Positions 1 through 64,000 of a DNA stretch of 64,000 bases are shown one piece after another. Source of the DNA: Saccharothrix deserti. Its GTDB lineage: Bacteria; Actinomycetota; Actinomycetes; Mycobacteriales; Pseudonocardiaceae. The notes below the pieces were generated by a model. That model worked only from the letters and a program-made list of their open reading frames with translations. It was not told the DNA's origin and ran no database searches. A program made the translations under genes and the position numbers. Where the stretch lies: positions 1-64,000 of the forward strand of contig NZ_VKAB01000023.1 in NCBI RefSeq assembly GCF_009769385.1, written 5' to 3'. How positions within the stretch are numbered: position 1 is the first letter of the stretch; the number at the start of each line of letters is the position of its first letter.

Positions 1-2
1 AG

Positions 3-158
3 AATTGGGCCAGTGAAAGGGAAGCACGCCTGGCCGTGTTCGGCTGGGCGCACCGCTACAACACCCGACGACGCCACTCCCACCTCGGCCAGAAGTCCCC
101 GATCGACTACGAGAACAGCCTCACCCCAACACCCGCTACGCTGACCCCAGCCGCATAA
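3..158 (+). pseudogene. IS3-family transposase (ORFB) C-terminal remnant
   Basis: The window opens inside a reading frame that ends with the hallmark C-terminus of IS3-family ORFB integrases: a Tyr-Asn-x-x-Arg-Arg-x-His-x-x-Leu-Gly block (YNTRRRHSHLG) followed by SPIDYEN. Only 51 residues are visible. The catalytic DDE residues would lie upstream of the window, so I cannot say whether the full element is intact outside. Its last codons overlap the end of a truncated Lrp/AsnC gene on the other strand, as expected if the element, or a deletion associated with it, cut into that gene. The call of a transposase tail is firm; the subgroup is not determined. Confidence 0.75.
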
Positions 159-321
159 CCCCGTGTCCAACATCCGGGGTGAAGTCCCTCTGGCTGTAGA
201 CGATGTTCGTGGTCGTGCCGCCGAAACCGGTCAGGTCGTTGACCACCTGCTCCAGGTGCGTCATGGACGTGGCGGCGACCTTGAGCGTGCAGCAGTCGTC
301 GCCGGTGGTCGAGATTGCCGG
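136..321 (-). pseudogene. Lrp/AsnC-family regulator, C-terminal fragment
   Basis: Reading the minus strand from 321 gives TTGDDCCTLKVAATSM, then HLEQVVNDLTGFGGTTTNIV and a stop at 136-138. This is the ligand-binding (RAM) end of Lrp/AsnC regulators: a Gly-Asp-x-x-x-x-Leu-Lys-Val strand, a HLE-x-x-V helix and a Gly-x-x-Thr-Thr-x-x-V strand. The N-terminal helix-turn-helix is absent: an in-frame stop lies at 322-324 and nothing upstream resembles the family. The 3' end runs into the IS3 remnant, so the original last residues may also be lost. A non-functional remnant is the best reading. Confidence 0.65.
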
Positions 322-400
322 TCATCGGGGCAGATTACCGGGGAATCCACGGTGGACCGGGGGTGAGACCGGGGCTGCTCTCTTCAGGATCGGCTGATCG

Positions 401-1252
401 GTGCCTAGCCTTGGTCCGGTGCAGATCGGTGTGAACGTCCCCAATTTCGGCCCCGGCACGTCACCGGACGTGCTGCGGAGCTGGGCTCGGACGGTCGAAG
501 GCCTCGGTTTCGACCTGTTGATGGTGTCCGATCACGTGGCGGTGACGCCGGACGTGGCGAGCAAGTACCCGGCGCCGTTCTACGAGCCGTTCACCGCGCT
601 GTCGTGGCTGGCCGGCGTGACGTCGCGGATCCGGCTCGGCACCACCGTGGTGGTGCTGCCGTACCGGCACCCGCTGCTGGTGGCGCGGATGGCGGCGAAC
701 CTGGACGAGCTGTCCGGCGGGCGGTTCGTGCTGGGTGTCGGGGTCGGGTGGGCGCGGCAGGAGTACGAGGCGTTGGGCGTGCGCTTCGCGGACCGGGGTC
801 GGTTGACCGACGAGGGGCTGCGGGCGGTGCGGGCGGCGTGGCAGGACGAGGCGGACTACCGGGCCGGGCGGATCCCGATCTGGGTCGGCGGGCACTCCGA
901 CGCGGCGTTGCGGCGGACCGTGCGGCTCGGGGACGCTTGGCACAGCCTGCGTCTCACGCCTTCGGCGTTCCGGGAAGGGTTGGGGCGACTGGAGGTCATC
1001 GCGGCGGAGGAGGGGAAGCCTTTGCCCGCGTTGACTCCTCGCATCATCTTGAACATCACCTCCGACGAGGTGGGGCCGGACCGGCGGTTGGGTGAGGGCA
1101 CGGTGTCGCAGGTGGTGGGTGATCTGGCGGAGTTGCGGTCGCTCGGGGTGGAAGCGGTGGTGCTGGACCCGTTCTTGGGCGATCCGGAGGAGACCGTCCA
1201 CCCGGAAGTCGCGTGGCAGGCGTTGGCCACGGTGCGGAAGGAGTTCCGATGA
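401..1252 (+). CDS. LLM-class (luciferase-like) F420/FMN-dependent oxidoreductase
   Basis: This 283-residue protein has the TIM-barrel signature of luciferase-like monooxygenases in the Rv2161c-type F420-dependent subgroup. Visible marks are the N-terminal strand GVNVPNFGP, VSDHV near residue 47, GTTVVVLPYRHPL near 85 and GGRFVLGVGVGWA near 110. Such proteins use reduced F420 or FMN for hydride transfer or oxygenation in the cytosol; the substrate cannot be read from sequence. The start is GTG at 401. The gene ends in an ATGA overlap with the following nucleoside deaminase, so the two are translationally coupled. Cofactor choice is inferred from family membership only. Confidence 0.85.
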   Translation: MPSLGPVQIGVNVPNFGPGTSPDVLRSWARTVEGLGFDLLMVSDHVAVTPDVASKYPAPFYEPFTALSWLAGVTSRIRLGTTVVVLPYRHPLLVARMAANLDELSGGRFVLGVGVGWARQEYEALGVRFADRGRLTDEGLRAVRAAWQDEADYRAGRIPIWVGGHSDAALRRTVRLGDAWHSLRLTPSAFREGLGRLEVIAAEEGKPLPALTPRIILNITSDEVGPDRRLGEGTVSQVVGDLAELRSLGVEAVVLDPFLGDPEETVHPEVAWQALATVRKEFR

Positions 1253-1668
1253 GCTCGCGGATGAGCTTGCTCAGAGCGATTGAGTTGGCCGCTGAGGCTC
1301 GGGCTCTTGGGAACCCGCCGTTCGGGTCGTTGTTGGTGGGGCCGGACGGCGCGGTGTTGGCGGAGGAGCGCAACACGAGCGTCACGGACGACGACATCAC
1401 CGCGCACCCGGAGCTGAAGCTGGCGCGGTGGGCGGCGCGGTCGCTCTCCCCGGAGGTGGCGGCCGGGACGACGATGTTCACCAGCTGCCAGCCGTGCGGG
1501 ATGTGCGTGGGTGCGATCGAGCGGTCGGGGCTGGGGCGGGTGGTGTTCGCGCTGTCGACCGAGCAGCTGAACGCGCTGAAGCCGGGTGGCGGTTTCGCCG
1601 CCGTGCCGCAGGAGGGTCCGGCGTTGCCGGAGGAAGCCGGCGTTCCGGTCATGGGTTACTACCGGTAG
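1249..1668 (+). CDS. Nucleoside/cytosine-type deaminase (zinc CDA fold)
   Basis: The 139-residue product carries the zinc-deaminase signature: His53-Pro-Glu55 (catalytic glutamate and first zinc ligand) and Pro-Cys83-x-x-Cys86 (remaining zinc ligands), preceded by PPFGSLLV near residue 23. It should hydrolytically deaminate a nucleoside or free base in the cytosol. The H-P-E triplet replaces the commoner H-A-E. I place the start at ATG 1249, overlapping the upstream stop (ATGA), because this gives a compact family-length protein; a longer GTG start at 1213 would lie inside the oxidoreductase gene. The 3' end is followed by a free-standing promoter region for the AA10 gene. Confidence 0.85.
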   Translation: MSSRMSLLRAIELAAEARALGNPPFGSLLVGPDGAVLAEERNTSVTDDDITAHPELKLARWAARSLSPEVAAGTTMFTSCQPCGMCVGAIERSGLGRVVFALSTEQLNALKPGGGFAAVPQEGPALPEEAGVPVMGYYR

Positions 1669-1790
1669 CCGGTAGGGCTCTCCGGCTTTTGGGGGTGCGG
1701 GGTGCGCTGGTTGCCGGTGCCGTAGCGGCTGAAGAGCTTCGTTTGCTCATGGGGTTCACAGATTGTGCCCGGTTCGCTACCTTGAGACCC

Positions 1791-1804
1791 TGGGAGCGCT
1801 CCCA
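1791..1804. promoter_or_regulatory. CebR-type operator upstream of AA10 gene
   Basis: TGGGAGCGCTCCCA is a perfect 14-bp palindrome and is identical to the operator recognised by CebR, the LacI-family cello-oligosaccharide repressor of actinomycetes. It lies 38 bp before the ATG of the secreted monooxygenase gene, a position suited to repression. No cebR gene is in the window, so control would be in trans. Confidence 0.8.
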
Positions 1805-1842
1805 GTCCGTCGTCGGTAAATCCTCAACGTGGAGGACAAGAC

Positions 1843-2514
1843 ATGACCTTCAGACGTGGTCTCCGCACGGTAATCGGCGTCTTCAGCTCGGTCCTGGCGG
1901 TCCTCTCCGCCGGCGTCGTGGTCCTGGTGAGCACGACGGGTGTCGCGAGCGCGCACGGCTCGGTCACCGACCCGCCGTCGCGCAACTACGGCTGTCACCA
2001 GCGCTGGGGCACCGACCACCTGAACCCGAACATGCACCTGACCGACCCCATGTGCGCCCAGGCCTGGAAGGCCGACCCGAACGCGATGTGGAACTGGAAC
2101 GGCCTGTACCGCAACGGGGTCGGCGGCAACCACCAGGGCGCCCTGCCGAACGGCCAGCTGTGCAGCGGCGGCCTGGCCGAGGGCGGCCGGTACCGGGCAC
2201 TCGACGCGGTCGGCGCGTGGAACACGGCCAACAAGCCGCGCCAGTTCACCCTCACGATCACGGACCAGGCCAAGCACGGTGCGGACTACCTGCGCATCTA
2301 CATCACCCGCCAGGGCGTCAACACCGCGACCACGCCGCTGAGGTGGAGCGACCTGGAGCTGGTCACCACGACCGGCCGCTACGGCACCACGGGGCTGTAC
2401 CAGGCCCAGGTCAACGCGGGCAGCCGCACCGGGCGCCACGTGGTGTTCACGATCTGGCAGGCCAGCCACATGGACCAGGCGTACTACCTCTGCAGTGACG
2501 TGAACTTCCAGTAG
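1843..2514 (+). CDS. Secreted AA10 lytic polysaccharide monooxygenase
   Basis: This 223-residue exported protein is a single-domain AA10 LPMO, a copper enzyme that oxidatively cleaves chitin or cellulose chains. A signal peptide (residues 1-37, ending VASA) leaves His38 as the mature N-terminus, the first half of the copper histidine brace. His145 in QAKHGADYLRIYIT is the probable second ligand, and the C-terminal SDVNF supplies the axial aromatic. No binding module or linker is attached. A strong ribosome site (GGAGG) precedes the ATG. The CebR-type palindrome 38 bp upstream argues for induction by cello-oligosaccharides and hence a cellulose-related role, although related enzymes act on chitin. 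Confidence 0.93.
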   Translation: MTFRRGLRTVIGVFSSVLAVLSAGVVVLVSTTGVASAHGSVTDPPSRNYGCHQRWGTDHLNPNMHLTDPMCAQAWKADPNAMWNWNGLYRNGVGGNHQGALPNGQLCSGGLAEGGRYRALDAVGAWNTANKPRQFTLTITDQAKHGADYLRIYITRQGVNTATTPLRWSDLELVTTTGRYGTTGLYQAQVNAGSRTGRHVVFTIWQASHMDQAYYLCSDVNFQ

Positions 2515-2522
2515 TACGAACA

Positions 2523-2576
2523 CACACGGGTGCGGCGGAGACTCAAGCGTCCTCAGGCCTCCGCCGCACGCGTGTG
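2523..2576. terminator. Hairpin terminator after AA10 gene
   Basis: An 18-bp stem with one mismatch (2523-2540 pairs with 2559-2576; core GTGCGGCGGAG / CTCCGCCGCAC) lies just past the AA10 stop and before the convergent ROK kinase gene. There is no clear T-run, as is usual in high-GC actinomycetes. It could serve both strands. Confidence 0.75.
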
Positions 2577-2651
2577 CGCCCTTAAACGGTTAATCTGTTG
2601 GTCTCCGTGTACGCCACAGGTTGGGTCCGACTGGTGGCGATTGGGGGTTGC

Positions 2652-3671
2652 TCAGATCCCTACCGGCAGGGACGGGACGCGTTCGTCCGCGAGGAGTGCC
2701 GCCGCGCCGATCAGGCCCGAGTCGACGCCCAACGTTGCCTGGCACACCTCGACCCGGCGCATGAAGGCCAGGCCCGCGTAATCCGCGAGCGGGCGGGTTA
2801 TGGCTGGTTCTAGCAGGTCCCAGGCTTGCGCTACGCCGCCGCCGATCACCACGCGGTCGATCTCGCACAGCGCGGAGGCCACTGTGATGACGTGTGCGAC
2901 GGCCTCGCCGGAACGTCGGAACGCCGCCCGTGCGGTCGGGTCGCCTGCACGGGCGGCGGCGGCGAGCGCGACGCCGTCCGCCGTGCCGCTGAGGGGTTTC
3001 CAGCCCTGTTCCAACGCCCAGCGGACCATCGACGGGCCGCTGGCGATGGCCTCGGAGCAGCCGTTCGCGCCGCACCCGCACAGCGGGCCCGCCGGGTCGA
3101 CCACGAAGTGGCCTACGTGCCCCGCGTTGCCGGTGGTGCCGAAGTGCGGTCGGCCGTCGAACACGAAACCGCCGCCGATGCCGGTGGACACGACCATGCC
3201 GAGCAGGCACTCGCTGCCCTGGCCGTTGCCGTGGTGGTATTCGGCCAGCGCCATGCAGAGCGCGTCGCCGCCGAGTCGGATCGGGAGGCCCGACAGGAGG
3301 TCGCCGACGCGAGCGGTGATCGGGAAGTCTCGCCAGCCGGGGATGTTCACCGGGCTGATCGTGCCCGTGCGCAGGTCCATCGGGGCGGCTGAGGCGATGC
3401 CCGCGCCCAGCACGGCGCGGTCCGCGGCGACGGCCAGCAGTTCGTCCAGCACGCCGGCCAGGCCGTGCCAGATGGTTTCCGCGTCACCGGGCGGTGTCGG
3501 TGTGGTGCGGCGGGCCAGGACGGTGCCGTCGGACTCGACCAGCGCCGCGGCGAGTTTGGTGCCGCCGATGTCGATGGCGACGGCGACCGGGTCGAGTACT
3601 TGGCCCATGGACTTAGTTAAGCGGTTAAGCAAAGTTTCGTCAAGAGGGGTTGACGGGTTCCGAATGAGCAT
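2652..3671 (-). CDS. ROK-family sugar kinase
   Basis: The product (339 residues from the first start) is a ROK sugar kinase: IDIGGTKLAAAL is the phosphate-1 loop, and GTTGNAGHVGHFVV followed by CGCGANGCSEA is the ROK signature with the His and three Cys zinc ligands all present. It lacks an N-terminal HTH, so it is an enzyme rather than a repressor. It would phosphorylate a monosaccharide (glucose, mannose or fructose class) freed by the neighbouring glycosidases. An ATG at 3608 is an equally plausible start because the fold begins there; the 60 bases between 3608 and 3671 then form a leader that holds TTAGTTAAG and GGTTAAG repeats. It is last in the GH2 operon. Confidence 0.88.
   Translation of the reverse strand: MLIRNPSTPLDETLLNRLTKSMGQVLDPVAVAIDIGGTKLAAALVESDGTVLARRTTPTPPGDAETIWHGLAGVLDELLAVAADRAVLGAGIASAAPMDLRTGTISPVNIPGWRDFPITARVGDLLSGLPIRLGGDALCMALAEYHHGNGQGSECLLGMVVSTGIGGGFVFDGRPHFGTTGNAGHVGHFVVDPAGPLCGCGANGCSEAIASGPSMVRWALEQGWKPLSGTADGVALAAAARAGDPTARAAFRRSGEAVAHVITVASALCEIDRVVIGGGVAQAWDLLEPAITRPLADYAGLAFMRRVEVCQATLGVDSGLIGAAALLADERVPSLPVGI
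3609..3636. promoter_or_regulatory. Operator-like repeats before ROK kinase start
   Basis: The sequence contains CTTAGTTAAG and GCGGTTAAGC, two similar units (TTAA core) directly next to the ATG at 3608. Read on the minus strand the first gives AACTAAG, a motif also present before the alpha-galactosidase gene and the ROK repressor gene. It may be a ROK-repressor half-site. This is pattern matching only. Confidence 0.35.
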
Positions 3672-3683
3672 GCACGTCGGTCG

Positions 3684-4263
3684 TTACGGGTGGATCTCGA
3701 CGCGGTTTCCGGACTGGAGGCTCTTCCACGTCGCCAGGAGGGCCGCGACCGTGCCCAGGTTGGCGCGACCGCTGATGCCCGACGCACGTCCACTGTGCAC
3801 GGCGTCGGCGAAGTCGCGCACCACGGCCACTCGGTCCGCTACGCCATCCTTGGTCGGCAGCGTTTCGATCGGGACGGTCTCGGGGGGTAAGCCGGCGCGG
3901 TGGACCGTTGCGTGGGAGAGGTTCACCTGGCTCTCGCCGGCCCATTCGACCACGCCCGTGTCGCCCTCGATCAGCCAGTCGCCCGACCACGGCGTCACGG
4001 CCGCCTGGCTCGTCGAACTCGCGCTGTACTCGACCAGTGCGCCGCCGGTCAGCTCGACGGTCGCCGAGAACGACGACAGCAGGGTGTCCGGGTCCTGTCC
4101 ACGCCGCCACGGCCGGGCGGTGACCGCCGCGATCTCGTCGTCGAGCAGGAACCGCAGCAAGTCGAAGTGGTGCGACCACGTCCAGCTCCGGCGCCTCCGG
4201 CAGCACCCGCACGGCCCAGTCGGTGCCCCACGAGCCGAGCCCGATCTGGACCGTGCGGATCAC
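3684..4263 (-). pseudogene. Gfo/Idh/MocA oxidoreductase with large internal deletion and frameshift
   Basis: Two halves of one NAD(P)-dependent sugar oxidoreductase are joined out of frame. From the GTG at 4263 the first frame reads MIRTVQIGLGSWGTDW, the Rossmann start, up to ELDVV near residue 30. The next frame begins near 4175 with WSHHFDLLRFLLDDEIAAV, normally found around residue 170-190 of this family, and continues to the natural C-terminus at 3684. About 150 residues, including the E-K-P motif and most of the catalytic core, are missing, so the protein cannot be functional. The gene sits in the GH2 operon between the aldo/keto reductase and the ROK kinase. The intact relative at 56540 shows what is lost. 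Confidence 0.8.
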
Positions 4264-4285
4264 CGCGCGGTCCGGGGGACGGCGG

Positions 4286-5266
4286 TCACAGGTGCCGCTC
4301 GATCTCGGCCAGCTCCTCCGCCTCGAAGGACAGCCGAGCCGTCGCGGCCACGTTGTCCTCCAGCTGCTTCACGCTGGACGCGCCGATCAGAGCGGACGTC
4401 ACGTTGCGCAGCACCCAGGCGATCGCCAGCTGGGCCAACGTCTGCCCGCGACGCTTGGCGATGTCGTTCAACGCCCGGACCTTCGCCAGCGTCTCGTCAC
4501 CGATGTTGGACGAGGAGAGGAACGGCGAGGCGCCCGCCGCACGTGAGCCCTCCGGCACGCCGTTGAGGTAACGGTCGGTCAGCACGCCCTGTGCCAACGG
4601 CGAGAACGCGATGCTGCCCGCGCCGACCTCGGCCAGCGCGTCGAGGAGCCCGTCCTCGACCCACCGGTTGAACATCGAGTACGACGGCTGGTGGATCAGC
4701 AACGGCGTGCCGAGCGAGGACAGCACGCGGGCCGCTTCGAGGGTCTGCGACGCGGAGTAGTTCGAGATGCCGACGTACAGCGCCTTGCCCTGCCGCACCA
4801 CGGCGTCCAGGGCGCCCATCGTCTCCTCGATGGGCGTGTCCGGGTCCGGCCGGTGGTGGTAGAAGATGTCGACGTAGTCCAGGCCCAGCCGGGTGAGCGA
4901 CTGGTCCAGCGAGCTGACCAGGTACTTCCGTGACCCCCACTCGCCGTACGGGCCGTTCCACATGTGGTAGCCGGCCTTGGTGGACACCAGGATCTCGTCC
5001 CGGTAGGGCCGGAAGTCCGACGCGAACAGCCTGCCGAAGTTCTCCTCGGCGCTGCCGGGCGGCGGACCGTAGTTGTTGGCCAGGTCGAAGTGGGTCACAC
5101 CCAGGTCGAACGCGCGGCGCAGGATCGCGCGCTGGCCGTCCAGGTGCTTGTCGTGGCCGAAGTTGTGCCACAGCCCGAGGGACACGGCGGGCAGCTTGAG
5201 CCCGCTGCGGCCGGACCGGCGGTAGGGCATGGTGTCGTACCGCGACTCGGCGGCTTGGTGGGTCAT
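4286..5266 (-). CDS. Aldo/keto reductase, YghZ/AKR14-like
   Basis: The 326-residue protein is an aldo/keto reductase close to E. coli YghZ (L-glyceraldehyde-3-phosphate reductase). The tetrad is visible: Asp and Tyr in FDLANNYGP (about residues 60-68), Lys in STKAGY (about 96), His in FYHHRPD (about 137). The C-terminal NADPH-binding segment is present (GASSVKQLEDNV). It would reduce an aldehyde or aldose in the cytosol. The ATG at 5266 follows an AGAGGA ribosome site and lies 10 bases past the LacI-like gene, so it belongs to the GH2 operon. The real substrate in this sugar locus is unknown. Confidence 0.88.
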   Translation of the reverse strand: MTHQAAESRYDTMPYRRSGRSGLKLPAVSLGLWHNFGHDKHLDGQRAILRRAFDLGVTHFDLANNYGPPPGSAEENFGRLFASDFRPYRDEILVSTKAGYHMWNGPYGEWGSRKYLVSSLDQSLTRLGLDYVDIFYHHRPDPDTPIEETMGALDAVVRQGKALYVGISNYSASQTLEAARVLSSLGTPLLIHQPSYSMFNRWVEDGLLDALAEVGAGSIAFSPLAQGVLTDRYLNGVPEGSRAAGASPFLSSSNIGDETLAKVRALNDIAKRRGQTLAQLAIAWVLRNVTSALIGASSVKQLEDNVAATARLSFEAEELAEIERHL

Positions 5267-5276
5267 GTCGGTCCTC

Positions 5277-6107
5277 TTATCGGGTGCTTTCCCTCGGGAT
5301 GAGCGTGGCTTTCGGCGACCAGCGCTCGGCGACCTCGCGGCCTTCGACGAGTTCCAGCACGGACTCGGCCACGGTGATGCCGAACTGGTGCACGTCCACG
5401 CTCATGGTGGTCAGCGCGGGTGACGCGAGCCGGCACAGCGACGAGTCGTCCCACGCGACCAGGCTGAGCCGGTCGGGCACCGCGACGCCGAGTTCCTTGG
5501 CGACGCTCAGACCGGCGACGGCCATCACGTCGTTGTCGTAGAGGATCGCGGTGGGCGGCTCGGGCGCGTTGAGCAGCACGGTGGTGAGCTTCGCGCCCGA
5601 CTCCTCCGAGTAGTCGCCCTCCAGGACGACGGGCTCGATGCCCGCCTGCGCGCAGCCTTCGAGCAGGGCCGCGGTGCGCGCCCTGGTGTGCAGCAACGTC
5701 TCCGGGCCGCTGACCCGGGCGATGCGGCGGTGGCCGAGGTCGAGCAGGTACGCGAGGGCCTCGCGCATCGGGCCGGCGTCGTCCGTGCGGACGGCGGGCA
5801 CGGCGATGTCGTCGGGCTCGCCGACGTACACCGCGGGCAGGCCCATCTCACGGAGCACCGCCGGGCGGTTGTCGTCCACGGTCCGATTCACGACCACGAC
5901 CGCGTCCACCACACCGCCCGCCGCCCACCTGCGGTAGGCGGCGATCTCGGCGTCTTCGGTGCCCACGATGTGCAGCAGCACGGACCGGTCGTCCTCGGCC
6001 AGCCGTTCCTCGATGCCCGCGATGAACTCCATGAAGAACGGCTCCGCGCCCAGCAGCCGCGCGGGGCGGGCCAGGACCAGGCCGACGGAGCCGGGGGTGG
6101 TGGTCAC
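5277..6107 (-). CDS. LacI-family ligand-binding protein lacking the HTH domain
   Basis: All 276 residues correspond to the periplasmic-binding-protein-like effector domain of LacI/GalR regulators: SVGLVLARPARLLG at the start, DLGHRRIARVSG near 128, AILYDNDVMAVAGL near 190 and VAWDDSSLC near 222. The usual N-terminal 55-60 residues with the HTH and hinge are absent. The GTG start overlaps the stop of the GH2 gene (GTGA), and reading further upstream in the same frame gives no HTH-like sequence. It cannot bind DNA by itself. It may be a relic, a sugar sensor acting through another protein, or a heterodimer partner. Confidence 0.8.
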   Translation of the reverse strand: MTTTPGSVGLVLARPARLLGAEPFFMEFIAGIEERLAEDDRSVLLHIVGTEDAEIAAYRRWAAGGVVDAVVVVNRTVDDNRPAVLREMGLPAVYVGEPDDIAVPAVRTDDAGPMREALAYLLDLGHRRIARVSGPETLLHTRARTAALLEGCAQAGIEPVVLEGDYSEESGAKLTTVLLNAPEPPTAILYDNDVMAVAGLSVAKELGVAVPDRLSLVAWDDSSLCRLASPALTTMSVDVHQFGITVAESVLELVEGREVAERWSPKATLIPRESTR

Positions 6108-8548
6108 GTCCGCACCGCGCAGAGGCTGTTGGCCGAGCGCAGCACCAGCGGGCCGGTGAGCGCGGCCGGGTCGGTCAGCGTGGTCGCGGTGCGGACCAGG
6201 AACGAGTGCGACTGGCCCGCGGCGAGGGTGACCAGGGTGTCGTCGGCGACGGCGTCCTCGGCGACGCGGTCGGCCAGCACGGCGACGTCGCGGGCGAAGG
6301 ACGACGCGGTGACGTCGACCCGGTAGCCCTCGGCCACCCGGTGCACCTCGGCGGTGAGCGGGGCGGGGTCGTAGGACAGTTCCAGGTCCTCCCGGAACAG
6401 GTGCGCGGTGCGCGCTTCGGCCGTGCTCACCACCAGCACCTCCGCCTTCGGGTCGCCCGGCGTGACCAGCTCGGCCGCCAACTCGAGCCGCGCGACCGAC
6501 CGGGCCGGCACGTCGAGCCGGAGTTTAACCCCCGAGATCACGTCACCGGCGAACGTCTGCCGCTCCAGCGTCGCCTCACCGGTCCAGATCTCATCGGTGT
6601 CGTTGACCGCGAACAACGCCTCCTGGCCGTCCCGCGGCTGGACGGTGAGCAGGCGTGGCGCGAAGGCGTGCTTGAGCGCGTAGTACAGCGGCTTGGGACG
6701 CTCGTCGCCGTCGATCGCGGCCCACGAGGTGACCGGCCAGCAGTCGTTGAGCTGCCACACCAGCGCGCCGGCCGTGCGGGGCCAGTGCGAGCGGAAGTGC
6801 TCGATGCCGAACGCGACCGCGCGGGCCTGGTTGAGCTGGGTCGCCCAGTGCCAGTCCTCGAACGCCTCCGGCGCGGGCAGGTGCGGCGCGAGGCCGCGGT
6901 CCAGCTTGCCGTTGCCGTCCTCGGCCTTCTGGTGCAGCAGGAACGCGGTCGAGGTCGGGGTCATCGGCTCGTCGTGCACCCACTTGGTCAGCGTCGCCCA
7001 GGTCGGTGGGCCCTGGAAGCCGAACTCCGAGCAGAACCTCGGGGCGAAGTCGCGGTAGTGGGTGTAGTCGATCCGGTTCCAGACCTCCCACTCGTGGCGG
7101 GTGCCGTGGGTCTCCTCGTTCGGGTGCAGGTCACCGGGGCTGTACGGGCTGCCCGGCGTGTAGTGCCGGGTCGGGTCGAGCTCGGCGACGATCTTGGGCA
7201 GCAGGTCGGTGTAGTAGCCCAGGCCCCACGTGCGGCCTCGCAGCTGCTCTGGCCAGTTCCAGTCGGCGAAGCCCCACAGGTTCTCGTTGTTGCCGTTCCA
7301 CAGGGCCAGGGAGGCGTGCGAGGTCAGCCGGGCGACGTTCTCGCGGGCCTCGGCCTCGACCTCCTCCCACAGCGGCGACTCCTCGGCGTACGCGGCGCAG
7401 GCGAACAGGAAGTCCTGCCAGACCAGCACGCCGCGCTCGTCGCAGACGTCGTAGAAGTCCTCGGTCTCGTAGATGCCGCCACCCCAGATGCGGAGCATGT
7501 TCATGTTCGCGTCGAGGGCCTGCTCGACCCGGCGGACCAGGCGGTCGCGGGTGACGCGGGTCAGGAAGTGGTCGTCCGGGATCCAGTTGGCACCCTTGGC
7601 GAACACCGGCTTGCCGTTCACGACGAACGTGAACGGGGTACCGATGTCGTCCGGCGTCGTGTCGACCGTGATTGTGCGGAAGCCGATGCGACGATTGGTC
7701 CGGTCCACTTCGGAGTCGTCGGAGAGCAGGGTGACGTGCAGGTCGTAGAGGGGGTGATCGCCGTAGCCGGCAGGCCACCACAGTTCGGCGTCCGGCACCT
7801 CGACGGTCACCACGGCGGTGTCGCCCCCGACGTGGGCGCGCTGCTCGACGCCGCCCACCGTGGCGATCACGGTCAGGTCCGCGTCGCGGGCGCGGTCGAC
7901 CTCGACGTGCACCTCGACCCGGCCGGTGCCGTCGTCGTCCACGGTGACCAGCGGGCGGACCTGGCTCAGCCGCGCCTCGGTCCAGCGCTCCAGCCGGACG
8001 GGCTTCCAGATGCCGGCAGTCTGCAGGTCGGGGCCCCAGTCCCAGCCGAACGAGCAGGCCATCTTGCGGATGGCGTTCATCGGGTGCGGGTAGACGCGGT
8101 CGCGCCAGCCCAGCTCCTCCTCCTGCTCCTCGGCGTACGCGAGGGCGGAGCGGAACGTCACGACCAGGTCGTTCGCGCCGTCCTTCAGGTGCTCGCGCAC
8201 GTCGAAGCGGTAGGAGCGGAACATGTTGGCGGTGCTGCCGAGCACCTGGCCGTTCAGCTCGACCGCGGCGACGGTGTCGAGGCCGTCGAACGCCAGCTCG
8301 ACCTTCTCCCCCGACTTGGCGGCCTCGGCCTCGAAGGTGAGGGCGTAACGCCAGTCGGCGCGGTGCATCCAGGCCAGTTCGACTTCGTTCGTGTCGAGGT
8401 ACGGCTCCGGGATGAGGCCCGCCGCGAGCAGGTCGAGGTGCGTGCTGCCGGGAACGGCGGCGGGCACCTCACGGCCGGTGAGGGCCTCCGGGATCGGGCC
8501 GCCCACCGCGCTCATTCGCCACCCGTCGTGCAAGGTCGTGCGGATCAT
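6104..8548 (-). CDS. GH2 beta-mannosidase
   Basis: This 814-residue cytosolic protein (no signal peptide) has the layout of bacterial GH2 beta-mannosidases: an N-terminal sugar-binding jelly roll (about 1-180), an Ig-like domain, the TIM barrel (about 300-640) and C-terminal beta domains. The acid/base is Glu422 in WNGNNE and the nucleophile Glu508 in CSEFGFQ; the WGWD-type loop GWDWGPDL also fits. It would release mannose from the non-reducing end of manno-oligosaccharides. The ATG at 8548 follows AAGGGG. It leads the five-gene minus-strand operon and shares a 118-bp divergent promoter region with the GH36 gene. Other beta-glycoside specificities in GH2 cannot be excluded. Confidence 0.9.
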   Translation of the reverse strand: MIRTTLHDGWRMSAVGGPIPEALTGREVPAAVPGSTHLDLLAAGLIPEPYLDTNEVELAWMHRADWRYALTFEAEAAKSGEKVELAFDGLDTVAAVELNGQVLGSTANMFRSYRFDVREHLKDGANDLVVTFRSALAYAEEQEEELGWRDRVYPHPMNAIRKMACSFGWDWGPDLQTAGIWKPVRLERWTEARLSQVRPLVTVDDDGTGRVEVHVEVDRARDADLTVIATVGGVEQRAHVGGDTAVVTVEVPDAELWWPAGYGDHPLYDLHVTLLSDDSEVDRTNRRIGFRTITVDTTPDDIGTPFTFVVNGKPVFAKGANWIPDDHFLTRVTRDRLVRRVEQALDANMNMLRIWGGGIYETEDFYDVCDERGVLVWQDFLFACAAYAEESPLWEEVEAEARENVARLTSHASLALWNGNNENLWGFADWNWPEQLRGRTWGLGYYTDLLPKIVAELDPTRHYTPGSPYSPGDLHPNEETHGTRHEWEVWNRIDYTHYRDFAPRFCSEFGFQGPPTWATLTKWVHDEPMTPTSTAFLLHQKAEDGNGKLDRGLAPHLPAPEAFEDWHWATQLNQARAVAFGIEHFRSHWPRTAGALVWQLNDCWPVTSWAAIDGDERPKPLYYALKHAFAPRLLTVQPRDGQEALFAVNDTDEIWTGEATLERQTFAGDVISGVKLRLDVPARSVARLELAAELVTPGDPKAEVLVVSTAEARTAHLFREDLELSYDPAPLTAEVHRVAEGYRVDVTASSFARDVAVLADRVAEDAVADDTLVTLAAGQSHSFLVRTATTLTDPAALTGPLVLRSANSLCAVRT

Positions 8549-8590
8549 CGTTCCCCTTTTCCGGCGGCGCGGCGGTGGTTTCAGCTACGT

Positions 8591-8627
8591 GAACTAGGTA
8601 TGGCGATTCTTACGCCAGCAACTAAAG
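8591..8627. promoter_or_regulatory. Candidate ROK operator between GH2 and GH36 genes
   Basis: The divergent spacer 8549-8666 holds GAACTAGG (8591-8598) and AACTAAAG (8620-8627), two copies of an AACTA motif about 28 bp apart in a locally AT-rich stretch. A related AACTAAG occurs before the ROK kinase and the ROK repressor genes of this locus. A site shared by these promoters is expected for a pathway repressor. No experimental support. Confidence 0.4.
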
Positions 8628-8666
8628 TAAGTCAACGAGGTTCACCACCAGAGAGGAAGACCACAA

Positions 8667-10802
8667 GTGGCAGATGTGACGCACCTGCGGGCGGCAGGTG
8701 TGAGCCTGGTGCTCGACTTCTCCGGAAGCAGGCTTCCCCGGGTCCGCTATTGGGGCGCCGACTTGGGCGGGCTCGATCCGGCGGAACTGGACGCGGTGCT
8801 GTTGGCCCAAGCGCCGCACCCCGTCGGCTTCTCGGTGGACGGCGCGGTCGACGTGGCCGTGCTGCCGGAGCAGTCGGCCGGCTGGCTCGGCACGCCCGGA
8901 ATCGTCGGCAACCGGGGCGGGCGGGACTTCTCGACCGCGTTCCGCGTCGTGTCGGTCGACGGCTCGGCGGCGGGCCGATCGGTGGTGCACGCGGTGGACG
9001 AAGTCGCCGGGCTCGGGCTGGAACTGGTCATCGAGCTGACCCCGTCCGGGCTGGTGCGGCAGCGCGCCGTGCTGTCCAACACCGGCTCGTCGGAGTTCGC
9101 CGTGGACGCGGTGAACCTGACCCTGCCGGTGCCGGGGCAGGCGGTCGAGATCCTGGACTTCACCGGGCGGTGGACGCGTGAGCGCAGCCCGCAGCGCACC
9201 CGGTGGACGCAGGGCCTGCGCGTGCGGGAGAACCGGACCGGGCGGACCGGCTACGACTCCGCGTACCTGTTCGCCGCAGGCACCGCCGGGTTCGACAACC
9301 GGTCGGGCGAGATCTGGGCCGTGCACACGGCCTGGTCGGGCAACCACCGGACGTTCGCCGAGAAGACCTACCACTCGGTGTCGCTGCTCGGGTCCGGCGA
9401 ACTGCTGCTGTCCGGCGAGGTGGTGCTTGCTCCCGGCGAGTCGTACACGTCGCCGTGGCAGTACGCCTCGTACGGGCACGGGCTGGACGAGGTGTCCGGG
9501 CGGTTCCACAAGTACATGAGGTCGCGCCCGTCCCACCCGAAGTCGCCGCGCCCGGTCGTGGTGAACACCTGGGAGGCCGTGTACTTCGACCACGACCTGG
9601 ACCGGCTGAAGGCCCTCGCGGACGCCGCCGCCTCGGTCGGTGGGGAGCGGTTCGTGCTGGACGACGGCTGGTTCGGGTCGCGGCGGGACGACAGCCGAGG
9701 TCTCGGCGACTGGTACGTGTCGGACGAGGTGTGGCCGGACGGCCTCAAGCCGCTGACCGACCACGTGACCGGGCTGGGGATGCAGTTCGGCATCTGGGTC
9801 GAGCCGGAGATGGTCAACCCGGACTCGGACCTGGCGCGGGCGCACCCGGACTGGATCATGGCGGCGGGCGACCGGCTGCCCGGTCCGGCGCGCCACCAGC
9901 AGGTGCTGGACCTGGCCCGGCCGGAGGCGTTCGAGTACATCCTGGAGCGGCTGGACGAGCTGCTGTCCACCTACCCGGTCTCGTACCTGAAGTGGGACCA
10001 CAACCGGGACCTGGTGGACGCCGGGCACCGGCCGACCGGGCGGGCGGGGGTGCGTGGTCAGACGTTGGCCACCTACCGGCTGCTGGACGAGCTGCGGCGG
10101 CGTCACCCGACGGTGGAGATCGAGTCCTGCTCGTCCGGTGGCGCGCGGGTGGACCTGGAGATCCTGGAGCGCACCGACCGGGTGTGGGTGTCGGACTGCA
10201 TCGACGCGCTGGAGCGGCAGTCGATGCAGCGGTGGACCAACGCCCTGATCCCGTTGGAGCTGATGGGGACGCACGTGGGCTCGGGAACGTCGCACACCAC
10301 GCACCGGCAGCACCCGATCGACTTCCGGGCCGGGACGGCGCTGTTCGGGCACTTCGGCATCGAGTGGGACCTGACCAAGGCTTCCTCGGAGGATCTCGCA
10401 CGGCTGACGTCGTGGGTGGCCCTGTACAAGGAGTTGCGGCCGCTGCTGCACACCGGCGTGTCCGTGCACGGCGATCACGCCGATCCGGCGATCGAGGTGC
10501 ACGGCGTGGTGGCGGAGGACGGCTCGGACGGCGTGTTCGCCATCGTCGCCCTGGCCACGTCCGAGTTCTACCCGCCGGGGACCGTGCGCCTGCCGGGCCT
10601 GTCGCCCGACCGCTCGTACCACGTGCGGCCGTTGGCCCCCGGTGACGTCCCGGACGGCAACGCGGACAACTGGGGCGTGCGCCTGCCTTGGTGGACGCCG
10701 GAGGGCGTGACGCTGCCCGGTCGTGTGCTGGAGAACGCCGGTTTGCAGGCGCCTGTCCAGCACCCGGAGCGGTTGGTGCTCGTGCGCGCCACAGCGGTCT
10801 AG
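8667..10802 (+). CDS. GH36 alpha-galactosidase
   Basis: The 711-residue protein is a full-length family 36 (GH-D clan) alpha-galactosidase. The N-terminal beta-supersandwich precedes the barrel, which shows NTWEA near 300, VLDDGWFG near 330, the nucleophile Asp444 in YLKWDHNRD, ESCSSGG near 486, and the acid/base Asp510 in RVWVSDCIDALERQ. There is no signal peptide, so it acts inside the cell on imported oligosaccharides, removing alpha-1,6-galactose. Start GTG 8667 has a GAGAGGAA ribosome site. Divergent pairing with a beta-mannosidase suggests joint breakdown of galactosylated manno-oligosaccharides. Confidence 0.93.
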   Translation: MADVTHLRAAGVSLVLDFSGSRLPRVRYWGADLGGLDPAELDAVLLAQAPHPVGFSVDGAVDVAVLPEQSAGWLGTPGIVGNRGGRDFSTAFRVVSVDGSAAGRSVVHAVDEVAGLGLELVIELTPSGLVRQRAVLSNTGSSEFAVDAVNLTLPVPGQAVEILDFTGRWTRERSPQRTRWTQGLRVRENRTGRTGYDSAYLFAAGTAGFDNRSGEIWAVHTAWSGNHRTFAEKTYHSVSLLGSGELLLSGEVVLAPGESYTSPWQYASYGHGLDEVSGRFHKYMRSRPSHPKSPRPVVVNTWEAVYFDHDLDRLKALADAAASVGGERFVLDDGWFGSRRDDSRGLGDWYVSDEVWPDGLKPLTDHVTGLGMQFGIWVEPEMVNPDSDLARAHPDWIMAAGDRLPGPARHQQVLDLARPEAFEYILERLDELLSTYPVSYLKWDHNRDLVDAGHRPTGRAGVRGQTLATYRLLDELRRRHPTVEIESCSSGGARVDLEILERTDRVWVSDCIDALERQSMQRWTNALIPLELMGTHVGSGTSHTTHRQHPIDFRAGTALFGHFGIEWDLTKASSEDLARLTSWVALYKELRPLLHTGVSVHGDHADPAIEVHGVVAEDGSDGVFAIVALATSEFYPPGTVRLPGLSPDRSYHVRPLAPGDVPDGNADNWGVRLPWWTPEGVTLPGRVLENAGLQAPVQHPERLVLVRATAV

Positions 10803-10807
10803 CGTCG

Positions 10808-10842
10808 GGACGGGCCGTGAGCTCCCCGCTCACGGCCCGTCC
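10808..10842. terminator. Bidirectional terminator hairpin
   Basis: A perfect 15-bp stem (10808-10822, GGACGGGCCGTGAGC, with 10828-10842) and a 5-base loop lie 6 bp past the GH36 stop, between convergent operons (GH36 and the ABC importer). Confidence 0.85.
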
Positions 10843-10929
10843 GGTCGCAACGAGATCAGGCTCACCGGTCCCCGGGAACACCTGACAGCAGCCGAATCGC
10901 ACCGGTTCACCAGGACCAGGTGACCGCCA

Positions 10930-11790
10930 TCAGCTCGCTTCCTCCCACCGTCCGCTGTTGTGGTCGTATGCGGCGGCGGCGCCGGCCTTTTCCACGTCGG
11001 CCGGGTCGATGTCCACGGCACGGCCGCGTGCATCGGGGTTCGGGGCGGCGGACGCCAGGATCCGGGTGTACGGGTGCTGCGGGTTGAGGATCACGTCGTC
11101 CGCCGGTCCCCGTTCGACCACGCGCCCCTTGTAGAGCACGAGGATGTCGTCGGAGAAGTGCCGTGCCGTGGCCAGGTCGTGCGTGATGTAGAGGACGGCC
11201 AGGTTCTCCTCGCGTTGCAGGCGCGCCATCAGGTTCAGCACGCCCAGCCGGATCGACACGTCCAGCATGGACACCGGCTCGTCGGCCACCACGACCTTCG
11301 CGCCCGGCGCCAACGCCCGCGCGATGGCCACCCGCTGCCGCTGACCGCCGGACAGCTCGTGCGGACGGCGTCCGGCGATGTCGCGTCCGGGCAGCGACAC
11401 GCGTTCCAGCAGCTGCACCACGTCGTTCCAGCCGTGCGGCTGACCGTGCAGCTTCAACGGCCGGGCCAGGTGGTGCTCGATGGTGTGGAACGGGTTCAGC
11501 GAGGCGAACGGGTCCTGGAACACCATCTGCACGTTGTCCCGGTACTGCCGTTCCGGCACGCGCTTCCCCTCCGGCCCGGTCACCGTGATGGAACCGCTGC
11601 TCGGCTTCTCCAGCCGGGCGATCATCCGGGCGATGGTCGACTTGCCCGAACCGGACTCGCCGACCAGCGCGACCGTGCGGCCGGGGGTGAGGGTGAACGA
11701 CACGTGGTCCACCGCCCGCAGCTTGACCCGGCGCAGGCCGACCCGGACGTGGAAGTCCTTGACCAGCTCGTTCGCTTCCAACGTGGTCAT
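10930..11790 (-). CDS. Oligosaccharide/oligopeptide-type ABC transporter ATPase (OppF/DppF-like)
   Basis: This 286-residue nucleotide-binding subunit has Walker A GESGSGKST (about residue 45), the Q-loop VFQDPFASLNPF, the signature HELSGGQRQRVAIARAL, and Walker B VVVADEPVSMLD followed by the switch His in ITHDL. It energises the importer encoded just upstream. The ATG at 11790 overlaps the stop of the fused permease-ATPase (ATGA); a longer reading in the same frame is only the shadow of that gene. Family-5 importers of this layout carry oligopeptides or, often in cluster with glycosidases, oligosaccharides; the latter is inferred here. In Walker B the usual Thr-Ser-Ala-Leu-Asp is Val-Ser-Met-Leu-Asp. 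Confidence 0.9.
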   Translation of the reverse strand: MTTLEANELVKDFHVRVGLRRVKLRAVDHVSFTLTPGRTVALVGESGSGKSTIARMIARLEKPSSGSITVTGPEGKRVPERQYRDNVQMVFQDPFASLNPFHTIEHHLARPLKLHGQPHGWNDVVQLLERVSLPGRDIAGRRPHELSGGQRQRVAIARALAPGAKVVVADEPVSMLDVSIRLGVLNLMARLQREENLAVLYITHDLATARHFSDDILVLYKGRVVERGPADDVILNPQHPYTRILASAAPNPDARGRAVDIDPADVEKAGAAAAYDHNSGRWEEAS

Positions 11791-13613
11791 CGGACGCCTC
11801 CGGACGCGGTGGGCTCGCCGGAACGGTCGACCGGCGTCATCTGCTCGCCGGAGCGGACGAACGAACCGCGTTCGCCGGTCAGGCTGGGGAACGAGTCGAG
11901 CAGCTGGCGGGTGTAGGGGTGCGCGGGCTGCTCGTACATGTCCTGCGCGGTCGCGTACTCGACGACCTCGCCTTCCTTCATCACCGCGATGCGGTCGGCG
12001 AGTTCGAGCAGCAGCGGCAGGTCGTGGGTGATGAACAGGACGGCGAAGCCGATCTCGTCGCGCAGCCGCAGGATCTCCCGCAGGATGCCGCGCTGCACGA
12101 CCACGTCCAGCGCGGTGGTCGGCTCGTCCATGATCATGACCTGCGGGTCGAGCAGCAGCGCCATCGCGATCATCACGCGCTGCCGCATACCGCCGGACAG
12201 CTCGTGCGGGAAGGAGCTGAGCCGCCGCACGTCCACGCCGACCAGCTTGAGCACTTCCTCGCACTTGGCCTTGCGCTGCGCCTTGGTCATCTCCGGCCGG
12301 TGCGTGGTGAGCACGTCCTCCAGCTGCGCCCGGACGGTGATGACCGGGTTCAGCGCGTTCATCGCGCCCTGGAACACCATGGACAGCTTCGACCAGCGGA
12401 ACGCCCGCAGCTCGCCGGGCGTCAGCGCCAGGACGTCGATGTCGCCGCCCTCGCGGTCGTGGAACGTCACCGCGCCCGCGGTCACCTCGGCGGGCGGCCG
12501 GTGCAGCCGGTTGATCGCGTAGGCGAGGGTGGTCTTGCCGCAGCCGGACTCGCCGGCCAGGCCGAGGATCTCACCGCGCCGCAACGTGATCGACACGTCC
12601 TTGACCGCGTGCACCGGGTTCTCCACCTGGTAGACGACGGACAGGTTGTTCACGGTGAGCACCACGTCGTCGTCGGTCCGCGAAACGGGCTCGGGAACCC
12701 GTGACGCCTCCGCCTTGCTGCGACGGGGGATGTCACGCAGCTTCGGGTTGATGATCTCGTCAATGCTGAAGTTGACCAGCGCCAGACCGCACCCGAACAG
12801 GGCGATGATCAGGCCCGGTGGCACGAACCACCACCACGCCTCGCGTTGCAGCGCGAAGCTGTTCTGCGCGTAGTAGAGCATCGTGCCGAGCGTGGACGAG
12901 TTGGACGCGCCCAGGCCGAGGAACGACAGGCCCGCCTCGCTCAGGATCGCGTAGATCACCGAGAACACGAACTGCGAGGCCAGCAGCGGCAGCAGGTTCG
13001 GCAGGATCTCGACCGTGATGACGCGCCACGGCTTCTCGCCAGACACCCTGGCGGCGGCGACGTAGTCCCGGTTGCGCAGCGACAACGTCTGCGCGCGCAG
13101 CACCCGTGCCGACGCGGCCCACCCGGTGATCGCCAGCACGACCGCGATCGTCCACATGCCGCGCTGGTCGGCGGGCACGAACGCGGAGATGACGATCACC
13201 AGCGGCAGGCCGGGGATCACCAGCATGACGTTGGAGAACAGGTTGAAGCCCTCGTCCACGTACCCGCCGATGTAGCTGCCGACGATGCCGAACAGCGCGG
13301 ACAGGGCGGTGGACATCACGCCGACCAGCAGGCCGATGTAGAGCGATCCCCTGGTCGCGTGGGCGAGCTGCGCCACGATGTCCTGGCCGGTCCACGTGGT
13401 GCCCAGCCAGAAGTCGCCGCTCGGCGGCGTCAGGCTGATGTCGCGGATCGTGTTCGGGTCGCCGACCAGGAGGGGGCCGATCACGCCGAGGAACGTGATC
13501 AGCGCGATCAGGACCAGGCCGACGCCGAGCTTCGGCGACCAGCGCGGCAGCATCGACCGCCAGCCGGCCCGTCCGCGCGGAGGCTCGACGGTGACAGCAC
13601 TGAGGTTCGTCAC
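11787..13613 (-). CDS. Fused ABC permease (DppC-like) and ATPase (DppD-like)
   Basis: One 608-residue polypeptide joins two importer subunits. Residues 1-300 form a DppC-type permease with the N-terminal TM helix ([17 protein letters not shown]), five further helices and the EAA loop near [19 protein letters not shown]. Residues about 320-600 form an ATPase with Walker [10 protein letters not shown], signature [11 protein letters not shown] and Walker [13 protein letters not shown]. The Q-loop region reads [11 protein letters not shown], typical of OppD/DppD. Start GTG 13613 has AAGGAG upstream. Such fusions occur in actinobacteria. The protein sits between the DppB-like permease and the second ATPase in a four-gene operon. 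Confidence 0.92.
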
Positions 13614-13631
13614 GGTGTCCGTTCTCCTTGC

Positions 13632-14621
13632 TCAGCCGCTGACGCGGGTGCGCGGGTCGATGACGGCGTACAGCAGGTCGACCACGAGGTTCGCGCCGAG
13701 CACGGCGACCGTGATCACCAGGAAGATGCCCTGCATGAGGGCGTAGTCGTTGTTCTGCACCGCTTGCAGGAGCTTGGACCCGATGCCCGGGTAGGAGAAC
13801 ACCTGCTCGGTGATGACGGCGCCGGACACCACGAACCCGAGGGAGATCGCGAAACCGGCGACCGACGGCAGCACCGCGTTGCGGGCCGCGTACTTGATCA
13901 TGATCCGGGAGTCGCGCAGCCCCTTGGCCTTCGCGGTCAGCACGTAGTCCTCGGCGGTGGAGGACACCATCATGTTGCGCATGCCGAGCAGCCAGCCGCC
14001 GACCGACGAGATCACGATGGTCAACGCGGGCAGCGTGCCGTAGTAGATCGCCGAGCCGATGAACTCGCCGTTCCAGCCGGGCGAGAGCAGGATGTCGTAG
14101 CCGCCCTGGAGCGGGAACCAGCCCCACGCCGAGGACAGCACCGCGACCAGGAGCAGGGCCAGCCAGAAGTACGGCACGGCGGACAGCACGGTGGTGGCGG
14201 GCACCAGGCTGTCCAGCCAGGTGCCGCGCCGCCAGCCGACGAACGTGCCGAGGACGATGCCGAAGGCGAACGACAGGAACGTCGCGATGCCGACGAGCAT
14301 CAGGGTCCACGGCAGGGCGGTCGCGATGACCTCGGACACCGGCGCCGGGAAGGCGCTCACCGAGATGCCGAGGTCACCGCGGAGCATGTTGCCCAGGTAC
14401 GAGATGTACTGCTGGAAGAGCGATTCGCTGCTGTTCGTGCCGAGCATCAGTTCGAACGCTCTGCGGGCCGACGGGTCCACGGTTCCGCCCCGTTGGGAGA
14501 GCCTCGCCATGAGGATGTCCACCGGGTTGCCCGGCAGGAGCCTCGGGATGAAGAAGTTCAGCGTCAGCGCCGCCCAGAGGGCGACCAGGTAGAACGCGAA
14601 CTTTCGGACGTAGTACCTCAT
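13632..14621 (-). CDS. ABC transporter permease (DppB-like)
   Basis: The 329-residue integral membrane protein belongs to the DppB/OppB permease family: N-terminal RYYVRKFAFYLVALWAALTLNFFIPRLLPGNPVDI, then a long extracytoplasmic segment and five more helices with the EAA-type loop AKAKGLRDSRIMIKYAARNAV. It forms the import channel with the fused permease downstream. It starts 28 bases after the solute-binding protein gene and ends 18 bases before the next gene, consistent with one transcript starting at 16334. Confidence 0.92.
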   Translation of the reverse strand: MRYYVRKFAFYLVALWAALTLNFFIPRLLPGNPVDILMARLSQRGGTVDPSARRAFELMLGTNSSESLFQQYISYLGNMLRGDLGISVSAFPAPVSEVIATALPWTLMLVGIATFLSFAFGIVLGTFVGWRRGTWLDSLVPATTVLSAVPYFWLALLLVAVLSSAWGWFPLQGGYDILLSPGWNGEFIGSAIYYGTLPALTIVISSVGGWLLGMRNMMVSSTAEDYVLTAKAKGLRDSRIMIKYAARNAVLPSVAGFAISLGFVVSGAVITEQVFSYPGIGSKLLQAVQNNDYALMQGIFLVITVAVLGANLVVDLLYAVIDPRTRVSG

Positions 14622-14648
14622 CGGTCCGCCTATCGCTCACTCAGTCGA

Positions 14649-16334
14649 TCACTGGCCGGCCGGCTTGAGCTTCATGATGATCTCGGAAGCCTCGGGGCGC
14701 GCCCACAGTGCCGGGAACGCGTACAGGTCTTCCTTCGTGGGCCAACCGGTGAACTTCTTCGCGTTGTACTCGCTGGTGATACCACCGGTCAGGACCGGGA
14801 TGTACGGGATCGACTCCTCGATCTCCGTCTGGATGGTGTCGAAGTACGGCTGGCGGGCGGCGTCGTCCTCCGGGTCGATGCCCTTCAGCGCGGTGAGCGC
14901 GGCGTCGACTTCGGGGTTGGAGAAGCGGGAGAAGTTCGGGTTCGCCACCTCGCCGACCTTGGCCGTGGTCGCGGTGCTGAAGAAGTAGGACGCGTTGTAG
15001 AACGGGTCGGGCGCCGGACCCTGGTGGATCGAGTCGATCAGCAGCTCGAACTCGCCCTGGCCACGCGCGTCGGACCACTCGTTCCAGGACAGCTGCTGCG
15101 CGGTGATCTTGATGCCGACCTGCTGGAGCTGCTGGCTCAAGGTGTCGACGGCGGTGATGTAGTCGGTCCAGCCGGCGACGACCTTGAGCGTCATGGCCAG
15201 CGGCTTGCCGTCCTTCTGGTAGATGCCGTCACCGCCCTTGGTGTAGCCGGCGCTCTCCAGGAGCTGCGTCGCCTTGGCCGTGTCCGGCTGCATCGGCGCG
15301 GTCTTCTCCTTGAGCTCGCTGGAGATCTGGTCCTTGTCCCGCTCCAGCAGCGCCGCGCCGGGGGACACCTCGCTGGCGGTGTTCTCGAACGCGAGCGCGT
15401 TGATCTGGGTGCGGTTCATGGCGTAGTAGACGGCCTTGCGGACGGCCACGTCGGTCTGCGGGCCCTGGCAGCCCAGGGCGGCGTTCGAGCAGGTGAAGAG
15501 GGCGACCTGGTTCAACGGGGTGGTGATGGCCTTGTAGCCGGGGTAGTTCTTCTCGACGTTCTTGATGTCCGGTACCGGGCCGGTCTGCCAGTCGATCTGG
15601 CCGGCCTTCAGCGCGTCGACGACCCCCTGGTTGCCCGACAGCGAGATGTAGCGGATCTTCTTCACTGCCGGCTCACCGCCCCAGTAGTCGGGGTTCGCCT
15701 TGAGCGTGAACGCCTGGGCCTTGAACTCCTCCAGCATGAACGGGCCGGTGCCGACCGGCTCCTTGAGGGGCTCGGTCGCCGGGTTGCCGATGTCCTTCCA
15801 CTTGTGCTCGGGGACGATGTAGATCTTGCCGAGCACCTGCGGACCGTCCATGTAGGACGGTTCGGAGAACTTGATCGACACGTGGGTCTCGTCGATCGCG
15901 GTCGCCACGCCCTTGTAGTTGGTGCCGTTGATACCCGGGTTCTTGGCGATCATGTCGAGGGTGAAGACGACGTCCTTGGAGGTCATCTTCTGGCCGTCGG
16001 TGAACTTGACGTCGTCGCGCAGCTCGATGTCGAGCTGGGTGCCGTCGGCGTTCCACTCGAAGGTCTTGCCCAACCGCGGCCTGGGCTCGACGTCGCGGAT
16101 GTTGTTGAAGAAGAACATCGGCTCGAAGATGGTGCCGGGGCCTTCGAGCAGGGTGGGCACGAACGGGTTGAAGTTCGCCTGCATGTCGCCGGACGGGCCG
16201 GGCAGGACCAGGGTGTCCTTGTTCGCGTCGTTCTGCGCGCTGGATCCACCACACGCTGTCGCCAGCATGGCGACCGCGGCCAGTCCGGCCGCCGCCATGC
16301 GCGTCCGTGAGAAGCGCCTTGCCTTCAGGAACAT
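14649..16334 (-). CDS. Family 5 solute-binding lipoprotein of ABC importer
   Basis: The 561-residue exported lipoprotein has a signal peptide with lipobox LATA-Cys28 and the SBP_bac_5 fold (DppA/OppA class), seen in LDIELRDDVKFTDGQKMTSKDVVFTLD and in AVRKAVYYAMNR. It captures the substrate outside the membrane. Binding proteins of this class clustered with glycosidases often bind cello-, manno- or xylo-oligosaccharides; that assignment is from context (GH2, GH36, ROK). Start ATG 16334 is preceded by AGAGG. The gene is first in the importer operon and divergent from the ROK repressor, whose product probably controls it. Confidence 0.92.
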   Translation of the reverse strand: MFLKARRFSRTRMAAAGLAAVAMLATACGGSSAQNDANKDTLVLPGPSGDMQANFNPFVPTLLEGPGTIFEPMFFFNNIRDVEPRPRLGKTFEWNADGTQLDIELRDDVKFTDGQKMTSKDVVFTLDMIAKNPGINGTNYKGVATAIDETHVSIKFSEPSYMDGPQVLGKIYIVPEHKWKDIGNPATEPLKEPVGTGPFMLEEFKAQAFTLKANPDYWGGEPAVKKIRYISLSGNQGVVDALKAGQIDWQTGPVPDIKNVEKNYPGYKAITTPLNQVALFTCSNAALGCQGPQTDVAVRKAVYYAMNRTQINALAFENTASEVSPGAALLERDKDQISSELKEKTAPMQPDTAKATQLLESAGYTKGGDGIYQKDGKPLAMTLKVVAGWTDYITAVDTLSQQLQQVGIKITAQQLSWNEWSDARGQGEFELLIDSIHQGPAPDPFYNASYFFSTATTAKVGEVANPNFSRFSNPEVDAALTALKGIDPEDDAARQPYFDTIQTEIEESIPYIPVLTGGITSEYNAKKFTGWPTKEDLYAFPALWARPEASEIIMKLKPAGQ

Positions 16335-16457
16335 CGTTGATTCCTCTCGTGGCCCGAGACCGGCCGCGGTCCCGCGTTGAGGTGGATTGTTAAGTCATCG
16401 AAGAAACGAAGTCAACACCTCGACGTCATCTGCAGGCCAAGTTGCTACGCTTCGTCC

Positions 16458-16487
16458 GACGAACGAACTAAGGACGAACGAACCAAG
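16458..16487. promoter_or_regulatory. Tandem 15-bp repeats between importer operon and ROK repressor gene
   Basis: Two adjacent 15-bp units, GACGAACGAACTAAG (16458-16472) and GACGAACGAACCAAG (16473-16487), differ at one base. They lie 20 bp before the GTG start of the ROK repressor in the divergent region and contain the AACTAAG motif seen elsewhere in this locus. A role as repressor binding site is likely but inferred. Confidence 0.5.
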
Positions 16488-16506
16488 ACGGACGCAGGGG
16501 GTCCCG

Positions 16507-17772
16507 GTGAGCGGACCGGCGCGGGCTACGCAACACGCGAGCAGCAAATCCGCCGTGCTCGACGTGATCCGCGCCGCGGGCACCATCAGCCGCGTCGGCC
16601 TGATCAACGCCACCGGCTTCACCGGCGCCACGATCTCGACCGTCGTCCGCAAGCTCATCGACGAGGGTCTGGTCGTGGAGACCGGTCGTGCGGAATCGAC
16701 CGGCGGCAAGCGGAGGGTCCTGCTCCAGCTCAACCACTCCTCCCGTTACGCGGTGGGCGTGCACCTGGACCACGCGGGCATAACGTATGTACTGACCAAC
16801 CTCGGCGGATCCGTGGTCGCACGGATTTCGCGGGCCGGGGCAGGTGCGGCGGAACCGCGGACCGTGGTCGGGCGGATGGCCGCCGAGGTGAAGAGCTTGA
16901 TCGACAGCGTCGGCGTGGACCACAAGCGGGTGCTGGGGCTCGGTCTCGTCTCCCCCGGGCCGCTCAGTTCGAGCACCGGCATGGGCCTGACGCCGCCGTC
17001 CATGCGCAAGTGGGAGGACTTCCCGCTCGACCAGGCGTTGGAGCAGGCGGTGAACCTGCCGGTGGTGCTGGACAACGACGCCACGGCGGCGGCGTTGGGC
17101 GAGCACTGGTCGGGCGGTATCGGCGGCACGGCCGCGGCGCTGTACATGGGCACGGGTATCGGCGCGGGTCTGGTCATCAACGGCATCGCGTACCGCGGGA
17201 GCAGTGGGAACGCCGGGGAGATCGGGCACATCTGCGTGGACGCGAACGGGCCGGAGTGCTGGTGCGGCGCCCGTGGCTGCGTGGAGACGATGGCCGGTCC
17301 GGCGGCGGTGGTCGCGGCGGCGCGTGCGGACGCGGCGTTGGCCGGTTCGGCGGGGTTGACCGGGCGGGCTCGGTCGGTGTCGTCGGATTTCGCGGCGGTG
17401 AGCCGGGCGGCGCGGCGCGGCGAACCGTCGGCGATGGCGATCCTGGAGCGTTCGGCGCGGTACATCGCGGTGGCGGCGCGGACGTTGGCGAACATCATGG
17501 ACCTGGAGGTCCTGGTGCTGACGGGACCCAGCTTCGCGATCGCGGGTTCGGTGTACCTGCCGGTGGTGCGGGATGAACTGGACCGGGCGTTCTTCTCCCG
17601 GGCGGCGCACGGCGTCGACGTACGACTGTCCCGCTCGGCCGCCACTGCGTCCGCGATCGGCGGTGCGGCACTGGTGCTGCAATCCGAACTCGTGCCGCTG
17701 CACGAGGGGCTGAGGCTGCCGGAAAACCTGTCCGACTCGGAGCCCGCCGCGCTGCCCGCTTCAGGCGCCTGA
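16507..17772 (+). CDS. ROK-family transcriptional repressor
   Basis: The 421-residue protein has an N-terminal winged helix (SAVLDVIRAAGTISRVGLINATGFTGATISTVV, about residues 14-46) and a ROK sugar-binding domain with GLGLVSPGPL, DNDATAAALGEHW and the signature NAGEIGHICVDANGPECWCGARGCVE (His and Cys zinc ligands intact). It would repress sugar genes until its ligand binds. I choose GTG 16507 because a good ribosome site (GCAGGGGG) stands 6 bases upstream. An earlier ATG at 16387 would run through the 15-bp tandem repeats and gives a sequence unlike the family. It is divergent from the ABC importer and is the only intact DNA-binding regulator of the sugar locus. Confidence 0.92.
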   Translation: MSGPARATQHASSKSAVLDVIRAAGTISRVGLINATGFTGATISTVVRKLIDEGLVVETGRAESTGGKRRVLLQLNHSSRYAVGVHLDHAGITYVLTNLGGSVVARISRAGAGAAEPRTVVGRMAAEVKSLIDSVGVDHKRVLGLGLVSPGPLSSSTGMGLTPPSMRKWEDFPLDQALEQAVNLPVVLDNDATAAALGEHWSGGIGGTAAALYMGTGIGAGLVINGIAYRGSSGNAGEIGHICVDANGPECWCGARGCVETMAGPAAVVAAARADAALAGSAGLTGRARSVSSDFAAVSRAARRGEPSAMAILERSARYIAVAARTLANIMDLEVLVLTGPSFAIAGSVYLPVVRDELDRAFFSRAAHGVDVRLSRSAATASAIGGAALVLQSELVPLHEGLRLPENLSDSEPAALPASGA

Positions 17773-17790
17773 GCGGACGGCTCGCCGGGG

Positions 17791-18432
17791 TTAGCGGTCG
17801 GCGGGGCGGGCGGCCCAGAGCAGGCCGCGTTCCACCAGGGCTCGGACCGGCGGCAGGGCGAGGTCGGCCGGGGAGTGGCCGATCGTGCAGGCGAAGACGC
17901 GGCCCGCGCCCCATCGCCTCGTCCACACCGCCGGCACCGTCAACTGCGCCTGCCAGGGTGCGGCGGCGGCGAAGGTCGTGGTTGCGTGGACGTCGTTGAG
18001 GTCGTCCGTCAGGACCCAGTACTGCTCGGTGCGCAGCGAGAAGCCGGACAGGCCCTCCACCACGGGGTGGGTGGACGTGATCTCCACCCGGTGGTCCACG
18101 AAATCACCGGGGTGGGCGACGAACTGCCCGCCGACCAACTGCATGTAGCCGCGGGAGTGGCGGAACGAGTCGACCAGGCCGCCGTGCCACCCGGCCAGTC
18201 CCGTCCCGGCTCGCACGGCCGCGTCGAGGCAGGCGAACTGGTCGTCGGTCAGCACACCGTCGCTCCAGCACTGCAGGATCAGGTCGTACGCGCCCAGACC
18301 GGCGTCGTAGGCGTCCAGCGAGTCCGACACGTCCACCGAGAACCCCGCACCGCGCAGGAACGGCAGGAACGCGTCGGTGGCCTCCACCGGCGAGTGCCCG
18401 GTCCAGCCACCACGAACCACGAGTGCCTTCAC
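17791..18432 (-). CDS. ThuA-like domain protein
   Basis: The 213-residue product fits the ThuA-like, glutamine-amidotransferase-type fold: KALVVRGGWTGHSPVEA at the start, VLTDDQFACLDAAVRAGTGLAGWHGG near 75, THPVVEGL near 130, TEQYWVLTD near 146, and WGAGRVFACTIGHSPAD near 190. ThuA-like proteins often sit in sugar-catabolic loci (trehalose/sucrose utilisation), matching the convergent ROK repressor next door. I start it at GTG 18432, which has AGGG 9 bases upstream. The frame stays open to 18561, but the extra 43 residues look like the tail of an unrelated oxidoreductase. Confidence 0.82.
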   Translation of the reverse strand: MKALVVRGGWTGHSPVEATDAFLPFLRGAGFSVDVSDSLDAYDAGLGAYDLILQCWSDGVLTDDQFACLDAAVRAGTGLAGWHGGLVDSFRHSRGYMQLVGGQFVAHPGDFVDHRVEITSTHPVVEGLSGFSLRTEQYWVLTDDLNDVHATTTFAAAAPWQAQLTVPAVWTRRWGAGRVFACTIGHSPADLALPPVRALVERGLLWAARPADR

Positions 18433-18590
18433 GGAACAGCACCCTAGGCGACCGGATCGGGCGAGCCGCAAGCGGAACCAGGAGACGCCCGCCGCGTGCC
18501 ACTCGACGAGCAGGTCGGCCAGCTCTGCCGCCGTGCCAACGAAACCAGCAAGCGAACGCACTCGGCGGCGCGGGGCCGCAGGTAGTTGTC
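18433..18590 (-). pseudogene. Possible LLM-class oxidoreductase C-terminal remnant
   Basis: In frame upstream of the ThuA-like gene the minus strand reads LAGFVGTAAELADLLVEW and then HAAGVSWFRLRLA. FVGT-x-x-x-x-A-D-x-L-x-x-W-x-x-x-G-V is the usual C-terminal helix of luciferase-like flavin monooxygenases of the NtaA/DszA type. A neighbouring frame reads DNYLRPRAAECVR just before it, suggesting a frameshift. No barrel is present. This is probably a decayed neighbour; it is short, so the identification is tentative. Confidence 0.4.
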
Positions 18591-18602
18591 GCCGGTGGGC
18601 CG

Positions 18603-19103
18603 CTACGGCGCGGGCGGCTCGGTGGTGGCTGTCGGTGCGGGGTCCGCCGGGGCGGGCGGGGCGGGGTCGGTGGTCGGGTCGGCGACCGGTGGCGGCGGGT
18701 CGTTGCGGATCACCTGTACGGGCGGCTTCACGGGCTCACCGAGGGTCTCGTCCATCGAGGGCCGTGGGGTGGCGATGCGGTTGTTGCGTTCGGCGATGGA
18801 CAGGCCGTCGGACGGTGCGGCACCCACGCCGGGTTGCGGTGCGGCCTGGAGGACGGCACCGGGCTCGGCGGGCGACTCGGCGTTCGGCTCCGCTTGGGCC
18901 ACCGGTTCGGCGGGTGCGGGCTCGGCGGCGGGCCGGGGCGGCTGACCGTCCGGCCACCAGTGCCGCAGGGAGGCGGTTTCGGCACTCGGGGGTGTGTCAC
19001 CCGACGGGACCAGTGCGACCGGCTGGCTCACCACGAGCGCCGACGGGACCACCGAGACCGCCAACGCCGACAACAGCACCCGAACAGCACGACCGACCGG
19101 CAC
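18603..19103 (-). CDS. Pro/Ala-rich exported protein of unknown function
   Basis: The 166-residue product begins with a signal peptide or N-terminal anchor (MPVGRAVRVLLSALAVSVVP) and continues as a Pro/Ala/Glu-rich low-complexity chain with no recognised domain; it ends in PPPPVADPTTDPAPPAPADP and a short tail. GTG 19103 has a strong ribosome site (GAGGGGG) 4-5 bases upstream, which supports real translation despite the biased composition. It may be a cell-wall-spanning or secreted protein. Function unknown. Confidence 0.6.
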   Translation of the reverse strand: MPVGRAVRVLLSALAVSVVPSALVVSQPVALVPSGDTPPSAETASLRHWWPDGQPPRPAAEPAPAEPVAQAEPNAESPAEPGAVLQAAPQPGVGAAPSDGLSIAERNNRIATPRPSMDETLGEPVKPPVQVIRNDPPPPVADPTTDPAPPAPADPAPTATTEPPAP

Positions 19104-19208
19104 AACGCCCCCTCACGGACCGAGGCGGTGCGCCTCCCACATTCGTGGCGGATCTTCCCCCGTTCGAACCACCGGGACAACACCCGTCCGGCGACTGGGA
19201 GACCTCCG

Positions 19209-19853
19209 TCAGGCCCGAGCGACCAGGCCGACCAACTGGTTCACCAAGCCCTCGGTCAGCCCGACGGTGAACATCTCCCCCGCCGTCGGCGCGCCCATCT
19301 CCCGCATGGCCTGCGCGACCGCGTCCGTCGGATTCGCATGGGGCCACAACCCGGCCGTCATCACCAGCACCGTCTTGGCGAAGTGCCGCGCCGCCGCCTC
19401 GTCCAGCACCGGCACGCGAGCCCGCACCAGGTCCGCCAAACGGGCGGTGTGGGCGGTCGCCCTGCGCTTGAACACTCGGGCGAAGTCGACCGGGATGTTG
19501 CGCTCCAGAACCGCCGCCATGCCGCTGATCAACTCGCACATCAGCCGCCGCCGGAGCAGGGACCGCGCGATCGTGGTCGCCACCTCGACGGCATCCGAAC
19601 CGTCGGCCGCCAGCGCGCCCTCGACCTCGTCCAGCCAGGCGCCCCACTCCTCGTCCAACACCTCGAGGAAGATCGCCTCCCTGCTGTCGAAGTACCGCAG
19701 CACGTTCGACTTCGCGAGCCCGACCCGGTGGCTCAGCTCCCGCAGGCTGATGTCGGCGACGGACCGCTCCCGCAGCATCGCGCACGCCGTGTCGAGGATC
19801 GTGCGCCGCCGCTGCTCCACCTGCTCGGGCCTTCTGGCGCGCTGGAACTCCAC
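19209..19853 (-). CDS. TetR-family transcriptional regulator
   Basis: The 214-residue protein has the TetR N-terminal HTH (RRRTILDTACAMLRERSVADISLRELSHRVGLAKSNVLRYFDSREAIFLEVL, roughly residues 15-65) and an alpha-helical C-terminal ligand domain of the TetR_C type that follows. It is likely a repressor responding to a small molecule. The GTG start at 19853 is the first in frame. The intergenic 19854-19964 separates it from the divergent glycosylase-like gene, which could be a target. The ligand is unknown. Confidence 0.9.
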   Translation of the reverse strand: MEFQRARRPEQVEQRRRTILDTACAMLRERSVADISLRELSHRVGLAKSNVLRYFDSREAIFLEVLDEEWGAWLDEVEGALAADGSDAVEVATTIARSLLRRRLMCELISGMAAVLERNIPVDFARVFKRRATAHTARLADLVRARVPVLDEAAARHFAKTVLVMTAGLWPHANPTDAVAQAMREMGAPTAGEMFTVGLTEGLVNQLVGLVARA

Positions 19854-19964
19854 CGACCCAGGCTAACAGCCCGCCGGTCTCTTGCAGCGTGGACGACCGG
19901 TCGGCCACGGCACCTGATGCGGGACGGTGTGCTTGGCAGGAGGACGGCGGGGTAGGCCGAACGG

Positions 19965-20444
19965 GTGCAGACGTTCCTGCCGCGCGCCACCTTCGGCCGC
20001 AGCGCCGCCACCCTGGACACGCGGCGGCTCGGCAAGCAGCGCGTCGAGACCCTGCAGATCCTGCGCGCCCTGGTCTGGCCCGAGTACGGCTGGAAACGGC
20101 ACCCGGCCGTCCTCATGTGGCGCGGCTTCACCCCCGCACTGGTCGCCTACGGGCTGGCCGTGTGCGACGAGTGGCGACGCCGAGGCCACCGGGACGGCAC
20201 GCGCGCCGTGCTCCTCCCCGGCCCATCGGTCGGCCGCATCCCGACCGAGGCCGACATGGACGCGATGCTGGCCGAGGCGACCGACCCGAGGAAGGTCCGC
20301 TTCTTCCGCCGCGGCCAGCCCCTTCCCCCTCCGACCAGCCGTTTCACCCTCGAGCTCGACTTCGGCGAAAAAAGTTCCGCGGACGTGTCGATCCGGCGCA
20401 ACCCCGTTCGTCGCTCTAGTAAGACCACCGAGAAGGGGAGCTGA
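19965..20444 (+). CDS. Pyrimidine-dimer DNA glycosylase-like protein (MSMEG_6728 family)
   Basis: The 159-residue protein matches the actinobacterial MSMEG_6728 family: MQTFLPRATFGRSAATLDTRRLGKQRVE, then PEYGWKRHPAVLMWRGF and ALVAYGLAVC. The region MQTFLP...LD-x-x-RLGKQR-x-E resembles T4 endonuclease V-type pyrimidine-dimer glycosylases, so a DNA-repair role is suggested but unproven. The start is GTG at 19965. The 3' end of this gene carries an ECF42-type promoter (20386-20414) that reads into the DoxX gene one base downstream. Confidence 0.75.
   Translation: MQTFLPRATFGRSAATLDTRRLGKQRVETLQILRALVWPEYGWKRHPAVLMWRGFTPALVAYGLAVCDEWRRRGHRDGTRAVLLPGPSVGRIPTEADMDAMLAEATDPRKVRFFRRGQPLPPPTSRFTLELDFGEKSSADVSIRRNPVRRSSKTTEKGS
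20386..20414 (+). promoter_or_regulatory. ECF42-type promoter for the DoxX gene
   Basis: TGTCGA at 20386-20391 and CGTCGC at 20409-20414, with a 17-base spacer, preceded by an A-tract. The block TGTCGAT-CCGGC...CCCCGTTCGTCGC recurs upstream of the DGPF gene at 21900. TGTCGA at -35 and CGTC at -10 is the known ECF42 promoter pattern. It lies inside the 3' end of the upstream coding region, 31 bp before the ATG at 20446. Confidence 0.65.
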
Positions 20445-20445
20445 G

Positions 20446-20916
20446 ATGACCACCACGGCCGACACCCGCACCGCCACCGCCACCGCCACCACCGCGACCG
20501 CGACCGCCGCCGCCGTCACGACCAAGCGCAACGACCTGGTGCTCGCCGCCTTCCGCATCGTCGTGTCGTTCCTGTTCGGCTGCCACGGCCTGCAGGGCCT
20601 CGGCTTCCTGGGCGGTATCGACGGCCAGGGCACCGCGGTCCCGTTCGGCTCGTGGCCGGGCTGGTACGGCAGCGTGATCGAACTGGTCGGCGCGGTCCTG
20701 GTGCTGGTGGGTCTGGCGGCACGCCCGGCCGCGTTCGTGCTCTCCGGTGTGATGGCCTACGCCTACTTCACCGTCCACCAACCGGAGGCGCTGCTCCCCA
20801 TGCACAACATGGGTGAGCTGGCCGCCGTCTACAGCTGGGTGTTCCTGCTGCTCGCCGCCTTCGGGCCGGGCGCCTTCACGGTCCAGCGCGCCCTCCGCAG
20901 GCAGACCGGCGAGTAA
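20446..20916 (+). CDS. DoxX-family membrane protein
   Basis: This 156-residue protein has about four transmembrane helices and the DoxX signature: FRIVVSFLFGCHGLQGLGFLGG, GSVIELVGAVLVLVGLAARPAAF, MAYAYFTVHQP and HNMGELAAVYSWVFLLLAAFGPG. The first 25 residues are a Thr/Ala-rich tail. DoxX-like proteins are linked to redox homeostasis at the membrane. ATG 20446 has GAAGGGGAGC upstream. An ECF42-type promoter and the nearby ECF42 sigma gene suggest it belongs to that regulon. A strong terminator follows. Confidence 0.85.
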   Translation: MTTTADTRTATATATTATATAAAVTTKRNDLVLAAFRIVVSFLFGCHGLQGLGFLGGIDGQGTAVPFGSWPGWYGSVIELVGAVLVLVGLAARPAAFVLSGVMAYAYFTVHQPEALLPMHNMGELAAVYSWVFLLLAAFGPGAFTVQRALRRQTGE

Positions 20917-20934
20917 GCACGCCGACCGGAACTC

Positions 20935-20971
20935 CCGACGGCGCACCTCCACCCAGGAGGTGCGCCGTCGG
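20935..20971. terminator. Strong hairpin terminator after DoxX gene
   Basis: A perfect 16-bp stem (CCGACGGCGCACCTCC, 20935-20950, with 20956-20971) and 5-base loop, 18 bp past the DoxX stop. Confidence 0.85.
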
Positions 20972-21008
20972 CGTGTTCAGGTGACGAACGGGTGGGCACC
21001 CTCCGGAC

Positions 21009-21848
21009 ATGGCGGAGACCAAGGTGAAGTACCCCGGTCTGACCGACGAGGTCCGACCCACCCCGGACCACGGCGAGGCGACCTACCGCGGCACCGGGCG
21101 GCTCATCGGCAGGAAAGCCGTCATCACCGGCGGCGACTCCGGCATCGGCCGCGCCGTCGCCCTCGCGTTCGCCCGCGAAGGCGCGGACGTGCTCATCTCC
21201 TACCTGGAGTCGGAGGAGAAGGACGCCCGCGACACCGCCCGACTCATCGAGGACGCGGGCCGCACGGCCGTCGCCGTCCCCGGCGACCTGGTGGACGAGT
21301 CGCAGTGCACGGCGGTCGTGGCACGGGCCGTGGAGGCGTTCGGCGGGATCGACATCCTGGTCAGCAACGCCGCGTACCAGATGGCCCAGCCCGACGGCCT
21401 GCTCGGCATCACCACCGAGCAGTTCGACCGCGTGCTGAAGACGAACGTCTACGCGATGTTCTGGCTGTGCCGGGCCGCCGTACCGCACATGGCCGAGGGC
21501 TCGACGATCATCACCACGTCGTCCATCCAGGCGTTCCAGCCGTCACCGCAGCTCCTCGACTACGCCACCACCAAGGCGGCGATCGTGAACTTCACCAAGG
21601 GCCTGGCGCAGAACCTCGCCGACCGGCGCATCCGGGTGAACTCGGTCGCGCCCGGCCCGGTGTGGACGCCGCTCATCCCGGCCACCATGCCGCCGGACTC
21701 GGTCGAGGGGTTCGGCGAACAGGCCCCGCTCGGCCGCGCCGCCCAGCCCGCCGAGCTGGCGCCGCTCTACGTCTTCCTGGCCTCGTCCGACTCCAGCTAC
21801 ATCACCGGCGAGGTCATCGGCGTGACCGGCGGCTCACCGATCACGTAA
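21009..21848 (+). CDS. SDR-family oxidoreductase (general-stress type)
   Basis: The 279-residue short-chain dehydrogenase has TGGDSGIG (cofactor loop, about residues 40-47), SNAAYQ (about 120), the catalytic Ser in TTSSIQ and the Tyr-x-x-x-Lys of LDYATTKAA, and VAPGPVWTPL. The N-terminal 30-residue extension (YPGLTDEVRPTPDHGE) places it with the YhdF/YhxD/YdaD-like stress-associated SDRs that use NAD(P)H. ATG 21009 follows the terminator of the DoxX gene. Proximity to the ECF42 module suggests a stress role; it lacks its own TGTCGA-type promoter. Confidence 0.88.
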   Translation: MAETKVKYPGLTDEVRPTPDHGEATYRGTGRLIGRKAVITGGDSGIGRAVALAFAREGADVLISYLESEEKDARDTARLIEDAGRTAVAVPGDLVDESQCTAVVARAVEAFGGIDILVSNAAYQMAQPDGLLGITTEQFDRVLKTNVYAMFWLCRAAVPHMAEGSTIITTSSIQAFQPSPQLLDYATTKAAIVNFTKGLAQNLADRRIRVNSVAPGPVWTPLIPATMPPDSVEGFGEQAPLGRAAQPAELAPLYVFLASSDSSYITGEVIGVTGGSPIT

Positions 21849-21899
21849 AACCGCTGGTCAGGGACTCGCTAAAAAATCTTGGAAAAATCTCGGCCCGCG

Positions 21900-21929
21900 T
21901 GTCGATTCCGGCTGCTCCCCGTTCGTCGC
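21900..21929 (+). promoter_or_regulatory. ECF42-type promoter for the DGPF gene
   Basis: TGTCGA at 21900-21905 and CGTCGC at 21924-21929 with an 18-base spacer. Two A-tracts (21871-21888) lie just upstream. The block closely matches the element before the DoxX gene, including CCGGC and CCCCGTTCGTCGC. It stands 51 bp before the DGPF start. Confidence 0.7.
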
Positions 21930-21979
21930 GTCAGTAGAGGCCAGGATGGACCGGCCGATGAACCGACAGGGAGAACACA

Positions 21980-22426
21980 ATGCGTTTCATGGTGATCGTC
22001 AAGGCCAACGAGGACACCGAGGCCGGCGTCATGCCGAGCGAGGAGATGCTCAGCGCGATGGGCGCCTTCAACGAGGAGCTGGTCAAGGCGGGCGTGATGC
22101 TGGCCGGCGAGGGCCTGCACCCCAGCTCCAAGGGCGCGCGGGTCTACTTCTCCGGTGACAAGCGGACGGTGGTCGACGGCCCGTTCACCGAGACCAAGGA
22201 GCTGATCGCGGGGTTCTGGCTGCTCGAGCTGAAGTCGATCGATGAGGCGATCGAGTGGGTGAAGCGGGTGCCGAACCCGACCGGCGAGGAGTCCCAGATC
22301 GAGATCCGCCAGGTCTTCGACCCCGAGGACTTCGAGAACGCGCCGGAAGGGCTCGTGGAGCGCGAGCGCGAGCTGCGCGCGGAGTTCGACGCCCGAGCCA
22401 AGGCCGAGCTGAACCAGAACCGCTGA
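21980..22426 (+). CDS. YCII-related DGPF-domain protein
   Basis: The 148-residue product is a YCII-related (DGPF) domain protein: MRFMVIVKANEDTEAG, then VVDGPFTETKELIAGFWLLE, the motif that names the family, then IEWVKRVP. DGPF proteins are the standard genetic partners of ECF42 sigma factors and are thought to be part of their response, with unknown biochemical role. The gene has its own ECF42-type promoter and ends 63 bases before the sigma gene. Residues from about 110 onward form a charged tail (ERERELRAEFDARAKAEL). Confidence 0.92.
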   Translation: MRFMVIVKANEDTEAGVMPSEEMLSAMGAFNEELVKAGVMLAGEGLHPSSKGARVYFSGDKRTVVDGPFTETKELIAGFWLLELKSIDEAIEWVKRVPNPTGEESQIEIRQVFDPEDFENAPEGLVERERELRAEFDARAKAELNQNR

Positions 22427-22456
22427 ACCGGGGGCTGCTCGTCCCTTCGCCTTGCC

Positions 22457-22511
22457 GACGCGCATCGGTAGCTGATCTGATCCCAGGTCGTGGCAGCTAC
22501 CGATGCGCGTC
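22457..22511. promoter_or_regulatory. Perfect 18-bp inverted repeat spanning the ECF42 sigma start codon
   Basis: GACGCGCATCGGTAGCTG (22457-22474) is the exact reverse complement of 22494-22511. The 19-base loop holds the only ribosome-site-like sequence (CCCAGG) and the GTG start at 22490; the right arm forms codons 2-8 of the sigma gene. In mRNA this would place the start in the loop of a long stable hairpin. Confidence 0.8.
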
Positions 22512-23737
22512 GTGCGGTCGAAGCGGTGTGGCGGATCGAGTCCGCCCGCCTGATCGCCGGACTGGCGCGAATGGTGCGGGACGTCGGCCTGGCCGAGGAA
22601 CTGGCCCAGGACGCGATGGTCAGCGCCTTGGAGCAGTGGCCGGAGCAGGGCATCCCGCGCAACCCCGGCGCGTGGCTGATGACCGCCGCGAAGAACCGGG
22701 CCGTCGACATCATCCGGCGCAAGCAGAACTACCGGCGCAAGCTGGAGGAGATCGGCCGGAGCACCGAGTCCGACCACGTGCCGGACGCGGGGGCCCGCGT
22801 CGGCGACATCGACGACGACCTGCTGCGGCTGGTGTTCACCGCCTGCCACCCGGTGCTGTCCACTGAGGCGCAGGTGGCGTTGACCCTGCGGATGCTGGGC
22901 GGGCTGACCACCGACGAGATCGCCCGCGCGTTCCTGGTGCCCGAGTCGACGGTGGCGCAGCGGATCGTGCGGGCGAAGAAGACGCTGGCCAAGGCCGGTG
23001 TCCCGTTCGAGGTCCCGGCGGAGGACGAACGGGACGCCCGGCTGGCGTCCGTGCTCGGCGTGATCTACCTGATCTTCAACGAGGGCTACTCGGCCACCGC
23101 GGGTGACGACTGGATGCGCCCGGCGCTGTGCGAGGACGCGCTCCGGCTGGCCCGCGTGCTGGCCGGCCTGATGCCGCGCGAACCCGAGGTGCACGGGCTG
23201 GTGGCGTTGCTGGAGATCCAGGCGTCCCGGGCCAAGGCCCGGATCGGCCCGAACGGCGAACCCGTGCTGCTGCTGGAGCAGAACCGGGCGCGCTGGGACC
23301 AGATGCTGATCCGCCGCGGCCTGGCGGCGTTGGCGAAGACCGAGTCGTTGGGCGGCGCCGGCGGACCGTACGCGCTGCAGGCGGCCATCGCCGCGTGCCA
23401 CGCGCGGGCACGCGTGCCGGAGGACACCGACTGGACCCGGATCGCCGGCCTCTACGAGGCGTTGTCGCTGGTCGCGCCGTCACCGATCGTGGAACTGAAC
23501 CACGCGGTGGCGATCGGGATGGCGTTCGGCCCGGCGGTCGGGCTGGAACTGGTGGACGAGTTGGTGGACGAGCCCGCGTTGAAGGACTACCACCTGCTGC
23601 CGAGCGTGCGCGGCGACCTGCTGGCCAAGCTCGGCAGGCACGCCGAGGCGCGGGCGGAGTTCGAGCGGGCGGCCGGGCTCACCCGCAACGAACGGGAGCG
23701 CAAGCTGCTACTCGACCGCGCCGCCGCCTGTGTTTGA
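22490..23737 (+). CDS. ECF42-group RNA polymerase sigma factor
   Basis: The 415-residue protein is an ECF sigma factor of group 42. Sigma region 2 covers VWRIESARLIAGLARMVRDVGLAEELAQDAM and NPGAWLMTAAKNRAVDIIRR (about 10-85); region 4 covers TLRMLGGLTTDEIARAFLVPESTVAQRIVRAKK (about 125-160). The long C-terminal extension (to 415) replaces an anti-sigma factor in this group and ends in the conserved helix RHAEARAEFERAAGLTRNERERKLLLDR. It sits just after its DGPF partner. GTG 22490 lies in the loop of an 18-bp inverted repeat, so translational control is possible. Two matching promoters in the window are likely targets. Confidence 0.93.
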   Translation: MAATDARRAVEAVWRIESARLIAGLARMVRDVGLAEELAQDAMVSALEQWPEQGIPRNPGAWLMTAAKNRAVDIIRRKQNYRRKLEEIGRSTESDHVPDAGARVGDIDDDLLRLVFTACHPVLSTEAQVALTLRMLGGLTTDEIARAFLVPESTVAQRIVRAKKTLAKAGVPFEVPAEDERDARLASVLGVIYLIFNEGYSATAGDDWMRPALCEDALRLARVLAGLMPREPEVHGLVALLEIQASRAKARIGPNGEPVLLLEQNRARWDQMLIRRGLAALAKTESLGGAGGPYALQAAIAACHARARVPEDTDWTRIAGLYEALSLVAPSPIVELNHAVAIGMAFGPAVGLELVDELVDEPALKDYHLLPSVRGDLLAKLGRHAEARAEFERAAGLTRNERERKLLLDRAAACV

Positions 23738-23944
23738 TTGCCGCTGCTCCGCAGACGGCGGGCTCGGTCGCCCGGGAGGTCGGCCGCTCGTCGCCACCGA
23801 CGCGCCTCGATGTCAACCGGAACGCACGGCGCCTCGGAGGGTTCGTGCCCCGCAGTCGGCAGTCCGGGGCCGTGCGACGATCTGCACCGGCTCGAACCGG
23901 CTGGGCGCACCCTGATCGGAGTAGAGATCGACGGAGGTCATCGA

Positions 23945-24925
23945 ATGCTCGCGTCCTGGTACGACCGGCAAGGCCCGGCGGACGACGTGCTCGAGGTCGG
24001 CGAGCTGCCCGATCCGGCGCCCGGTCCCGGCGAGGTACGGGTGCGGGTGACCGTGTCGGGCGTCAACCCCGGTGACACCAAGAAGCGGCGCGGTTGGCTC
24101 GGTTCGTCGATGCCCTTCCCGCGGGTGGTCCCGCACAGCGACGGGGCCGGTGTCGTGGACGCCGTCGGCGAGGGCGTCGACCACGTCCGCGTCGGGGAGC
24201 GGGTGTGGGTGTACGGCGCGCAGTCGTACCGGCCGTCCGGGACGGCGGCCCAGTACACCGTGGTGCCCGCGCACCAGGCCGTGGCGCTGCCCGACCACGT
24301 CGGTGACGAACTCGGGGCGAGCCTGGGCATCCCCGGGATCACCGCGCACCGGGCCGTGTTCGGCGACGGCCCGGTCGACGGGCGGATCGTGCTGGTGCAC
24401 GGAGTGCTCGGCGGGGTCGGCTCGGTGGCCGCCCAGCTGGCCGCGTGGGGTGGGGCCACCGTCATCGCGACCGTGCTGCGCAGCGCGGACCTGGCCCGGG
24501 TGGATCCGTCCGCGGTGTCCCACGCCGTCGCCCTCGACCAGCCCGACCCGGCGGGAGCGATCCGCGAGCACGCGCCCCGGGGCGTGGACCGGGTCGTCGA
24601 GGTGGCCATGTCCGAGAACGCCGACCTGGACGCCGCGGTGGTCGCGAACGACGCCGTCATCGCCGCCTACGCCACCCGCGCGGACCGTCCGGAACTGCCG
24701 TTCTGGCCGCTGCTGTTCGCCAACGTGACCCTGCGCCTGCTCGGCAGCGACGACTTCTCCCCCGAGGCCAAGCAGCAGGCGGCCCGCGACCTCACCGCGG
24801 CGGCCGGCGCCGGAGCCCTGTCGATCGCGGTCGGTTCCCGATACCCGCTCGCGGAGATCGCACCCGCCCACGACGGTGTGGACGCCGGCAGCCGTGGCCG
24901 CGTCCTGCTCACCATCCCCGACTGA
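23945..24925 (+). CDS. Zinc-independent MDR-type quinone oxidoreductase (QOR family)
   Basis: The 326-residue protein belongs to the medium-chain reductases without structural zinc, close to NADPH:quinone reductases. It shows PAPGPGEVRVRVTVSGVNPGDTKKRRG, HSDGAGVVDAVGEGV, GERVWVYGAQ, and the nucleotide-binding VLVHGVLGGVGSVAAQLAAWGGATVIATV (about 145-173). I start at ATG 23945, preceded by GGAGG 12 bases upstream; the frame is open back to 23738 but that part is not protein-like. It is convergent with the SRPBCC gene, with 4 bases between stops. Confidence 0.88.
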   Translation: MLASWYDRQGPADDVLEVGELPDPAPGPGEVRVRVTVSGVNPGDTKKRRGWLGSSMPFPRVVPHSDGAGVVDAVGEGVDHVRVGERVWVYGAQSYRPSGTAAQYTVVPAHQAVALPDHVGDELGASLGIPGITAHRAVFGDGPVDGRIVLVHGVLGGVGSVAAQLAAWGGATVIATVLRSADLARVDPSAVSHAVALDQPDPAGAIREHAPRGVDRVVEVAMSENADLDAAVVANDAVIAAYATRADRPELPFWPLLFANVTLRLLGSDDFSPEAKQQAARDLTAAAGAGALSIAVGSRYPLAEIAPAHDGVDAGSRGRVLLTIPD

Positions 24926-24929
24926 CGGT

Positions 24930-25388
24930 TCAGCCGCCTGCCTCGGCGACGGCCTTGACGTGCTCGTTGCGGCTCCTGATCAGCCGGGGCATGTAGCGGT
25001 CGAGCACGGCCAGCTCGGCGACGGTTCCGAGCGGGCCCAGCGGTGCGGCGAAATCGACGACGTCGCGCATCACCGTGCCGCCGCGCCCGTCCGGCTCGAA
25101 GTGGTGGGCGTGGTGCCAGCGCTTGAACGGGCCGCGCACCTGTTCGTCGACGAAGTACCGCGGCGGGTCGAATACGCTGATCCGGGAGGTCATCCGCCAG
25201 CGCACGCCGAAGTGCGTGGCCTGCCACGTGACGGTGTCGCCGGATCGGAGCCGGCCGGAGGTGATGTCGCCGACGGCCTGCTCGGCGGCGTCGGCCATGG
25301 AGGCGGTGTGCACCTCGACGTCCAGCGAGATGTCGAAGACCCGCCGCGGTGGTGCGGCGATCGGGGTGACGACCTCGAAGCGCGTCAT
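24930..25388 (-). CDS. SRPBCC-family (polyketide cyclase/dehydrase-like) protein
   Basis: This 152-residue protein has the START/SRPBCC helix-grip fold with the opening FEVVTPIAAPPRRVFDISLDVEVHT, the central VTWQATHFGVRWRMTSRISVFDPPRYFVDEQVRGPFKRWHHAH, and the C-terminal helix AVLDRYMPRLIRSRNEHVKAVAE. Family members bind small hydrophobic ligands; the function here is unknown. It resembles the cell-division-inhibitor/SRPBCC proteins of actinobacteria. ATG at 25388. Confidence 0.82.
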   Translation of the reverse strand: MTRFEVVTPIAAPPRRVFDISLDVEVHTASMADAAEQAVGDITSGRLRSGDTVTWQATHFGVRWRMTSRISVFDPPRYFVDEQVRGPFKRWHHAHHFEPDGRGGTVMRDVVDFAAPLGPLGTVAELAVLDRYMPRLIRSRNEHVKAVAEAGG

Positions 25389-25499
25389 CGGCCGACCCTA
25401 CGACGGGAATCGGCTCGGCAGGCGGACATACCGTTCGCCTGATCACCTCACCCGCGAAACAGCGGGCGCGGAGGGGTTCGGAGAGGTAGGAATTCGACC

Positions 25500-26129
25500 A
25501 TGAACGAACCCGCCCACCTGGCCGCGACCAGAGCGTCCTACGACACCGTGGCCGAGACCTTCGCCCGGCGGGAGGACTTCGGGCTCGGGCACCGGCCCCT
25601 GGAGCGCAGCCTGCTCGCCGCCTTCGCCGAGCTCGTCCCGGGCGGGCGGCCGGTCGCCGACATCGGGTGCGGTCCCGGCAAGATCACCGCGCACCTGCAC
25701 GAGCTCGGACTGGACGCGTTCGGCGTCGACCTGTCGCCCCGGATGATCGAGATCGCCCGCCAGGCCTTCCCCCACCTGCGGTTCGACGTCGGGACGATGA
25801 CCGCGCTCGACATCGCCGACGGCGAGCTGGGCGGCATCGTCGCCTGGTGGTCGATCTTCCACACGCCGCCCGCCGAGTTGCCGGGCGTGTTCGCCGAGTT
25901 CCACCGGACGCTCGCGCCCGGCGGCCAGGTCCTGGTCGGCTTCCACGTCGGCGACGAACACCTGCACCCGCTCCAGTCGTACGGCCTCCCGGTGACCTAC
26001 GACGCCTACCTGCTCCCGCCGGACCGGGTCGTCGAGTGGCTGCGTGAGGCCGGGCTCGTCGTCACCGCCCGGATGCTCTGGGAGGGGGCACGGCCCCAGG
26101 CCTGTCTGCTGGCGAACAAGGCGGGCTGA
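25500..26129 (+). CDS. Class I SAM-dependent methyltransferase
   Basis: The 209-residue enzyme shows a Rossmann-like methyltransferase fold: motif I VADIGCGPGKITAHL (about residues 49-63), FGVDLSPRMIEIAR as motif II, and the post-motif GGIVAWWSIFHTPPAELPGVFAEFHRTLAPGGQVLVGFH. It would methylate a small molecule; the acceptor is not predictable. ATG 25500 has a good ribosome site (GAGAGGTAGGA). The stop is one base before the decayed phosphotransferase gene, so the two probably formed an operon. Confidence 0.9.
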   Translation: MNEPAHLAATRASYDTVAETFARREDFGLGHRPLERSLLAAFAELVPGGRPVADIGCGPGKITAHLHELGLDAFGVDLSPRMIEIARQAFPHLRFDVGTMTALDIADGELGGIVAWWSIFHTPPAELPGVFAEFHRTLAPGGQVLVGFHVGDEHLHPLQSYGLPVTYDAYLLPPDRVVEWLREAGLVVTARMLWEGARPQACLLANKAG

Positions 26130-26130
26130 C

Positions 26131-26557
26131 GTGGACTTCGACGGCGGCTGGGACAGCCTGGCGCGGTTGGTGGACGGGCGCTGGGTCGAGCGGCGACCAC
26201 GGCGGCCGGACGTGGTGGAGCAGCTGCGCCGGGAGACCCGGCTGATGCCGTGGCTCGCGCCCCGCCTGCCGCTGCCCGTGCCGGTCCCCGAGGTCGTGTC
26301 GGAGGAACCGTTCGTCGTGCGGCACGTGCTCGTGCCGGGCGAGCCGTTGGAGATCCCCGAACACGGCCACCAACTCGGCCTGTTCCTGCGCGCCCTGCAC
26401 GACTGCCCGGCCGACGAGGCGATCCGCCTGGGGGTGCCGCGCCGAACGCACCACGAAACCCTGGCACTACGTCGTCTTCGGCCTCGACCACGCCGATGCC
26501 GAGATCGTCCGAGAAGGACTGGAGAGCGTCATCAGCCACCTGTCGAAGGAGACCTGA
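26131..26557 (+). pseudogene. Aminoglycoside-phosphotransferase-like gene with internal deletion
   Basis: From GTG 26131 one frame reads VDFDGGWDSLARLVDGRWVER, then VPEVVSEEPFVVRHVLVPGEPLE and HGHQLGLFLRALHDCP: the N-lobe of APH-type kinases. Near 26445 the homology switches frame to KPWHYVVFGLDHADAEIVRE and ends GLESVISHLSKET at 26557, the C-terminal helices of the same family. The catalytic H-x-D loop and the DFG-like segment between them are missing, so about 100 or more residues are deleted and the protein is dead. It is coupled to the methyltransferase upstream. Confidence 0.72.
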
Positions 26558-26558
26558 C

Positions 26559-26665
26559 GTGGAGCCGCCGGCATCCGGCCGGGACGCGGACGTGTTCGCG
26601 CTCGACGCCGACCGCGTGCTGCACCGAGACCTGCATCCGGATCACGTTCTCCGGCGTCCGCCACG
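26559..26665 (+). pseudogene. Second phosphotransferase-like remnant (start fused to catalytic loop)
   Basis: GTG 26559 begins VEPPASGRDADVFALDADRVL, the typical opening of a different APH/phosphotransferase subgroup (SGR-x-A-D-V-x-A). It runs straight into HRDLHPDHVLRR, the catalytic loop normally some 150 residues later. The chain then drifts into sequence that overlaps the next gene in another frame. This looks like a second kinase gene collapsed by an in-frame deletion. Only about 35 family-like residues remain. Confidence 0.55.
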
Positions 26666-26686
26666 CCCGGCTATAGCCTCGGCACG

Positions 26687-27193
26687 GTGGAGCTGCGCAC
26701 CGCCAAACCCGCCGACCTCGACCGGATCGCCGCGCTGGACGACTCGTTCACCACCGACACCGTGTTCGAAGTGGTGGCCAACCCTCAGGGGTTCACGCTG
26801 CGCCCCACCCCGGTCGACCCGCCACTGCACAAGGTCTTCCCGCCGGACGACGACCCGGACGGCACGGTGTTCGTCGCCGCCGACGGCCCACGCGTGCGCG
26901 GGTTCGTCGTGGTCGACCTGGAGGACTGGCACCGACGGCTGGTGATCCAGCAGGTCACCGTCGCGCCGGACCACCGGGGGCGCGGTATCGGCCGGGCGCT
27001 GGTCGACCACGCCTGCGCCCACGGCCGTGAGCACGGCGCGTTGACCGCGTGGCTGGAGACGTCAACGGTGAACGTGCCCGCCGTGCGCGCCTACCAGCGG
27101 ATGGGTTTCGCGCTGTGCGGTCTGGACACCACGTTCTACCGGGGCACGCCCGCCGAAGGCGAGACCGCCCTGTTCTTCGCCCGCACCCTCTAG
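26687..27193 (+). CDS. GNAT acetyltransferase resembling streptothricin acetyltransferases
   Basis: The 168-residue acetyltransferase has the GNAT acetyl-CoA loop VTVAPDHRGRGIGRALVDHAC (about 99-119), and the C-terminal part VNVPAVRAYQRMGFALCGLDTTFYRGTP, which closely recalls streptothricin/nourseothricin acetyltransferases (YRRMGF-x-LCGLDT-x-Y-x-GT). The mid-region EDWHRRLVIQQ also fits. It could acetylate the beta-lysine amine of streptothricin-like compounds or a related amine. GTG 26687. It follows two broken phosphotransferase genes, which hints at a worn resistance-type island. Confidence 0.82.
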   Translation: MELRTAKPADLDRIAALDDSFTTDTVFEVVANPQGFTLRPTPVDPPLHKVFPPDDDPDGTVFVAADGPRVRGFVVVDLEDWHRRLVIQQVTVAPDHRGRGIGRALVDHACAHGREHGALTAWLETSTVNVPAVRAYQRMGFALCGLDTTFYRGTPAEGETALFFARTL

Positions 27194-27312
27194 GCGTGCC
27201 TCCCATATCGGGTAAGCCACGCGGTCACCAACTCATGTCACGCGAGACCTCGACCCACGCGGCGATGACATCCGGAGTCTCGGTGAACAGCACGCGCCAC
27301 TATGGTGGACCC

Positions 27313-27747
27313 ATGGCGTCGGTCAAGCAGTTCCAAGTCACCTTCGACTGCGCAGAACCCGAGCGCGTCGCTCGTTTCTGGTGCGAGGTGTTGGGGTACG
27401 TCGTACCACCGCCACCGGAGGGGTTTGCCACCTGGGACGATTTCGATCGCTCGCTGCCGCCTGAGCGTCAGGGTTCGGCGTTCGCCTGCATTGATCCCTC
27501 AGGTGTGGGTCCGCGACTGTTCTTCCAGCGCGTTCCCGAAGGCAAGGTCGTCAAGAATCGGGTGCACCTTGACGTGCGGGTCGGCACCGGGCTCGTGGGT
27601 GAAGAGCGCCTCGCCACACTCGAGGCCGAGTGCGCACGACTGGTCGCGCTCGGCGCGGTACGCGTGCAACTGCTGCGTGCCGATGGCTACAACGAGTCGT
27701 GCATCGTGATGCAGGACGTCGAGGGCAACGAGTTCTGTCTCGACTGA
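27313..27747 (+). CDS. VOC-superfamily (glyoxalase/bleomycin-resistance-like) protein
   Basis: This 144-residue protein has two beta-alpha-beta modules: VTFDCAEPERVARFWCEVLGY at the start and RVHLDVRVGTG...DVEGNEFCLD at the end. It belongs to the glyoxalase-like 'glo_EDI' type common in actinobacteria. The metal ligands are not clearly assignable. ATG 27313 has GGTGG six bases upstream. The preceding 119 bases (27194-27312) hold no gene I can support. Function unknown. Confidence 0.83.
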   Translation: MASVKQFQVTFDCAEPERVARFWCEVLGYVVPPPPEGFATWDDFDRSLPPERQGSAFACIDPSGVGPRLFFQRVPEGKVVKNRVHLDVRVGTGLVGEERLATLEAECARLVALGAVRVQLLRADGYNESCIVMQDVEGNEFCLD

Positions 27748-27801
27748 GGGGCCGCGAACGTGTCCTCGTCCTGTCCCCATGGGCCAGATGGGAGACACCC
27801 T

Positions 27802-28530
27802 CTAGCAGAAGGTGGCAGCGGGCAGGTTCCCCGCCAGGTACGCGCCGGGCGGCACGCCCATCGTGGCCCGGAATTCCGAGGTCAGGTGCGCCTGGTCGTA
27901 GTACCCCAGTTCGGCCGCCACCCGTGCCCACTCGCCGCGCTTGCCCCGCGCCACCACCCGGCGCACCCGGTCCACCCGGGCGAACTGCTTGGGCGACAAC
28001 CCGACCGCCTTGGTGAACAACGTCCGCAGGTGCCGTTCGCTGATGTCGAGCGCCCGCGCCGTCTCCGCCACGCCACGCGTCCGCAGCATCCGCGCCGCCG
28101 CGTGCACGAGGTCCGACCGCCCGGGGTCGGCCGACGCGAGCCGGCTCAGCAACGCGGACCTCAACGCGGCCTCGTCACCCACCGGCCGCCCCCACACCTC
28201 GCTCAACGGCACGACCTGGTCCACCAGCTCGTCCACCGGAACGTCCAGCACGGCCTGCGCCCGCCCCGGCGTCAACCGCACGATCGTCCGCCGCCCCTCC
28301 TGCCCGGTGGTGTACCGGGCCCGATCACGCGGCCCGACCACGAACGCGCCCTCGGACGCCGTGCACAGCACCAGCGTGGTGGCCGTGTCCGGCGCGTGCA
28401 CGTACTTCTCACCCTCGAACGACTGGACGGCGATCCCGCTGACCCAGCGCCGCAAACGCTCTTCCACCTCCCGGACAACCGCCGAAACTTCCAAGACCTT
28501 CCCGGGCGCGGGAAACCAGACTCGTCGCAT
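27802..28530 (-). CDS. AraC-family transcriptional regulator
   Basis: The product (242 residues from ATG 28530) has a C-terminal pair of AraC helix-turn-helix motifs: VAETARALDISERHLRTLFTKAVGLSPKQFARVDRVRRVVA and WARVAAELGYYDQAHLTSEFRATMGVPPGAYL. The N-terminal half is a sensory domain (GEKYVHAPDTATTLVLC). The ATG at 28530 shares two bases with the ATG of the divergent NmrA-like gene (CATG), so each promoter must lie in the other gene unless the true AraC start is a later codon. It probably controls the NmrA-like gene. Confidence 0.88.
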   Translation of the reverse strand: MRRVWFPAPGKVLEVSAVVREVEERLRRWVSGIAVQSFEGEKYVHAPDTATTLVLCTASEGAFVVGPRDRARYTTGQEGRRTIVRLTPGRAQAVLDVPVDELVDQVVPLSEVWGRPVGDEAALRSALLSRLASADPGRSDLVHAAARMLRTRGVAETARALDISERHLRTLFTKAVGLSPKQFARVDRVRRVVARGKRGEWARVAAELGYYDQAHLTSEFRATMGVPPGAYLAGNLPAATFC

Positions 28531-29293
28531 GTTGCTGATCACGGGTGCCACCGGCACCACCGGCCGTGAAGTAGTCCGCCTCCTCACCGACCGCTCGGTC
28601 GCGTTCCGCGCCATGTCGCGCACGCCGACCGGCGACCAGGTACACGGCGACCACACCGACCCGGCGTCCCTGGACCGGGCCGTCGAGGGCGTGGACGCGC
28701 TGTTCCTGCTCGGGCCGGGAACCCCCGAACAGGCCGCCTACGACCTGGCCGTGCTCGACGCCGCGAAGCGCGCGGGCGTGACCAAGGTGGTGAAGATGTC
28801 GGTGATCCCGGTCGGCCCGGTCGCCGAGTGGCACCGGCCCGGCGAGGAGGCGACCCGCGCGTTCCCGGCGTGGACGTTGTTGCGCCCCAGCCTGTTCGCG
28901 TCGAACTCGCTCCAGTGGGCGCCGCAGATCGCCGCAGGCGAGCCGATCCCGAACCCGATGGGCACGACGCGGCTCGGCGTGGTCGACCCGCGCGACTTGG
29001 CGGAGGTGGCGGTGGAAGCCCTGCTCGGCGACCACCACGAGCGGACGTACACGCTCACCGGACCGGAACTGCTGAGCGCCCCCGAGCAAGTGGCCGTGCT
29101 GTCGGACATCCTCGGCCGCACACTGTCCACAGTAGATGTTCCACTGGACGCACTGCCCGAGGCGTACGCGGAAGGCGTGCGTGCGGTCCGCAGCGGTGAC
29201 GGCTCGATCCTGTCCGACGACGTTGCCGAAGTCCTCGGTCGCCCAGCGCGCACGTTCGCCACATGGGCCCGCGAGCACTACCCAAGGCCCTGA
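28529..29293 (+). CDS. NmrA-like NAD(P)-binding protein (atypical SDR)
   Basis: The 254-residue protein starts directly with the Rossmann loop MLLITGATGTTGREVVRLL and continues with VDALFLLGPGTPEQAAYDLAVLDAAKRAGVTKVVKMSVI, typical of NmrA/QorB-like atypical SDRs (redox sensor or quinone reductase class). The region LLRPSLFASNSLQWAPQI matches the substrate-binding part of the family. The start at 28529 is fixed by the dinucleotide fold, so it must overlap the AraC start codon. Confidence 0.88.
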   Translation: MLLITGATGTTGREVVRLLTDRSVAFRAMSRTPTGDQVHGDHTDPASLDRAVEGVDALFLLGPGTPEQAAYDLAVLDAAKRAGVTKVVKMSVIPVGPVAEWHRPGEEATRAFPAWTLLRPSLFASNSLQWAPQIAAGEPIPNPMGTTRLGVVDPRDLAEVAVEALLGDHHERTYTLTGPELLSAPEQVAVLSDILGRTLSTVDVPLDALPEAYAEGVRAVRSGDGSILSDDVAEVLGRPARTFATWAREHYPRP

Positions 29294-29324
29294 CACAGGA
29301 CCTCAGCAGGTGTCGGTCGTGTTC

Positions 29325-29669
29325 CTAACCGGCTTCTGGTGCGTCGTAGGAGAAGTCGTACCCGGCGAAGTCGGTAACCGGGACGTATCCGATGCGCCGG
29401 TAGAGGGCGTTGCTGGTGGGGTTGGCCGGGTCCGAGAACAGCACGACGTCCGTCGCGCCCGCGGTCAGCGCGGCCCGGCTCACCTCGACCGTCACGGCGC
29501 CCGCGTAGCCACGTCCCCGGAGGTGGGCCGGGGTGTAGACGGGGTCCACCCGGATCATGCCGCCGACCATCGACGTCGAGCCCGCCATGGAGACGGGAGT
29601 GCCGTCCGGGGTCTCCCAGAACGTGAAGTGCTTGTCGGCGAAGCGCGAGTCGGCCTCAGCCAGAGGCGC
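29325..29669 (-). pseudogene. GNAT acetyltransferase, C-terminal part only
   Basis: The minus strand encodes ADSRFADKHFTFWETPDGTP and continues to the acetyl-CoA loop VDPVYTPAHLRGRGYAGAVT and to NALYRRIGYVPVTDFAGYDF, the C-terminal GNAT domain of a two-part acetyltransferase. A stop at 29670-29672 and the tail of the LuxR gene cut off the N-terminal part, which is normally another 150 or more residues. An ATG at 29588 could make an 87-residue peptide, but that lacks part of the fold. Probably a remnant. Confidence 0.6.
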
Positions 29670-32349
29670 CTAGGTGTCGGATGGCTTCGCGCGCTATGTC
29701 TGTCCGCGACCGCACGCCCAGCTTCGCCAGCACGTGTGACACGTGCGTGGCCACCGTGCGGCCGGACAGGAACAGGCGTTCCCCGATCTGCCGGTTGGAC
29801 AAGCCGGTCACCACCAGCTCGGTGACCTTCAGCTCCATCGGCGTCAGGCTCTCCCACCCGTGCGTGGCCCGCTTGTGCTTGGCGTGCGGGCCGCGCCGGA
29901 TGCCGTGCACCCTCAACCTGGCCAGCAGCTTGGTCGAGTCCCACTCCGCGCCCAGCTCCGCGTGCACGTCCACCGCGTGGCTCAACGCCGCCCGCGCCGA
30001 CGACCGGTCGCCCGACGACGCGAACAGCTCCGCCGCCGCCGACAACGCCTTGGCCCGGAACAGCGGACGTCCCGCCACCCGGTACTCGTCGGCCGCGTGC
30101 AGCAGCCCCACCGGATCGGCCGACACCAACGCCCGGCAGTAGGCCGTGGACGCCCGCCGGTGCGGCACGTCCAGCTCCGCGGCCAACGCCTCAGCGTGCT
30201 CGACCGCGGCCGAAGCGTCCTCGCCCAGCTCGACGGCCAGCCGCACGAAGTCCGGCAGCAGGTCCTCCACCGAGTCCCACCCGGTCAGCACCGACCACGC
30301 CTCGCGCACCCGACCGCCCTGCTCCAGCTCCAGGCTCACGGCCAGCGCCAACGGCCCGATCACGTGACCTTCCAGCCCGGTCCCGGCCGCGTCGAGGTGC
30401 CGTCGCGCGCCTTCCGCGTCACCCCGGTGCAGGTGGATCAACGCCGCCACACCGTGGTCGCACCGCGACACCATCGGGTGCTTCAGGTCGTCGGCCAGCA
30501 GGTCGACGTCGACCAGCGCCTCGTCCCACCGCCCCGCGTCCAGCAACAACTGCCCCAACGCGCTCTGCGCCTGCGCGAGCCGCACGAGGTTGCCGACCTG
30601 GTCGGCGGCGTGCCGGACCACCTGGGCGGACGCGATGGCCTCGGCGCCCTGGTCCAGCTCGCCCAACGTCACGGCCTGGTTGATCTGGAGCAGCAGCCGC
30701 AGGTCGGACGTCGCGGGCTCACCCATCGCCACCGCCAACGCCCGGTCGAACAGCGGCAACGCCTCGGCCATCCGACCGCGCACCATGGCCACGATCGTGC
30801 GCACGTGCAGCGCCCAGCTGGTGGCCCACCGGTCGCCGTCGACCAGCGCCGCACGGGCGAGCCGTTCGGCGTCGTCCAGTTCGCCGATGTCCCAGTGCGC
30901 GCGGGCGGCCAGCACGAGCAGCCGCGCCCGGTCCGACGACGTGAGGTCCGGCGCCGCGAGCGCGCGCTCCACCTCCACCAACGTCTCCGCCGAACGCCCG
31001 GTCATGCTGCGGCACTGCGCCAACGTCCAGTGCAGGTCCACGAGCGTCCCGTGCTCCAGCCCGGCCAGCGCGACGGCCTCGGCGCCGTGGTGGTCGCCCA
31101 GCCGGAACCGCGCCTCGGCCAGGTGCGCCAACAGCACACCGCGCCGCGACCCGGTGTTCGGCGCGGCCACGACCCGGCCGAACAGGTCCACGGCGGCCTC
31201 GGGCGCGTGGGCGACGAGCATCGAGCCGTGCGCGACGAGCCAGTCCGCCACCCAGTCGGGCATCCGGTCGTCGGCGGCGAGCAGTTGCCTGGTCACCCGG
31301 TCCACGCCCGCATCGGTGTCGACCAGCGCGCGGGCCGCCTCGACGTGCCACGCGCCCCGTGCGGCCTCGGGCACCTCGTCGTACAAGGCGGTGCGCACCA
31401 GCGGGTGCCGGAACGACAGGCCGGCCGTGCCGTCCACCAGCACGCCCGCCACGGTCGCCTCCTGCAAGGCGGGCAGCAGGTCCACCACCCGCATCCCGAG
31501 CACGGCGGCCAGGTCCGCGACCGGGAAGTCCACCCCGAGCAGCGCGGCGGCGACGAGCACCCGCCGCACGTCCGCGCCGAGGAACCCGATCCGGTCCGCG
31601 ATCGCGGCGGACAGCGACGGCGGCACGCCCGAGTCGACCAACCGGGCCGCGCCGGTGGCGTCCACCTCGATCGCACCGCCGCGTAACAGCGCCTCGACCA
31701 GTTCGACCAGGTAGAGCGGGTTGCCGCCGGCGTCCTCGGCCAGCCGCGCCAACGCCTCGTCCGGGGTGCCGCCGGCCAGCTCGCCGGTCAGCTCGACCAC
31801 GGCCGTCGGCGCGAGGCGCGGCAGCGCCAGCCGGCTCACGCCCTTGCGCAACGCGGCCAGGTCGTCCCGGCGCGGCAACGGCCGCAGCACGCCGATCAGC
31901 AGCAGCGGCAGTTGCGGCACGAGGCCGGCCAGCCGCCGCCACACCGCGACGCTCGCCTCGTCCGCCCACTGGAGGTCGTCCAGGACCAGCACCACGGGCC
32001 CGATCGCGCACAGGTCGTCCACGCGCGCCAGCAGGCGTTCGGCGGTGACCGCGGAACTCTCCGACCTGGCCACGGCGAGCGCGTCCAGCAGCGGCAGCAG
32101 CGGGAGGGGACGGCCCAGTTCGTCGCCAGCGCCCCGGCACACCCGGAAGCCGCGGGCCGCCGCCGCGTCGCACGCCGCGCGGACCAGCGCCGTCTTGCCG
32201 ATGCCCGGCTCGCCCTCCACGAGCAGCGCGGTGCCCCGCCCCTGGGACAGGTCGTCCACCAGCGCCAGGAGGCGGCCAAGCTCTCGCTCGCGACCGGCGA
32301 GACGCAGTGTGACGGCGCGCACACCGCGAGAATACGACGCTAACGCCAA
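29656..32349 (-). CDS. LAL-type LuxR regulator (AAA ATPase, TPR, LuxR HTH)
   Basis: This 897-residue protein is a large ATP-binding LuxR regulator: Walker A GEPGIGKT at 46-53, Walker B VVLVLDDLQWADEAS near 125, a long helical TPR-like middle, and a C-terminal LuxR HTH (LTPMELKVTELVVTGLSNRQIGERLFLSGRTVATHVSHVLAKLGV, about 838-882). It is an ATP- and ligand-dependent activator. The listed start is TTG 32349; GTG 32322 (MRAVTLRLAGRERELG) is as likely. The AT-rich upstream region is shared with a divergent exported micropeptide gene, a natural candidate target or signal. Confidence 0.92.
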   Translation of the reverse strand: MALASYSRGVRAVTLRLAGRERELGRLLALVDDLSQGRGTALLVEGEPGIGKTALVRAACDAAAARGFRVCRGAGDELGRPLPLLPLLDALAVARSESSAVTAERLLARVDDLCAIGPVVLVLDDLQWADEASVAVWRRLAGLVPQLPLLLIGVLRPLPRRDDLAALRKGVSRLALPRLAPTAVVELTGELAGGTPDEALARLAEDAGGNPLYLVELVEALLRGGAIEVDATGAARLVDSGVPPSLSAAIADRIGFLGADVRRVLVAAALLGVDFPVADLAAVLGMRVVDLLPALQEATVAGVLVDGTAGLSFRHPLVRTALYDEVPEAARGAWHVEAARALVDTDAGVDRVTRQLLAADDRMPDWVADWLVAHGSMLVAHAPEAAVDLFGRVVAAPNTGSRRGVLLAHLAEARFRLGDHHGAEAVALAGLEHGTLVDLHWTLAQCRSMTGRSAETLVEVERALAAPDLTSSDRARLLVLAARAHWDIGELDDAERLARAALVDGDRWATSWALHVRTIVAMVRGRMAEALPLFDRALAVAMGEPATSDLRLLLQINQAVTLGELDQGAEAIASAQVVRHAADQVGNLVRLAQAQSALGQLLLDAGRWDEALVDVDLLADDLKHPMVSRCDHGVAALIHLHRGDAEGARRHLDAAGTGLEGHVIGPLALAVSLELEQGGRVREAWSVLTGWDSVEDLLPDFVRLAVELGEDASAAVEHAEALAAELDVPHRRASTAYCRALVSADPVGLLHAADEYRVAGRPLFRAKALSAAAELFASSGDRSSARAALSHAVDVHAELGAEWDSTKLLARLRVHGIRRGPHAKHKRATHGWESLTPMELKVTELVVTGLSNRQIGERLFLSGRTVATHVSHVLAKLGVRSRTDIAREAIRHLGASG

Positions 32350-32440
32350 GTTAACAAGATGTTACATTATTTCGAATTAACCTGATCGTCGCACAGTTAT
32401 CCGTTTGTTCACGCCGATTCCGCTCCGCGTCCCACCGACT
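32350..32440. promoter_or_regulatory. AT-rich divergent promoter region with GTTAAC/GTTAC repeats
   Basis: This stretch is much more AT-rich than its surroundings and holds TTAAC-type repeats (AGTTAACAAG, ATGTTACATT, GAATTAACC) between the LAL regulator and the micropeptide gene. It probably contains both promoters and a regulator site. Confidence 0.5.
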
Positions 32441-32493
32441 ACTGCCACGGTAATCGCCGGAATTCCCCCGACCCCCTGTCGACTGGAGAACGC

Positions 32494-32595
32494 ATGCGAA
32501 TCGCACGAGTGCTCATCGCCGTCCTGACGGTCGCCGTCTTCACCACCGCAGCACACGTGTCCACCAGCCCGTTCGGCGGAATGCCCTACAACTGA
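32494..32595 (+). CDS. Exported 33-residue peptide
   Basis: ATG 32494 opens a 33-codon frame with a good ribosome site (CTGGAGAACGC). The product starts MRIARVLIAVLTVAVFTTAA, a short positively charged, hydrophobic signal-like segment, followed by HVSTSPFGGMPYN. A secreted or membrane-held peptide is likely. It is divergent from the LAL regulator and has no recognised family. Candidate roles are a signalling peptide or a small membrane protein; neither is shown. It was found by inspection of the sequence because it is below usual ORF cut-offs. Confidence 0.6.
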   Translation: MRIARVLIAVLTVAVFTTAAHVSTSPFGGMPYN

Positions 32596-32602
32596 CCAGC
32601 AC

Positions 32603-32658
32603 TATTCCAACCCGAAGCGACGGTATTCCAACCCGAGTGGTGTGAATAGCGACGAATA
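32603..32658. promoter_or_regulatory. TATTC / GAATA operator-like array
   Basis: The 13-bp TATTCCAACCCGA occurs at 32603-32615 and 32624-32636 (21 bp apart, two helical turns), followed by GAATA at 32644-32648 and 32654-32658. Two TATTC and two GAATA half-sites thus face each other between the micropeptide and the membrane-protein gene at 32753. The rest of 32596-32752 shows nothing else. Confidence 0.4.
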
Positions 32659-32752
32659 GGGGTCGCCCGGACAACGGAGTCCGGCGTTCCCCGTCCGCGG
32701 GACGAACTTTCACCCTTCTTGCGCAACGGTCCACCCACTACGCTGCACAACC

Positions 32753-33274
32753 GTGGCACCCGCCCCGACCCGAGGAGCCGCGCGCGTGGTGCGCTGCGGT
32801 GCGGTCGGGCTGTCCACCGGTCTGCTGGCCGTGCTCGCGCACGCGAGCGGCGGCGGTCACCTGCCCTCCCTCCCGCACGTGCTGGCGTTCGCGCTGGCCA
32901 TCGCGTGGACGTGCGTGCCGCTGACCGACCGCCAACTCGGGTTCACCGAACTGCTGTCCCTGGTCGGCGTGGTGCAGGTGGCCGCACACGTGTTCCTGGC
33001 CCTGCTGTCCCGGCAGCCGCACGAGGTGCTGCCGGCACCGTCGACCGTGCTGGCCCACGTGGCGGCCACGGCGATCGTCGTCGCGGCCCTGGCGGGCTTC
33101 GAGCAGGCCCTGTTCCGGCTGGCCGCCGCCCTGGCGTCGGTGCTGCCGCGCAGGCTCACCCCGCCGCCCGCGTTCGCGCCGCTGCGCATCCCGATCGCCG
33201 CACACCCGCAGCACCCGCTGTCCGAGGTGCTGCGCCGCCGCACGCTGCCCCGTCGAGGCCCGCCCCACTCCTAG
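32753..33274 (+). CDS. Predicted membrane protein, unknown function
   Basis: The 173-residue protein has about four hydrophobic helices (VGLSTGLLAVLAHA, HVLAFALAIAWTCVPL, LLSLVGVVQVAAHVFLALL, VLAHVAATAIVVAALAGFEQALF) with histidines in the second and third. The last 45 residues are Pro/Arg-rich and cytoplasmic in type. Similar small His-containing membrane proteins occur beside PepSY or copper-related genes in actinomycetes; the gene here is 73 bp before a PepSY transmembrane protein. GTG 32753. Role unknown. Confidence 0.68.
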   Translation: MAPAPTRGAARVVRCGAVGLSTGLLAVLAHASGGGHLPSLPHVLAFALAIAWTCVPLTDRQLGFTELLSLVGVVQVAAHVFLALLSRQPHEVLPAPSTVLAHVAATAIVVAALAGFEQALFRLAAALASVLPRRLTPPPAFAPLRIPIAAHPQHPLSEVLRRRTLPRRGPPHS

Positions 33275-33339
33275 GTATCCGCATCTCCCCACCACCGTCC
33301 CGCTCCCGGGGACCGGTGGCATCTCCCCATACCTAGGAG
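33268..33339. promoter_or_regulatory. Nested inverted repeat covering the PepSY ribosome site
   Basis: CTCCTAGGTAT (33268-33278) is the exact complement of ATACCTAGGAG (33329-33339); the latter contains the TAGGAG ribosome site of the PepSY gene (ATG 33348). Inside lie two direct GCATCTCCCCA copies (33281 and 33319) and an inner near-hairpin (CCACCGTCCC / GGGGACCGGTGG). It could be a cis-acting RNA or an operator. Confidence 0.6.
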
Positions 33340-33347
33340 CTCTCGCC

Positions 33348-34616
33348 ATGACCGAGTCCTGGCGCGGCCTCGTGCTGCGCTTCCACTTCTACGCGGGCGT
33401 GCTGGTCGGCCCGTTCGTGCTGATCGCCGCCCTGACCGGCGTGCTCTACGCCGCGACTCCCCAACTGGAGTCGTGGCTCTACTCCGACCAGCTGCGCGTG
33501 CCGGCGTCCACGTCGTCGGTGCCGCTGGCCGACCAGGTGCGGGCCGCCGTCGCGACCCGGCCCGACGACCAGTTGGTGGCCGTCCGACCGGCGCCCGAGC
33601 CCGGCGCGACGACCCGCGTGCTGTTCGCCGGTGACGACGACGCGCGGCCGACGGTGTTCGTGAACCCGGCCGACGGCACGGTGGTCGGAGACCTGATGAC
33701 CTACGGCACCAGCGGCGTGCTGCCGTTGCGCACCACGATCGACGGGATCCACCGCAACCTGCTGCTCGGCGAACCCGGCCGGCTCTACAGCGAGCTGGCC
33801 GCGTCCTGGCTGTGGGTGGTCGCGCTGGGCGGCGTGTTCCTGTGGTTCAGCCGCCGCCGCAGTCAGCGGACCAAGCCCACGACCAGGCGGCACGCGATGC
33901 TCGGCCTGTGGGTGCTGGTCGGCGCGCTGTTCCTGTCCGCGACCGGGCTGACCTGGTCGACCTACGCCGGTGAGAACGTCTCCGACCTGCGCAAAGCGCT
34001 CGACTGGACGACTCCGGCGCTCAGCACGGGCGCGGGCGACCACGCCGGGCACGGCAGCGGCACGACCACGGCGGTGTCACCGGACGACGTGGACGCCGTG
34101 CTGGCGACCGCACGGACGGCGGGCATCGACGCGGGCAAGGTGGAGATCGCCCTGCCCGCCACCGCCCAGAAGCCGTGGACGGTGACCGAGGTCGGCCGCG
34201 GGTGGCCGTCGCAGGTCGACGCGGTGGCGGTGATGGGCGGTCGGGTCGTGGACCAGGTGCGGTTCGCGGACTACCCGTTGGCCGCGAAGCTCAGCCGGTG
34301 GGGCATCGACGCGCACATGGGCATCCTGTTCGGCTGGCCGAACCAGCTGCTCCTGCTGGCCCTCGGCCTCGGCCTGGTGACGTTGGTGGTCCTGGGCTAC
34401 CGGGTGTGGTGGCTGCGCCGCCCGACCCGCGGCTTCGGCCGTCCGGTGCCGCGCGGCCAGTGGCGGAAGGTGCCCCGGGCGCAGTTGGCGGCCGTGCTCG
34501 TGGTGGCTTTGGGCGTGGGCTGGTTCGTGCCGCTGTTCGGCCTGAGCCTGCTGGCGTTCCTGCTGGTCGACGCGGTGTTGAGCACGCGCCGGACCAAGGT
34601 GCCCGAGCCGGTTTAA
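33348..34616 (+). CDS. PepSY-associated TM domain protein
   Basis: This 422-residue membrane protein has four transmembrane helices in the pattern of PepSY_TM/PiuB-type proteins: FHFYAGVLVGPFVLIAALTGVLYAATPQLE (TM1), IHRNLLLGEPGRLYSELAASWLWVVALGGVFLWF (TM2), HAMLGLWVLVGALFLSATGLTWSTYAGENV (TM3) and WGIDAHMGILFGWPNQLLLLALGLGLVTLVVLG (TM4). The conserved His of the HF-x-x-G, IHRNL and HMG segments are heme-ligand-like. Such proteins reduce iron complexes or support siderophore use. Transcription or translation may be gated by the nested repeat just upstream. Confidence 0.85.
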   Translation: MTESWRGLVLRFHFYAGVLVGPFVLIAALTGVLYAATPQLESWLYSDQLRVPASTSSVPLADQVRAAVATRPDDQLVAVRPAPEPGATTRVLFAGDDDARPTVFVNPADGTVVGDLMTYGTSGVLPLRTTIDGIHRNLLLGEPGRLYSELAASWLWVVALGGVFLWFSRRRSQRTKPTTRRHAMLGLWVLVGALFLSATGLTWSTYAGENVSDLRKALDWTTPALSTGAGDHAGHGSGTTTAVSPDDVDAVLATARTAGIDAGKVEIALPATAQKPWTVTEVGRGWPSQVDAVAVMGGRVVDQVRFADYPLAAKLSRWGIDAHMGILFGWPNQLLLLALGLGLVTLVVLGYRVWWLRRPTRGFGRPVPRGQWRKVPRAQLAAVLVVALGVGWFVPLFGLSLLAFLLVDAVLSTRRTKVPEPV

Positions 34617-34677
34617 CCGGGTGACGGTCGTGCCGGGGGCGGGTTAGCCTGGGTGTATGCGCTTTGGTTGACACCCT

Positions 34678-35871
34678 GTGCCACCTCCGGCTCGGCCGCT
34701 GGCCCGCCTCGCGGTGTGGTGGGCGCTGCCTGCCGACACCGTGCCGATCTACCCGCTGTACGCGCTGCTGTTCGTGTCCACCGGGTTGTCGGACGCGCAG
34801 GTCTCGGTGCTGTTCGCGATCTGGTCGACGGTCGCGGTCGTGGCGGAGGTGCCGTTCGGCGCGTTCGCCGACCGGTTCTCGCGGAAGTGGTCGGTCGTCG
34901 GGGCCGGCGTGTTCCAGGCCGCCGGCTACGCGCTGTGGACGGTCTTACCCGGCTTCACCGGTTTCGCGGTGGGTTTCGTGCTGTGGGGCGTGGGCGGCGC
35001 GATGTCGTCGGGCGCGCTGGAAGCCCTGTTGCACGACGGTCTGGCCGCGGTCGGCGCCGCGGACCAGTTCGGTCGGGTGCTGGGTCGGGTCACCGCGGTC
35101 GGCCTGCTGGCCCAGATCCCGGCCGCCCTGCTCGCCACCGTGCTGTTCGACGTGGGCGGCTTCGCGCTGGCCGGGTGGGTGAGCGTGGCGACGTGCCTGA
35201 CCGCGGCCCTGGTGGCGACCCGGCTGCCGGAGACGCCGCGACCGGAACCGGAGAGGTACCTGGCCGTGTTGCGGTCCGGCTGGTCGGAGACCGTGCGGAT
35301 CCCGGACGTCCGGCTCGCGGTGCTGGTCGTGGCCATGCTGTTGGGCATCGACGCGTTCGAGGAGTACTTCCCGCTGATCGCGGCGGACTGGCGGGTGCCG
35401 GTGGCGTTGGTGCCGCTGGCGACGTTGGCCATCCCGCTGGCCGGCGCCGCCGGGGCCGCGATGGGTGGCACGCGGCGGCCGTTGGGTCTGCTGCTTGGCG
35501 GTTCGGCGGTGCTGCTGGGTGCGGCGAGCCTGTTCGGCCACCCGGCGGGGCTGGCGGTGGTCGCGGTGTTCTACGGCTTGTACCGACTGGTGCTGGTGAC
35601 CGCCGAAACCCGGTTGCAGGAAAGGATCACCGGTGACGCGCGGGCGACCGTGACGTCGGTGGCGGGGCTGGGCGGCGAGGTGTTCGCGTTCGCCGTGTAC
35701 GCGGCGTGGGTGTTCGGTGGCGTGGTGGGTGTATCGATTCTGGTGCTCGTGCCGGCGTTGTTCCTGCGGCGAGCACTGGGTCGTCCACTCGTGCGGGCGG
35801 GAAGAACGGTCCGGAACGCGACCGACCGGAACCGGACAATGCGGTCGTTTCACCACCGTGAACATCGTTGA
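34678..35871 (+). CDS. MFS transporter
   Basis: The 397-residue protein has twelve hydrophobic segments and the MFS loop 2-3 motif GAFADRFSRKWSVVGAGVFQAAGYALW (about residues 61-86). It resembles drug or sugar efflux MFS proteins of the 14-TM-lacking type. GTG 34678 is used; no clear ribosome site. The product's charged tail (VRNATDRNRTMRSFHHREHR) is cytoplasmic. Substrate unknown. It is separate from the PepSY gene by 61 bp. Confidence 0.85.
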   Translation: MPPPARPLARLAVWWALPADTVPIYPLYALLFVSTGLSDAQVSVLFAIWSTVAVVAEVPFGAFADRFSRKWSVVGAGVFQAAGYALWTVLPGFTGFAVGFVLWGVGGAMSSGALEALLHDGLAAVGAADQFGRVLGRVTAVGLLAQIPAALLATVLFDVGGFALAGWVSVATCLTAALVATRLPETPRPEPERYLAVLRSGWSETVRIPDVRLAVLVVAMLLGIDAFEEYFPLIAADWRVPVALVPLATLAIPLAGAAGAAMGGTRRPLGLLLGGSAVLLGAASLFGHPAGLAVVAVFYGLYRLVLVTAETRLQERITGDARATVTSVAGLGGEVFAFAVYAAWVFGGVVGVSILVLVPALFLRRALGRPLVRAGRTVRNATDRNRTMRSFHHREHR

Positions 35872-35876
35872 CGCCC

Positions 35877-35890
35877 GTGGTCCAGACCAC
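35877..35890. promoter_or_regulatory. DasR-type (dre) site before the lyase gene
   Basis: GTGGTCCAGACCAC has perfect GTGGTC/GACCAC arms around a CA centre and fits the TGGTCYAGACCA consensus bound by DasR, the GlcNAc-phosphate-responsive GntR regulator. It ends 14 bp before the ATG of the lyase gene, so binding should block transcription or elongation. Confidence 0.7.
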
Positions 35891-35904
35891 ACAAACTCGT
35901 TGTC

Positions 35905-37077
35905 ATGCGCGGAAAATCGGCCCTCTTAGCCGCCTTGTCGGCGGTCAGCCTGGTGGTCGCGGTGCCGTCCCGATCGTCGGCGGCACCGACCACGTTCACC
36001 CACCCCGGAGTGTTGGTGAGCAAACCGCAGTTGGACTTCGTGCGCGACAAGGTGAACGCGAGCGCGCAGCCGTGGCGCGGCGCGTACGACCGGATGATGG
36101 CGCACCCGTTCTCCTCCCTGTCCCGCGTGCCGAAACCGCGTGCGGTGGTGGAGTGCGGGTCTTATTCCAACCCCAACCACGGGTGCACGGACGAGCGCGA
36201 GGACGCGTTGGCCGCGTACACGTTGTCACTGGCGTGGTACATCACGCGTGACAACCGGTACGCCACCAAGGCGATCGAGATCATGGACGCCTGGTCGGCC
36301 ACGATCCGGGACCACACCAACAGCAACGCGCCGTTGCAGACCGCGTGGGCGGGCTCGTCGTGGCCGCGTGCGGCGGAGATCATCAAGCACGTGCACGGGA
36401 ACTGGCCGAACTCCGGCCGGTTCGCCACCATGCTGCGCGACGTGTACTTGCCGGAGATCGTCAACGGGCGGGCCGCGACGAACGGCAACTGGGAACTGTC
36501 CATGATGGAGGCGACGCTCGGGATCTCGGTGTTCCTGGAGGACCGCGCGGTGTACGACAAGGCGGTGTCGATCTTCCGGACCCGGATGCCCGCCTTCGTG
36601 TACCTGGCCTCGGACGGCTCGCTGCCGAAGGCGCCGCCGGGCAGCGGTATCGACACCCGGGCCGAGATCATCTCCTACTGGCACGACCAGAGCACGTTCG
36701 TCAACGGCCTGTCCCAGGAGACGTGCCGCGATTTCACGCACACCGGCTACGGCCTGGCCGCCGCCGCGCACATCGCGGAGACCGCCCGCCACCAGGGCCA
36801 GGACCTGTGGGCCGAAGTGCGCGAACGCCTGCGCCACGCCTACGGCCTGCACGCCAAGTACCAGTTGGGCGCCGAGCCCGTCCCCTCATGGCTGTGCGGC
36901 GGCTCGTTCAAACAGGCGTTGGGCCCGACCACCGAGGTCGCGTTCAACGCCCTCAACACCCGGCTGGGCATCGCCATGACCAACACCCAGACCTTGACCG
37001 AGCGCCAACGCCCCACCGGCACCGACCGCCTGTTCACAGGCTGGGAAACCCTGACCCACGCCTCCAACCCCGCCTAA
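35905..37077 (+). CDS. Secreted alginate-lyase-superfamily protein (PL5/PL38-like)
   Basis: The 390-residue exported protein has a signal peptide (about 1-26, ending RSSA) and the alginate_lyase (alpha/alpha toroid) fold: HPGVLVSKPQLDFVRDKV, YTLSLAWYITRDNRYA, APLQTAWAGSSWPRAAEI, NGRAATNGNWELSMMEATLGI and SQETCRDFTHTGYGLAAAAHIAE. The Asn-Trp, Arg-Asp and His-Thr-Gly-Tyr-Gly residues are the active-site type found in family PL38 and related uronate-polymer lyases. The true substrate is unknown (glucuronan, alginate or another uronate polymer). A DasR-type site sits at the promoter, which would tie it to chitin/GlcNAc status. Confidence 0.82.
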   Translation: MRGKSALLAALSAVSLVVAVPSRSSAAPTTFTHPGVLVSKPQLDFVRDKVNASAQPWRGAYDRMMAHPFSSLSRVPKPRAVVECGSYSNPNHGCTDEREDALAAYTLSLAWYITRDNRYATKAIEIMDAWSATIRDHTNSNAPLQTAWAGSSWPRAAEIIKHVHGNWPNSGRFATMLRDVYLPEIVNGRAATNGNWELSMMEATLGISVFLEDRAVYDKAVSIFRTRMPAFVYLASDGSLPKAPPGSGIDTRAEIISYWHDQSTFVNGLSQETCRDFTHTGYGLAAAAHIAETARHQGQDLWAEVRERLRHAYGLHAKYQLGAEPVPSWLCGGSFKQALGPTTEVAFNALNTRLGIAMTNTQTLTERQRPTGTDRLFTGWETLTHASNPA

Positions 37078-37081
37078 CCCC

Positions 37082-37169
37082 CGAGAGTCCTACCTCCAGC
37101 CCCCGTGTGTCCTACACCCAGAACGCGTGTGTCCTACGTTCAGAATGCGTGTGTCCTACGTTCGGGACC
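37082..37169 (+). repeat. 22-bp tandem repeat, four units (family A site)
   Basis: Units begin at 37082, 37104, 37126 and 37148, exactly 22 bp apart. Unit 3 reads CGTGTGTCCTACGTTCAGAA plus TG; units 1, 2 and 4 vary at few positions (CGAGAGTCCTAC..., CGTGTGTCCTACACCC..., CGTGTGTCCTACGTTCGG...). The same unit, with GAGAG replacing GTGTG, occurs at 62531-62634. No spacers, so not CRISPR. Confidence 0.85.
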
Positions 37170-37197
37170 CCCCGAGTTGAACGCTCGCGGGGTCCGG
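37163..37197. terminator. Imperfect hairpin, possible terminator
   Basis: CGGGACCCCCCGAG (37163-37176) pairs with CTCGCGGGGTCCGG (37184-37197) at 12 of 14 positions around a 7-base loop. It follows the 22-bp repeats and precedes the response regulator gene. Confidence 0.5.
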
Positions 37198-37235
37198 GCA
37201 TAGCTGTCGCAAGGGGACAGTGCGAGGATCCGTGC

Positions 37236-37892
37236 ATGCGGGTGCTGCTGGTGGAGGACGACGAGCCGATCGCGGAATCCCTCACACGAGGTCTGAGCAG
37301 GTACGGGTTCGACGTCGAGTGGGTGCGCACCGGAACCGAGGCGCTCGCGGCCGAGCCGACCGACATGGTCCTGGTCGACCTCGGCCTGCCCGACATGGAC
37401 GGCCTGGACGTGTGCCGCGAGCTGCGCGCCCGCGGTGACGTGCCGATCATCGTGATCAGCGCGCGGGCCGACGAGACGGACCGCGTGGTCGGCCTGGAGA
37501 TCGGCGCGGACGACTACGTCTCCAAGCCGTTCGGCGTCCGCGAAGTGATCGCCCGGATGCGCGCGGTGATGCGCCGGGTCAGACCCGCGACGGCCCAGCC
37601 GGACGCGACGGTGTCGAGCAGGCTGACCATCGACCGGCGTGGTCGGCGGGTGTACGTCGACGGTGTCGAGATCACCTTGACGCCCAAGGAGTACGACCTG
37701 CTGGCGTTCCTCGCCGAAGCACCGGACGCGGTGTTCACCAGAGAACAGATCATGGAAGCGGTCTGGGACGCGAACTGGTTCGGCCCGACCAAGACGCTCG
37801 ACGTGCACGTCGGCGCGCTGCGGCGCAAGCTCGGTGACGCGGCCACCGTGGAGACCGTGCGCGGGGTCGGGTTCCGGTTGGTGCTGACGTGA
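37236..37892 (+). CDS. OmpR-family response regulator
   Basis: The 218-residue regulator has a receiver domain with the acidic pair VEDDE, phospho-acceptor Asp48 in VLVDLGLPDMDG, and Lys in YVSKPFG, followed by an OmpR/PhoB winged helix (ITLTPKEYDLLAFLAEAPDAVFTREQIMEAVW, then TLDVHVGALRRKLG and VRGVGFRL). I use ATG 37236, with GAGGA seven bases upstream; the longer frame upstream belongs to the shadow of the lyase gene. It overlaps the histidine kinase by GTGA, forming a two-component operon. The signal is unknown. Confidence 0.93.
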   Translation: MRVLLVEDDEPIAESLTRGLSRYGFDVEWVRTGTEALAAEPTDMVLVDLGLPDMDGLDVCRELRARGDVPIIVISARADETDRVVGLEIGADDYVSKPFGVREVIARMRAVMRRVRPATAQPDATVSSRLTIDRRGRRVYVDGVEITLTPKEYDLLAFLAEAPDAVFTREQIMEAVWDANWFGPTKTLDVHVGALRRKLGDAATVETVRGVGFRLVLT

Positions 37893-39247
37893 ACCGCCAG
37901 CTCGCCGTGAGTTACGTGGTGCTGGTCTTCGTGGCCATCGCCGCGTTCACCGTCCCGGTGGCGTTCACGCTCACCGACCAGCTGTACACCGACGAGGAGA
38001 ACTCCGCGCGCCGCGAGGCGAAGGTGGCCGCGTTGCTCCTGGCCTCCGACGACGCGCCGTCCCGGCAGGCGCTGGCCCGGCTGGTGGACGCCTACCAGGG
38101 CCAGACCCGCGGCCGGTTGGACGTCCTGACGGCCGAACGCACCGCCGTGGACCCGATGCCGCTCCCGGTCGCTGTCGACGATCCGGCGTTCACCGACGCG
38201 CTGAACGGCCAGGAGTACCTGCAGTGGCGTCACGCCGACGCGTTGCAAGCCGAAGGTCTCGTGCTGGCGGTGCCCGCCAAGGTGCCGGACGGCACGGTCG
38301 TCGGCGCCGTTCGGATCAGCTACCCGTCCGCGCCGGTGAGCACCCGGCTGTGGCAGATCTGGGGTTTCCGGGCCGCCCTCGCCGTCACGGTGCTGATCGC
38401 GGCCGCGGTGGTCGGCGTCCTGCTGGCCCGCCGGCTCACCCGCCCGCTGCGGGAGCTCAACCGGATGGCGGCCAGGCTGCGTGACGGCGACCTCGGCGCG
38501 CGGGTCGCGGAGACCGGGCCACCGGAGACCCGGACGCTCGCGGGCACGCTCAACACCGCGACCGAGACCATCGGCACCCTGGTCGGGTCGCAGCGCGCGT
38601 TCATCGGTGACGCCTCCCACCAGCTCCGCACCCCCCTGACCGCGCTGCGGCTGTCCCTGGACAACATCGCGGACGGCGTGGACGACCCGTACGTGCGCGA
38701 GGACGTCGACCACGCCACCGCCGAGGTCGTGCGGATGAGCAGGCTCGTCAACGGGCTGCTCGCGCTGGCGAGGGCCGAGTCCACCGTGGCCACGCCGGAA
38801 CCGGTGCGCATCGTCGACGTCGTGACGGACCGGTTCGACACCTGGCGCGCCGCCGCCGAGGAAGGCGGTATCCGGCTCCGGCACGACGCCGCGGACCCGG
38901 ACCTGCGCGCCCTGGCCGGCCACGGGCACCTGGAACAGGTGCTGGACAACGTGCTGTCCAACGCGTTGGGAGTGTCCCCGGACCACGCCACGATCACCGT
39001 GTCGAGCAGGCGCGAAGCCCAGAAGGCGGTGATCGAGGTGACCGACCAGGGGCCGGGCCTGACCGCGGCCGATCGGCGGCGGGCGTTCGACCGGTTCTGG
39101 CGCGGTCCGGGGCTGACCGGACGCTCCGGCTCGGGTCTCGGGCTCGCCATCGTCAAACAGCTGGTGTCCGACGACGGGGGCACGGTGAGCCTGCACGAGA
39201 CAGAGCACGGCGGTCTGTGCGTCCGGATCGTCCTGCGGGCTGCCTAG
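37889..39247 (+). CDS. Sensor histidine kinase
   Basis: This 452-residue kinase has two TM helices (about 8-28 and 161-180), an extracytoplasmic sensor domain between them, a HAMP segment (RRLTRPLRELNRMAARL), the H-box with His244 in ASHQLRTPLTALR, the N-box LDNVLSNALG, and G-boxes DQGPGL and GSGLGLAIVKQL. The start GTG 37889 overlaps the regulator stop. It phosphorylates the paired OmpR-type regulator; the sensed signal is unknown. Its stop is 3 bp from the convergent lipoprotein gene. Confidence 0.92.
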   Translation: MNRQLAVSYVVLVFVAIAAFTVPVAFTLTDQLYTDEENSARREAKVAALLLASDDAPSRQALARLVDAYQGQTRGRLDVLTAERTAVDPMPLPVAVDDPAFTDALNGQEYLQWRHADALQAEGLVLAVPAKVPDGTVVGAVRISYPSAPVSTRLWQIWGFRAALAVTVLIAAAVVGVLLARRLTRPLRELNRMAARLRDGDLGARVAETGPPETRTLAGTLNTATETIGTLVGSQRAFIGDASHQLRTPLTALRLSLDNIADGVDDPYVREDVDHATAEVVRMSRLVNGLLALARAESTVATPEPVRIVDVVTDRFDTWRAAAEEGGIRLRHDAADPDLRALAGHGHLEQVLDNVLSNALGVSPDHATITVSSRREAQKAVIEVTDQGPGLTAADRRRAFDRFWRGPGLTGRSGSGLGLAIVKQLVSDDGGTVSLHETEHGGLCVRIVLRAA

Positions 39248-39249
39248 GG

Positions 39250-39789
39250 TCAGCTCTTCTTCTCGGGCATGGCGGACGAGTGGTGGTTGACGATCAGCCA
39301 CTTGCCGCCGACCTTCTCGTACGCGTACGTGTAGCGGGCCTCGACCTTGCTGCCGTCCTTGGCGAAGGTGAACCGGTAGATGCCGGCGTCGATCGCGGCG
39401 TTCGGCCCGAGCACCTTCACGTGGCGCTCCAGGATCTCGCCGCTGGGCTTGTTCTCCAGGAAGTGCTGGAAGTAGTCGACGATCTCGGCCCGGTCGGAGC
39501 GGACGTTGTTCGACAGCGTGGGCAGCAGCACGCCGTCGGGGGCGTAGAGGTCGGCGACCTTCTGCGCGTCACCCGTGGCCAGCGCCTGGTTCCAGCCGGT
39601 GAACAGCGCCTCGACCTCCTGCGTGGTCGGCTGGGAGACCGCGACGGCGCTGGCGTTGGCGGTTGTGGCGGCGGCCGGCTGTTCGTTGCCGGCGGCGGCG
39701 CCACCGCCGCATGCGGTGAGCGTGAGGGCCAAGGCCGCCGCACCCGCGACGGCTCCGATACGAACACGCCCGATGTTACGCATTGTCAT
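39250..39789 (-). CDS. SnoaL/NTF2-like (DUF4440-type) lipoprotein
   Basis: The 179-residue protein carries a lipoprotein signal peptide (ALALTLTA-Cys27-GGG) and an NTF2-like domain of the SgcJ/EcaC type: EVEALFTGWNQALATGDAQKVADLYAPDGVLLPTLS at about 58-93, then YFQHFLENKPSGEI and IVNHHSSAMP at the end. Family members bind small ligands or act as isomerases; here no function is predictable. ATG 39789 or 39783. The intergenic region 39790-39964 shows no gene I can support. Confidence 0.82.
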   Translation of the reverse strand: MTMRNIGRVRIGAVAGAAALALTLTACGGGAAAGNEQPAAATTANASAVAVSQPTTQEVEALFTGWNQALATGDAQKVADLYAPDGVLLPTLSNNVRSDRAEIVDYFQHFLENKPSGEILERHVKVLGPNAAIDAGIYRFTFAKDGSKVEARYTYAYEKVGGKWLIVNHHSSAMPEKKS

Positions 39790-39964
39790 CTCCTTGTGTT
39801 GCCTGGCTGTTGGTGTCCACTTTCGTGTGACACCCGCCAGCAGCCGGACAGGAGAAAGACAGCGCTCGGTAAGGATTGCTCCAAGAAATCACCGGGCAGG
39901 TCGGCCGTAGGTAAACGACCAGGTGAGCGGCGCGGCCGAGGCGGCCACGCCGGTCACCACCAGC

Positions 39965-41560
39965 TCAGATCTTGCCGACGCCCGCGCCGGCCATGACGGT
40001 GGCCTTGACGCTGTTCGGGTCCGCCGGCGTGTAGGCGTAGTAATCCCGCGCCTCCTGCACACTGCCACTGCAGTCGGGCTGGCCCGCCTCGTCACCGGCG
40101 AAGACGTTGTTGCGGGCGACGCACCGCCCACTCGGGCCGGCGTAGTTGTTGCTCACCGGCTCTTCGACGTCCTCGAAGTAGTTGCCCTCGATGAGGCAGC
40201 CCGCGTCCGCCTGGCACGCCACGCCGACGTCCGTGTTGTGGAAGTAGTAGTTGTTGAACAGGTGCACCGGCTCGCCGAACCGGACCCGCGGGTTGCGCTG
40301 CGGTGTCTCGTTGAACCAGTTGTGGTGGTAGGTCACCTTCAACCGGCCGACGTCCTGGGCGCCGTTGTCGTCGTCGTGGCCCAGCAGCATGTTCTTGGCG
40401 TGGTTGTGGGTGTGGTTCCAGGAGACCGTGACGTAGCTGGACCCCCGCTTGATGTCGATCGCGCCGTCGTAGCCGTTCGACAGGTCGTTGTGGTCGAGCC
40501 ACACGTGGTGGGAGAACATCTGCACGTTGATCGCGTCGTCCGCCCAGTTGCGGAACACCAGGTTGCGGACGATGACGTTGTGCACGGCGTCGGCGGGCGG
40601 CGCGGTGATCTCGGAGATCGGCAGGCCGATGTTCAGGCCGCCGCCGGTGAGGCCGGACGTGGAGCCGATGCCGACGATCGTCTTGTCCGACGTGACGTCG
40701 TGCATGGGGCCGGGCAACGCGATCATGCCGCGAACGCAGATGTTCAACGGCCCGGCCTGGGCGATCGCGGCCAGGAACTCCGCCGCCGTGTCGACCTCGA
40801 TGGTGGGTCCGCCCGCGCCGCCGGTGGTGCCGTTCTGGCCCCACGCGTTGACCGAGGCGAAGCCGATCGGACTGCCCGAGGTGGCGCAGGTGCCGGGCTG
40901 CGGCGGGGTGGTGGTCGTGGTCGTCGTGCTCGTCGTCGGCCCGCCGGGTCCCGGTGTGTCGGTCACGAGCACGTCGTCGAAGGACGCGGACGCGTAGTAG
41001 GCCGCGAAGCCGATCCGCCCGCTGCCGAACGTGGTGTCGGTCGCGGACGCCACCAGGTTGCCGTCGAGGAAGCCGCGCAGCGTGCTGCCGAACACCTCCA
41101 GCCGCAACGTGTACCAGGTGCCGACCGTGACGGCGGCCGGTGCGGTCGCCAGGGTGGTGAGCCCGCCGCCGACCCTCTTGCCGAGCACCACCGAGCCCGC
41201 GTTCGACAGGCCCAGGTAGTAGTAGTTGCTCGTGTTCTGCACGCGGGCGGTCACCGCGACGTGCCGGCCCGTCCCGTTGAACCCGGTCGGCTTGATCCGC
41301 GCCTGCGCCGACTGGCCGGACCAGACCGAGCCCGCCAGCGCCCTGGCGTCGGAGCTGGTGCCGGACTGGCGCCAGACCCGCGATCCGTCGGTGGCCACGG
41401 TCCAGCTGCCGCCGCTGGAACTCCAGCCGGTCGAGTTGCCGTCCTCGAAGTCGTCACCGAACAGCGTGGCGGCCGATGCCGACGGCACCACCAGAAGTGC
41501 CACCGCGAAGATGAATCCACTCGCCACCGCGGCGAGCGCGGCTAATCTGTGCTTGCTCAA
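39965..41560 (-). CDS. Secreted PL1 pectate lyase with N-terminal concanavalin-like module
   Basis: The 531-residue enzyme has a signal peptide (about 1-35), a concanavalin-like binding module (LFGDDFEDGNSTGWSSSGGSW to FDDVLVTDTPG, about 37-200), a Thr-rich linker (TTSTTTTTTTPP), and a PL1 right-handed beta-helix with GGGLNIG, NVIVRNLVFRNWADDAINVQ, the Ca-binding WLDHNDLSNGYDGAIDIKRGS and the catalytic Arg in ETPQRNPRVRFGEPVHLFNNYY. It cleaves polygalacturonate. I place the start at TTG 41560 because an ideal CAGGAGG stands six bases upstream; the ORF extends further but without a signal-peptide start. Confidence 0.9.
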   Translation of the reverse strand: MSKHRLAALAAVASGFIFAVALLVVPSASAATLFGDDFEDGNSTGWSSSGGSWTVATDGSRVWRQSGTSSDARALAGSVWSGQSAQARIKPTGFNGTGRHVAVTARVQNTSNYYYLGLSNAGSVVLGKRVGGGLTTLATAPAAVTVGTWYTLRLEVFGSTLRGFLDGNLVASATDTTFGSGRIGFAAYYASASFDDVLVTDTPGPGGPTTSTTTTTTTPPQPGTCATSGSPIGFASVNAWGQNGTTGGAGGPTIEVDTAAEFLAAIAQAGPLNICVRGMIALPGPMHDVTSDKTIVGIGSTSGLTGGGLNIGLPISEITAPPADAVHNVIVRNLVFRNWADDAINVQMFSHHVWLDHNDLSNGYDGAIDIKRGSSYVTVSWNHTHNHAKNMLLGHDDDNGAQDVGRLKVTYHHNWFNETPQRNPRVRFGEPVHLFNNYYFHNTDVGVACQADAGCLIEGNYFEDVEEPVSNNYAGPSGRCVARNNVFAGDEAGQPDCSGSVQEARDYYAYTPADPNSVKATVMAGAGVGKI

Positions 41561-41775
41561 TCGAGCCTCCTGTTGCGAATCCGGCAGTTCACGCTGATGA
41601 ATGCGTTCACGCAGGTGAACCCGGTTGCCGACAAACGGAGGCGGCGGTTGGCGGCACGCTGTCGAAAGTGACTTCAATTACTGCAGGTTGACGGTAATGG
41701 CTTGTTTCCGGCGCGTCAACGGCACATCACCACGACCCTTCGACGCAATCGCGACGAGCGGTTGGTCGCGAATAG

Positions 41776-42936
41776 TCACCTGCCCAGCGAGGCACCGACG
41801 AGCACCATGCGCAGGACGCGTTCGGTGGCGTCGGTGAGCAGGCTTGCCGCCTGGTCCATGGCCTCGGCCAGCGGCACGGGCGCGGCCAGGATGCCCGCGT
41901 ACGCGTCGATGCCCACGTCGTGGCTCCGCCAGGCTCCGCTGCCGATGGTCCCGGCCAGCGCGATCACCGGCTTGCCGTGCCGCTTGGCGCGCCGGGCCAC
42001 CTCGGCGGGCACCTTCCCGTGCGGGGTCTGGAAGTCGATCGTGCCCTCGGCGGTGATCACCAGGTCGGCGTCGGCCAGCCGGGCGTCGAGGTCGACGTGC
42101 TCCAGCATGACGTCGAAGCGTGGCAACAACGTCGCGCCGAGCACGGCGGCCAGCCCCGCCCCGAGCCCGCCGGACGCGCCGCCACCGGCCACGTGCCGCA
42201 CGTCCACGCCGAACGTCGAGTGCAGCACGTCGGCCCAGCGGTCCATCGCCGCGGCCAACTGCTCGACCTGCTCGGGGCCGGCGCCCTTCTGCGGTCCGAA
42301 GACCCTGGCGACACCACGGTCGCCGCACAGCACGTTGTGCGGGTTGCAGGCCAGCGTGAGCTCGATCTTCTCCAACCGGGAGTCGAGCCCGGACACGTCG
42401 ATGGTGTGCAGTTTCGCCAGCGCGGCCCCACCCGGCTCCAGGTCCGCACCACGTTCGTCGAGCAGTCGGGCACCCAACGCCTGCAGCGCACCCGCACCGC
42501 CGTCCGAAGTCCCGGAATCGCCGCAGCCGACCAGGACCCGCTCACAACCGGCGTCCAGCGCCGCGCCGATCAACTCGCCCACGCCGTAGGTCGTGGTCAC
42601 CCCGGGGTCGCGGGCGTCCGCAGGCACCAGCCGCAACCCGGCCGCCGCCGCCATCTCCACCACCGCAGTCCGCGGCCCGGGACCGCCTAGCACCGCGAAG
42701 TGCGACCGCACCGGCCGACCGACCGGTCCGCTCACCACCACCGGCACCAACTCACCACCGGTGGCCGCCGCCAACGCCTTCGCCGAACCCTCGCCGCCGT
42801 CCACCAGCGGAACCTGGTCGACCACCGCGCCGGGCACGACGCGACGCACGCCCGCCGCGATGGCCTCGGCCACTTCCTCCGCGTCGAGGCATTCCTTGAA
42901 CCCGCTCGGTGCGACGACGAACTTCAGCGGCATCAT
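41776..42936 (-). CDS. Glycerate kinase (GarK/GlxK family)
   Basis: This 386-residue enzyme matches glycerate 2-kinases: VVAPSGFKECLDAEEVAEAIAAGVRR at the start, VPLVDGGEGSAKAL, GVGELIGAALDAGCERVLVGCGDSGTSDGGAG near 120-150, ARVFGPQKGAGPEQVEQL near 215, and VADLVITAEGTIDFQTPHGKVPAEVAR near 290. It phosphorylates glycerate, linking it to glycolysis. ATG 42936 (followed by a second ATG) has GGAGG 7 bases upstream. The neighbouring SLC13-type transporter could import glycerate or a related acid. Confidence 0.92.
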   Translation of the reverse strand: MMPLKFVVAPSGFKECLDAEEVAEAIAAGVRRVVPGAVVDQVPLVDGGEGSAKALAAATGGELVPVVVSGPVGRPVRSHFAVLGGPGPRTAVVEMAAAAGLRLVPADARDPGVTTTYGVGELIGAALDAGCERVLVGCGDSGTSDGGAGALQALGARLLDERGADLEPGGAALAKLHTIDVSGLDSRLEKIELTLACNPHNVLCGDRGVARVFGPQKGAGPEQVEQLAAAMDRWADVLHSTFGVDVRHVAGGGASGGLGAGLAAVLGATLLPRFDVMLEHVDLDARLADADLVITAEGTIDFQTPHGKVPAEVARRAKRHGKPVIALAGTIGSGAWRSHDVGIDAYAGILAAPVPLAEAMDQAASLLTDATERVLRMVLVGASLGR

Positions 42937-43107
42937 GACGTTTCCTCCACAGTGGACGGTCAGCGGAACCCCCAAGCCACGTCACCCGAGTGAGCGACTT
43001 GAGCGTGAATGGAAGATCTTGGGAAACTTTTCCGGCGGCCGGAACGTTGCCGGGAAAGAAGGAGGCGGCGCGGCGAGCACAGGCGCCGGATTCACTCAGC
43101 GCTTCAC

Positions 43108-44682
43108 TCAGCGCAGCGGCAGGCCGAGGTGTGGCCAGACGGTGAGGGCGAACCCGAGGACGAGCGCGGCGTTGAGTGGTGCGAGCAGTGCCGAGAGCTT
43201 GAGCAGGTCGGCGCGGGTGAAGGTGGCGGTGCCGGGCACGGTCGCGAAGATCGCCACCGGCTTGGCCGAGGACGGCGTGGTGTGGCAGAAGCCCGCCGCC
43301 GCGGTCGAGGCGAAAGCCACGGCCGCCGGGTTCAGCCCGAGCGCCGCGGCGAGCGGGATGAGCACCGGGATCAGCACGCTCGACCGGGCGGAACGGGACT
43401 GCACCAGCACGTGCGCCACCGTGCTGACGCCCACGACCGCGGCCATGAACGCCAGGTCGCCGCCGCCGAGACCCGTCATGTGCCCGGTCAGCCAGGCGGC
43501 GGCCCCCGAACCGGTCAACGCCGTGCCGAGGGCTGCGGTCGCGGCCATGAACAGCAGCAACGACCACGGGACCCCGGCCAGCGCTGGGCCGAGTGCGACG
43601 GTGCCCAGCTTCGGCGACGTGATCACCAGCGCGGCGGCGAGCGCCACGACCGCGGCCGGGACACCGTGCCAGGGCTCGCAGATCCAGGCCGCCGACACCA
43701 GCGCCAGCACGATCAGCGCCCGGCGCTCCGCCGGTTCGAGGCGACCGGGGCGCGGGGCGTTGGCCAGCCGGCCCAGCCGGTCGGCGTCGACGCGCAGCCG
43801 TCGCACGCGGTCGGACCGGCGGGTGAACACCAGCAGCACGAGTTCGGCCGCCGCGTGCGACGAGACCACGGCGAGCGGCACCCCGAGCAGCAGCCACTGG
43901 CCGAAGCCGATGCCCGCACCGGTCGCGGTGAGCAGCAGGTGGCTGGTGATCAGGTGCGCACCGGCGCCGATCAGGGTCGCCACGGCGGAGAGCAGGATGA
44001 CGGTGGGGAACAGCAGGGACAGCGCGCGAACCACCCGTGGCCGGTCGGCCAGACCTTTGGCCAGCGCGAGGAACACGGGCAGGACCAGCGCGGCGCGTCC
44101 CGAGGTGGCCGGCACCGCGAACGCGGTCAGCACCAAGGCGACCGTGACCAGGTGCGCCAGTTGCCGGACGCTGCGCGCCCTGGCGACCAGACCGACCGCC
44201 ACCCGCGCGGGCAACCCGGTCGCACCGACACCGGCCGCCAGGGCGAAAGCGGCGATCAACAACCAGATCGTGTCACCGCCGAGCGCGCCGAACAGCTGAT
44301 CGCCGCCGAGTACGCCGAGCATGACCAGGAGCAGCGCGGCGGCGAGGGCGACGTACGTGTCGTCCAGCCCGGTGAACACCCACGCGGCGACCGCGACGGT
44401 GAACACCAGCAACGTCGCCTTGCCGTCAGCCGGAAGCCCCGTGCCACCGATGAACAGGAACAGCGCCACCGCGCCCACGCCCAGCACACCGATCGCGGCC
44501 TTCACCGCGGTCCGCTTGCGCCCCGGCCGGCTCGCTGACTTCCGGCCAGATGAGTTCCGGCCCGGCGCGTTCCGGCCAGATGAGTTCCGGCCTGGCACGG
44601 TCCCGATCGGCACGGTCCCGATCGGCACGGTCCTGGCCGACGCCCAGGGTGGCGCCGCGTTCACGTCTGTCGCGACCTTCAT
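43108..44682 (-). CDS. SLC13/DASS-family anion transporter
   Basis: The 524-residue membrane protein has about 12 TM helices and the DASS/Na+-sulfate-dicarboxylate fold: VFTGLDDTYVALAAALLLVML, GGDTIWLLIAAFALAAGVGATGLPARVA, and the C-terminal PSSAKPVAIFATVPGTATF with the substrate-binding Ser-Asn/Thr type motif. The first 60 residues are a repetitive basic tail (VPIGTVPIGTVPGRNSSGRN...) encoded by tandem 15-bp repeats at about 44541-44640, unusual for the family. Substrates are likely dicarboxylates, sulfate or glycerate-like acids, the last by context. Confidence 0.83.
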   Translation of the reverse strand: MKVATDVNAAPPWASARTVPIGTVPIGTVPGRNSSGRNAPGRNSSGRKSASRPGRKRTAVKAAIGVLGVGAVALFLFIGGTGLPADGKATLLVFTVAVAAWVFTGLDDTYVALAAALLLVMLGVLGGDQLFGALGGDTIWLLIAAFALAAGVGATGLPARVAVGLVARARSVRQLAHLVTVALVLTAFAVPATSGRAALVLPVFLALAKGLADRPRVVRALSLLFPTVILLSAVATLIGAGAHLITSHLLLTATGAGIGFGQWLLLGVPLAVVSSHAAAELVLLVFTRRSDRVRRLRVDADRLGRLANAPRPGRLEPAERRALIVLALVSAAWICEPWHGVPAAVVALAAALVITSPKLGTVALGPALAGVPWSLLLFMAATAALGTALTGSGAAAWLTGHMTGLGGGDLAFMAAVVGVSTVAHVLVQSRSARSSVLIPVLIPLAAALGLNPAAVAFASTAAAGFCHTTPSSAKPVAIFATVPGTATFTRADLLKLSALLAPLNAALVLGFALTVWPHLGLPLR

Positions 44683-44774
44683 GACGACAAGCCTGTTGCC
44701 GGCGGCTGAACGACCCGTGAGCGGTTGATGAAACCGCCCTCATCTACGCGCCCCGACAACAACCCGCACCGGGC

Positions 44775-45440
44775 CTAAACCCCGAGCCGGTAGCCCATCC
44801 CCCGCACCGTCTGGATCCGCTCGTTGCCGATCTTGCGGCGCAACGCCCGCACGTACACGTCGACCACGTTCGAGCCCGGATCGAAGTCGTAACCCCACAC
44901 GTGCGACAGCATCTGCTCCCGCGACAACACCTGGCCGGGGTGCCGCAAGAACAGCTCCAGCAGAGCGAACTCCCTGGCCGTCAGGTCGATGACGGCATCG
45001 GGCAGCCGCGCCCGCCGCGTGCGCAGGTCCAACGACAGGTCGTCGTGCCGCAGCACGGTCACCTCGGGCGCGCGGTCCGCCGGCCGCAGTCGCAGCCGAA
45101 CCCGAGCCAGCAACTCCTCGAACCGAAAGGGCTTGGTCATGTAGTCGTCCGCGCCGCCCTCCAGGCCGGCAACGGTGTCGTGCACCGAATCCCGAGCGGT
45201 CAGGATGACCACCGGCGTGGCCACCCGCGCCTCGCGCAGGGCGCGCAGCACGGCGAACCCGTCCCGACCCGGCAACCCGAGGTCCAGCACCACGAGGTCG
45301 AAGTCACCGGTCAGCGCCCACGACAGCGCCGTGTCGCCGTCCCCGACCACGCTGGTCGTGAACCCGTTGGCCCGGAGCCCTTTCTCCACGAACGACGCGA
45401 TGCGCTGCTCGTCCTCCACGATCAGGATCCGGCCGCTCAC
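44775..45440 (-). CDS. OmpR-family response regulator
   Basis: The 221-residue regulator has a receiver domain (VEDEQRIASFVEKGL, phospho-Asp53 in VVLDLGLPGRDG, Lys in YMTKPFR) and an OmpR-type winged helix (IDLTAREFALLELFLRHPGQVLSREQMLSHVW, then NVVDVYVRALRRKIG and VRGMGYRLG). GTG 45440 overlaps the stop of the kinase gene (GTGA); the longer open frame upstream is a shadow of the kinase. It is of the MprA/PrrA/CseB class in sequence. It is the last gene of the three-gene set. Confidence 0.93.
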   Translation of the reverse strand: MSGRILIVEDEQRIASFVEKGLRANGFTTSVVGDGDTALSWALTGDFDLVVLDLGLPGRDGFAVLRALREARVATPVVILTARDSVHDTVAGLEGGADDYMTKPFRFEELLARVRLRLRPADRAPEVTVLRHDDLSLDLRTRRARLPDAVIDLTAREFALLELFLRHPGQVLSREQMLSHVWGYDFDPGSNVVDVYVRALRRKIGNERIQTVRGMGYRLGV

Positions 45441-46915
45441 CCGACACCGTCCACAACGGACTGACTGTTCGGCAGCTCGATTCCCACGGTGGTGCCCTTT
45501 CCCGGTGAGGAGAGCACCTTCACCGTGCCCCGGTGCCCTTCGGCGATGGCCTTCACGATCGCCAGCCCCAGCCCGGCGCCGCCGCGGTCGGCGGGCCTGC
45601 TCGGTCCCCTGGCGAACCGCTCGAAGATCCGGTCCAGGTCGGCGGGCGCGATACCGCGGCCCTCGTCGCTGATCCACAGCGACACCGCGCCGCCGTACAA
45701 CGCCGAACCGAGACGGATCTCGTCGCCGTCGGACGTGTGCTGCACGGCGTTCTGCGCCAGTTGCACGACCGCCTGGGTCACCCGCTGCGGATCGAGCCGC
45801 ACATTGCCCTCCCCCAACGTCTCCAGCACCCACCTGCGCCGCCCCAACGCCCGGACCTTGGCGTCGATATCGCTGGTCAGCTCCGCGAGCGACACCGGCT
45901 CCGGGCGCAGGAAGTCCGGCCGCTGCGCCTTGGCCAGCAACAACAGGTCCTCCACGATGCGGCTCATCCGGTCCAGCTCGTCGGTGCACAGCCGCACCAC
46001 CTCGGCGCGTTCCACCGGGTCGTCACCCATCACCTCCAGGTGCCCGCGCACGATCGTGATGGGCGTGCGCAGTTCGTGGCTCGCGTCGTCGATGAACTCC
46101 CGCTGCGCCCGGAACGCCTGTTCCAGCCGGTCCAGCATCGCGTTGAACTGCTCGGCCAACGCCGAGATGTCGTCCCGCCCGTGCACCGGGATGCGCCGCC
46201 TCAGGTCCTCCTCGCCGATCTGCGCGGCAGCCAAGCGGACCATCCGCACCGGCGCCAGGATCTCGCCCGCGACCAGCCACGCCACCAGCGCCGCCACCAG
46301 CAGTCCCACCGCGCTGACCAGCACCATCAGGTCGATGGTCTGACGGTCCTGCGCGCCGACACCGGTCAGGAAGTACCCGGTGACGAACCACCCGCCGTCG
46401 CCCGTCCCCTCTCGCGGCAGGGCGTGCACCTTGCCCCAGCGGAACGGCCCGGCCGGGGTGTCCGCCTGGCCGTGGGGCGTCGGGGAGTCGACGATCTGCC
46501 GCAGCAGCGCGTCGTCGGCGCCGATGTCGTACGGCGGTTCACCCTGGCGCAGCGCCCGCAGTCGGTCACCGGTCCGGGTGATCCCGAGGTGCACCTCGAA
46601 CGCGTCGGGGTACTGGGCGCGGAGGTGGGCGTCCAGCAGCCGGTACGGATCGCTGATCGGCTGTCCGGTGGCCGGGTCCTTCGCCTCGCCGGCGAAGTTG
46701 GCGAACTCGCCCGCCTCCTGCTCGATCGCCCTGGCCACCCGGTTGTCCACGCCGGAGGCGAGCAGTTGCCAGACCACGAGCACGACGGTGGCCAGCACGA
46801 GGAGCATCAGGCCGAGCATCCACGCCATGATCTTCACCCTGGCCGGGATGCGGGTGCCCCGGATCCGATCCGGGTCGCGGGTGTCCCGCACAGGATCAGT
46901 CGTCGTCATCGTCAT
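45437..46915 (-). CDS. Sensor histidine kinase (MprB/CseC-like layout)
   Basis: This 492-residue kinase has TM helices at about 31-52 and 194-215, a sensor domain of 140 residues between them, a HAMP segment (AGEILAPVRMVRLAAAQIG), His280 in DASHELRTPIT, the N-box (VQLAQNAVQHT), DEGRGI and GAGLGLAIVKAI. It autophosphorylates and signals to the downstream OmpR-type regulator. ATG 46915 lies 20 bases inside the 3' end of the preceding small gene. The signal is unknown. Confidence 0.92.
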   Translation of the reverse strand: MTMTTTDPVRDTRDPDRIRGTRIPARVKIMAWMLGLMLLVLATVVLVVWQLLASGVDNRVARAIEQEAGEFANFAGEAKDPATGQPISDPYRLLDAHLRAQYPDAFEVHLGITRTGDRLRALRQGEPPYDIGADDALLRQIVDSPTPHGQADTPAGPFRWGKVHALPREGTGDGGWFVTGYFLTGVGAQDRQTIDLMVLVSAVGLLVAALVAWLVAGEILAPVRMVRLAAAQIGEEDLRRRIPVHGRDDISALAEQFNAMLDRLEQAFRAQREFIDDASHELRTPITIVRGHLEVMGDDPVERAEVVRLCTDELDRMSRIVEDLLLLAKAQRPDFLRPEPVSLAELTSDIDAKVRALGRRRWVLETLGEGNVRLDPQRVTQAVVQLAQNAVQHTSDGDEIRLGSALYGGAVSLWISDEGRGIAPADLDRIFERFARGPSRPADRGGAGLGLAIVKAIAEGHRGTVKVLSSPGKGTTVGIELPNSQSVVDGVG

Positions 46916-47225
46916 CGTCTCCGACCGGCGGTGGCGGGGGCACGACCGTGGTCAGGGGTGCTTGCGGTGGCGGCGGTTCCTGCGTGGTCGGGGGCGGCGA
47001 CGTGGTCGGCGGCAGGGACGTGCTCGGGGCCGTGGTCGCGCTGGTCGGTGGAGCGGACTCACCGATCCTCACCTCGGCCGGTATCCGGGGCGGCTGCGCC
47101 TGCCCGGCGAGCGTGAAGACGACGAAGACCGCCGCGAACAGGGCAGCCGCCGTCACGAGCAGGGCTGCGGTGCGCCGCGAGGGGGTCACGCGTCCGAGCA
47201 TCGCGCTCGACTTCGGCAGGACCAT
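46896..47225 (-). CDS. Membrane-anchored Pro/Thr-rich protein with acidic tail
   Basis: The 109-residue protein has one TM helix (RTAALLVTAAALFAAVFVVFTLAG, about 18-41), then an external Pro/Thr-rich chain (PPTSATTAPSTSLPPTTSPPP) and ends GDDDDDDD. Its last seven codons overlap the start of the histidine kinase gene in another frame, so the two are co-transcribed. No family is recognised. The position suggests an accessory or ligand-exposed partner of the kinase. An ATG at 47199 is a possible shorter start. Confidence 0.6.
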   Translation of the reverse strand: MVLPKSSAMLGRVTPSRRTAALLVTAAALFAAVFVVFTLAGQAQPPRIPAEVRIGESAPPTSATTAPSTSLPPTTSPPPTTQEPPPPQAPLTTVVPPPPPVGDDDDDDD

Positions 47226-47289
47226 TAAACGACCATGAGGATTTCTTCATGAAGCGACGCGGCAGCGGCCCGTCGGCCGCCCGCAGCCG

Positions 47290-48183
47290 TCATGAGTCGG
47301 TCGGCGGGCCGTCGATCGGGATGGTGTCCAGGACCGACTCCGCGATCGACCGGGCCGGCTCCCGGTAGGCCTCGGCCAGACCGCGGAAGACCTGCTCGGC
47401 GCGGATCGCCGGCCAGTCCTCCGGCAGGTGCTCGGCGGGCAGGCGGGGGTCCTGCCGGACGAGCTGCAGCCACTCGGTGTGCAGCAGCAGTTGTCTGGCC
47501 AGGTCGTCCGGGGCGTCGGGCAACGGGCGGTCGCCGTCCCAGCGGCGCAGGAACGCGTGGTAGCGCTCCGCGATCGCGGACACGTCGAACGCGGCGTGCA
47601 CGATCTGGTCGGCCTCGGTCGGCTTGGTCGCGTGCGCGGTGAACACGTTGAGGTAGTCGTTCAGGTCGAGGTCGTCGACCAGGTTGGGCACGTCCACCGC
47701 GCCGGGGGCGACCCACAGCCCGTTCTGCAGCGGACCGAATCCGCCCCAGATGAGACGCGAGCGGAGGTCGTGTCGCTGGCTGCGCCAGGACTCGGGCAGG
47801 GAGAATCCCACCATGGTCCAGGTGCCGTCCCAGTCGTTGTTGACCGCACCGCTGTGCCAGACCCGGTGCTCGCCGTCGTCCAGGACGGCCGCCGAACGCG
47901 CGGTCAGCCCGAAGTACATCCGCCTGCCGTTGCGGTGCCTGACCAGCAGATCCCGCTTGACCATGCGGGTCAACGTCGAGCGGACCGCTTCCTCGGAGAC
48001 GCCGATCCGGGCGAACACGTCGATGACGCTGCCGGAGAAGACCGCGATGCCGCGGTTGAGCACGTGAACGCCCAGGAAGCTGAGCATCAGCGACTGGGGC
48101 CGGACCGATGCTTCCTGCTCACCACCCCTGGCCGGCGGATCGTCGTGCGAGGTCACGGTGCGAGCGTAACCCGAGGCGTTCAC
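47290..48183 (-). CDS. PaaX-family transcriptional repressor
   Basis: This 297-residue protein shows the PaaX N-terminal winged helix (SLMLSFLGVHVLNRGIAVFSGSVIDVFARIGVSEEAVRSTLTRMVKRDLL, about 30-80), the central domain (DWDGTWTMVGFSLPESWRSQRHDLRSRLIWGGFGPLQNGLWVAP) and the C-terminal PaaX domain with LPEDWPAIRAEQVFRGLAEAY. PaaX repressors respond to CoA thioesters of aromatic acids such as phenylacetyl-CoA. It is divergent from the Rieske operon, its likely target. The listed GTG start at 48183 could be shortened to GTG 48153. Confidence 0.9.
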   Translation of the reverse strand: MNASGYARTVTSHDDPPARGGEQEASVRPQSLMLSFLGVHVLNRGIAVFSGSVIDVFARIGVSEEAVRSTLTRMVKRDLLVRHRNGRRMYFGLTARSAAVLDDGEHRVWHSGAVNNDWDGTWTMVGFSLPESWRSQRHDLRSRLIWGGFGPLQNGLWVAPGAVDVPNLVDDLDLNDYLNVFTAHATKPTEADQIVHAAFDVSAIAERYHAFLRRWDGDRPLPDAPDDLARQLLLHTEWLQLVRQDPRLPAEHLPEDWPAIRAEQVFRGLAEAYREPARSIAESVLDTIPIDGPPTDS

Positions 48184-48206
48184 GGGCGTCCTCCCTCGAC
48201 GAGGAT

Positions 48207-48248
48207 GTTAGGCACATTCTTGACGGCCGACACATATCAGCCTAACTT
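48207..48248. promoter_or_regulatory. Promoter and PaaX-type inverted repeat before the Rieske operon
   Basis: TTGACG (48220-48225) and TAACTT (48243-48248) with a 17-base spacer form a good sigma-70 promoter. GTTAGGC (48207-48213) and GCCTAAC (48240-48246) are complementary arms flanking the -35 and overlapping the -10, as a repressor site would. Confidence 0.6.
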
Positions 48249-48290
48249 CGACAACTACCGCACCTCGCCACACCTGGAGGTAACAGAGTC

Positions 48291-49364
48291 ATGACGTTCG
48301 CACGCAACCAGTGGTACGTGGCGGCCTACGGCCACGAGATCGGGCGCGAGCTGTTCGGCAGGACGATCCTCGGCGAACCGCTGGTGTTCTACCGCAGTGA
48401 GGAAACGGGCGAGGTCGTGGCGCTGGCCGACCGGTGCGTGCACCGGCGCTACCCGTTGTCGGAGAGCAGGCTCGAAGGCGACACGATCGTCTGCGGCTAC
48501 CACGGCTTCACCTACGACAAGGCCGGCACCTGCGTGTTCGTGCCGGGACAGGCGCGGATCCCACGGACCGCGCGGGTGGCGTCGTACCCGGTGGTCGAGC
48601 AGGACTCGTTCGTCTGGGTGTGGATCGGCGACCGCGACCGGGCCGACGAGGCGCTGATCCCCCGGGCGCCCTGGCTGGCCGACCCCGACTACACCACGGT
48701 GTGCGGGATGGAACCGCTGGCCGCCCGGTACGAGCTGCTGGTCGACAACCTGATGGACCTGTCGCACGAGACCTACCTGCACGGTGGCTACATCGGCACG
48801 CCGGAGGTGGCGAACACCCCGATCACCACCGAGGTCGACGAGGACAACAAGATCATCTACGTGAGCCGGCACATGGCCGACGCCGCGTGCCCGCCGTTCT
48901 ACTCCAAGTCCACCGGCATCGAGGGCCGGATCACCCGGTGGCAGGACATCGAGTACCACCCGCCGTGCCTGTACATCCTGCACAGCCGGATCGCGCCGGT
49001 CGGCGTGCTGCCCAACGAGGACGGCTCGGACCCGGACGCCTTCCACGTCGAGGTCGTCTACGCGATCACCCCGGAGACCGAGCACAGCACGCACGACTTC
49101 TGGGCCGTGGCGCGGGACTTCGCCCTGGGCGACCAGGAGGTGTCGGACTTCCTGCGGGAGAACAACCGCACGGTGGTGATGCAGGACGTCGTCGCGCTGG
49201 ACATCCTCGAGCAGGTGATCCAGAAGGAGCCGGAGGACTACCAGGAGCTGTCGATCAACATCGACACCGGTGGTCTGGCGGCGCGGCGCATCCTCAAGCG
49301 CATGGCGGCCGAGTCCGACGAGCCGGTCAAGGCGGCCAAGGCGGCCAAGGCGGCCAAGGCATGA
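48291..49364 (+). CDS. Rieske non-heme iron oxygenase (vanillate demethylase A-like)
   Basis: The 357-residue oxygenase has the Rieske ligands Cys49-x-His51 and Cys68-x-x-His71, and the mononuclear iron motif DNLMDLSHETYLH with His159 and His164 and the bridging Asp156. It is of the VanA/TsaM/DdmC class that demethylates or hydroxylates aromatic acids with electrons from a VanB-type reductase. The last 16 residues are an Ala/Lys repeat (KAAKAAKAAKA) from a 9-bp tandem DNA repeat. GGAGGTAA precedes ATG 48291. It is first in a three-gene operon. The real substrate is unknown. Confidence 0.9.
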   Translation: MTFARNQWYVAAYGHEIGRELFGRTILGEPLVFYRSEETGEVVALADRCVHRRYPLSESRLEGDTIVCGYHGFTYDKAGTCVFVPGQARIPRTARVASYPVVEQDSFVWVWIGDRDRADEALIPRAPWLADPDYTTVCGMEPLAARYELLVDNLMDLSHETYLHGGYIGTPEVANTPITTEVDEDNKIIYVSRHMADAACPPFYSKSTGIEGRITRWQDIEYHPPCLYILHSRIAPVGVLPNEDGSDPDAFHVEVVYAITPETEHSTHDFWAVARDFALGDQEVSDFLRENNRTVVMQDVVALDILEQVIQKEPEDYQELSINIDTGGLAARRILKRMAAESDEPVKAAKAAKAAKA

Positions 49365-49660
49365 GTGACCGGGCCGCGATGCTGCGCGGCGACACCGTCT
49401 ACCGGATCCACTGGGAACTGGGGACGGACGTGCTGATCGGCGTGTGCCACTGCGGCGCGGAGCACGACTCGGAGGACCCGGTGGAGCTGTGGGAGTGGCT
49501 GCTGGCCCACCCGGACGGCCACGAACCGCCGTCCACCGACCAGCCTCCGGTCGACCCGTCCGCGGCCGACCAACCTCCCGCCGACCAGCTTCCCGCCGAC
49601 CAGCCGCCTGCCGCTCGCGAGCCCGTTGTCGACCGGCAGCCCGTCGGCGCCCAGTCCTGA
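49361..49660 (+). CDS. Small conserved-type protein with CHCG motif, Pro-rich tail
   Basis: The 99-residue product overlaps the Rieske gene by ATGA and begins MSDRAAMLRGDTVYRIHWELGTDVLIG, then VCHCGAEHDSEDPVELWEWLLAHPDGHEPP, a compact domain with a Cys-His-Cys cluster. The second half is repetitive (DQPPVDPSAADQPPADQLPA). Its place between oxygenase and reductase genes suggests a role in the same enzyme system, for example as a small partner protein. I do not recognise a named family. It ends 22 bp before the reductase gene. Confidence 0.72.
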   Translation: MSDRAAMLRGDTVYRIHWELGTDVLIGVCHCGAEHDSEDPVELWEWLLAHPDGHEPPSTDQPPVDPSAADQPPADQLPADQPPAAREPVVDRQPVGAQS

Positions 49661-49681
49661 ACAATCCGAACAGGAGTCCGG

Positions 49682-50641
49682 ATGACCGCGTTCACCGAGC
49701 CTCGTACCGTGGTGGAACTCGACGTCCTGCTTGAGCGCAAGGAGAGCGTGGCCGACGGCGTGGTGCGGCTGACCCTGCGCCACCCCGACGGCGAGCCGTT
49801 GCCCGCCTGGGAGCCCGGCGCCCACCTCGACCTCGTGCTCGGGCCCGACCTCGTCCGGCAGTACTCGCTGTGCGGCGACCCGGCGGACCGTTCGGTGTTC
49901 GAGGTGGCGGTGCTCCACGAGCCGGAGGGCCGCGGCGGCTCCCGGCACGTGCACGAACAGCTCGCGGCGGGCAGCACCGTGCGCATCCGCGGGCCGCGCA
50001 ACAACTTCCCGCTGGTGGAGGCGCGGCGCTACCAGTTCGTCGCGGGTGGCATCGGGATCACGCCGATCCTGCCGATGCTGGCCGCCGTCCACGAGCAAGG
50101 GGCGGACTGGCAGCTGCTGTACGGCGGGCGGACGCGTTCGTCGATGGCCTTCGTCGCGGAGCTGCGCGAGCGGTACGGCGACCGGGTGATCATCGCGCCG
50201 CAGGACGAGACGGGACTGTTGGACCTGGACTCCTTCGTGGCGCAGGACCCGGACGTCCCGGTCTACTGCTGCGGGCCGGAGCCGCTGCTCACCGCCGTCG
50301 AGCAGCGTCTCCCACCCGGTCGCGCCCACGTCGAGCGCTTCACGCCCAAGGCCGACGCCGACAGCGGCGAGCGGACGTCGTTCGAGGTGGAGCTGGCGCT
50401 GTCGGGCCGGACGCTGGTCGTGCCCGAGGACAAGTCGATCCTGCACACCATCGAGGAAGCTGGGATCACCGTGCTGTCCTCGTGCCAGGAGGGCACCTGC
50501 GGCACGTGCGAGACCGGCGTGCTGGAGGGCACCCCCGACCACCGGGACTCCCTGCTCAACGACGAGGAGAAGGCCGCCTGCGACGTGATGATGATCTGCG
50601 TGTCGAGGTCGTGCGGCCCGCGATTGGTGCTCGACCTCTGA
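49682..50641 (+). CDS. PDR/VanB-family oxidoreductase (FMN, NAD, 2Fe-2S)
   Basis: This 319-residue reductase has the phthalate-dioxygenase-reductase layout: FMN-binding barrel (RQYSLCGDPADR near 60), NAD-binding domain (FVAGGIGITPILPMLAAVHEQG near 120), and a C-terminal plant-type 2Fe-2S ferredoxin domain with SCQEGTCGTCETGVLEG (three Cys) and the fourth Cys in MMICVSRSCG. It passes electrons from NADH to the Rieske oxygenase encoded just upstream. ATG 49682. This completes a VanAB-type pair. Confidence 0.92.
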   Translation: MTAFTEPRTVVELDVLLERKESVADGVVRLTLRHPDGEPLPAWEPGAHLDLVLGPDLVRQYSLCGDPADRSVFEVAVLHEPEGRGGSRHVHEQLAAGSTVRIRGPRNNFPLVEARRYQFVAGGIGITPILPMLAAVHEQGADWQLLYGGRTRSSMAFVAELRERYGDRVIIAPQDETGLLDLDSFVAQDPDVPVYCCGPEPLLTAVEQRLPPGRAHVERFTPKADADSGERTSFEVELALSGRTLVVPEDKSILHTIEEAGITVLSSCQEGTCGTCETGVLEGTPDHRDSLLNDEEKAACDVMMICVSRSCGPRLVLDL

Positions 50642-50749
50642 CACGCCGACGGCACTGACGCCATTTGCGGCACTTGTGCGACTCGCTTGATCCGCTACGC
50701 TTAACGTGAAACGTCTTCATCTTCTTGGTGAGTGAAGGGCGGCCGTTCG

Positions 50750-52594
50750 GTGAAGCGATCGATGCTCGTGCTCGTGCTGCTGTTGATGTCATTGGCGACA
50801 CCCAGCGTCGCGGCCGCGGACGGTCTGCCGTTCGACGACACCACGCTGGTGGTCGCCGACGGGGCGTTCCGCGACCAGCACGGGCGCGAGGTGGTGCTGC
50901 GCGGGTTCAACGTCTCCGGCACCGCCAAGCTCGCCGAGCACCGGGGTCTGCCGTTCGCCAGCACGGCGGACGCCCGGTCGTCCGCGGTCGCGATGCGCAA
51001 GCTGACCGGGGCCAACGCGGTGCGCTTCCTGGTCACGTGGGCGTGGGTCGAGCCCGAACCGCGCCGGATCGACCACGCCTACCTGGACCGGGTGACCGAG
51101 CAGATCAGCGCGTTCACCGACCAGGGCATCCGGGTCTACGTCGACTTCCACCAGGACCTGTACTCGCGGTACATCTTCAACCGCGACAGCTGGTACACCG
51201 GCGACGGTGCGCCGGAGTGGGTCGTGCGCGCGGGCGGCTACCCGAAGGAGTCCTGCGGGCTCTGCGCGCACTGGGGCCAGAACATGAAGAACAACAACGC
51301 GGTCACCGCCGCCGTGTACGACTTCTGGCACAACCGCGAGGTCACCACCTCGGCCGGGCCGATCCGCATCCGCGACGAGTTCCACTACCAGGCGGGCGAG
51401 GCGATGCGGCACGTGAAGTCGCGGCTGTCCGCCCAGGCGTTCCGGCTGGTGCTCGGCGTCAACCCGCTCAACGAGCCCTACGCCGGGCGGTACGACCAGG
51501 GGCAGGACAGCGTCGCTTGGGAACGTGACCTGCTCTGGCCGTTCTACCAGCAGTTCCGGCAGCGGATGGACGAGGCGGGCTGGGCCGACAAGCCCGCGCT
51601 CATCGAGCCGCTGGTGTTCTGGAACCAGAACGTGGACTTCTTCGCCGAACCGGGCGGGTTCCCCGCCGTGCCCGCGTTGGGCAGCCGGTACGTGTTCAAC
51701 TCGCACTTCTACGACGGCGCCGCGCAGTCCGGTGTGCTGAAGCCGGGCAAGGCCGGCGACGGCGAGTACACGACCGCGTTCGGCCGGATTCGCGATCGTG
51801 CGAGCGCGCTCGGCACGACGGGGATCGTGTCCGAGTTCGGGCACCCGGTCGCGGGCTTCACGTCGGACAAGAACCCGACCGTGCTGAAGGCGATGTACCA
51901 GGCGCTGGACTCCCGGCTGTCCGGGGCGCAGTGGTGGGCCGGCGCGGCCCGGTCCGGTCCGGTGCTGTCGGGCAGCCAGTGGCACTGGGACGTGAACTAC
52001 GGACGGCACCACGAGTTGATGAACGACAACCCGGACAAGGTGCGCACCGAGGGCGACGCGATGAACGACGAGCACTTCTCGGCCGTGCGCCTCGATGACA
52101 GCGGGAACCCCGTGCTCACGGTGGAGAGCCGCGTGGTCGACCGGCTGTTCCCGCGTGCCGTCGCGGGCAAGACCGCCGCGTTCACCTACGAGGACCGTGC
52201 CAGGGACGGCAGCACCGTGCTGTCGTGGAACAAGATCCCCGACACGATGCCCGCCGTGCGAGCTCTGGTCGGCACGGGACAGTTCGGCGTTCTCGTGTGG
52301 CGTTCCAACGGCGTCGCCGCCCCGACCGAACTGCACCTGCCGTCGACCTTCGCCCCCGCGTCCACCACGGTCGTGAGCGACCTGGCCACCGTCACCGGCC
52401 TCCCCGCCTACACCGGCACCCAACGCGTGTCCGTGGCGCCGGAACCCGGCACCCCCGGCGTGAACCGCCTGCTCCTGTCCACCCAAACCCCGGGCCTGCA
52501 CTTCGCCCTGGTGACCAACAACCCGTCAACGGGATCGCCGGCCGCCGCCCAAGCCGAGCTGGCCGCATGGGCGACAGCCACCTTCCCCCAGTAG
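50750..52594 (+). CDS. Secreted GH5-family glycoside hydrolase (endoglycoceramidase/cellulase-like)
   Basis: The 614-residue protein has a signal peptide (about 1-24) and a GH5 TIM barrel: LRGFNVSGTAKL, VRFLVTWAWVEPEP, GIRVYVDFHQDLYSRYIF, the acid/base Glu in GVNPLNEPYAG, and the nucleophile Glu in TGIVSEFGHPV. The sequence is nearest the endoglycosylceramidase-like GH5 group. The C-terminal 150 residues form a beta-sandwich domain that often follows this barrel. GTG 50750 gives a proper signal peptide; an in-frame GTG at 50732 also exists. The region 50642-50731 holds the promoter only. Confidence 0.87.
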   Translation: MKRSMLVLVLLLMSLATPSVAAADGLPFDDTTLVVADGAFRDQHGREVVLRGFNVSGTAKLAEHRGLPFASTADARSSAVAMRKLTGANAVRFLVTWAWVEPEPRRIDHAYLDRVTEQISAFTDQGIRVYVDFHQDLYSRYIFNRDSWYTGDGAPEWVVRAGGYPKESCGLCAHWGQNMKNNNAVTAAVYDFWHNREVTTSAGPIRIRDEFHYQAGEAMRHVKSRLSAQAFRLVLGVNPLNEPYAGRYDQGQDSVAWERDLLWPFYQQFRQRMDEAGWADKPALIEPLVFWNQNVDFFAEPGGFPAVPALGSRYVFNSHFYDGAAQSGVLKPGKAGDGEYTTAFGRIRDRASALGTTGIVSEFGHPVAGFTSDKNPTVLKAMYQALDSRLSGAQWWAGAARSGPVLSGSQWHWDVNYGRHHELMNDNPDKVRTEGDAMNDEHFSAVRLDDSGNPVLTVESRVVDRLFPRAVAGKTAAFTYEDRARDGSTVLSWNKIPDTMPAVRALVGTGQFGVLVWRSNGVAAPTELHLPSTFAPASTTVVSDLATVTGLPAYTGTQRVSVAPEPGTPGVNRLLLSTQTPGLHFALVTNNPSTGSPAAAQAELAAWATATFPQ

Positions 52595-52595
52595 C

Positions 52596-53891
52596 TCACA
52601 CACCCGTCAGGGACTGAATTTCCTCGTAGGTCGGGACGTTGGTGGGCGTGGGAGCGCCGTCCCGAACGGCTTCGGCGGTTCGGACGGCCTCCCCCAGCGC
52701 GGCGCGGAAGAGCAGCGAGCCGGTGCTGACACGTCGGACGCCCAGGTCTTCCAAGATCCGGACGTCCAGCTGTGCCAGCACGTTCAGGGGCACGGGGACG
52801 GCGGCTACCACGGCGGCGATCCCCTGCTCGTCCTTGAGGCCGGGGACGAAGATGCCGTCGGCGCCTGCGTCCACGTAGGTGAGGGCGCGGGGGATCGTTG
52901 ATTCCCGGTCTACGCCTAGCCAGTGCGTGTCGACGCGGGCGTTGACGAACATGCCGGGCGCGGCTTCCTTGAACGCCCGCACGATCCCCGCCTGCTCCAC
53001 GGGATCGGCCAACCCCTCACCACGCCCGTCCTCGACGTTCACCCCCGCAACGCCCAGCTCCCACAGCTCCGCCGCCAACGAACGCACATCACCACCGAAC
53101 CCGGCCTCGACGTCCACCGTCACCGGCACGGGCAGCCGCACCAACATCCGGGCCAACGCCACCGTCTCCGCACGCGCCGCCCCCGCCGCGTCCGGAATCC
53201 CGTGCGCCGCCGCCACACCCAGGCTCGTCGTGCCGACGGCCGCGAACCCGGCCCGCACCAAAGCCGCCGCCGACGCGAAGTCCCAAGCGTTCGGCAGCAC
53301 CAGGAACCCGTCGTGCATCCGGTGGAACGCCCGCGCCCCCTCCACCAACGCCAACGCGTGCGCCCGCCCCGGACACGAGTGCCGCCCGGCCCCGAACCAA
53401 GCGTCACGCAGATCCACCTCGACCACCGCACCGTCAGGCGCGACCCGCCGCGTCACCGGCACCGGCGGCTCGACCCCGGCGATCAACGCCCGCGTCGCGT
53501 CACACGCCTGCACCAGCAACCCGATCCGGTTGGCCGTCTCCTCGTCCCACACCCCGCCACAAGCGGCGACCAGCCGTGCCACCGCCTCATCGGCCTCACG
53601 CGTCACTTCGACGTGCGGCTGGTAACACCGAGCCACCACCGCCACATCCGACGCGACCGACCGGGACAGCCCCAACGCCTCCGCCAACACCGCCACCGGC
53701 GCCCCCGCCCGCCGCAACGACGCAAGATCCACAGTGGACAGAGTCCGCTCGACGAACGCCCGCCGCCGCGAGTGGTCCACCCCCTCGCTGAACCGCGCCA
53801 CACCGGCCCGCAGCCACGCCACCCCGGACTCCGCCAACGGCACCGGCGTCACGACGTAAGCCTCGTTGAGCAGCAACTCCTCGGAAGTCAT
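52596..53891 (-). CDS. Fusion of a P450-like N-terminal region and a PEP-mutase/isocitrate-lyase domain
   Basis: The C-terminal 245 residues are a PEP-mutase/ICL-superfamily barrel: FHRMHDGFLVLPNAWDFASAAALVRAGFAAVGTTSLGVAAAHG, then VTVDVEAGFGGD and GVAGVNVEDGRGEG. The N-terminal 185 residues resemble a shortened cytochrome P450: an I-helix-like LLVQACDATRALI and the heme-ligand loop WFGAGRHSCPGRAHALALVE with Cys173. The P450 part is less than half normal size and lacks the clear ExxR helix, so a heme enzyme is doubtful. I start at ATG 53891; an earlier start at 53948 would overlap the divergent ArsR gene. The enzyme activity is unknown. Confidence 0.75.
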   Translation of the reverse strand: MTSEELLLNEAYVVTPVPLAESGVAWLRAGVARFSEGVDHSRRRAFVERTLSTVDLASLRRAGAPVAVLAEALGLSRSVASDVAVVARCYQPHVEVTREADEAVARLVAACGGVWDEETANRIGLLVQACDATRALIAGVEPPVPVTRRVAPDGAVVEVDLRDAWFGAGRHSCPGRAHALALVEGARAFHRMHDGFLVLPNAWDFASAAALVRAGFAAVGTTSLGVAAAHGIPDAAGAARAETVALARMLVRLPVPVTVDVEAGFGGDVRSLAAELWELGVAGVNVEDGRGEGLADPVEQAGIVRAFKEAAPGMFVNARVDTHWLGVDRESTIPRALTYVDAGADGIFVPGLKDEQGIAAVVAAVPVPLNVLAQLDVRILEDLGVRRVSTGSLLFRAALGEAVRTAEAVRDGAPTPTNVPTYEEIQSLTGV

Positions 53892-53947
53892 GGAGCGAAC
53901 GTAAGCCCGAAAAACTTCGGCGCACGCCGAACCGTCGAACGCGCACA

Positions 53948-54634
53948 ATGGCCGACATGGCAGCCGACGAACTGGCGAACCTGGCCGCGCTCCTGGCCGA
54001 CCGCAGCCGCGCCCGGTTCCTGCTCGCCCTCATGGACGGCAAGGCGTGGACGGCCGGCGAACTGGCCGACGCCGCCGAAGTCGCACCCTCGACGGCCAGC
54101 GAGCACCTGACCCGCCTCGTCCACGGCGGCCTCCTCGTCGAACGCCGCCAAGGCCGCCACCGCTACGTCCAACTCGCAGGTGCCAAACAAGCCCGGCTGC
54201 TCGAAGACCTGCTCGGCTACCTGGGTCCCACCGAACCGCCGAAACCCACCCTCAGCGCGTCCGCCGCCAACCAGGCCCTCCGCCGAGGCCGCACGTGCTA
54301 CGACCACCTGGCCGGCCGCCTGGGCGTGGCCATCACCGACGCCATGACGGCACGCGGCCTGCTCACCGACGGCCTCACCGTCACCGACGACGGCCTCACG
54401 TGGCTCAAGGACGAACTGGCGTTCACGCCACCCGGCACCCGCCGCCCGCTCGCCAAGGCGTGCCTGGACTGGACCGAACGCCGCTCCCACCTGGCGGGCA
54501 CGGCGGGCGCGCACGTGTGCTCCCACCTCCACGCCCGGGACTGGGTGCGGAAGATCGGCACGGGACGCGCCGTCCGCCTCACCCCGACCGGCGAAGCGGC
54601 ACTGCGCGACCTGCTCGGCGTTTCCGCGCCCTAG
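53948..54634 (+). CDS. ArsR-family HTH regulator
   Basis: The 228-residue protein has an N-terminal winged helix of the ArsR type (ELANLAALLADRSRARFLLALMDGKAWTAGELADAAEVAPSTASEHLTRLVHGGLLVERRQGRHRYVQLA, about 8-78) and a C-terminal domain with CLDWTERRSHLAGTAGAHVCSHLHARDWVRKIGTGRAVRLTPTG that is common in actinobacterial members. Metal-binding cysteine pairs of the classical sensors are not evident. It is divergent from the PEP-mutase fusion gene, 56 bp apart, and likely regulates it. The listed start is ATG 53948; ATG 53957 is also possible. Confidence 0.88.
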   Translation: MADMAADELANLAALLADRSRARFLLALMDGKAWTAGELADAAEVAPSTASEHLTRLVHGGLLVERRQGRHRYVQLAGAKQARLLEDLLGYLGPTEPPKPTLSASAANQALRRGRTCYDHLAGRLGVAITDAMTARGLLTDGLTVTDDGLTWLKDELAFTPPGTRRPLAKACLDWTERRSHLAGTAGAHVCSHLHARDWVRKIGTGRAVRLTPTGEAALRDLLGVSAP

Positions 54635-54640
54635 GACGTC

Positions 54641-55390
54641 TCAGCTCGTCAGCCACGACGGCAGCCACGAGGAGTTCCCCGTCGGCAGCACGTCGACCAC
54701 CACGCACGTGATGTTGTCCGGCCCGCCACCCGCATTGGCCGCCTCGATCAACGCGCGCACGGTCTCGTCACCGTCCGAGGAAGCCGCCAGCAGCCCGGCG
54801 ATGTCCGCCGCGCCGATCACGTCCGACAGCCCGTCCGAGCAGATCAGGTACCGGTCGCCCGCCTCGACGTCCTGGAAGAACAGGTCCGGGTCGTGCGCGC
54901 TGCCCGCCTGGAGCGCGCGCATGAGCATGGACCGGCCGGGGTGCTCGGCGGCCTGTTCGGCGGCCATCCGACCGTCGTCCACCAACGCCTGGACCATGGT
55001 GTGGTCCCTGGTGATCTGGGTCAGCTCGCCCTCGCGGACGAGGTAGCAGCGCGAGTCGCCGATGTGCCCGACCGCGAACCGCTCACCGTCCCAGAGCAGC
55101 GCGGTGAGCGTGGTGCCCATGCCGCGCATGTCGAAGTTCTCCTCGGCCAGGTCGGTCAGCCGGATGGCGATCTCCCGTGCCGCGCCGGACAGTTCACCGA
55201 GTGGGTCGTCGGCCTCCACGTCGAGGTCGGCCAGCACCGCCACCGCGATCGAACTCGCCACTTCGCCGTACGCGTGTCCGCCCATGCCGTCGGCGACGGC
55301 GAACAGGCGTTCGCTGAAGTACACGGAGTCCTCGTTCGCTTCACGGCGCAGGCCGGGGTCGGTGCCGACGGCGTACCGGAGCGCATACAT
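54641..55390 (-). CDS. PP2C-family protein serine/threonine phosphatase
   Basis: This 249-residue phosphatase shows all main PP2C (PPM) motifs: LRREANEDSVY, VADGMGGHAYGEVAS, GMGTTLTALLW, VGHIGDSRCYLVREGEL, ICSDGLSDVI and GPDNITCVVVDV, which supply the aspartates for two metal ions. It is the soluble Stp/PstP type, without a TM helix. It removes phosphate from Ser/Thr of proteins phosphorylated by Hanks-type kinases. ATG 55390. It overlaps nothing and is convergent with the ArsR gene. Confidence 0.94.
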   Translation of the reverse strand: MYALRYAVGTDPGLRREANEDSVYFSERLFAVADGMGGHAYGEVASSIAVAVLADLDVEADDPLGELSGAAREIAIRLTDLAEENFDMRGMGTTLTALLWDGERFAVGHIGDSRCYLVREGELTQITRDHTMVQALVDDGRMAAEQAAEHPGRSMLMRALQAGSAHDPDLFFQDVEAGDRYLICSDGLSDVIGAADIAGLLAASSDGDETVRALIEAANAGGGPDNITCVVVDVLPTGNSSWLPSWLTS

Positions 55391-55445
55391 GTCGCACAGT
55401 GAATCACCCGCACGGGTGCCCGTGAGCAGTGCATGTCCAATCCGG

Positions 55446-56486
55446 TCACCTGGGGCGGCCGTAGAACTCGCTCAGGAGGAGCATGGCGGCACCCGCCGCG
55501 ACCACGTCGTCACCCAGCGGGGTGATCGACACGTCCACCGGCAGCCACTCGTCCTTGGGCAGCCGGGCACGCACACCGTCGAGGTAGGCGGTGGGTTCGG
55601 CGAGCACCGCGCGGCCGGCCAGCACCACGTGGTCGATGTCGAGCAACTGCACCAGATCGGCCACGGCCACGCCCACTATGGACGTCGCCTCGACCAGGTC
55701 ACCCCGTGCGGCGGCGAGGTTGTGCAGCGCCTCGATGCACCCGCTGCGGCCGCAGACGCAGGGCGGGCCGTCGAGCTGGATCGTGGTGTGCCCGTACTCG
55801 CCCGCGTTGGTCCGCACGCCCCGGTGCACGCGACCGTCGAGCAGCATCCCCACGCCCAGGCCGGTGCCGACGAGCACGAGCACCGCGTCGCGCAGTTCCT
55901 CGCCGCGCCGCCACGCCTCGGCGACGACCGCCGTGTTGGTGTCCTTGTCGAGCACGACCGGCAGGCCCAGCCGTTGTTCGGCCAACGCGCGCAGCGGCAC
56001 GTCGTGCCAGGCGGTCAGACCGGTCGGGTAGTGCACCACGCCGGTGCGGTGGTCGAGCGGTCCGACGAACCCGATGCCCACCCCGAGGAGCCGGTCGCTG
56101 CGCAGACCGTCGACCAGTCGGTTCAGCTCCTCCACGAACGTCGGCGGGTCGAAGTCGCGCGGCAGCGGCGCGACGGCGCGGTCCAGCACGGTGCCCGCGA
56201 GGTCGGTGAGCACGACGCGCAGTTCGTCCCGCTCGACCTGGGCGCCGAGCGCGAGCCTGCTGTCCGCGACGAGCTTGAGCAGGGTGCGCGGCTTGCCGAC
56301 GCCGACGTTGCGGGTGCCGGACTCGACCAGCAGGCCGTCGCCGATGAGCCGGCTCACCACCTTGGACACCGCTTGCGGGGTGAGGCCGCTGCGATCGGCC
56401 AGTTCGACCCTCGTGACCGCGCCCGACCGGGCCAAGCCCAGCACTACCGCGTCGTTGTACCCCCGCAGGAAGCGCAAGTTGGCCAC
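55446..56486 (-). CDS. ROK-family transcriptional regulator
   Basis: This 346-residue protein has an N-terminal winged helix (NDAVVLGLARSGAVTRVELADRSGLTPQAVSKVVSRLIGDGLLVESG, about 11-57) and a ROK sugar domain with GVGIGFVGPLD, LDKDTNTAVVAEAW and the signature NAGEYGHTTIQLDGPPCVCGRSGCIEA. It should repress or control sugar genes in response to a sugar or sugar phosphate. It is divergent from the Gfo/Idh gene, 53 bp away, and likely governs it. Unlike the regulator at 16507, it is outside any evident transporter operon. Confidence 0.9.
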   Translation of the reverse strand: MANLRFLRGYNDAVVLGLARSGAVTRVELADRSGLTPQAVSKVVSRLIGDGLLVESGTRNVGVGKPRTLLKLVADSRLALGAQVERDELRVVLTDLAGTVLDRAVAPLPRDFDPPTFVEELNRLVDGLRSDRLLGVGIGFVGPLDHRTGVVHYPTGLTAWHDVPLRALAEQRLGLPVVLDKDTNTAVVAEAWRRGEELRDAVLVLVGTGLGVGMLLDGRVHRGVRTNAGEYGHTTIQLDGPPCVCGRSGCIEALHNLAAARGDLVEATSIVGVAVADLVQLLDIDHVVLAGRAVLAEPTAYLDGVRARLPKDEWLPVDVSITPLGDDVVAAGAAMLLLSEFYGRPR

Positions 56487-56539
56487 AACTACATCATCGC
56501 ACCTAGCCAGTTACTACACGCCGTTGCTTTAATCGGCCC

Positions 56540-57559
56540 ATGGGTCTCCGCACCGGACTGCTCGGCTACGGCATCGCCGGCCGTGTGTTCCACGCACCGC
56601 TGATAGCCGCCACCAGCGGCTTGGAGCTGAGCGCCGTCGTCACCGCCGATCCGGTGCGACGCGAGCAGGCTCTGGCCGCCCACCCCGGCGTCGACCTGCC
56701 GCACACGGCCGAGGAGCTGTTCGCGCTCGACCTGGACCTGGTCGTGGTCGCCACCCCGAACCGCACGCACGTGCCGCTGGCGCTGGCCGCGATCGAGGCC
56801 GGTCTGCCGGTCGTGGTGGACAAGCCGTTCGCGCCGACGTCCGCCGACGCCCGTCGGGTGCTCCAGGCGGCGCGGTACCGGAGCGTGCCGGTGACGGTGT
56901 TCCAGAACCGGCGGTGGGACAGCGACTTCCGCACGATCCGGTCGCTCGTGGCCGACGGCGCGCTGGGCGCGGTGACGCGGTTCGAGTCGCGGTTCGAGCG
57001 GTGGGTGCCGGAGGTGTGGGACAACTGGCGCGAGTTCGGTGCCGCCGAGGAGGCGGGCGGGCTGCTGTACGACTTGGGCGCGCACCTCGTCGACCAGGCG
57101 TTGGAGCTGTTCGGGCCGGTGTCCTCGGTGTACGCGGAACTGGACCTGCGGCGGCCCGGCGTCGAGGTGGACGACGACGTCTTCGTGGCGTTGACCCACC
57201 TGAACGGGGTCCGCTCGCACCTGTGGGCCGGCTCCGCCGCGCCGCACCACGGACCTCGGTTCCGCGTGCTCGGCACGACCGGCGCATACGTTTCGCACGG
57301 CTTGGACCGCCAGGAGGACGCCCTGTCCTCCGGCAAACCCTTTGACGATTTGTCGACATCCGGCGAGTTGGGGTTGTTGACCGACGTCCAGGAGGTCGTC
57401 GGCCTGCCCGGTGCCTACTCCGAGTTCTACCGACTGCTGGTCGCCGCCCTGGCAGGCGACGGCCCGCTGCCGGTCGAACCGGAGTCCGCGGTGTACGCGT
57501 TGGAAGTGATCGAGGCGGCGTTCACCTCCGCCCGGACCGGACAGGTGGTGTCGCTGTGA
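56540..57559 (+). CDS. Gfo/Idh/MocA-family oxidoreductase
   Basis: The 339-residue NAD(P)-dependent oxidoreductase has the Rossmann start GLLGYGIAGRVFHAPLIAATSGLEL, the DKP motif (VVVDKPFAPTSADARRV, catalytic Lys about residue 96), QNRRWDSDF and GGLLYDLGAHLVDQALELFGPV, plus the C-terminal half intact. It resembles YdgJ/YvaA-type scyllo-inositol/sugar dehydrogenases. The substrate is probably a cyclitol or sugar. ATG 56540. It overlaps the UPF0303 gene by GTGA, giving a two-gene operon next to its likely ROK repressor. Confidence 0.9.
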   Translation: MGLRTGLLGYGIAGRVFHAPLIAATSGLELSAVVTADPVRREQALAAHPGVDLPHTAEELFALDLDLVVVATPNRTHVPLALAAIEAGLPVVVDKPFAPTSADARRVLQAARYRSVPVTVFQNRRWDSDFRTIRSLVADGALGAVTRFESRFERWVPEVWDNWREFGAAEEAGGLLYDLGAHLVDQALELFGPVSSVYAELDLRRPGVEVDDDVFVALTHLNGVRSHLWAGSAAPHHGPRFRVLGTTGAYVSHGLDRQEDALSSGKPFDDLSTSGELGLLTDVQEVVGLPGAYSEFYRLLVAALAGDGPLPVEPESAVYALEVIEAAFTSARTGQVVSL

Positions 57560-58011
57560 GCTTGCTGGAGACGTTGGTCGAGCAGGAGTCCCGGCTGGTG
57601 TTCACGTCGTTCGACAACGAGGTGGCGCTGGCGCTGGGCGCGTTCCTGCTGGAGGCCGCGCGGGACCGGTCGTTGCCGGTGACGATCTCGGTGCGGCGCG
57701 GGCAGCAACGCCTGTTCCACGCCGCCCTGCCGGGGACGTCGGCGGACAACGACGAGTGGATCGACCGGAAGAGCCGGGTGGTGGACCGGTACGCGCAGAG
57801 CTCGTACCGGGTCGGCGAGAACTTCCGCGCGAGCGGCAAGACGTTCGAAGTGGACTCCCGTCTGGACCCGGACCGCTATGCGGCGCACGGCGGCGTGTTC
57901 CCCGTGAGCGTGGCCGGCGTCGGGATGGTGGGCACCGTCGGGGTGTCCGGCCTGCCCCAAGCCGAGGACCACGCTTTCGTGGTGGAGCAGCTGGAGAAGT
58001 TCCTGGCCTGA
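57556..58011 (+). CDS. UPF0303/HbpS-like (DUF336-type) protein
   Basis: The 151-residue protein belongs to the UPF0303 (heme-degrading-type, HbpS-like) family: ALALGAFLLEAARDRSLPVTISVRRGQQRLFHAALPGTSADNDEWIDRKSRVVDRYAQSSYRVGE and GVFPVSVAGVGMVGTVGVSGLPQAEDHAFVVEQLEKFL. Family members are found fused or next to sugar and inositol genes; the biochemical role is unknown. GTG 57556 overlaps the upstream stop. Confidence 0.88.
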   Translation: MSLLETLVEQESRLVFTSFDNEVALALGAFLLEAARDRSLPVTISVRRGQQRLFHAALPGTSADNDEWIDRKSRVVDRYAQSSYRVGENFRASGKTFEVDSRLDPDRYAAHGGVFPVSVAGVGMVGTVGVSGLPQAEDHAFVVEQLEKFLA

Positions 58012-58119
58012 TCACGGGCGCCTGACCACGGACAACTGACCACGGGCGCATACGGCTGTCCGCCCAGCCGCGCCCTCCCCCCGACGCCGTCTTCCCCCCG
58101 GACGTGTCGTCGGACCGGC

Positions 58120-58158
58120 GTGAGGGGCTTCCCACCCCATCCCTGGGAAGCCCCTCAC
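58120..58158. terminator. Hairpin terminator after UPF0303 gene
   Basis: A perfect 15-bp stem, GTGAGGGGCTTCCCA (58120-58134) with 58144-58158, and a 9-base loop, 109 bp past the UPF0303 stop. The rest of 58012-58238 shows no gene. Confidence 0.8.
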
Positions 58159-58238
58159 CGCCTTCAGAGCCCAGTGCTACCGAACTCGCATTGCCGACCC
58201 GTTATGCTACCTAACCTATCTCCAGGTATCATTAACGG

Positions 58239-58250
58239 CCGAACGTTCGG
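58239..58250. promoter_or_regulatory. 12-bp palindrome before the Fic gene
   Basis: CCGAACGTTCGG is a perfect palindrome 12 bp before the GTG of the Fic gene. It follows an AT-richer stretch (58200-58235) that probably holds the promoter. A regulator site, possibly for autoregulation by the C-terminal winged helix of the Fic protein, is plausible. Confidence 0.45.
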
Positions 58251-58262
58251 AGTTCAGTAGCA

Positions 58263-59414
58263 GTGTTCCGCGACCGGTTCTCACCACCCCAACGCGACCA
58301 CGTGGTGCGGTCGCTGGAAGGTTTCGACGCCTTCCTGCCGCCGCCGCTGCCGCCTGTCGTGCGGTTCGACGGCGACTTGGTGCGCAAGCTCTCGGCCGCG
58401 GACCGGGCTCTCGGCGAACTGGCCGGGGTCGGGCGGACACTGCCCAGCCCACACCTGTTCACCCGCGCCCTGCTCCGCCGGGAAGCGGTGTTGTCCAGCC
58501 GGATCGAAGGCACCCAGGCGACCCTGTCCGACCTGGTCCTGTTCGAGATCGACCGCTCGGACCGCTCGGACGGCGACGTCCGGGAAGTCGCGAACTACGT
58601 CTCGGCGATGGACTACCTGCTCATCGACGCCGAGTCCGCACCCGTGAGCCTGTTCAGCCTGCGGGAAGCGCACCGGATCCTGCTCACCGGCGTGCGCGGC
58701 GAAACGGCCGACCCGGGTCGTTTCCGCGACTCCCAGAACTGGATCGGCTCACCGGGTGACCCGATCGACCACGCGTCGTACGTGCCGCCTCCACCGGAGC
58801 GCTTGCGCGACTGCCTGGAAGCGTTCGAAAACCACCTCAGGGGCGCCCACGAACTTCCTCCCTTGGTCGAGATCGCGTGCCTGCACTACCAGTTCGAGGC
58901 GATCCACCCGTTCCGCGACGGCAACGGTCGGGTCGGCAGGCTGCTCGTGTCACTGCTGCTGGTGAAGTGGGGCCTGCTCCCTGGCCCGATGCTCGACTTC
59001 TCCGCCTACATCGAGCCCAGGCGCCAGGACTACTACGCACGTCTCCAAGCCGTCTCGACGAACGGCGCTTGGGAGGCGTGGATCGAGTTCTTCCTCCAGG
59101 TCGTCGCGATGCAGGCGAAGGACGTCCTGCGCCGCGCGAACGAACTGCAGCGGTTGCGGGACGAATACCGGGAACGGGTGACCGGTGTCCGCTCCTCCAG
59201 CCTGTTGCCCAAGCTGGTGGACGCACTGTTCGAGACACCCGCCCTCACCATCGGCACGGTCCAGGAGGTGCTGGGTGTGACGCACCGCGCCGCCACCGTC
59301 AACGTGGAGAAGCTGCTCGAAGAGGGCATGGTGGTCGAACTGGAGCGGTCCGGGCGGGTGCGCCGGTTCCTGGCCAACCGGATCCTCGACGTGGTCAACG
59401 GCGCGAGTCGGTGA
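58263..59414 (+). CDS. Class II Fic protein (AMP-transferase type)
   Basis: The 383-residue protein has the Fic motif HPFRDGNGRVGR at 215-226 with catalytic His215, and an N-terminal inhibitory helix with Ser78-x-x-x-Glu82-Gly83 (SSRIEG), the class II arrangement in which Glu82 should block productive ATP binding. The flap and the helix before it (ACLHYQFEAIHPF) are typical. Residues about 310-380 form a winged-helix region (LFETPALTIGTVQEVLGVTHRAATVNVEKLLEEGMVVELERSGRVRRF). Probable function is AMPylation of a cellular protein under relief of inhibition. GTG 58263. Confidence 0.92.
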   Translation: MFRDRFSPPQRDHVVRSLEGFDAFLPPPLPPVVRFDGDLVRKLSAADRALGELAGVGRTLPSPHLFTRALLRREAVLSSRIEGTQATLSDLVLFEIDRSDRSDGDVREVANYVSAMDYLLIDAESAPVSLFSLREAHRILLTGVRGETADPGRFRDSQNWIGSPGDPIDHASYVPPPPERLRDCLEAFENHLRGAHELPPLVEIACLHYQFEAIHPFRDGNGRVGRLLVSLLLVKWGLLPGPMLDFSAYIEPRRQDYYARLQAVSTNGAWEAWIEFFLQVVAMQAKDVLRRANELQRLRDEYRERVTGVRSSSLLPKLVDALFETPALTIGTVQEVLGVTHRAATVNVEKLLEEGMVVELERSGRVRRFLANRILDVVNGASR

Positions 59415-59457
59415 GGGCGCCCGAAGCCGGGAGCACTCACCGACCCTGAAACCAAGG

Positions 59458-60561
59458 TCAGCAGAACACCTCGTTCAGCATCTCGTTGTAGCCGGCGATG
59501 TCGCCCGGGTCCGGGGCGGACGTCAGGGACGCCACCAGGCGGGTTTTCGTGTCCGCTGTGCTCACCACCAGGCTGCTGTAGCCGGGGGTGCTGCCGCCGT
59601 GCCCCCAGACCGTCACGCCGCACGGCAGTTCGGTCGCCTCGATGCCCAAGGCGTAGCCACGCGTGTTGGGCAGCACGGACGTCAGCTCCGCCTGCTGCGC
59701 CGGACGCAGCAGGCGGCCGTCCAGCAGCGCGTCCACGAACCGGTCCAGGTCGGCTGTCGTGGAGATCATCTCGCCCGCCGCGTACGCGACCGACGGGTTG
59801 AACTCGGTGACGTCCACGACCTGCCCGTTCGCCCGGTAGTAGCCGTGTGCGTGCGGGCCGGGGATGCCGGTTCGGACGCCGGGCACGGACGTCGCGCCCA
59901 GACCCAACGGGCGCAGGACGCGTTGCTTGACGGCCGCCTCGTACGGCCTTCCGGTGACCTTCTCGACCAGCATCCCGGCGACGACGTAGTTCGTGTTCGA
60001 GTAGCGCCAGTCCGTGCCGGGCGGGAAGTACAACGGCTTCGCGGTGGCCAGCGCGACCAGCTCGGCCGGCGTCCACGTCTTGTACCGGATCGTCTCGAAG
60101 CCGGCCGGGTCGAGCGGCAGCGCGGACGTGTAGTTGTACAGGCCGCTGGTGTGCTGGAGCACGTGCCGCACGGTGATCTTGTCGCCGTCCGGCAGCAGGC
60201 CCGGCAGGTACCGCTGCACCGGCGCGTCGAGCTCCACCTTCCCCTCGCCGACCAACTGGAGCACGACGGTCGACACGAACGTCTTGGTGATGCTGCCGGC
60301 CCGGAACCGGCCGTCGGTAGGCACGGGCTGCGGCGAGTCGACCCGCGCCGTGCCGCTGCGGGCGGTGAACTGGTGCCGCCCGTCGGTGACCCGGACCTGC
60401 ACCCCTTGCGCGCCGGTGCGCGCCATCTCGTCCAACGCCCGCTGGACGACCTGCCGGTCGATCCGGCCCTGCTCCACCACCGGCTCGGCCACGGCCGTGC
60501 CGGTGAGCCCCAGCGCCGCCAACCCCACTACGGCGGCGAGGGCGATCCCCCTCTTGCCCAT
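59458..60561 (-). CDS. Secreted serine hydrolase (beta-lactamase/DD-carboxypeptidase fold)
   Basis: The 367-residue exported protein has a signal peptide (about 1-26) and the serine beta-lactamase/class C-like fold: Ser-Ile-Thr-Lys (RAGSITKTFVS, about residue 91-94), Tyr-Ser-Asn (WRYSNTNYVVAGML) and His-Gly-Gly (VWGHGGSTPGY). It resembles actinomycete D-alanyl-D-alanine carboxypeptidases and esterases of family S12. I use ATG 60561, which has a good GGGAGG; the preceding TTG is a weaker option. It is divergent from the chitinase gene across a DasR-type region. Confidence 0.9.
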   Translation of the reverse strand: MGKRGIALAAVVGLAALGLTGTAVAEPVVEQGRIDRQVVQRALDEMARTGAQGVQVRVTDGRHQFTARSGTARVDSPQPVPTDGRFRAGSITKTFVSTVVLQLVGEGKVELDAPVQRYLPGLLPDGDKITVRHVLQHTSGLYNYTSALPLDPAGFETIRYKTWTPAELVALATAKPLYFPPGTDWRYSNTNYVVAGMLVEKVTGRPYEAAVKQRVLRPLGLGATSVPGVRTGIPGPHAHGYYRANGQVVDVTEFNPSVAYAAGEMISTTADLDRFVDALLDGRLLRPAQQAELTSVLPNTRGYALGIEATELPCGVTVWGHGGSTPGYSSLVVSTADTKTRLVASLTSAPDPGDIAGYNEMLNEVFC

Positions 60562-60630
60562 CAACGTTTCCTCCCTCTCGACGTGAGGACTCCGAGTCTG
60601 GCCGTGCGGCGACGTCCATACGTCGGACCC

Positions 60631-60774
60631 TGGTCTGAGAGGCGATCAGACTTTAGGCTCATCCACCCTTAGTGGCCGCCCGCCGCCGCGGAATCGGTTC
60701 CGAGGGTTCAGACCCTAGGCCGTTCGAGTGACGAGAATGGTCTAGACCTTGACCGTGAAGTGGTCTGAACCACA
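60631..60774. promoter_or_regulatory. DasR-type (dre) site array before chitinase gene
   Basis: AATGGTCTAGACCTTG (60736-60751) and AGTGGTCTGAACCACA (60759-60774) match the DasR consensus AGTGGTCTAGACCACT at 12 or more positions each. Further half-sites are TGGTCTGA at 60631, its near-complement TCAGACTT at 60646, and TTCAGACC at 60708. All lie in the 253-bp region between the divergent serine hydrolase and chitinase genes. Confidence 0.8.
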
Positions 60775-60817
60775 TCGTGATCTCAACCCTGCACTCCTTC
60801 CCTGCACGAGGAGCACG

Positions 60818-62443
<1,626 letters not shown>

Positions 62444-62462
62444 CCCTCACGCACCCTGCACA

Positions 62463-62500
62463 CGAAGGGCCCTGCGGACACCTGCCCGCAGGGCCCTTCG
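62463..62500. terminator. Terminator after chitinase gene
   Basis: A perfect 15-bp stem, CGAAGGGCCCTGCGG (62463-62477) with 62486-62500, and an 8-base loop, 19 bp past the chitinase stop. Confidence 0.9.
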
Positions 62501-62513
62501 GCCGTCCTGAACG

Positions 62514-62645
62514 TTGAATTCGGGTGTCCCCAACGTAGGACACACGCACTCTGAACGTAGGACTCTCGCGGTCTGAACGTAGGACTCTCGCGAGAGTCCT
62601 ACGTTCGCGTTGCGAGAGTCCTACGTTCAGGTGCCCTGAATTCAA
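62514..62645. repeat. 22-bp repeat array, inverted and forward units (family B site)
   Basis: Minus-oriented units start at 62531, 62553 and 62575 and plus-oriented units at 62591 and 62613, all 22 bp long. Each contains CCTACGTT(C) or its complement (AACGTAGG). Units at 62575-62590 and 62591-62606 form a perfect 32-bp palindrome around CTCTCG/CGAGAG. The whole block is bounded by TTGAATTC (62514) and GAATTCAA (62638). It lies between convergent chitinase and carboxypeptidase genes and matches the four units at 37082-37169. Confidence 0.85.
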
Positions 62646-62658
62646 CACTCAGGCGGGA

Positions 62659-64000
62659 CTACACGGTCAGGCTCCACGAGTTGATGGAGCCGGTGTCCGC
62701 CGAGGCCACGTCCTGGACGCGGAGCGTCCACGCACCGTTGCGCGCCTCGGACGAGACGTTCGCGGTGTACGTGGTGTCGATGTTGTTCGCCGAGTCGCTG
62801 TTCGACCCCTTCAACCGGTACGCCGTGCCGTCCGGCGCGACCAGGTCGATCACCAGGTCACCCCGGTACGTGTGCACGATGTGCACCTCCACCTGCGACG
62901 ACGACGAAGCGTTGCCCGTGCACCCGGCGATGGTGATGGTGCTGGAAACGGCCGCACCGTTGTCCGGGATCGCCACGTCGGTGTCGTTGGTGGCCTTGGC
63001 GCAATCCGAAGGCGGGTTGCCGCCACCGCCGCCGTACGGGTTGGCCGACTTCTTCGCCGCGTACATCAGCATCGGCTTGACCTTCGGCCAGAACGTCGAC
63101 GCCTGGCACGAGTACGTCGGGAAGAACCCGGAGCAGGTGCCGGACGACGGCCCGACCTCCCACACGAACGACGCCACGCCCAGGTCGTCGTACACCCAGT
63201 CGTCCGTCGCACCGGCCGCGTTGTACAGCACCTCACCCGGCTGCCCGTACCGCCAGCCACCGGCCAGCGACGCCATGTCCGCCGCCATCCCGCGCAGCGA
63301 CGCGTCGTTGCCCGCCTTGGAGGACGTGGTCCAGCCCCACGGGAACAGCACCAGGTTCGAGTAGCTGTGCATGGAGATCACGACACCGGTCGTGTCGGCC
63401 GGCGCGGCGTCGGTCACCCCGGTCCCACGGCGGTCGCGGTAGAGGTTGCGCCACAACGCCTGCAGCGCCCGCGTCTCGACCTCGGAGTTCGCCGACGGCC
63501 CCTTGTACGTCTGGTCGCACGGGTTGGACGACGTGCCCGCACCGCCCCAGTGTGAGTCGGTGTTGCGGTTGAGGTCGATGCCGACCTGCGACGACGACGT
63601 GCCGGAGCAGTTCGAGCCGTTCGTCGTGTTGGCGTTCTTGCGCTGGTAGCGCGGCGAGTTGCCGCCCTGCTGCACGATGTTCACGCCGTCCGGGTTGGCG
63701 ATCGGCACGACCCACACCTCGGTGCTGTCGAGCAGCGCGGTGACCTCGGCGTCGACGCCGTAACCGGTGGTCAGGTGGTCGATCCAGCGCCACGCCTGGT
63801 CACCGGTGGTCAGCTCGCGGGCGTGCAGCTGACCCATCACGAAGAACCGCGGCTTCGGCGCGGTCGGGTTCAGCGCGCAGTCGCCGGCGTTCTTCTTGGT
63901 GATGCAGATGGCGCGCAGGTCGTACCCGCCCGAACCCTGGGTCTTGCGCCACGAGTCGCCGTAGTCGACCAAAGTGGTCAGTGCCGGGTACTGCTGCCCG
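62659..64000 (-). CDS. M14 zinc carboxypeptidase with C-terminal P-domain (5' end outside window)
   Basis: The visible 447 residues start within an M14 metallocarboxypeptidase (YPALTTLVDYGDSWRK) and include the zinc ligands His and Glu in GQLHARELTTGD, the third ligand His in ISMHSYSNLVLFPWGWT, and the catalytic Glu in ASFVWEVGPS. Residues from about 330 form a proprotein-convertase P-type beta domain (VAIPDNGAAVSSTITIAGCTGN...WSLTV), as in secreted actinomycete carboxypeptidases of the zinc-carboxypeptidase T/SG type. The protein is likely exported; its signal peptide lies beyond base 64000. It is convergent with the chitinase. Confidence 0.92.
   Translation of the reverse strand, partial: GQQYPALTTLVDYGDSWRKTQGSGGYDLRAICITKKNAGDCALNPTAPKPRFFVMGQLHARELTTGDQAWRWIDHLTTGYGVDAEVTALLDSTEVWVVPIANPDGVNIVQQGGNSPRYQRKNANTTNGSNCSGTSSSQVGIDLNRNTDSHWGGAGTSSNPCDQTYKGPSANSEVETRALQALWRNLYRDRRGTGVTDAAPADTTGVVISMHSYSNLVLFPWGWTTSSKAGNDASLRGMAADMASLAGGWRYGQPGEVLYNAAGATDDWVYDDLGVASFVWEVGPSSGTCSGFFPTYSCQASTFWPKVKPMLMYAAKKSANPYGGGGGNPPSDCAKATNDTDVAIPDNGAAVSSTITIAGCTGNASSSSQVEVHIVHTYRGDLVIDLVAPDGTAYRLKGSNSDSANNIDTTYTANVSSEARNGAWTLRVQDVASADTGSINSWSLTV

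What the first reader, a model, noticed from the sequence alone, without database searches (positions are those of the whole stretch)
37082..62645. Dispersed intergenic repeat family with a strict 22-bp period at two distant sites
At 37082-37169 there are four direct 22-bp units (core GTGTGTCCTACGTTCAGAA). At 62531-62634 there are three inverted and two direct 22-bp units (core GAGAGTCCTACGTTCA), with a perfect 32-bp palindrome at 62575-62606 and an outer frame of TTGAATTC/GAATTCAA. The period of two helical turns, the swap of GTGTG for GAGAG, and the shared CCTACGTT core point to a sequence-specific feature rather than chance. The two sites are 25 kb apart and both intergenic. There are no spacers or cas genes, so it is not CRISPR, and no known element in my memory matches. 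It could be binding arrays for a nucleoid or regulatory protein, a REP-like palindromic element, or a structural RNA.
Basis: seen in the sequence. Interest (0 to 1): 0.72.

Follow-up and report, generated by a model that had tools for sequence, protein, structure and literature searches.

The report
Repeat arrays just behind genes
Many soil actinobacteria carry arrays of a 22-letter DNA unit close behind the stop codons of ordinary genes; each species uses its own spelling of the unit, and the arrays look like binding sites for an unknown protein that marks or enforces the end of transcription.

Summary
Confirmed, and larger than reported. Both sites are arrays on a 22-bp lattice. The core GTCCTACGTTCA occurs 151 times in this 10.8-Mb genome, reversed control 0. 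Arrays sit at gene 3' ends, mostly between converging genes, often within a few bases of the stop codon. In Saccharothrix, 228 of 283 arms end in a distinct terminal unit, and tail-to-tail arms meet at about 30, 41 or 52 bp, suggesting helical phasing. Orthologous sites keep arrays while unit number and core spelling change. Looser lattice searches ring in 46 of 297 Pseudonocardiaceae genomes and in two of another actinobacterial family; the loci I read there are again mostly at gene 3' ends. Convergent gaps with palindromic arrays rarely have a separate terminator hairpin (6 of 35; array-free 42 of 52). Arms of one locus match no better than arms of different loci, so pairing seems not to be selected. 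Best reading: binding arrays of an unidentified, co-evolving DNA-binding protein acting as bidirectional transcription boundaries. Boundary function is inferred; no protein was found. A selfish REP-like element is the main rival.

The parts
37082..37169 (+). site 1: four 22-bp units, head nearest the stop codon (TAA at 37075-37077, 4 bases away); the first two are degenerate in the GTT part of the core
37171..37192 (+). site 1 terminal (tail) unit CCCGAGTTGAACGCTCGCGGGG, one base off the lattice
62503..62524 (-). site 2 left terminal unit CCCGAATTCAACGTTCAGGACG
62525..62590 (-). site 2: three units, minus strand
62591..62634 (+). site 2: two units, plus strand, joined head-to-head to the minus arm at exactly 22 bp
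62635..62656 (+). site 2 right terminal unit CCTGAATTCAACACTCAGGCGG, two bases before the stop codon (CTA, 62659-62661) of the converging gene
62575..62606 (.). perfect 32-bp palindrome made by the head-to-head junction
35935..37077 (+). gene upstream of site 1 (Pfam alginate lyase domain)
37236..37892 (+). gene downstream of site 1 (response regulator)
60848..62443 (+). gene left of site 2 (family 18 glycosyl hydrolase with CBM2)
62463..62500 (+). terminator-like hairpin between the stop codon and site 2; this locus keeps a separate hairpin
   Evidence: (I5)
62659..63972 (-). converging gene right of site 2 (zinc carboxypeptidase, P-domain)

Best explanation
Each 22-bp unit is one recognition site for a sequence-specific double-stranded-DNA-binding protein. 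The protein assembles cooperatively along the lattice. The assembled array at the 3' end of a gene acts as a transcription boundary: it stops or roadblocks RNA polymerase, and in its palindromic form does so from both sides, taking over from the usual terminator hairpin. Shown: the lattice, the 3'-end and stop-codon anchoring, the terminal unit, phased tail-to-tail spacing, conservation at orthologous sites, genome-specific core spelling, and the swap with hairpins. Inferred: that a protein binds, that it binds cooperatively, that the effect is on transcription, and that the core spelling follows changes in the protein. The protein is not identified.
For: Exact 22-bp lattice, also across head-to-head junctions in the genus (22 in 26 of 33). 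Tail-to-tail distances fall at 29-32 (46), 40-42 (5), 50-53 (12), 64 (1), 73-74 (2) and 11 (1) of 67; the 20 distances above 35 still cluster at period 10.5-11 (R 0.84-0.88) and not at 22 (R 0.39). Gap classes: in own-genome regions 18 of 54 convergent, 12 of 160 tandem and 1 of 49 divergent gaps hold an array; in named Saccharothrix loci 50 of 116, 32 of 384, 0 of 121. Distance from stop codon to first core unit: -5 to 8 in 39 of 99, 9 to 22 in 5, 23 to 30 in 34 (6 of 105 that are 120 or more left out). Hairpin outside the array: 42 of 52 array-free convergent gaps, 21 of 30 with one-direction arrays, 6 of 35 with palindromic arrays. Same swap at two orthologous sites in the 25 genus genomes. 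Arms of one locus are no more alike than arms of different loci (4.49 against 3.99, sd 0.21, mismatches per unit tail-to-tail; 5.71 against 6.05, sd 0.33, head-to-head). Core positions 10 and 11: identity 0.65 and 0.80 within genomes, 0.28 and 0.45 between (25 genomes).
Against: No cognate protein found. Gaps with one-direction arrays mostly keep a separate hairpin (21 of 30), and window site 2, though palindromic, has one too (62463-62500). Inverted arrays would fold into very stable RNA anyway (median MFE -116 tail-to-tail, -81 head-to-head), so the hairpin swap does not need a protein. The arm test leans on a null partly made of near-identical copies (16 of its 49 tail-to-tail pairs are from G261). 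In other spellings the few head-to-head junctions are 35, 35 and 64, not 22, and 5 of 12 tail-to-tail distances (13, 49, 60, 105, 116) miss the helical series or fit it only loosely. In tandem gaps the sense-strand bias is weak (16 against 5, p 0.027). Near-identical copies at many sites of G261 show recent copying, as a selfish element would give. Some arrays of other genera are not close to a stop codon (G254, L280-L282). No transcript data.
Confidence: 0.45

Rival explanations
1. A selfish, copy-making repeat (REP/REPIN- or MITE-like, but with another enzyme) that accumulates behind stop codons because that is where it does least harm; the hairpin swap is tolerated or is exaptation.
For: In G261 the terminal-pair centre occurs as many near-identical copies across the genome, and 20 fetched sites show much the same composite of about 150 bp. 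Distribution across genomes is patchy. Arrays almost never lie in divergent (promoter) gaps.
Against: PF01797 (RAYT) is absent from 15 of the 18 genomes I had listed as array-bearing. Four proteins scanned from between close array pairs are housekeeping-like: HPPD and NagA above the NCBIfam cut-off, proline-dehydrogenase-like and DinG/YoaA-like below it; none of the nine proteins read there looks like a transposase to me. At the upp site 14 of 25 genomes share an array of the same build while unit number and spelling change. Helical tail spacing has no obvious use for a parasite other than through its own enzyme. In G261 the 48 terminal pairs avoid one part of the chromosome (R 0.54, p about 1e-6).
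Confidence: 0.27
2. Purely RNA-level terminators: inverted arrays fold into long hairpins in both transcripts and no protein is involved.
For: Palindromic arrays stand where other species have hairpins; they fold very stably.
Against: 67 of 120 clusters have core units in one direction only; arms do not co-vary; 11-bp steps in the loop length matter for B-form DNA rather than for an RNA loop; non-palindromic spelling kept per genome.
Confidence: 0.15
3. A genome-wide signal read for another purpose (chromosome organisation, DNA transfer or recognition of own-species DNA, as for DNA uptake sequences), placed at gene ends only because space is free there.
For: Genome-specific 'dialects' on a constant skeleton and inverted pairs resemble DNA uptake sequences (PMC3630211, passages read).
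Against: Copy number is low: 23 to 292 exact cores per 8.7-10.9 Mb genome, clustered in arrays, against thousands of DUS, for example 5918 in a 2.4-Mb genome. No uptake or segregation protein linked. Does not explain loss of hairpins.
Confidence: 0.1
4. Chance or assembly artefact.
For: None beyond the modest in-window statistic.
Against:: tens to hundreds of copies in many independent assemblies, with reversed controls at or near zero in most.
Confidence: 0.01

Closest known systems
REP / BIME / REPIN repeats (PMC3733652 and PMC3116915: passages seen; PMC2817692: start of abstract in a listing)
   Same: many short intergenic units, alternating orientation, stereotyped spacings, downstream of genes and between converging genes, genome-specific families
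   Different: unit is not palindromic; contiguous 22-bp lattice with up to 8 units per arm; a distinct terminal unit; stop codon inside or beside the lattice; no consistent RAYT gene
DNA uptake sequence dialects of Neisseriaceae (PMC3630211, passages seen)
   Same: dialects: part of the motif constant, part changing between species; a co-evolving binding protein there (ComP)
   Different: arrays on a lattice rather than thousands of dispersed sites; far lower density; no uptake link
Bidirectional intrinsic terminators between converging genes (recalled as a class)
   Same: position; palindromic arrays stand in their place at orthologous sites
   Different: repeat units dispersed genome-wide; one-direction arrays; helical spacing; arms not co-varying
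Roadblock terminators with repeated protein sites, such as eukaryotic TTF-I/Reb1 sites (recalled, no call)
   Same: repeated directional protein sites behind genes that stop polymerase
   Different: no protein known here; bacterial; at many genes
MIRU elements of mycobacteria (recalled, no call)
   Same: short dispersed repeats overlapping stop codons
   Different: recalled as about 50 bp and in operon gaps; no 22-bp lattice or inverted arms

Membership tests
REP / REPIN | unit is an imperfect palindrome able to form a hairpin | tested here: not met
   unit composition; compared with its own complement by eye, only ACGT is self-complementary in the CCTACGTT spelling
REP / REPIN | RAYT (Y1) transposase gene in the same genome | tested here: not met
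   5 of 35 genomes; 3 of 18 that I had listed as array-bearing (G206, also a hit, turned out to have its own array spelling)
REP / REPIN | extragenic, downstream of genes, inverted pairs | tested here: met
CRISPR array | identical repeats separated by unique spacers of regular length, cas genes | tested here: not met
   units abut and themselves vary; only the last few bases vary freely; cas genes not searched
MITE | terminal inverted repeats with target-site duplication and empty sites | tested here: inconclusive
   duplications not tested beyond reading 20 G261 sites; flanking genes of 10 of these 20 sites match array-bearing gene ends in other genomes and one matches an array-free end, in a search set that was array-selected
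DNA uptake sequence | thousands of short copies per genome and an uptake receptor | tested here: not met
   counts; receptor not tested
Intrinsic terminator | local GC-rich RNA hairpin at the array itself | tested here: inconclusive
   strong folding for inverted arrays; one-direction arrays mostly have their hairpin elsewhere; U-tract not examined
Known structured RNA (Rfam 15) | match at gathering score | tested here: not met
   0 matches at site 1; 6 matches at site 2, all below gathering score
Array of protein-binding sites | a protein that binds the unit | not testable with these tools
   needs pull-down or ChIP

The most novel reading that the evidence does not exclude
A previously undescribed gene-end system of actinobacteria: arrays of 22-bp sites with a constant skeleton and a genome-specific code of about 3 bp, often laid from stop codon to stop codon, read by a co-evolving DNA-binding factor that serves as a protein-dependent, bidirectional transcription terminator or insulator in place of hairpins. 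The same stop-to-stop lattice in two genomes of a distant family would mean that the system moves between lineages as a unit.
Probability: 0.35. Interest if true: 0.9.

Novelty: new variant of a known kind. Interest (0 to 1): 0.75.

Why it matters
If the arrays are protein-dependent boundaries, bacteria would have a dedicated roadblock-type terminator used at many gene ends, which is not part of the usual two-way scheme of intrinsic and Rho-dependent termination. The changing core on a constant skeleton gives a natural experiment in co-evolution of a DNA-binding protein with its sites. If instead it is selfish, it is a large repeat family in actinomycetes without the RAYT enzyme that is thought to move REPs.

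Tried and rejected
Tried without result: plasmid collection, distant blastn of 62200-63000 (the 12 matching records do not cover the array; matches start at query 454 or later, or end by 247). Viral contigs (7 single hits, none with a lattice pair). RAYT as the motor. Genes between close array pairs as an autonomous element. Rfam. Arm co-variation (none). A promoter-located array that might mark an autoregulated factor: in the own genome only L001, between hisF- and cold-shock-like genes named by eye; not pursued.

Literature: ten searches listed no paper that by title and abstract start is about these repeats; the library holds open-licence papers only. The S. espanaensis genome paper (PMC3469384) was searched for six words: five do not occur, 'intergenic' occurs once in a methods passage. 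PMC3733652, PMC3116915 and PMC3630211: passages only; PMC2817692: start of the abstract in a listing.

Limits: gene calls come from a home-made codon-usage caller, trained on this genus and used unchanged on other genera. Regions were mostly fetched because they hold arrays, so gap-class counts compare classes within array-rich regions. Species are related, so ortholog counts are not independent. The hairpin test masks the array and, up to 30-40 bases beside it; at the two ortholog sites the array fills most of the gap, so little is left to hold a hairpin. For the counts I dropped six or more of the seven hits in other organisms by name and all loci under 66% G+C; one search kept them. In one search positions 4, 6 and 7 are invariant by construction (units were found by G[AT]GT), and four genomes have only 8 distinct units. 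G032 and G242 have high reversed-pattern counts and are left out of the 46; G088 and G159, counted, also have high reversed counts, probably because reversed units contain TGAGC.
Full report
What is there. Site 1 (37082-37192) is four direct 22-bp units and a terminal unit, starting 4 bases behind the TAA of gene 35935-37077. Site 2 (62503-62656) is a terminal unit, three units on the minus strand, two on the plus strand and a second terminal unit, all exactly 22 bp apart, between converging genes whose stop codons end at 62443 and begin at 62659. Window lattice against shuffles: 9 pairs against 0 in 12.

Genome and genus. The core GTCCTACGTTCA occurs 151 times in the 10.83-Mb genome, reversed control 0. 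Among 297 Pseudonocardiaceae genomes, 11 of the 25 in the same genus have 23 to 292 copies; the other 14 have 0-1, and other genera 0-3.

Anatomy. From 120 clusters and 362 core units the unit is C-G-[TAC]-G-[AT]-GTCCTACGTTC-[AG]-G-[GA]-A-C-[GC]. The terminal unit is CC[CT]GA[AG]TTCAACGCTCAG (by eye); 228 of 283 arms end in one. Arms run head-to-tail, meet head-to-head at 22 bp (26 of 33), or meet tail-to-tail at 29-32 (46 of 67), 40-42 (5), 50-53 (12), with single cases at 11, 64, 73 and 74. A pattern that allowed terminal pairs of 27-57 bp found them in 11 of 25 genus genomes, and all listed rows are 40, 41, 51 or 52 bp (not all matches were listed). Among 12 tail-to-tail pairs in loci with other core spellings, seven fall at 19-21, 31 or 40-41; the rest are 13, 49, 60, 105 and 116; the three head-to-head junctions there are 35, 35 and 64. 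Units get less like the consensus away from the tail: mean score 27.6 next to the terminal unit, 20.7 five units further (283 and 14 units).

Position. In own-genome regions arrays fill 18 of 54 convergent, 12 of 160 tandem and 1 of 49 divergent gaps; in named Saccharothrix loci 50 of 116, 32 of 384 and 0 of 121 (p 1.5e-7 and 4e-26). Of 31 and 98 arrays, 0 and 1 lie inside a called gene. Stop-to-first-unit distance is not random: 39 of 99 within -5 to 8, 34 of 99 at 23-30 (one more unit), 5 of 99 between. In 16 of 63 cases the last core unit is exactly 14 bp from the converging gene's stop, which puts that stop on the TCA inside the terminal unit.

Orthologous sites. Behind upp (named by NCBIfam) 14 of 25 genus genomes hold an array of the same build, with different unit numbers and cores: CCTACG, CCAACG, CGAACG, CGTACG, CATGCG. 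Behind a glycosyltransferase-like gene, 9 genomes hold the lattice by script count; G261 has a remnant, and G159 only a 5-base gap. A hairpin outside the array (50-nt window, -20 kcal/mol or lower) is present at 1 of 14 array-bearing upp sites against 7 of 8 array-free ones (three gaps too short), and at 0 of 9 against 9 of 11 at the second site (three array-free gaps and G159 too short; G261 not counted; G206, counted array-free, has its own repeat spelling there). A G261 array site whose left gene matches window gene 8763-10802 has, in the window, a hairpin at 10809-10841 instead. Across convergent gaps: 42 of 52 array-free, 21 of 30 one-direction, 6 of 35 palindromic. Window site 2 is an exception: it keeps a hairpin at 62463-62500.

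Copying. G261 has 48 terminal pairs, many with one of a few near-identical centres; 20 fetched sites share much of a composite of about 150 bp. At two of these sites (upp; the L029/L107 site) orthologous genes in other species carry arrays with other centres, so copies at least sometimes stand where older arrays stood rather than in empty DNA. Flanking genes of 10 of the 20 sites match array-bearing gene ends elsewhere, one an array-free end, in an array-selected search set. This fits gene conversion between arrays as well as transposition.

Protein or RNA. If arms had to pair, the two arms of a locus should match each other better than arms of different loci in the same genome. They do not: 4.49 against 3.99 mismatches per 22 tail-to-tail (49 pairs), 5.71 against 6.05 head-to-head (26 pairs). 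Together with helical spacing and spelling kept per genome, this favours recognition of single units in double-stranded DNA. RAYT transposase is not the partner. No partner was found.

Wider family. A spelling-tolerant lattice (GTCSWACG, 22 apart) gives 48-329 hits in 14 of 25 genus genomes, 122 and 109 in two genomes of genus g31, and 6-20 in five more genomes; reversed controls are 0 or 1 (59 of 297 have at least one hit). The lattice CGAGT-N17-CGAGT-N17-CGAGT rings in 62 of 297, with up to 293 hits, in many other genera. Counting genomes with at least 6 hits in either scan gives 46 of 297 (my tally, G032 and G242 excluded for high controls). Context was read only for some: in 40 distinct loci (50 rows, 10 of them overlapping copies) from 12 genomes, 21 are convergent, 11 tandem, 2 divergent, 6 lack a neighbour, 0 are inside genes; in 20 loci from G031, G148, G143, G268 and G088, 9 are convergent, 7 tandem, 0 divergent, 4 lack a neighbour (tallied by eye). 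Three loci of G254 (L280-L282) share flanking sequence and lie about 200 bp or more from called genes. Per-genome consensus (25 genomes) shows a CGCGAGT...TTC skeleton, with positions 10 and 11 alike within genomes (0.65, 0.80) and unlike between them (0.28, 0.45); positions 9 and 17 behave similarly. In the class scan (394 genomes, 21 with any match) only G582 (68) and G637 (36), of another family, stand out; a narrower pattern had found only the own genome. Of ten fetched loci from these two, six lie between converging genes, some nearly from stop to stop (L295, L297, L298), three are tandem and one divergent.

Mechanism. The most economical reading is a cooperative DNA-binding protein that marks gene ends and blocks polymerase. 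The lattice, position, spacing, spelling and hairpin swap are shown; binding, blocking and co-evolution are inferred. A selfish repeat with its own unknown enzyme explains copying and patchiness at least as well, but does not by itself predict the helical tail spacing or the loss of hairpins.

Novelty. No paper describing these arrays came up in ten searches of the open-licence library, which is not proof of absence. It works most like BIMEs and, in its dialects, like uptake sequences, but fails a defining test of each.

Noticed in passing
G582 and G637 (loci L292-L301), another actinobacterial family: The same CGAGT 22-bp lattice, with units unlike those of Pseudonocardiaceae, runs nearly from stop codon to stop codon in several loci (L295, L297, L298), while the other genomes of that genus (g91) in the scan have 0-3 hits.
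   Followed up: partly
G206 (L272-L279) and own genome L004 near 1390-1480: Another spelling (CGAGTTATGCGTTCAGACACCG-like) fills gaps in G206, and similar units flank a CCTACG array in the own genome, as if spellings had replaced each other.
   Followed up: partly
head units of arrays, e.g. window 37082-37125 and many loci: Units next to the stop codon often carry ACCTCCAG or ACACCCAG instead of ACGTTCAG: either decay or a distinct C-rich head unit (one search counts CCTACCTCCA 19 and CGAACCTCCA 12 among 283 first units).
   Followed up: partly
G261, single 9.69-Mb contig: The 48 terminal pairs crowd into about 60% of the chromosome; only one lies between 0.55 and 4.5 Mb.
   Followed up: partly
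G242 and G032: Both the CGAGT lattice and its reversed control are high (233 against 54, 73 against 54), perhaps because the units there contain TGAGC when reversed.
   Followed up: no
L280, L281, L282 (G254): Three arrays sit inside a longer shared sequence away from called genes, which looks like a repeated element of its own.
   Followed up: no
L205, L207, L208 (own genome): Mosaics such as ---+++---+++ in one gap keep the lattice; in L207 and L208 the tail spacing is 31.
   Followed up: no
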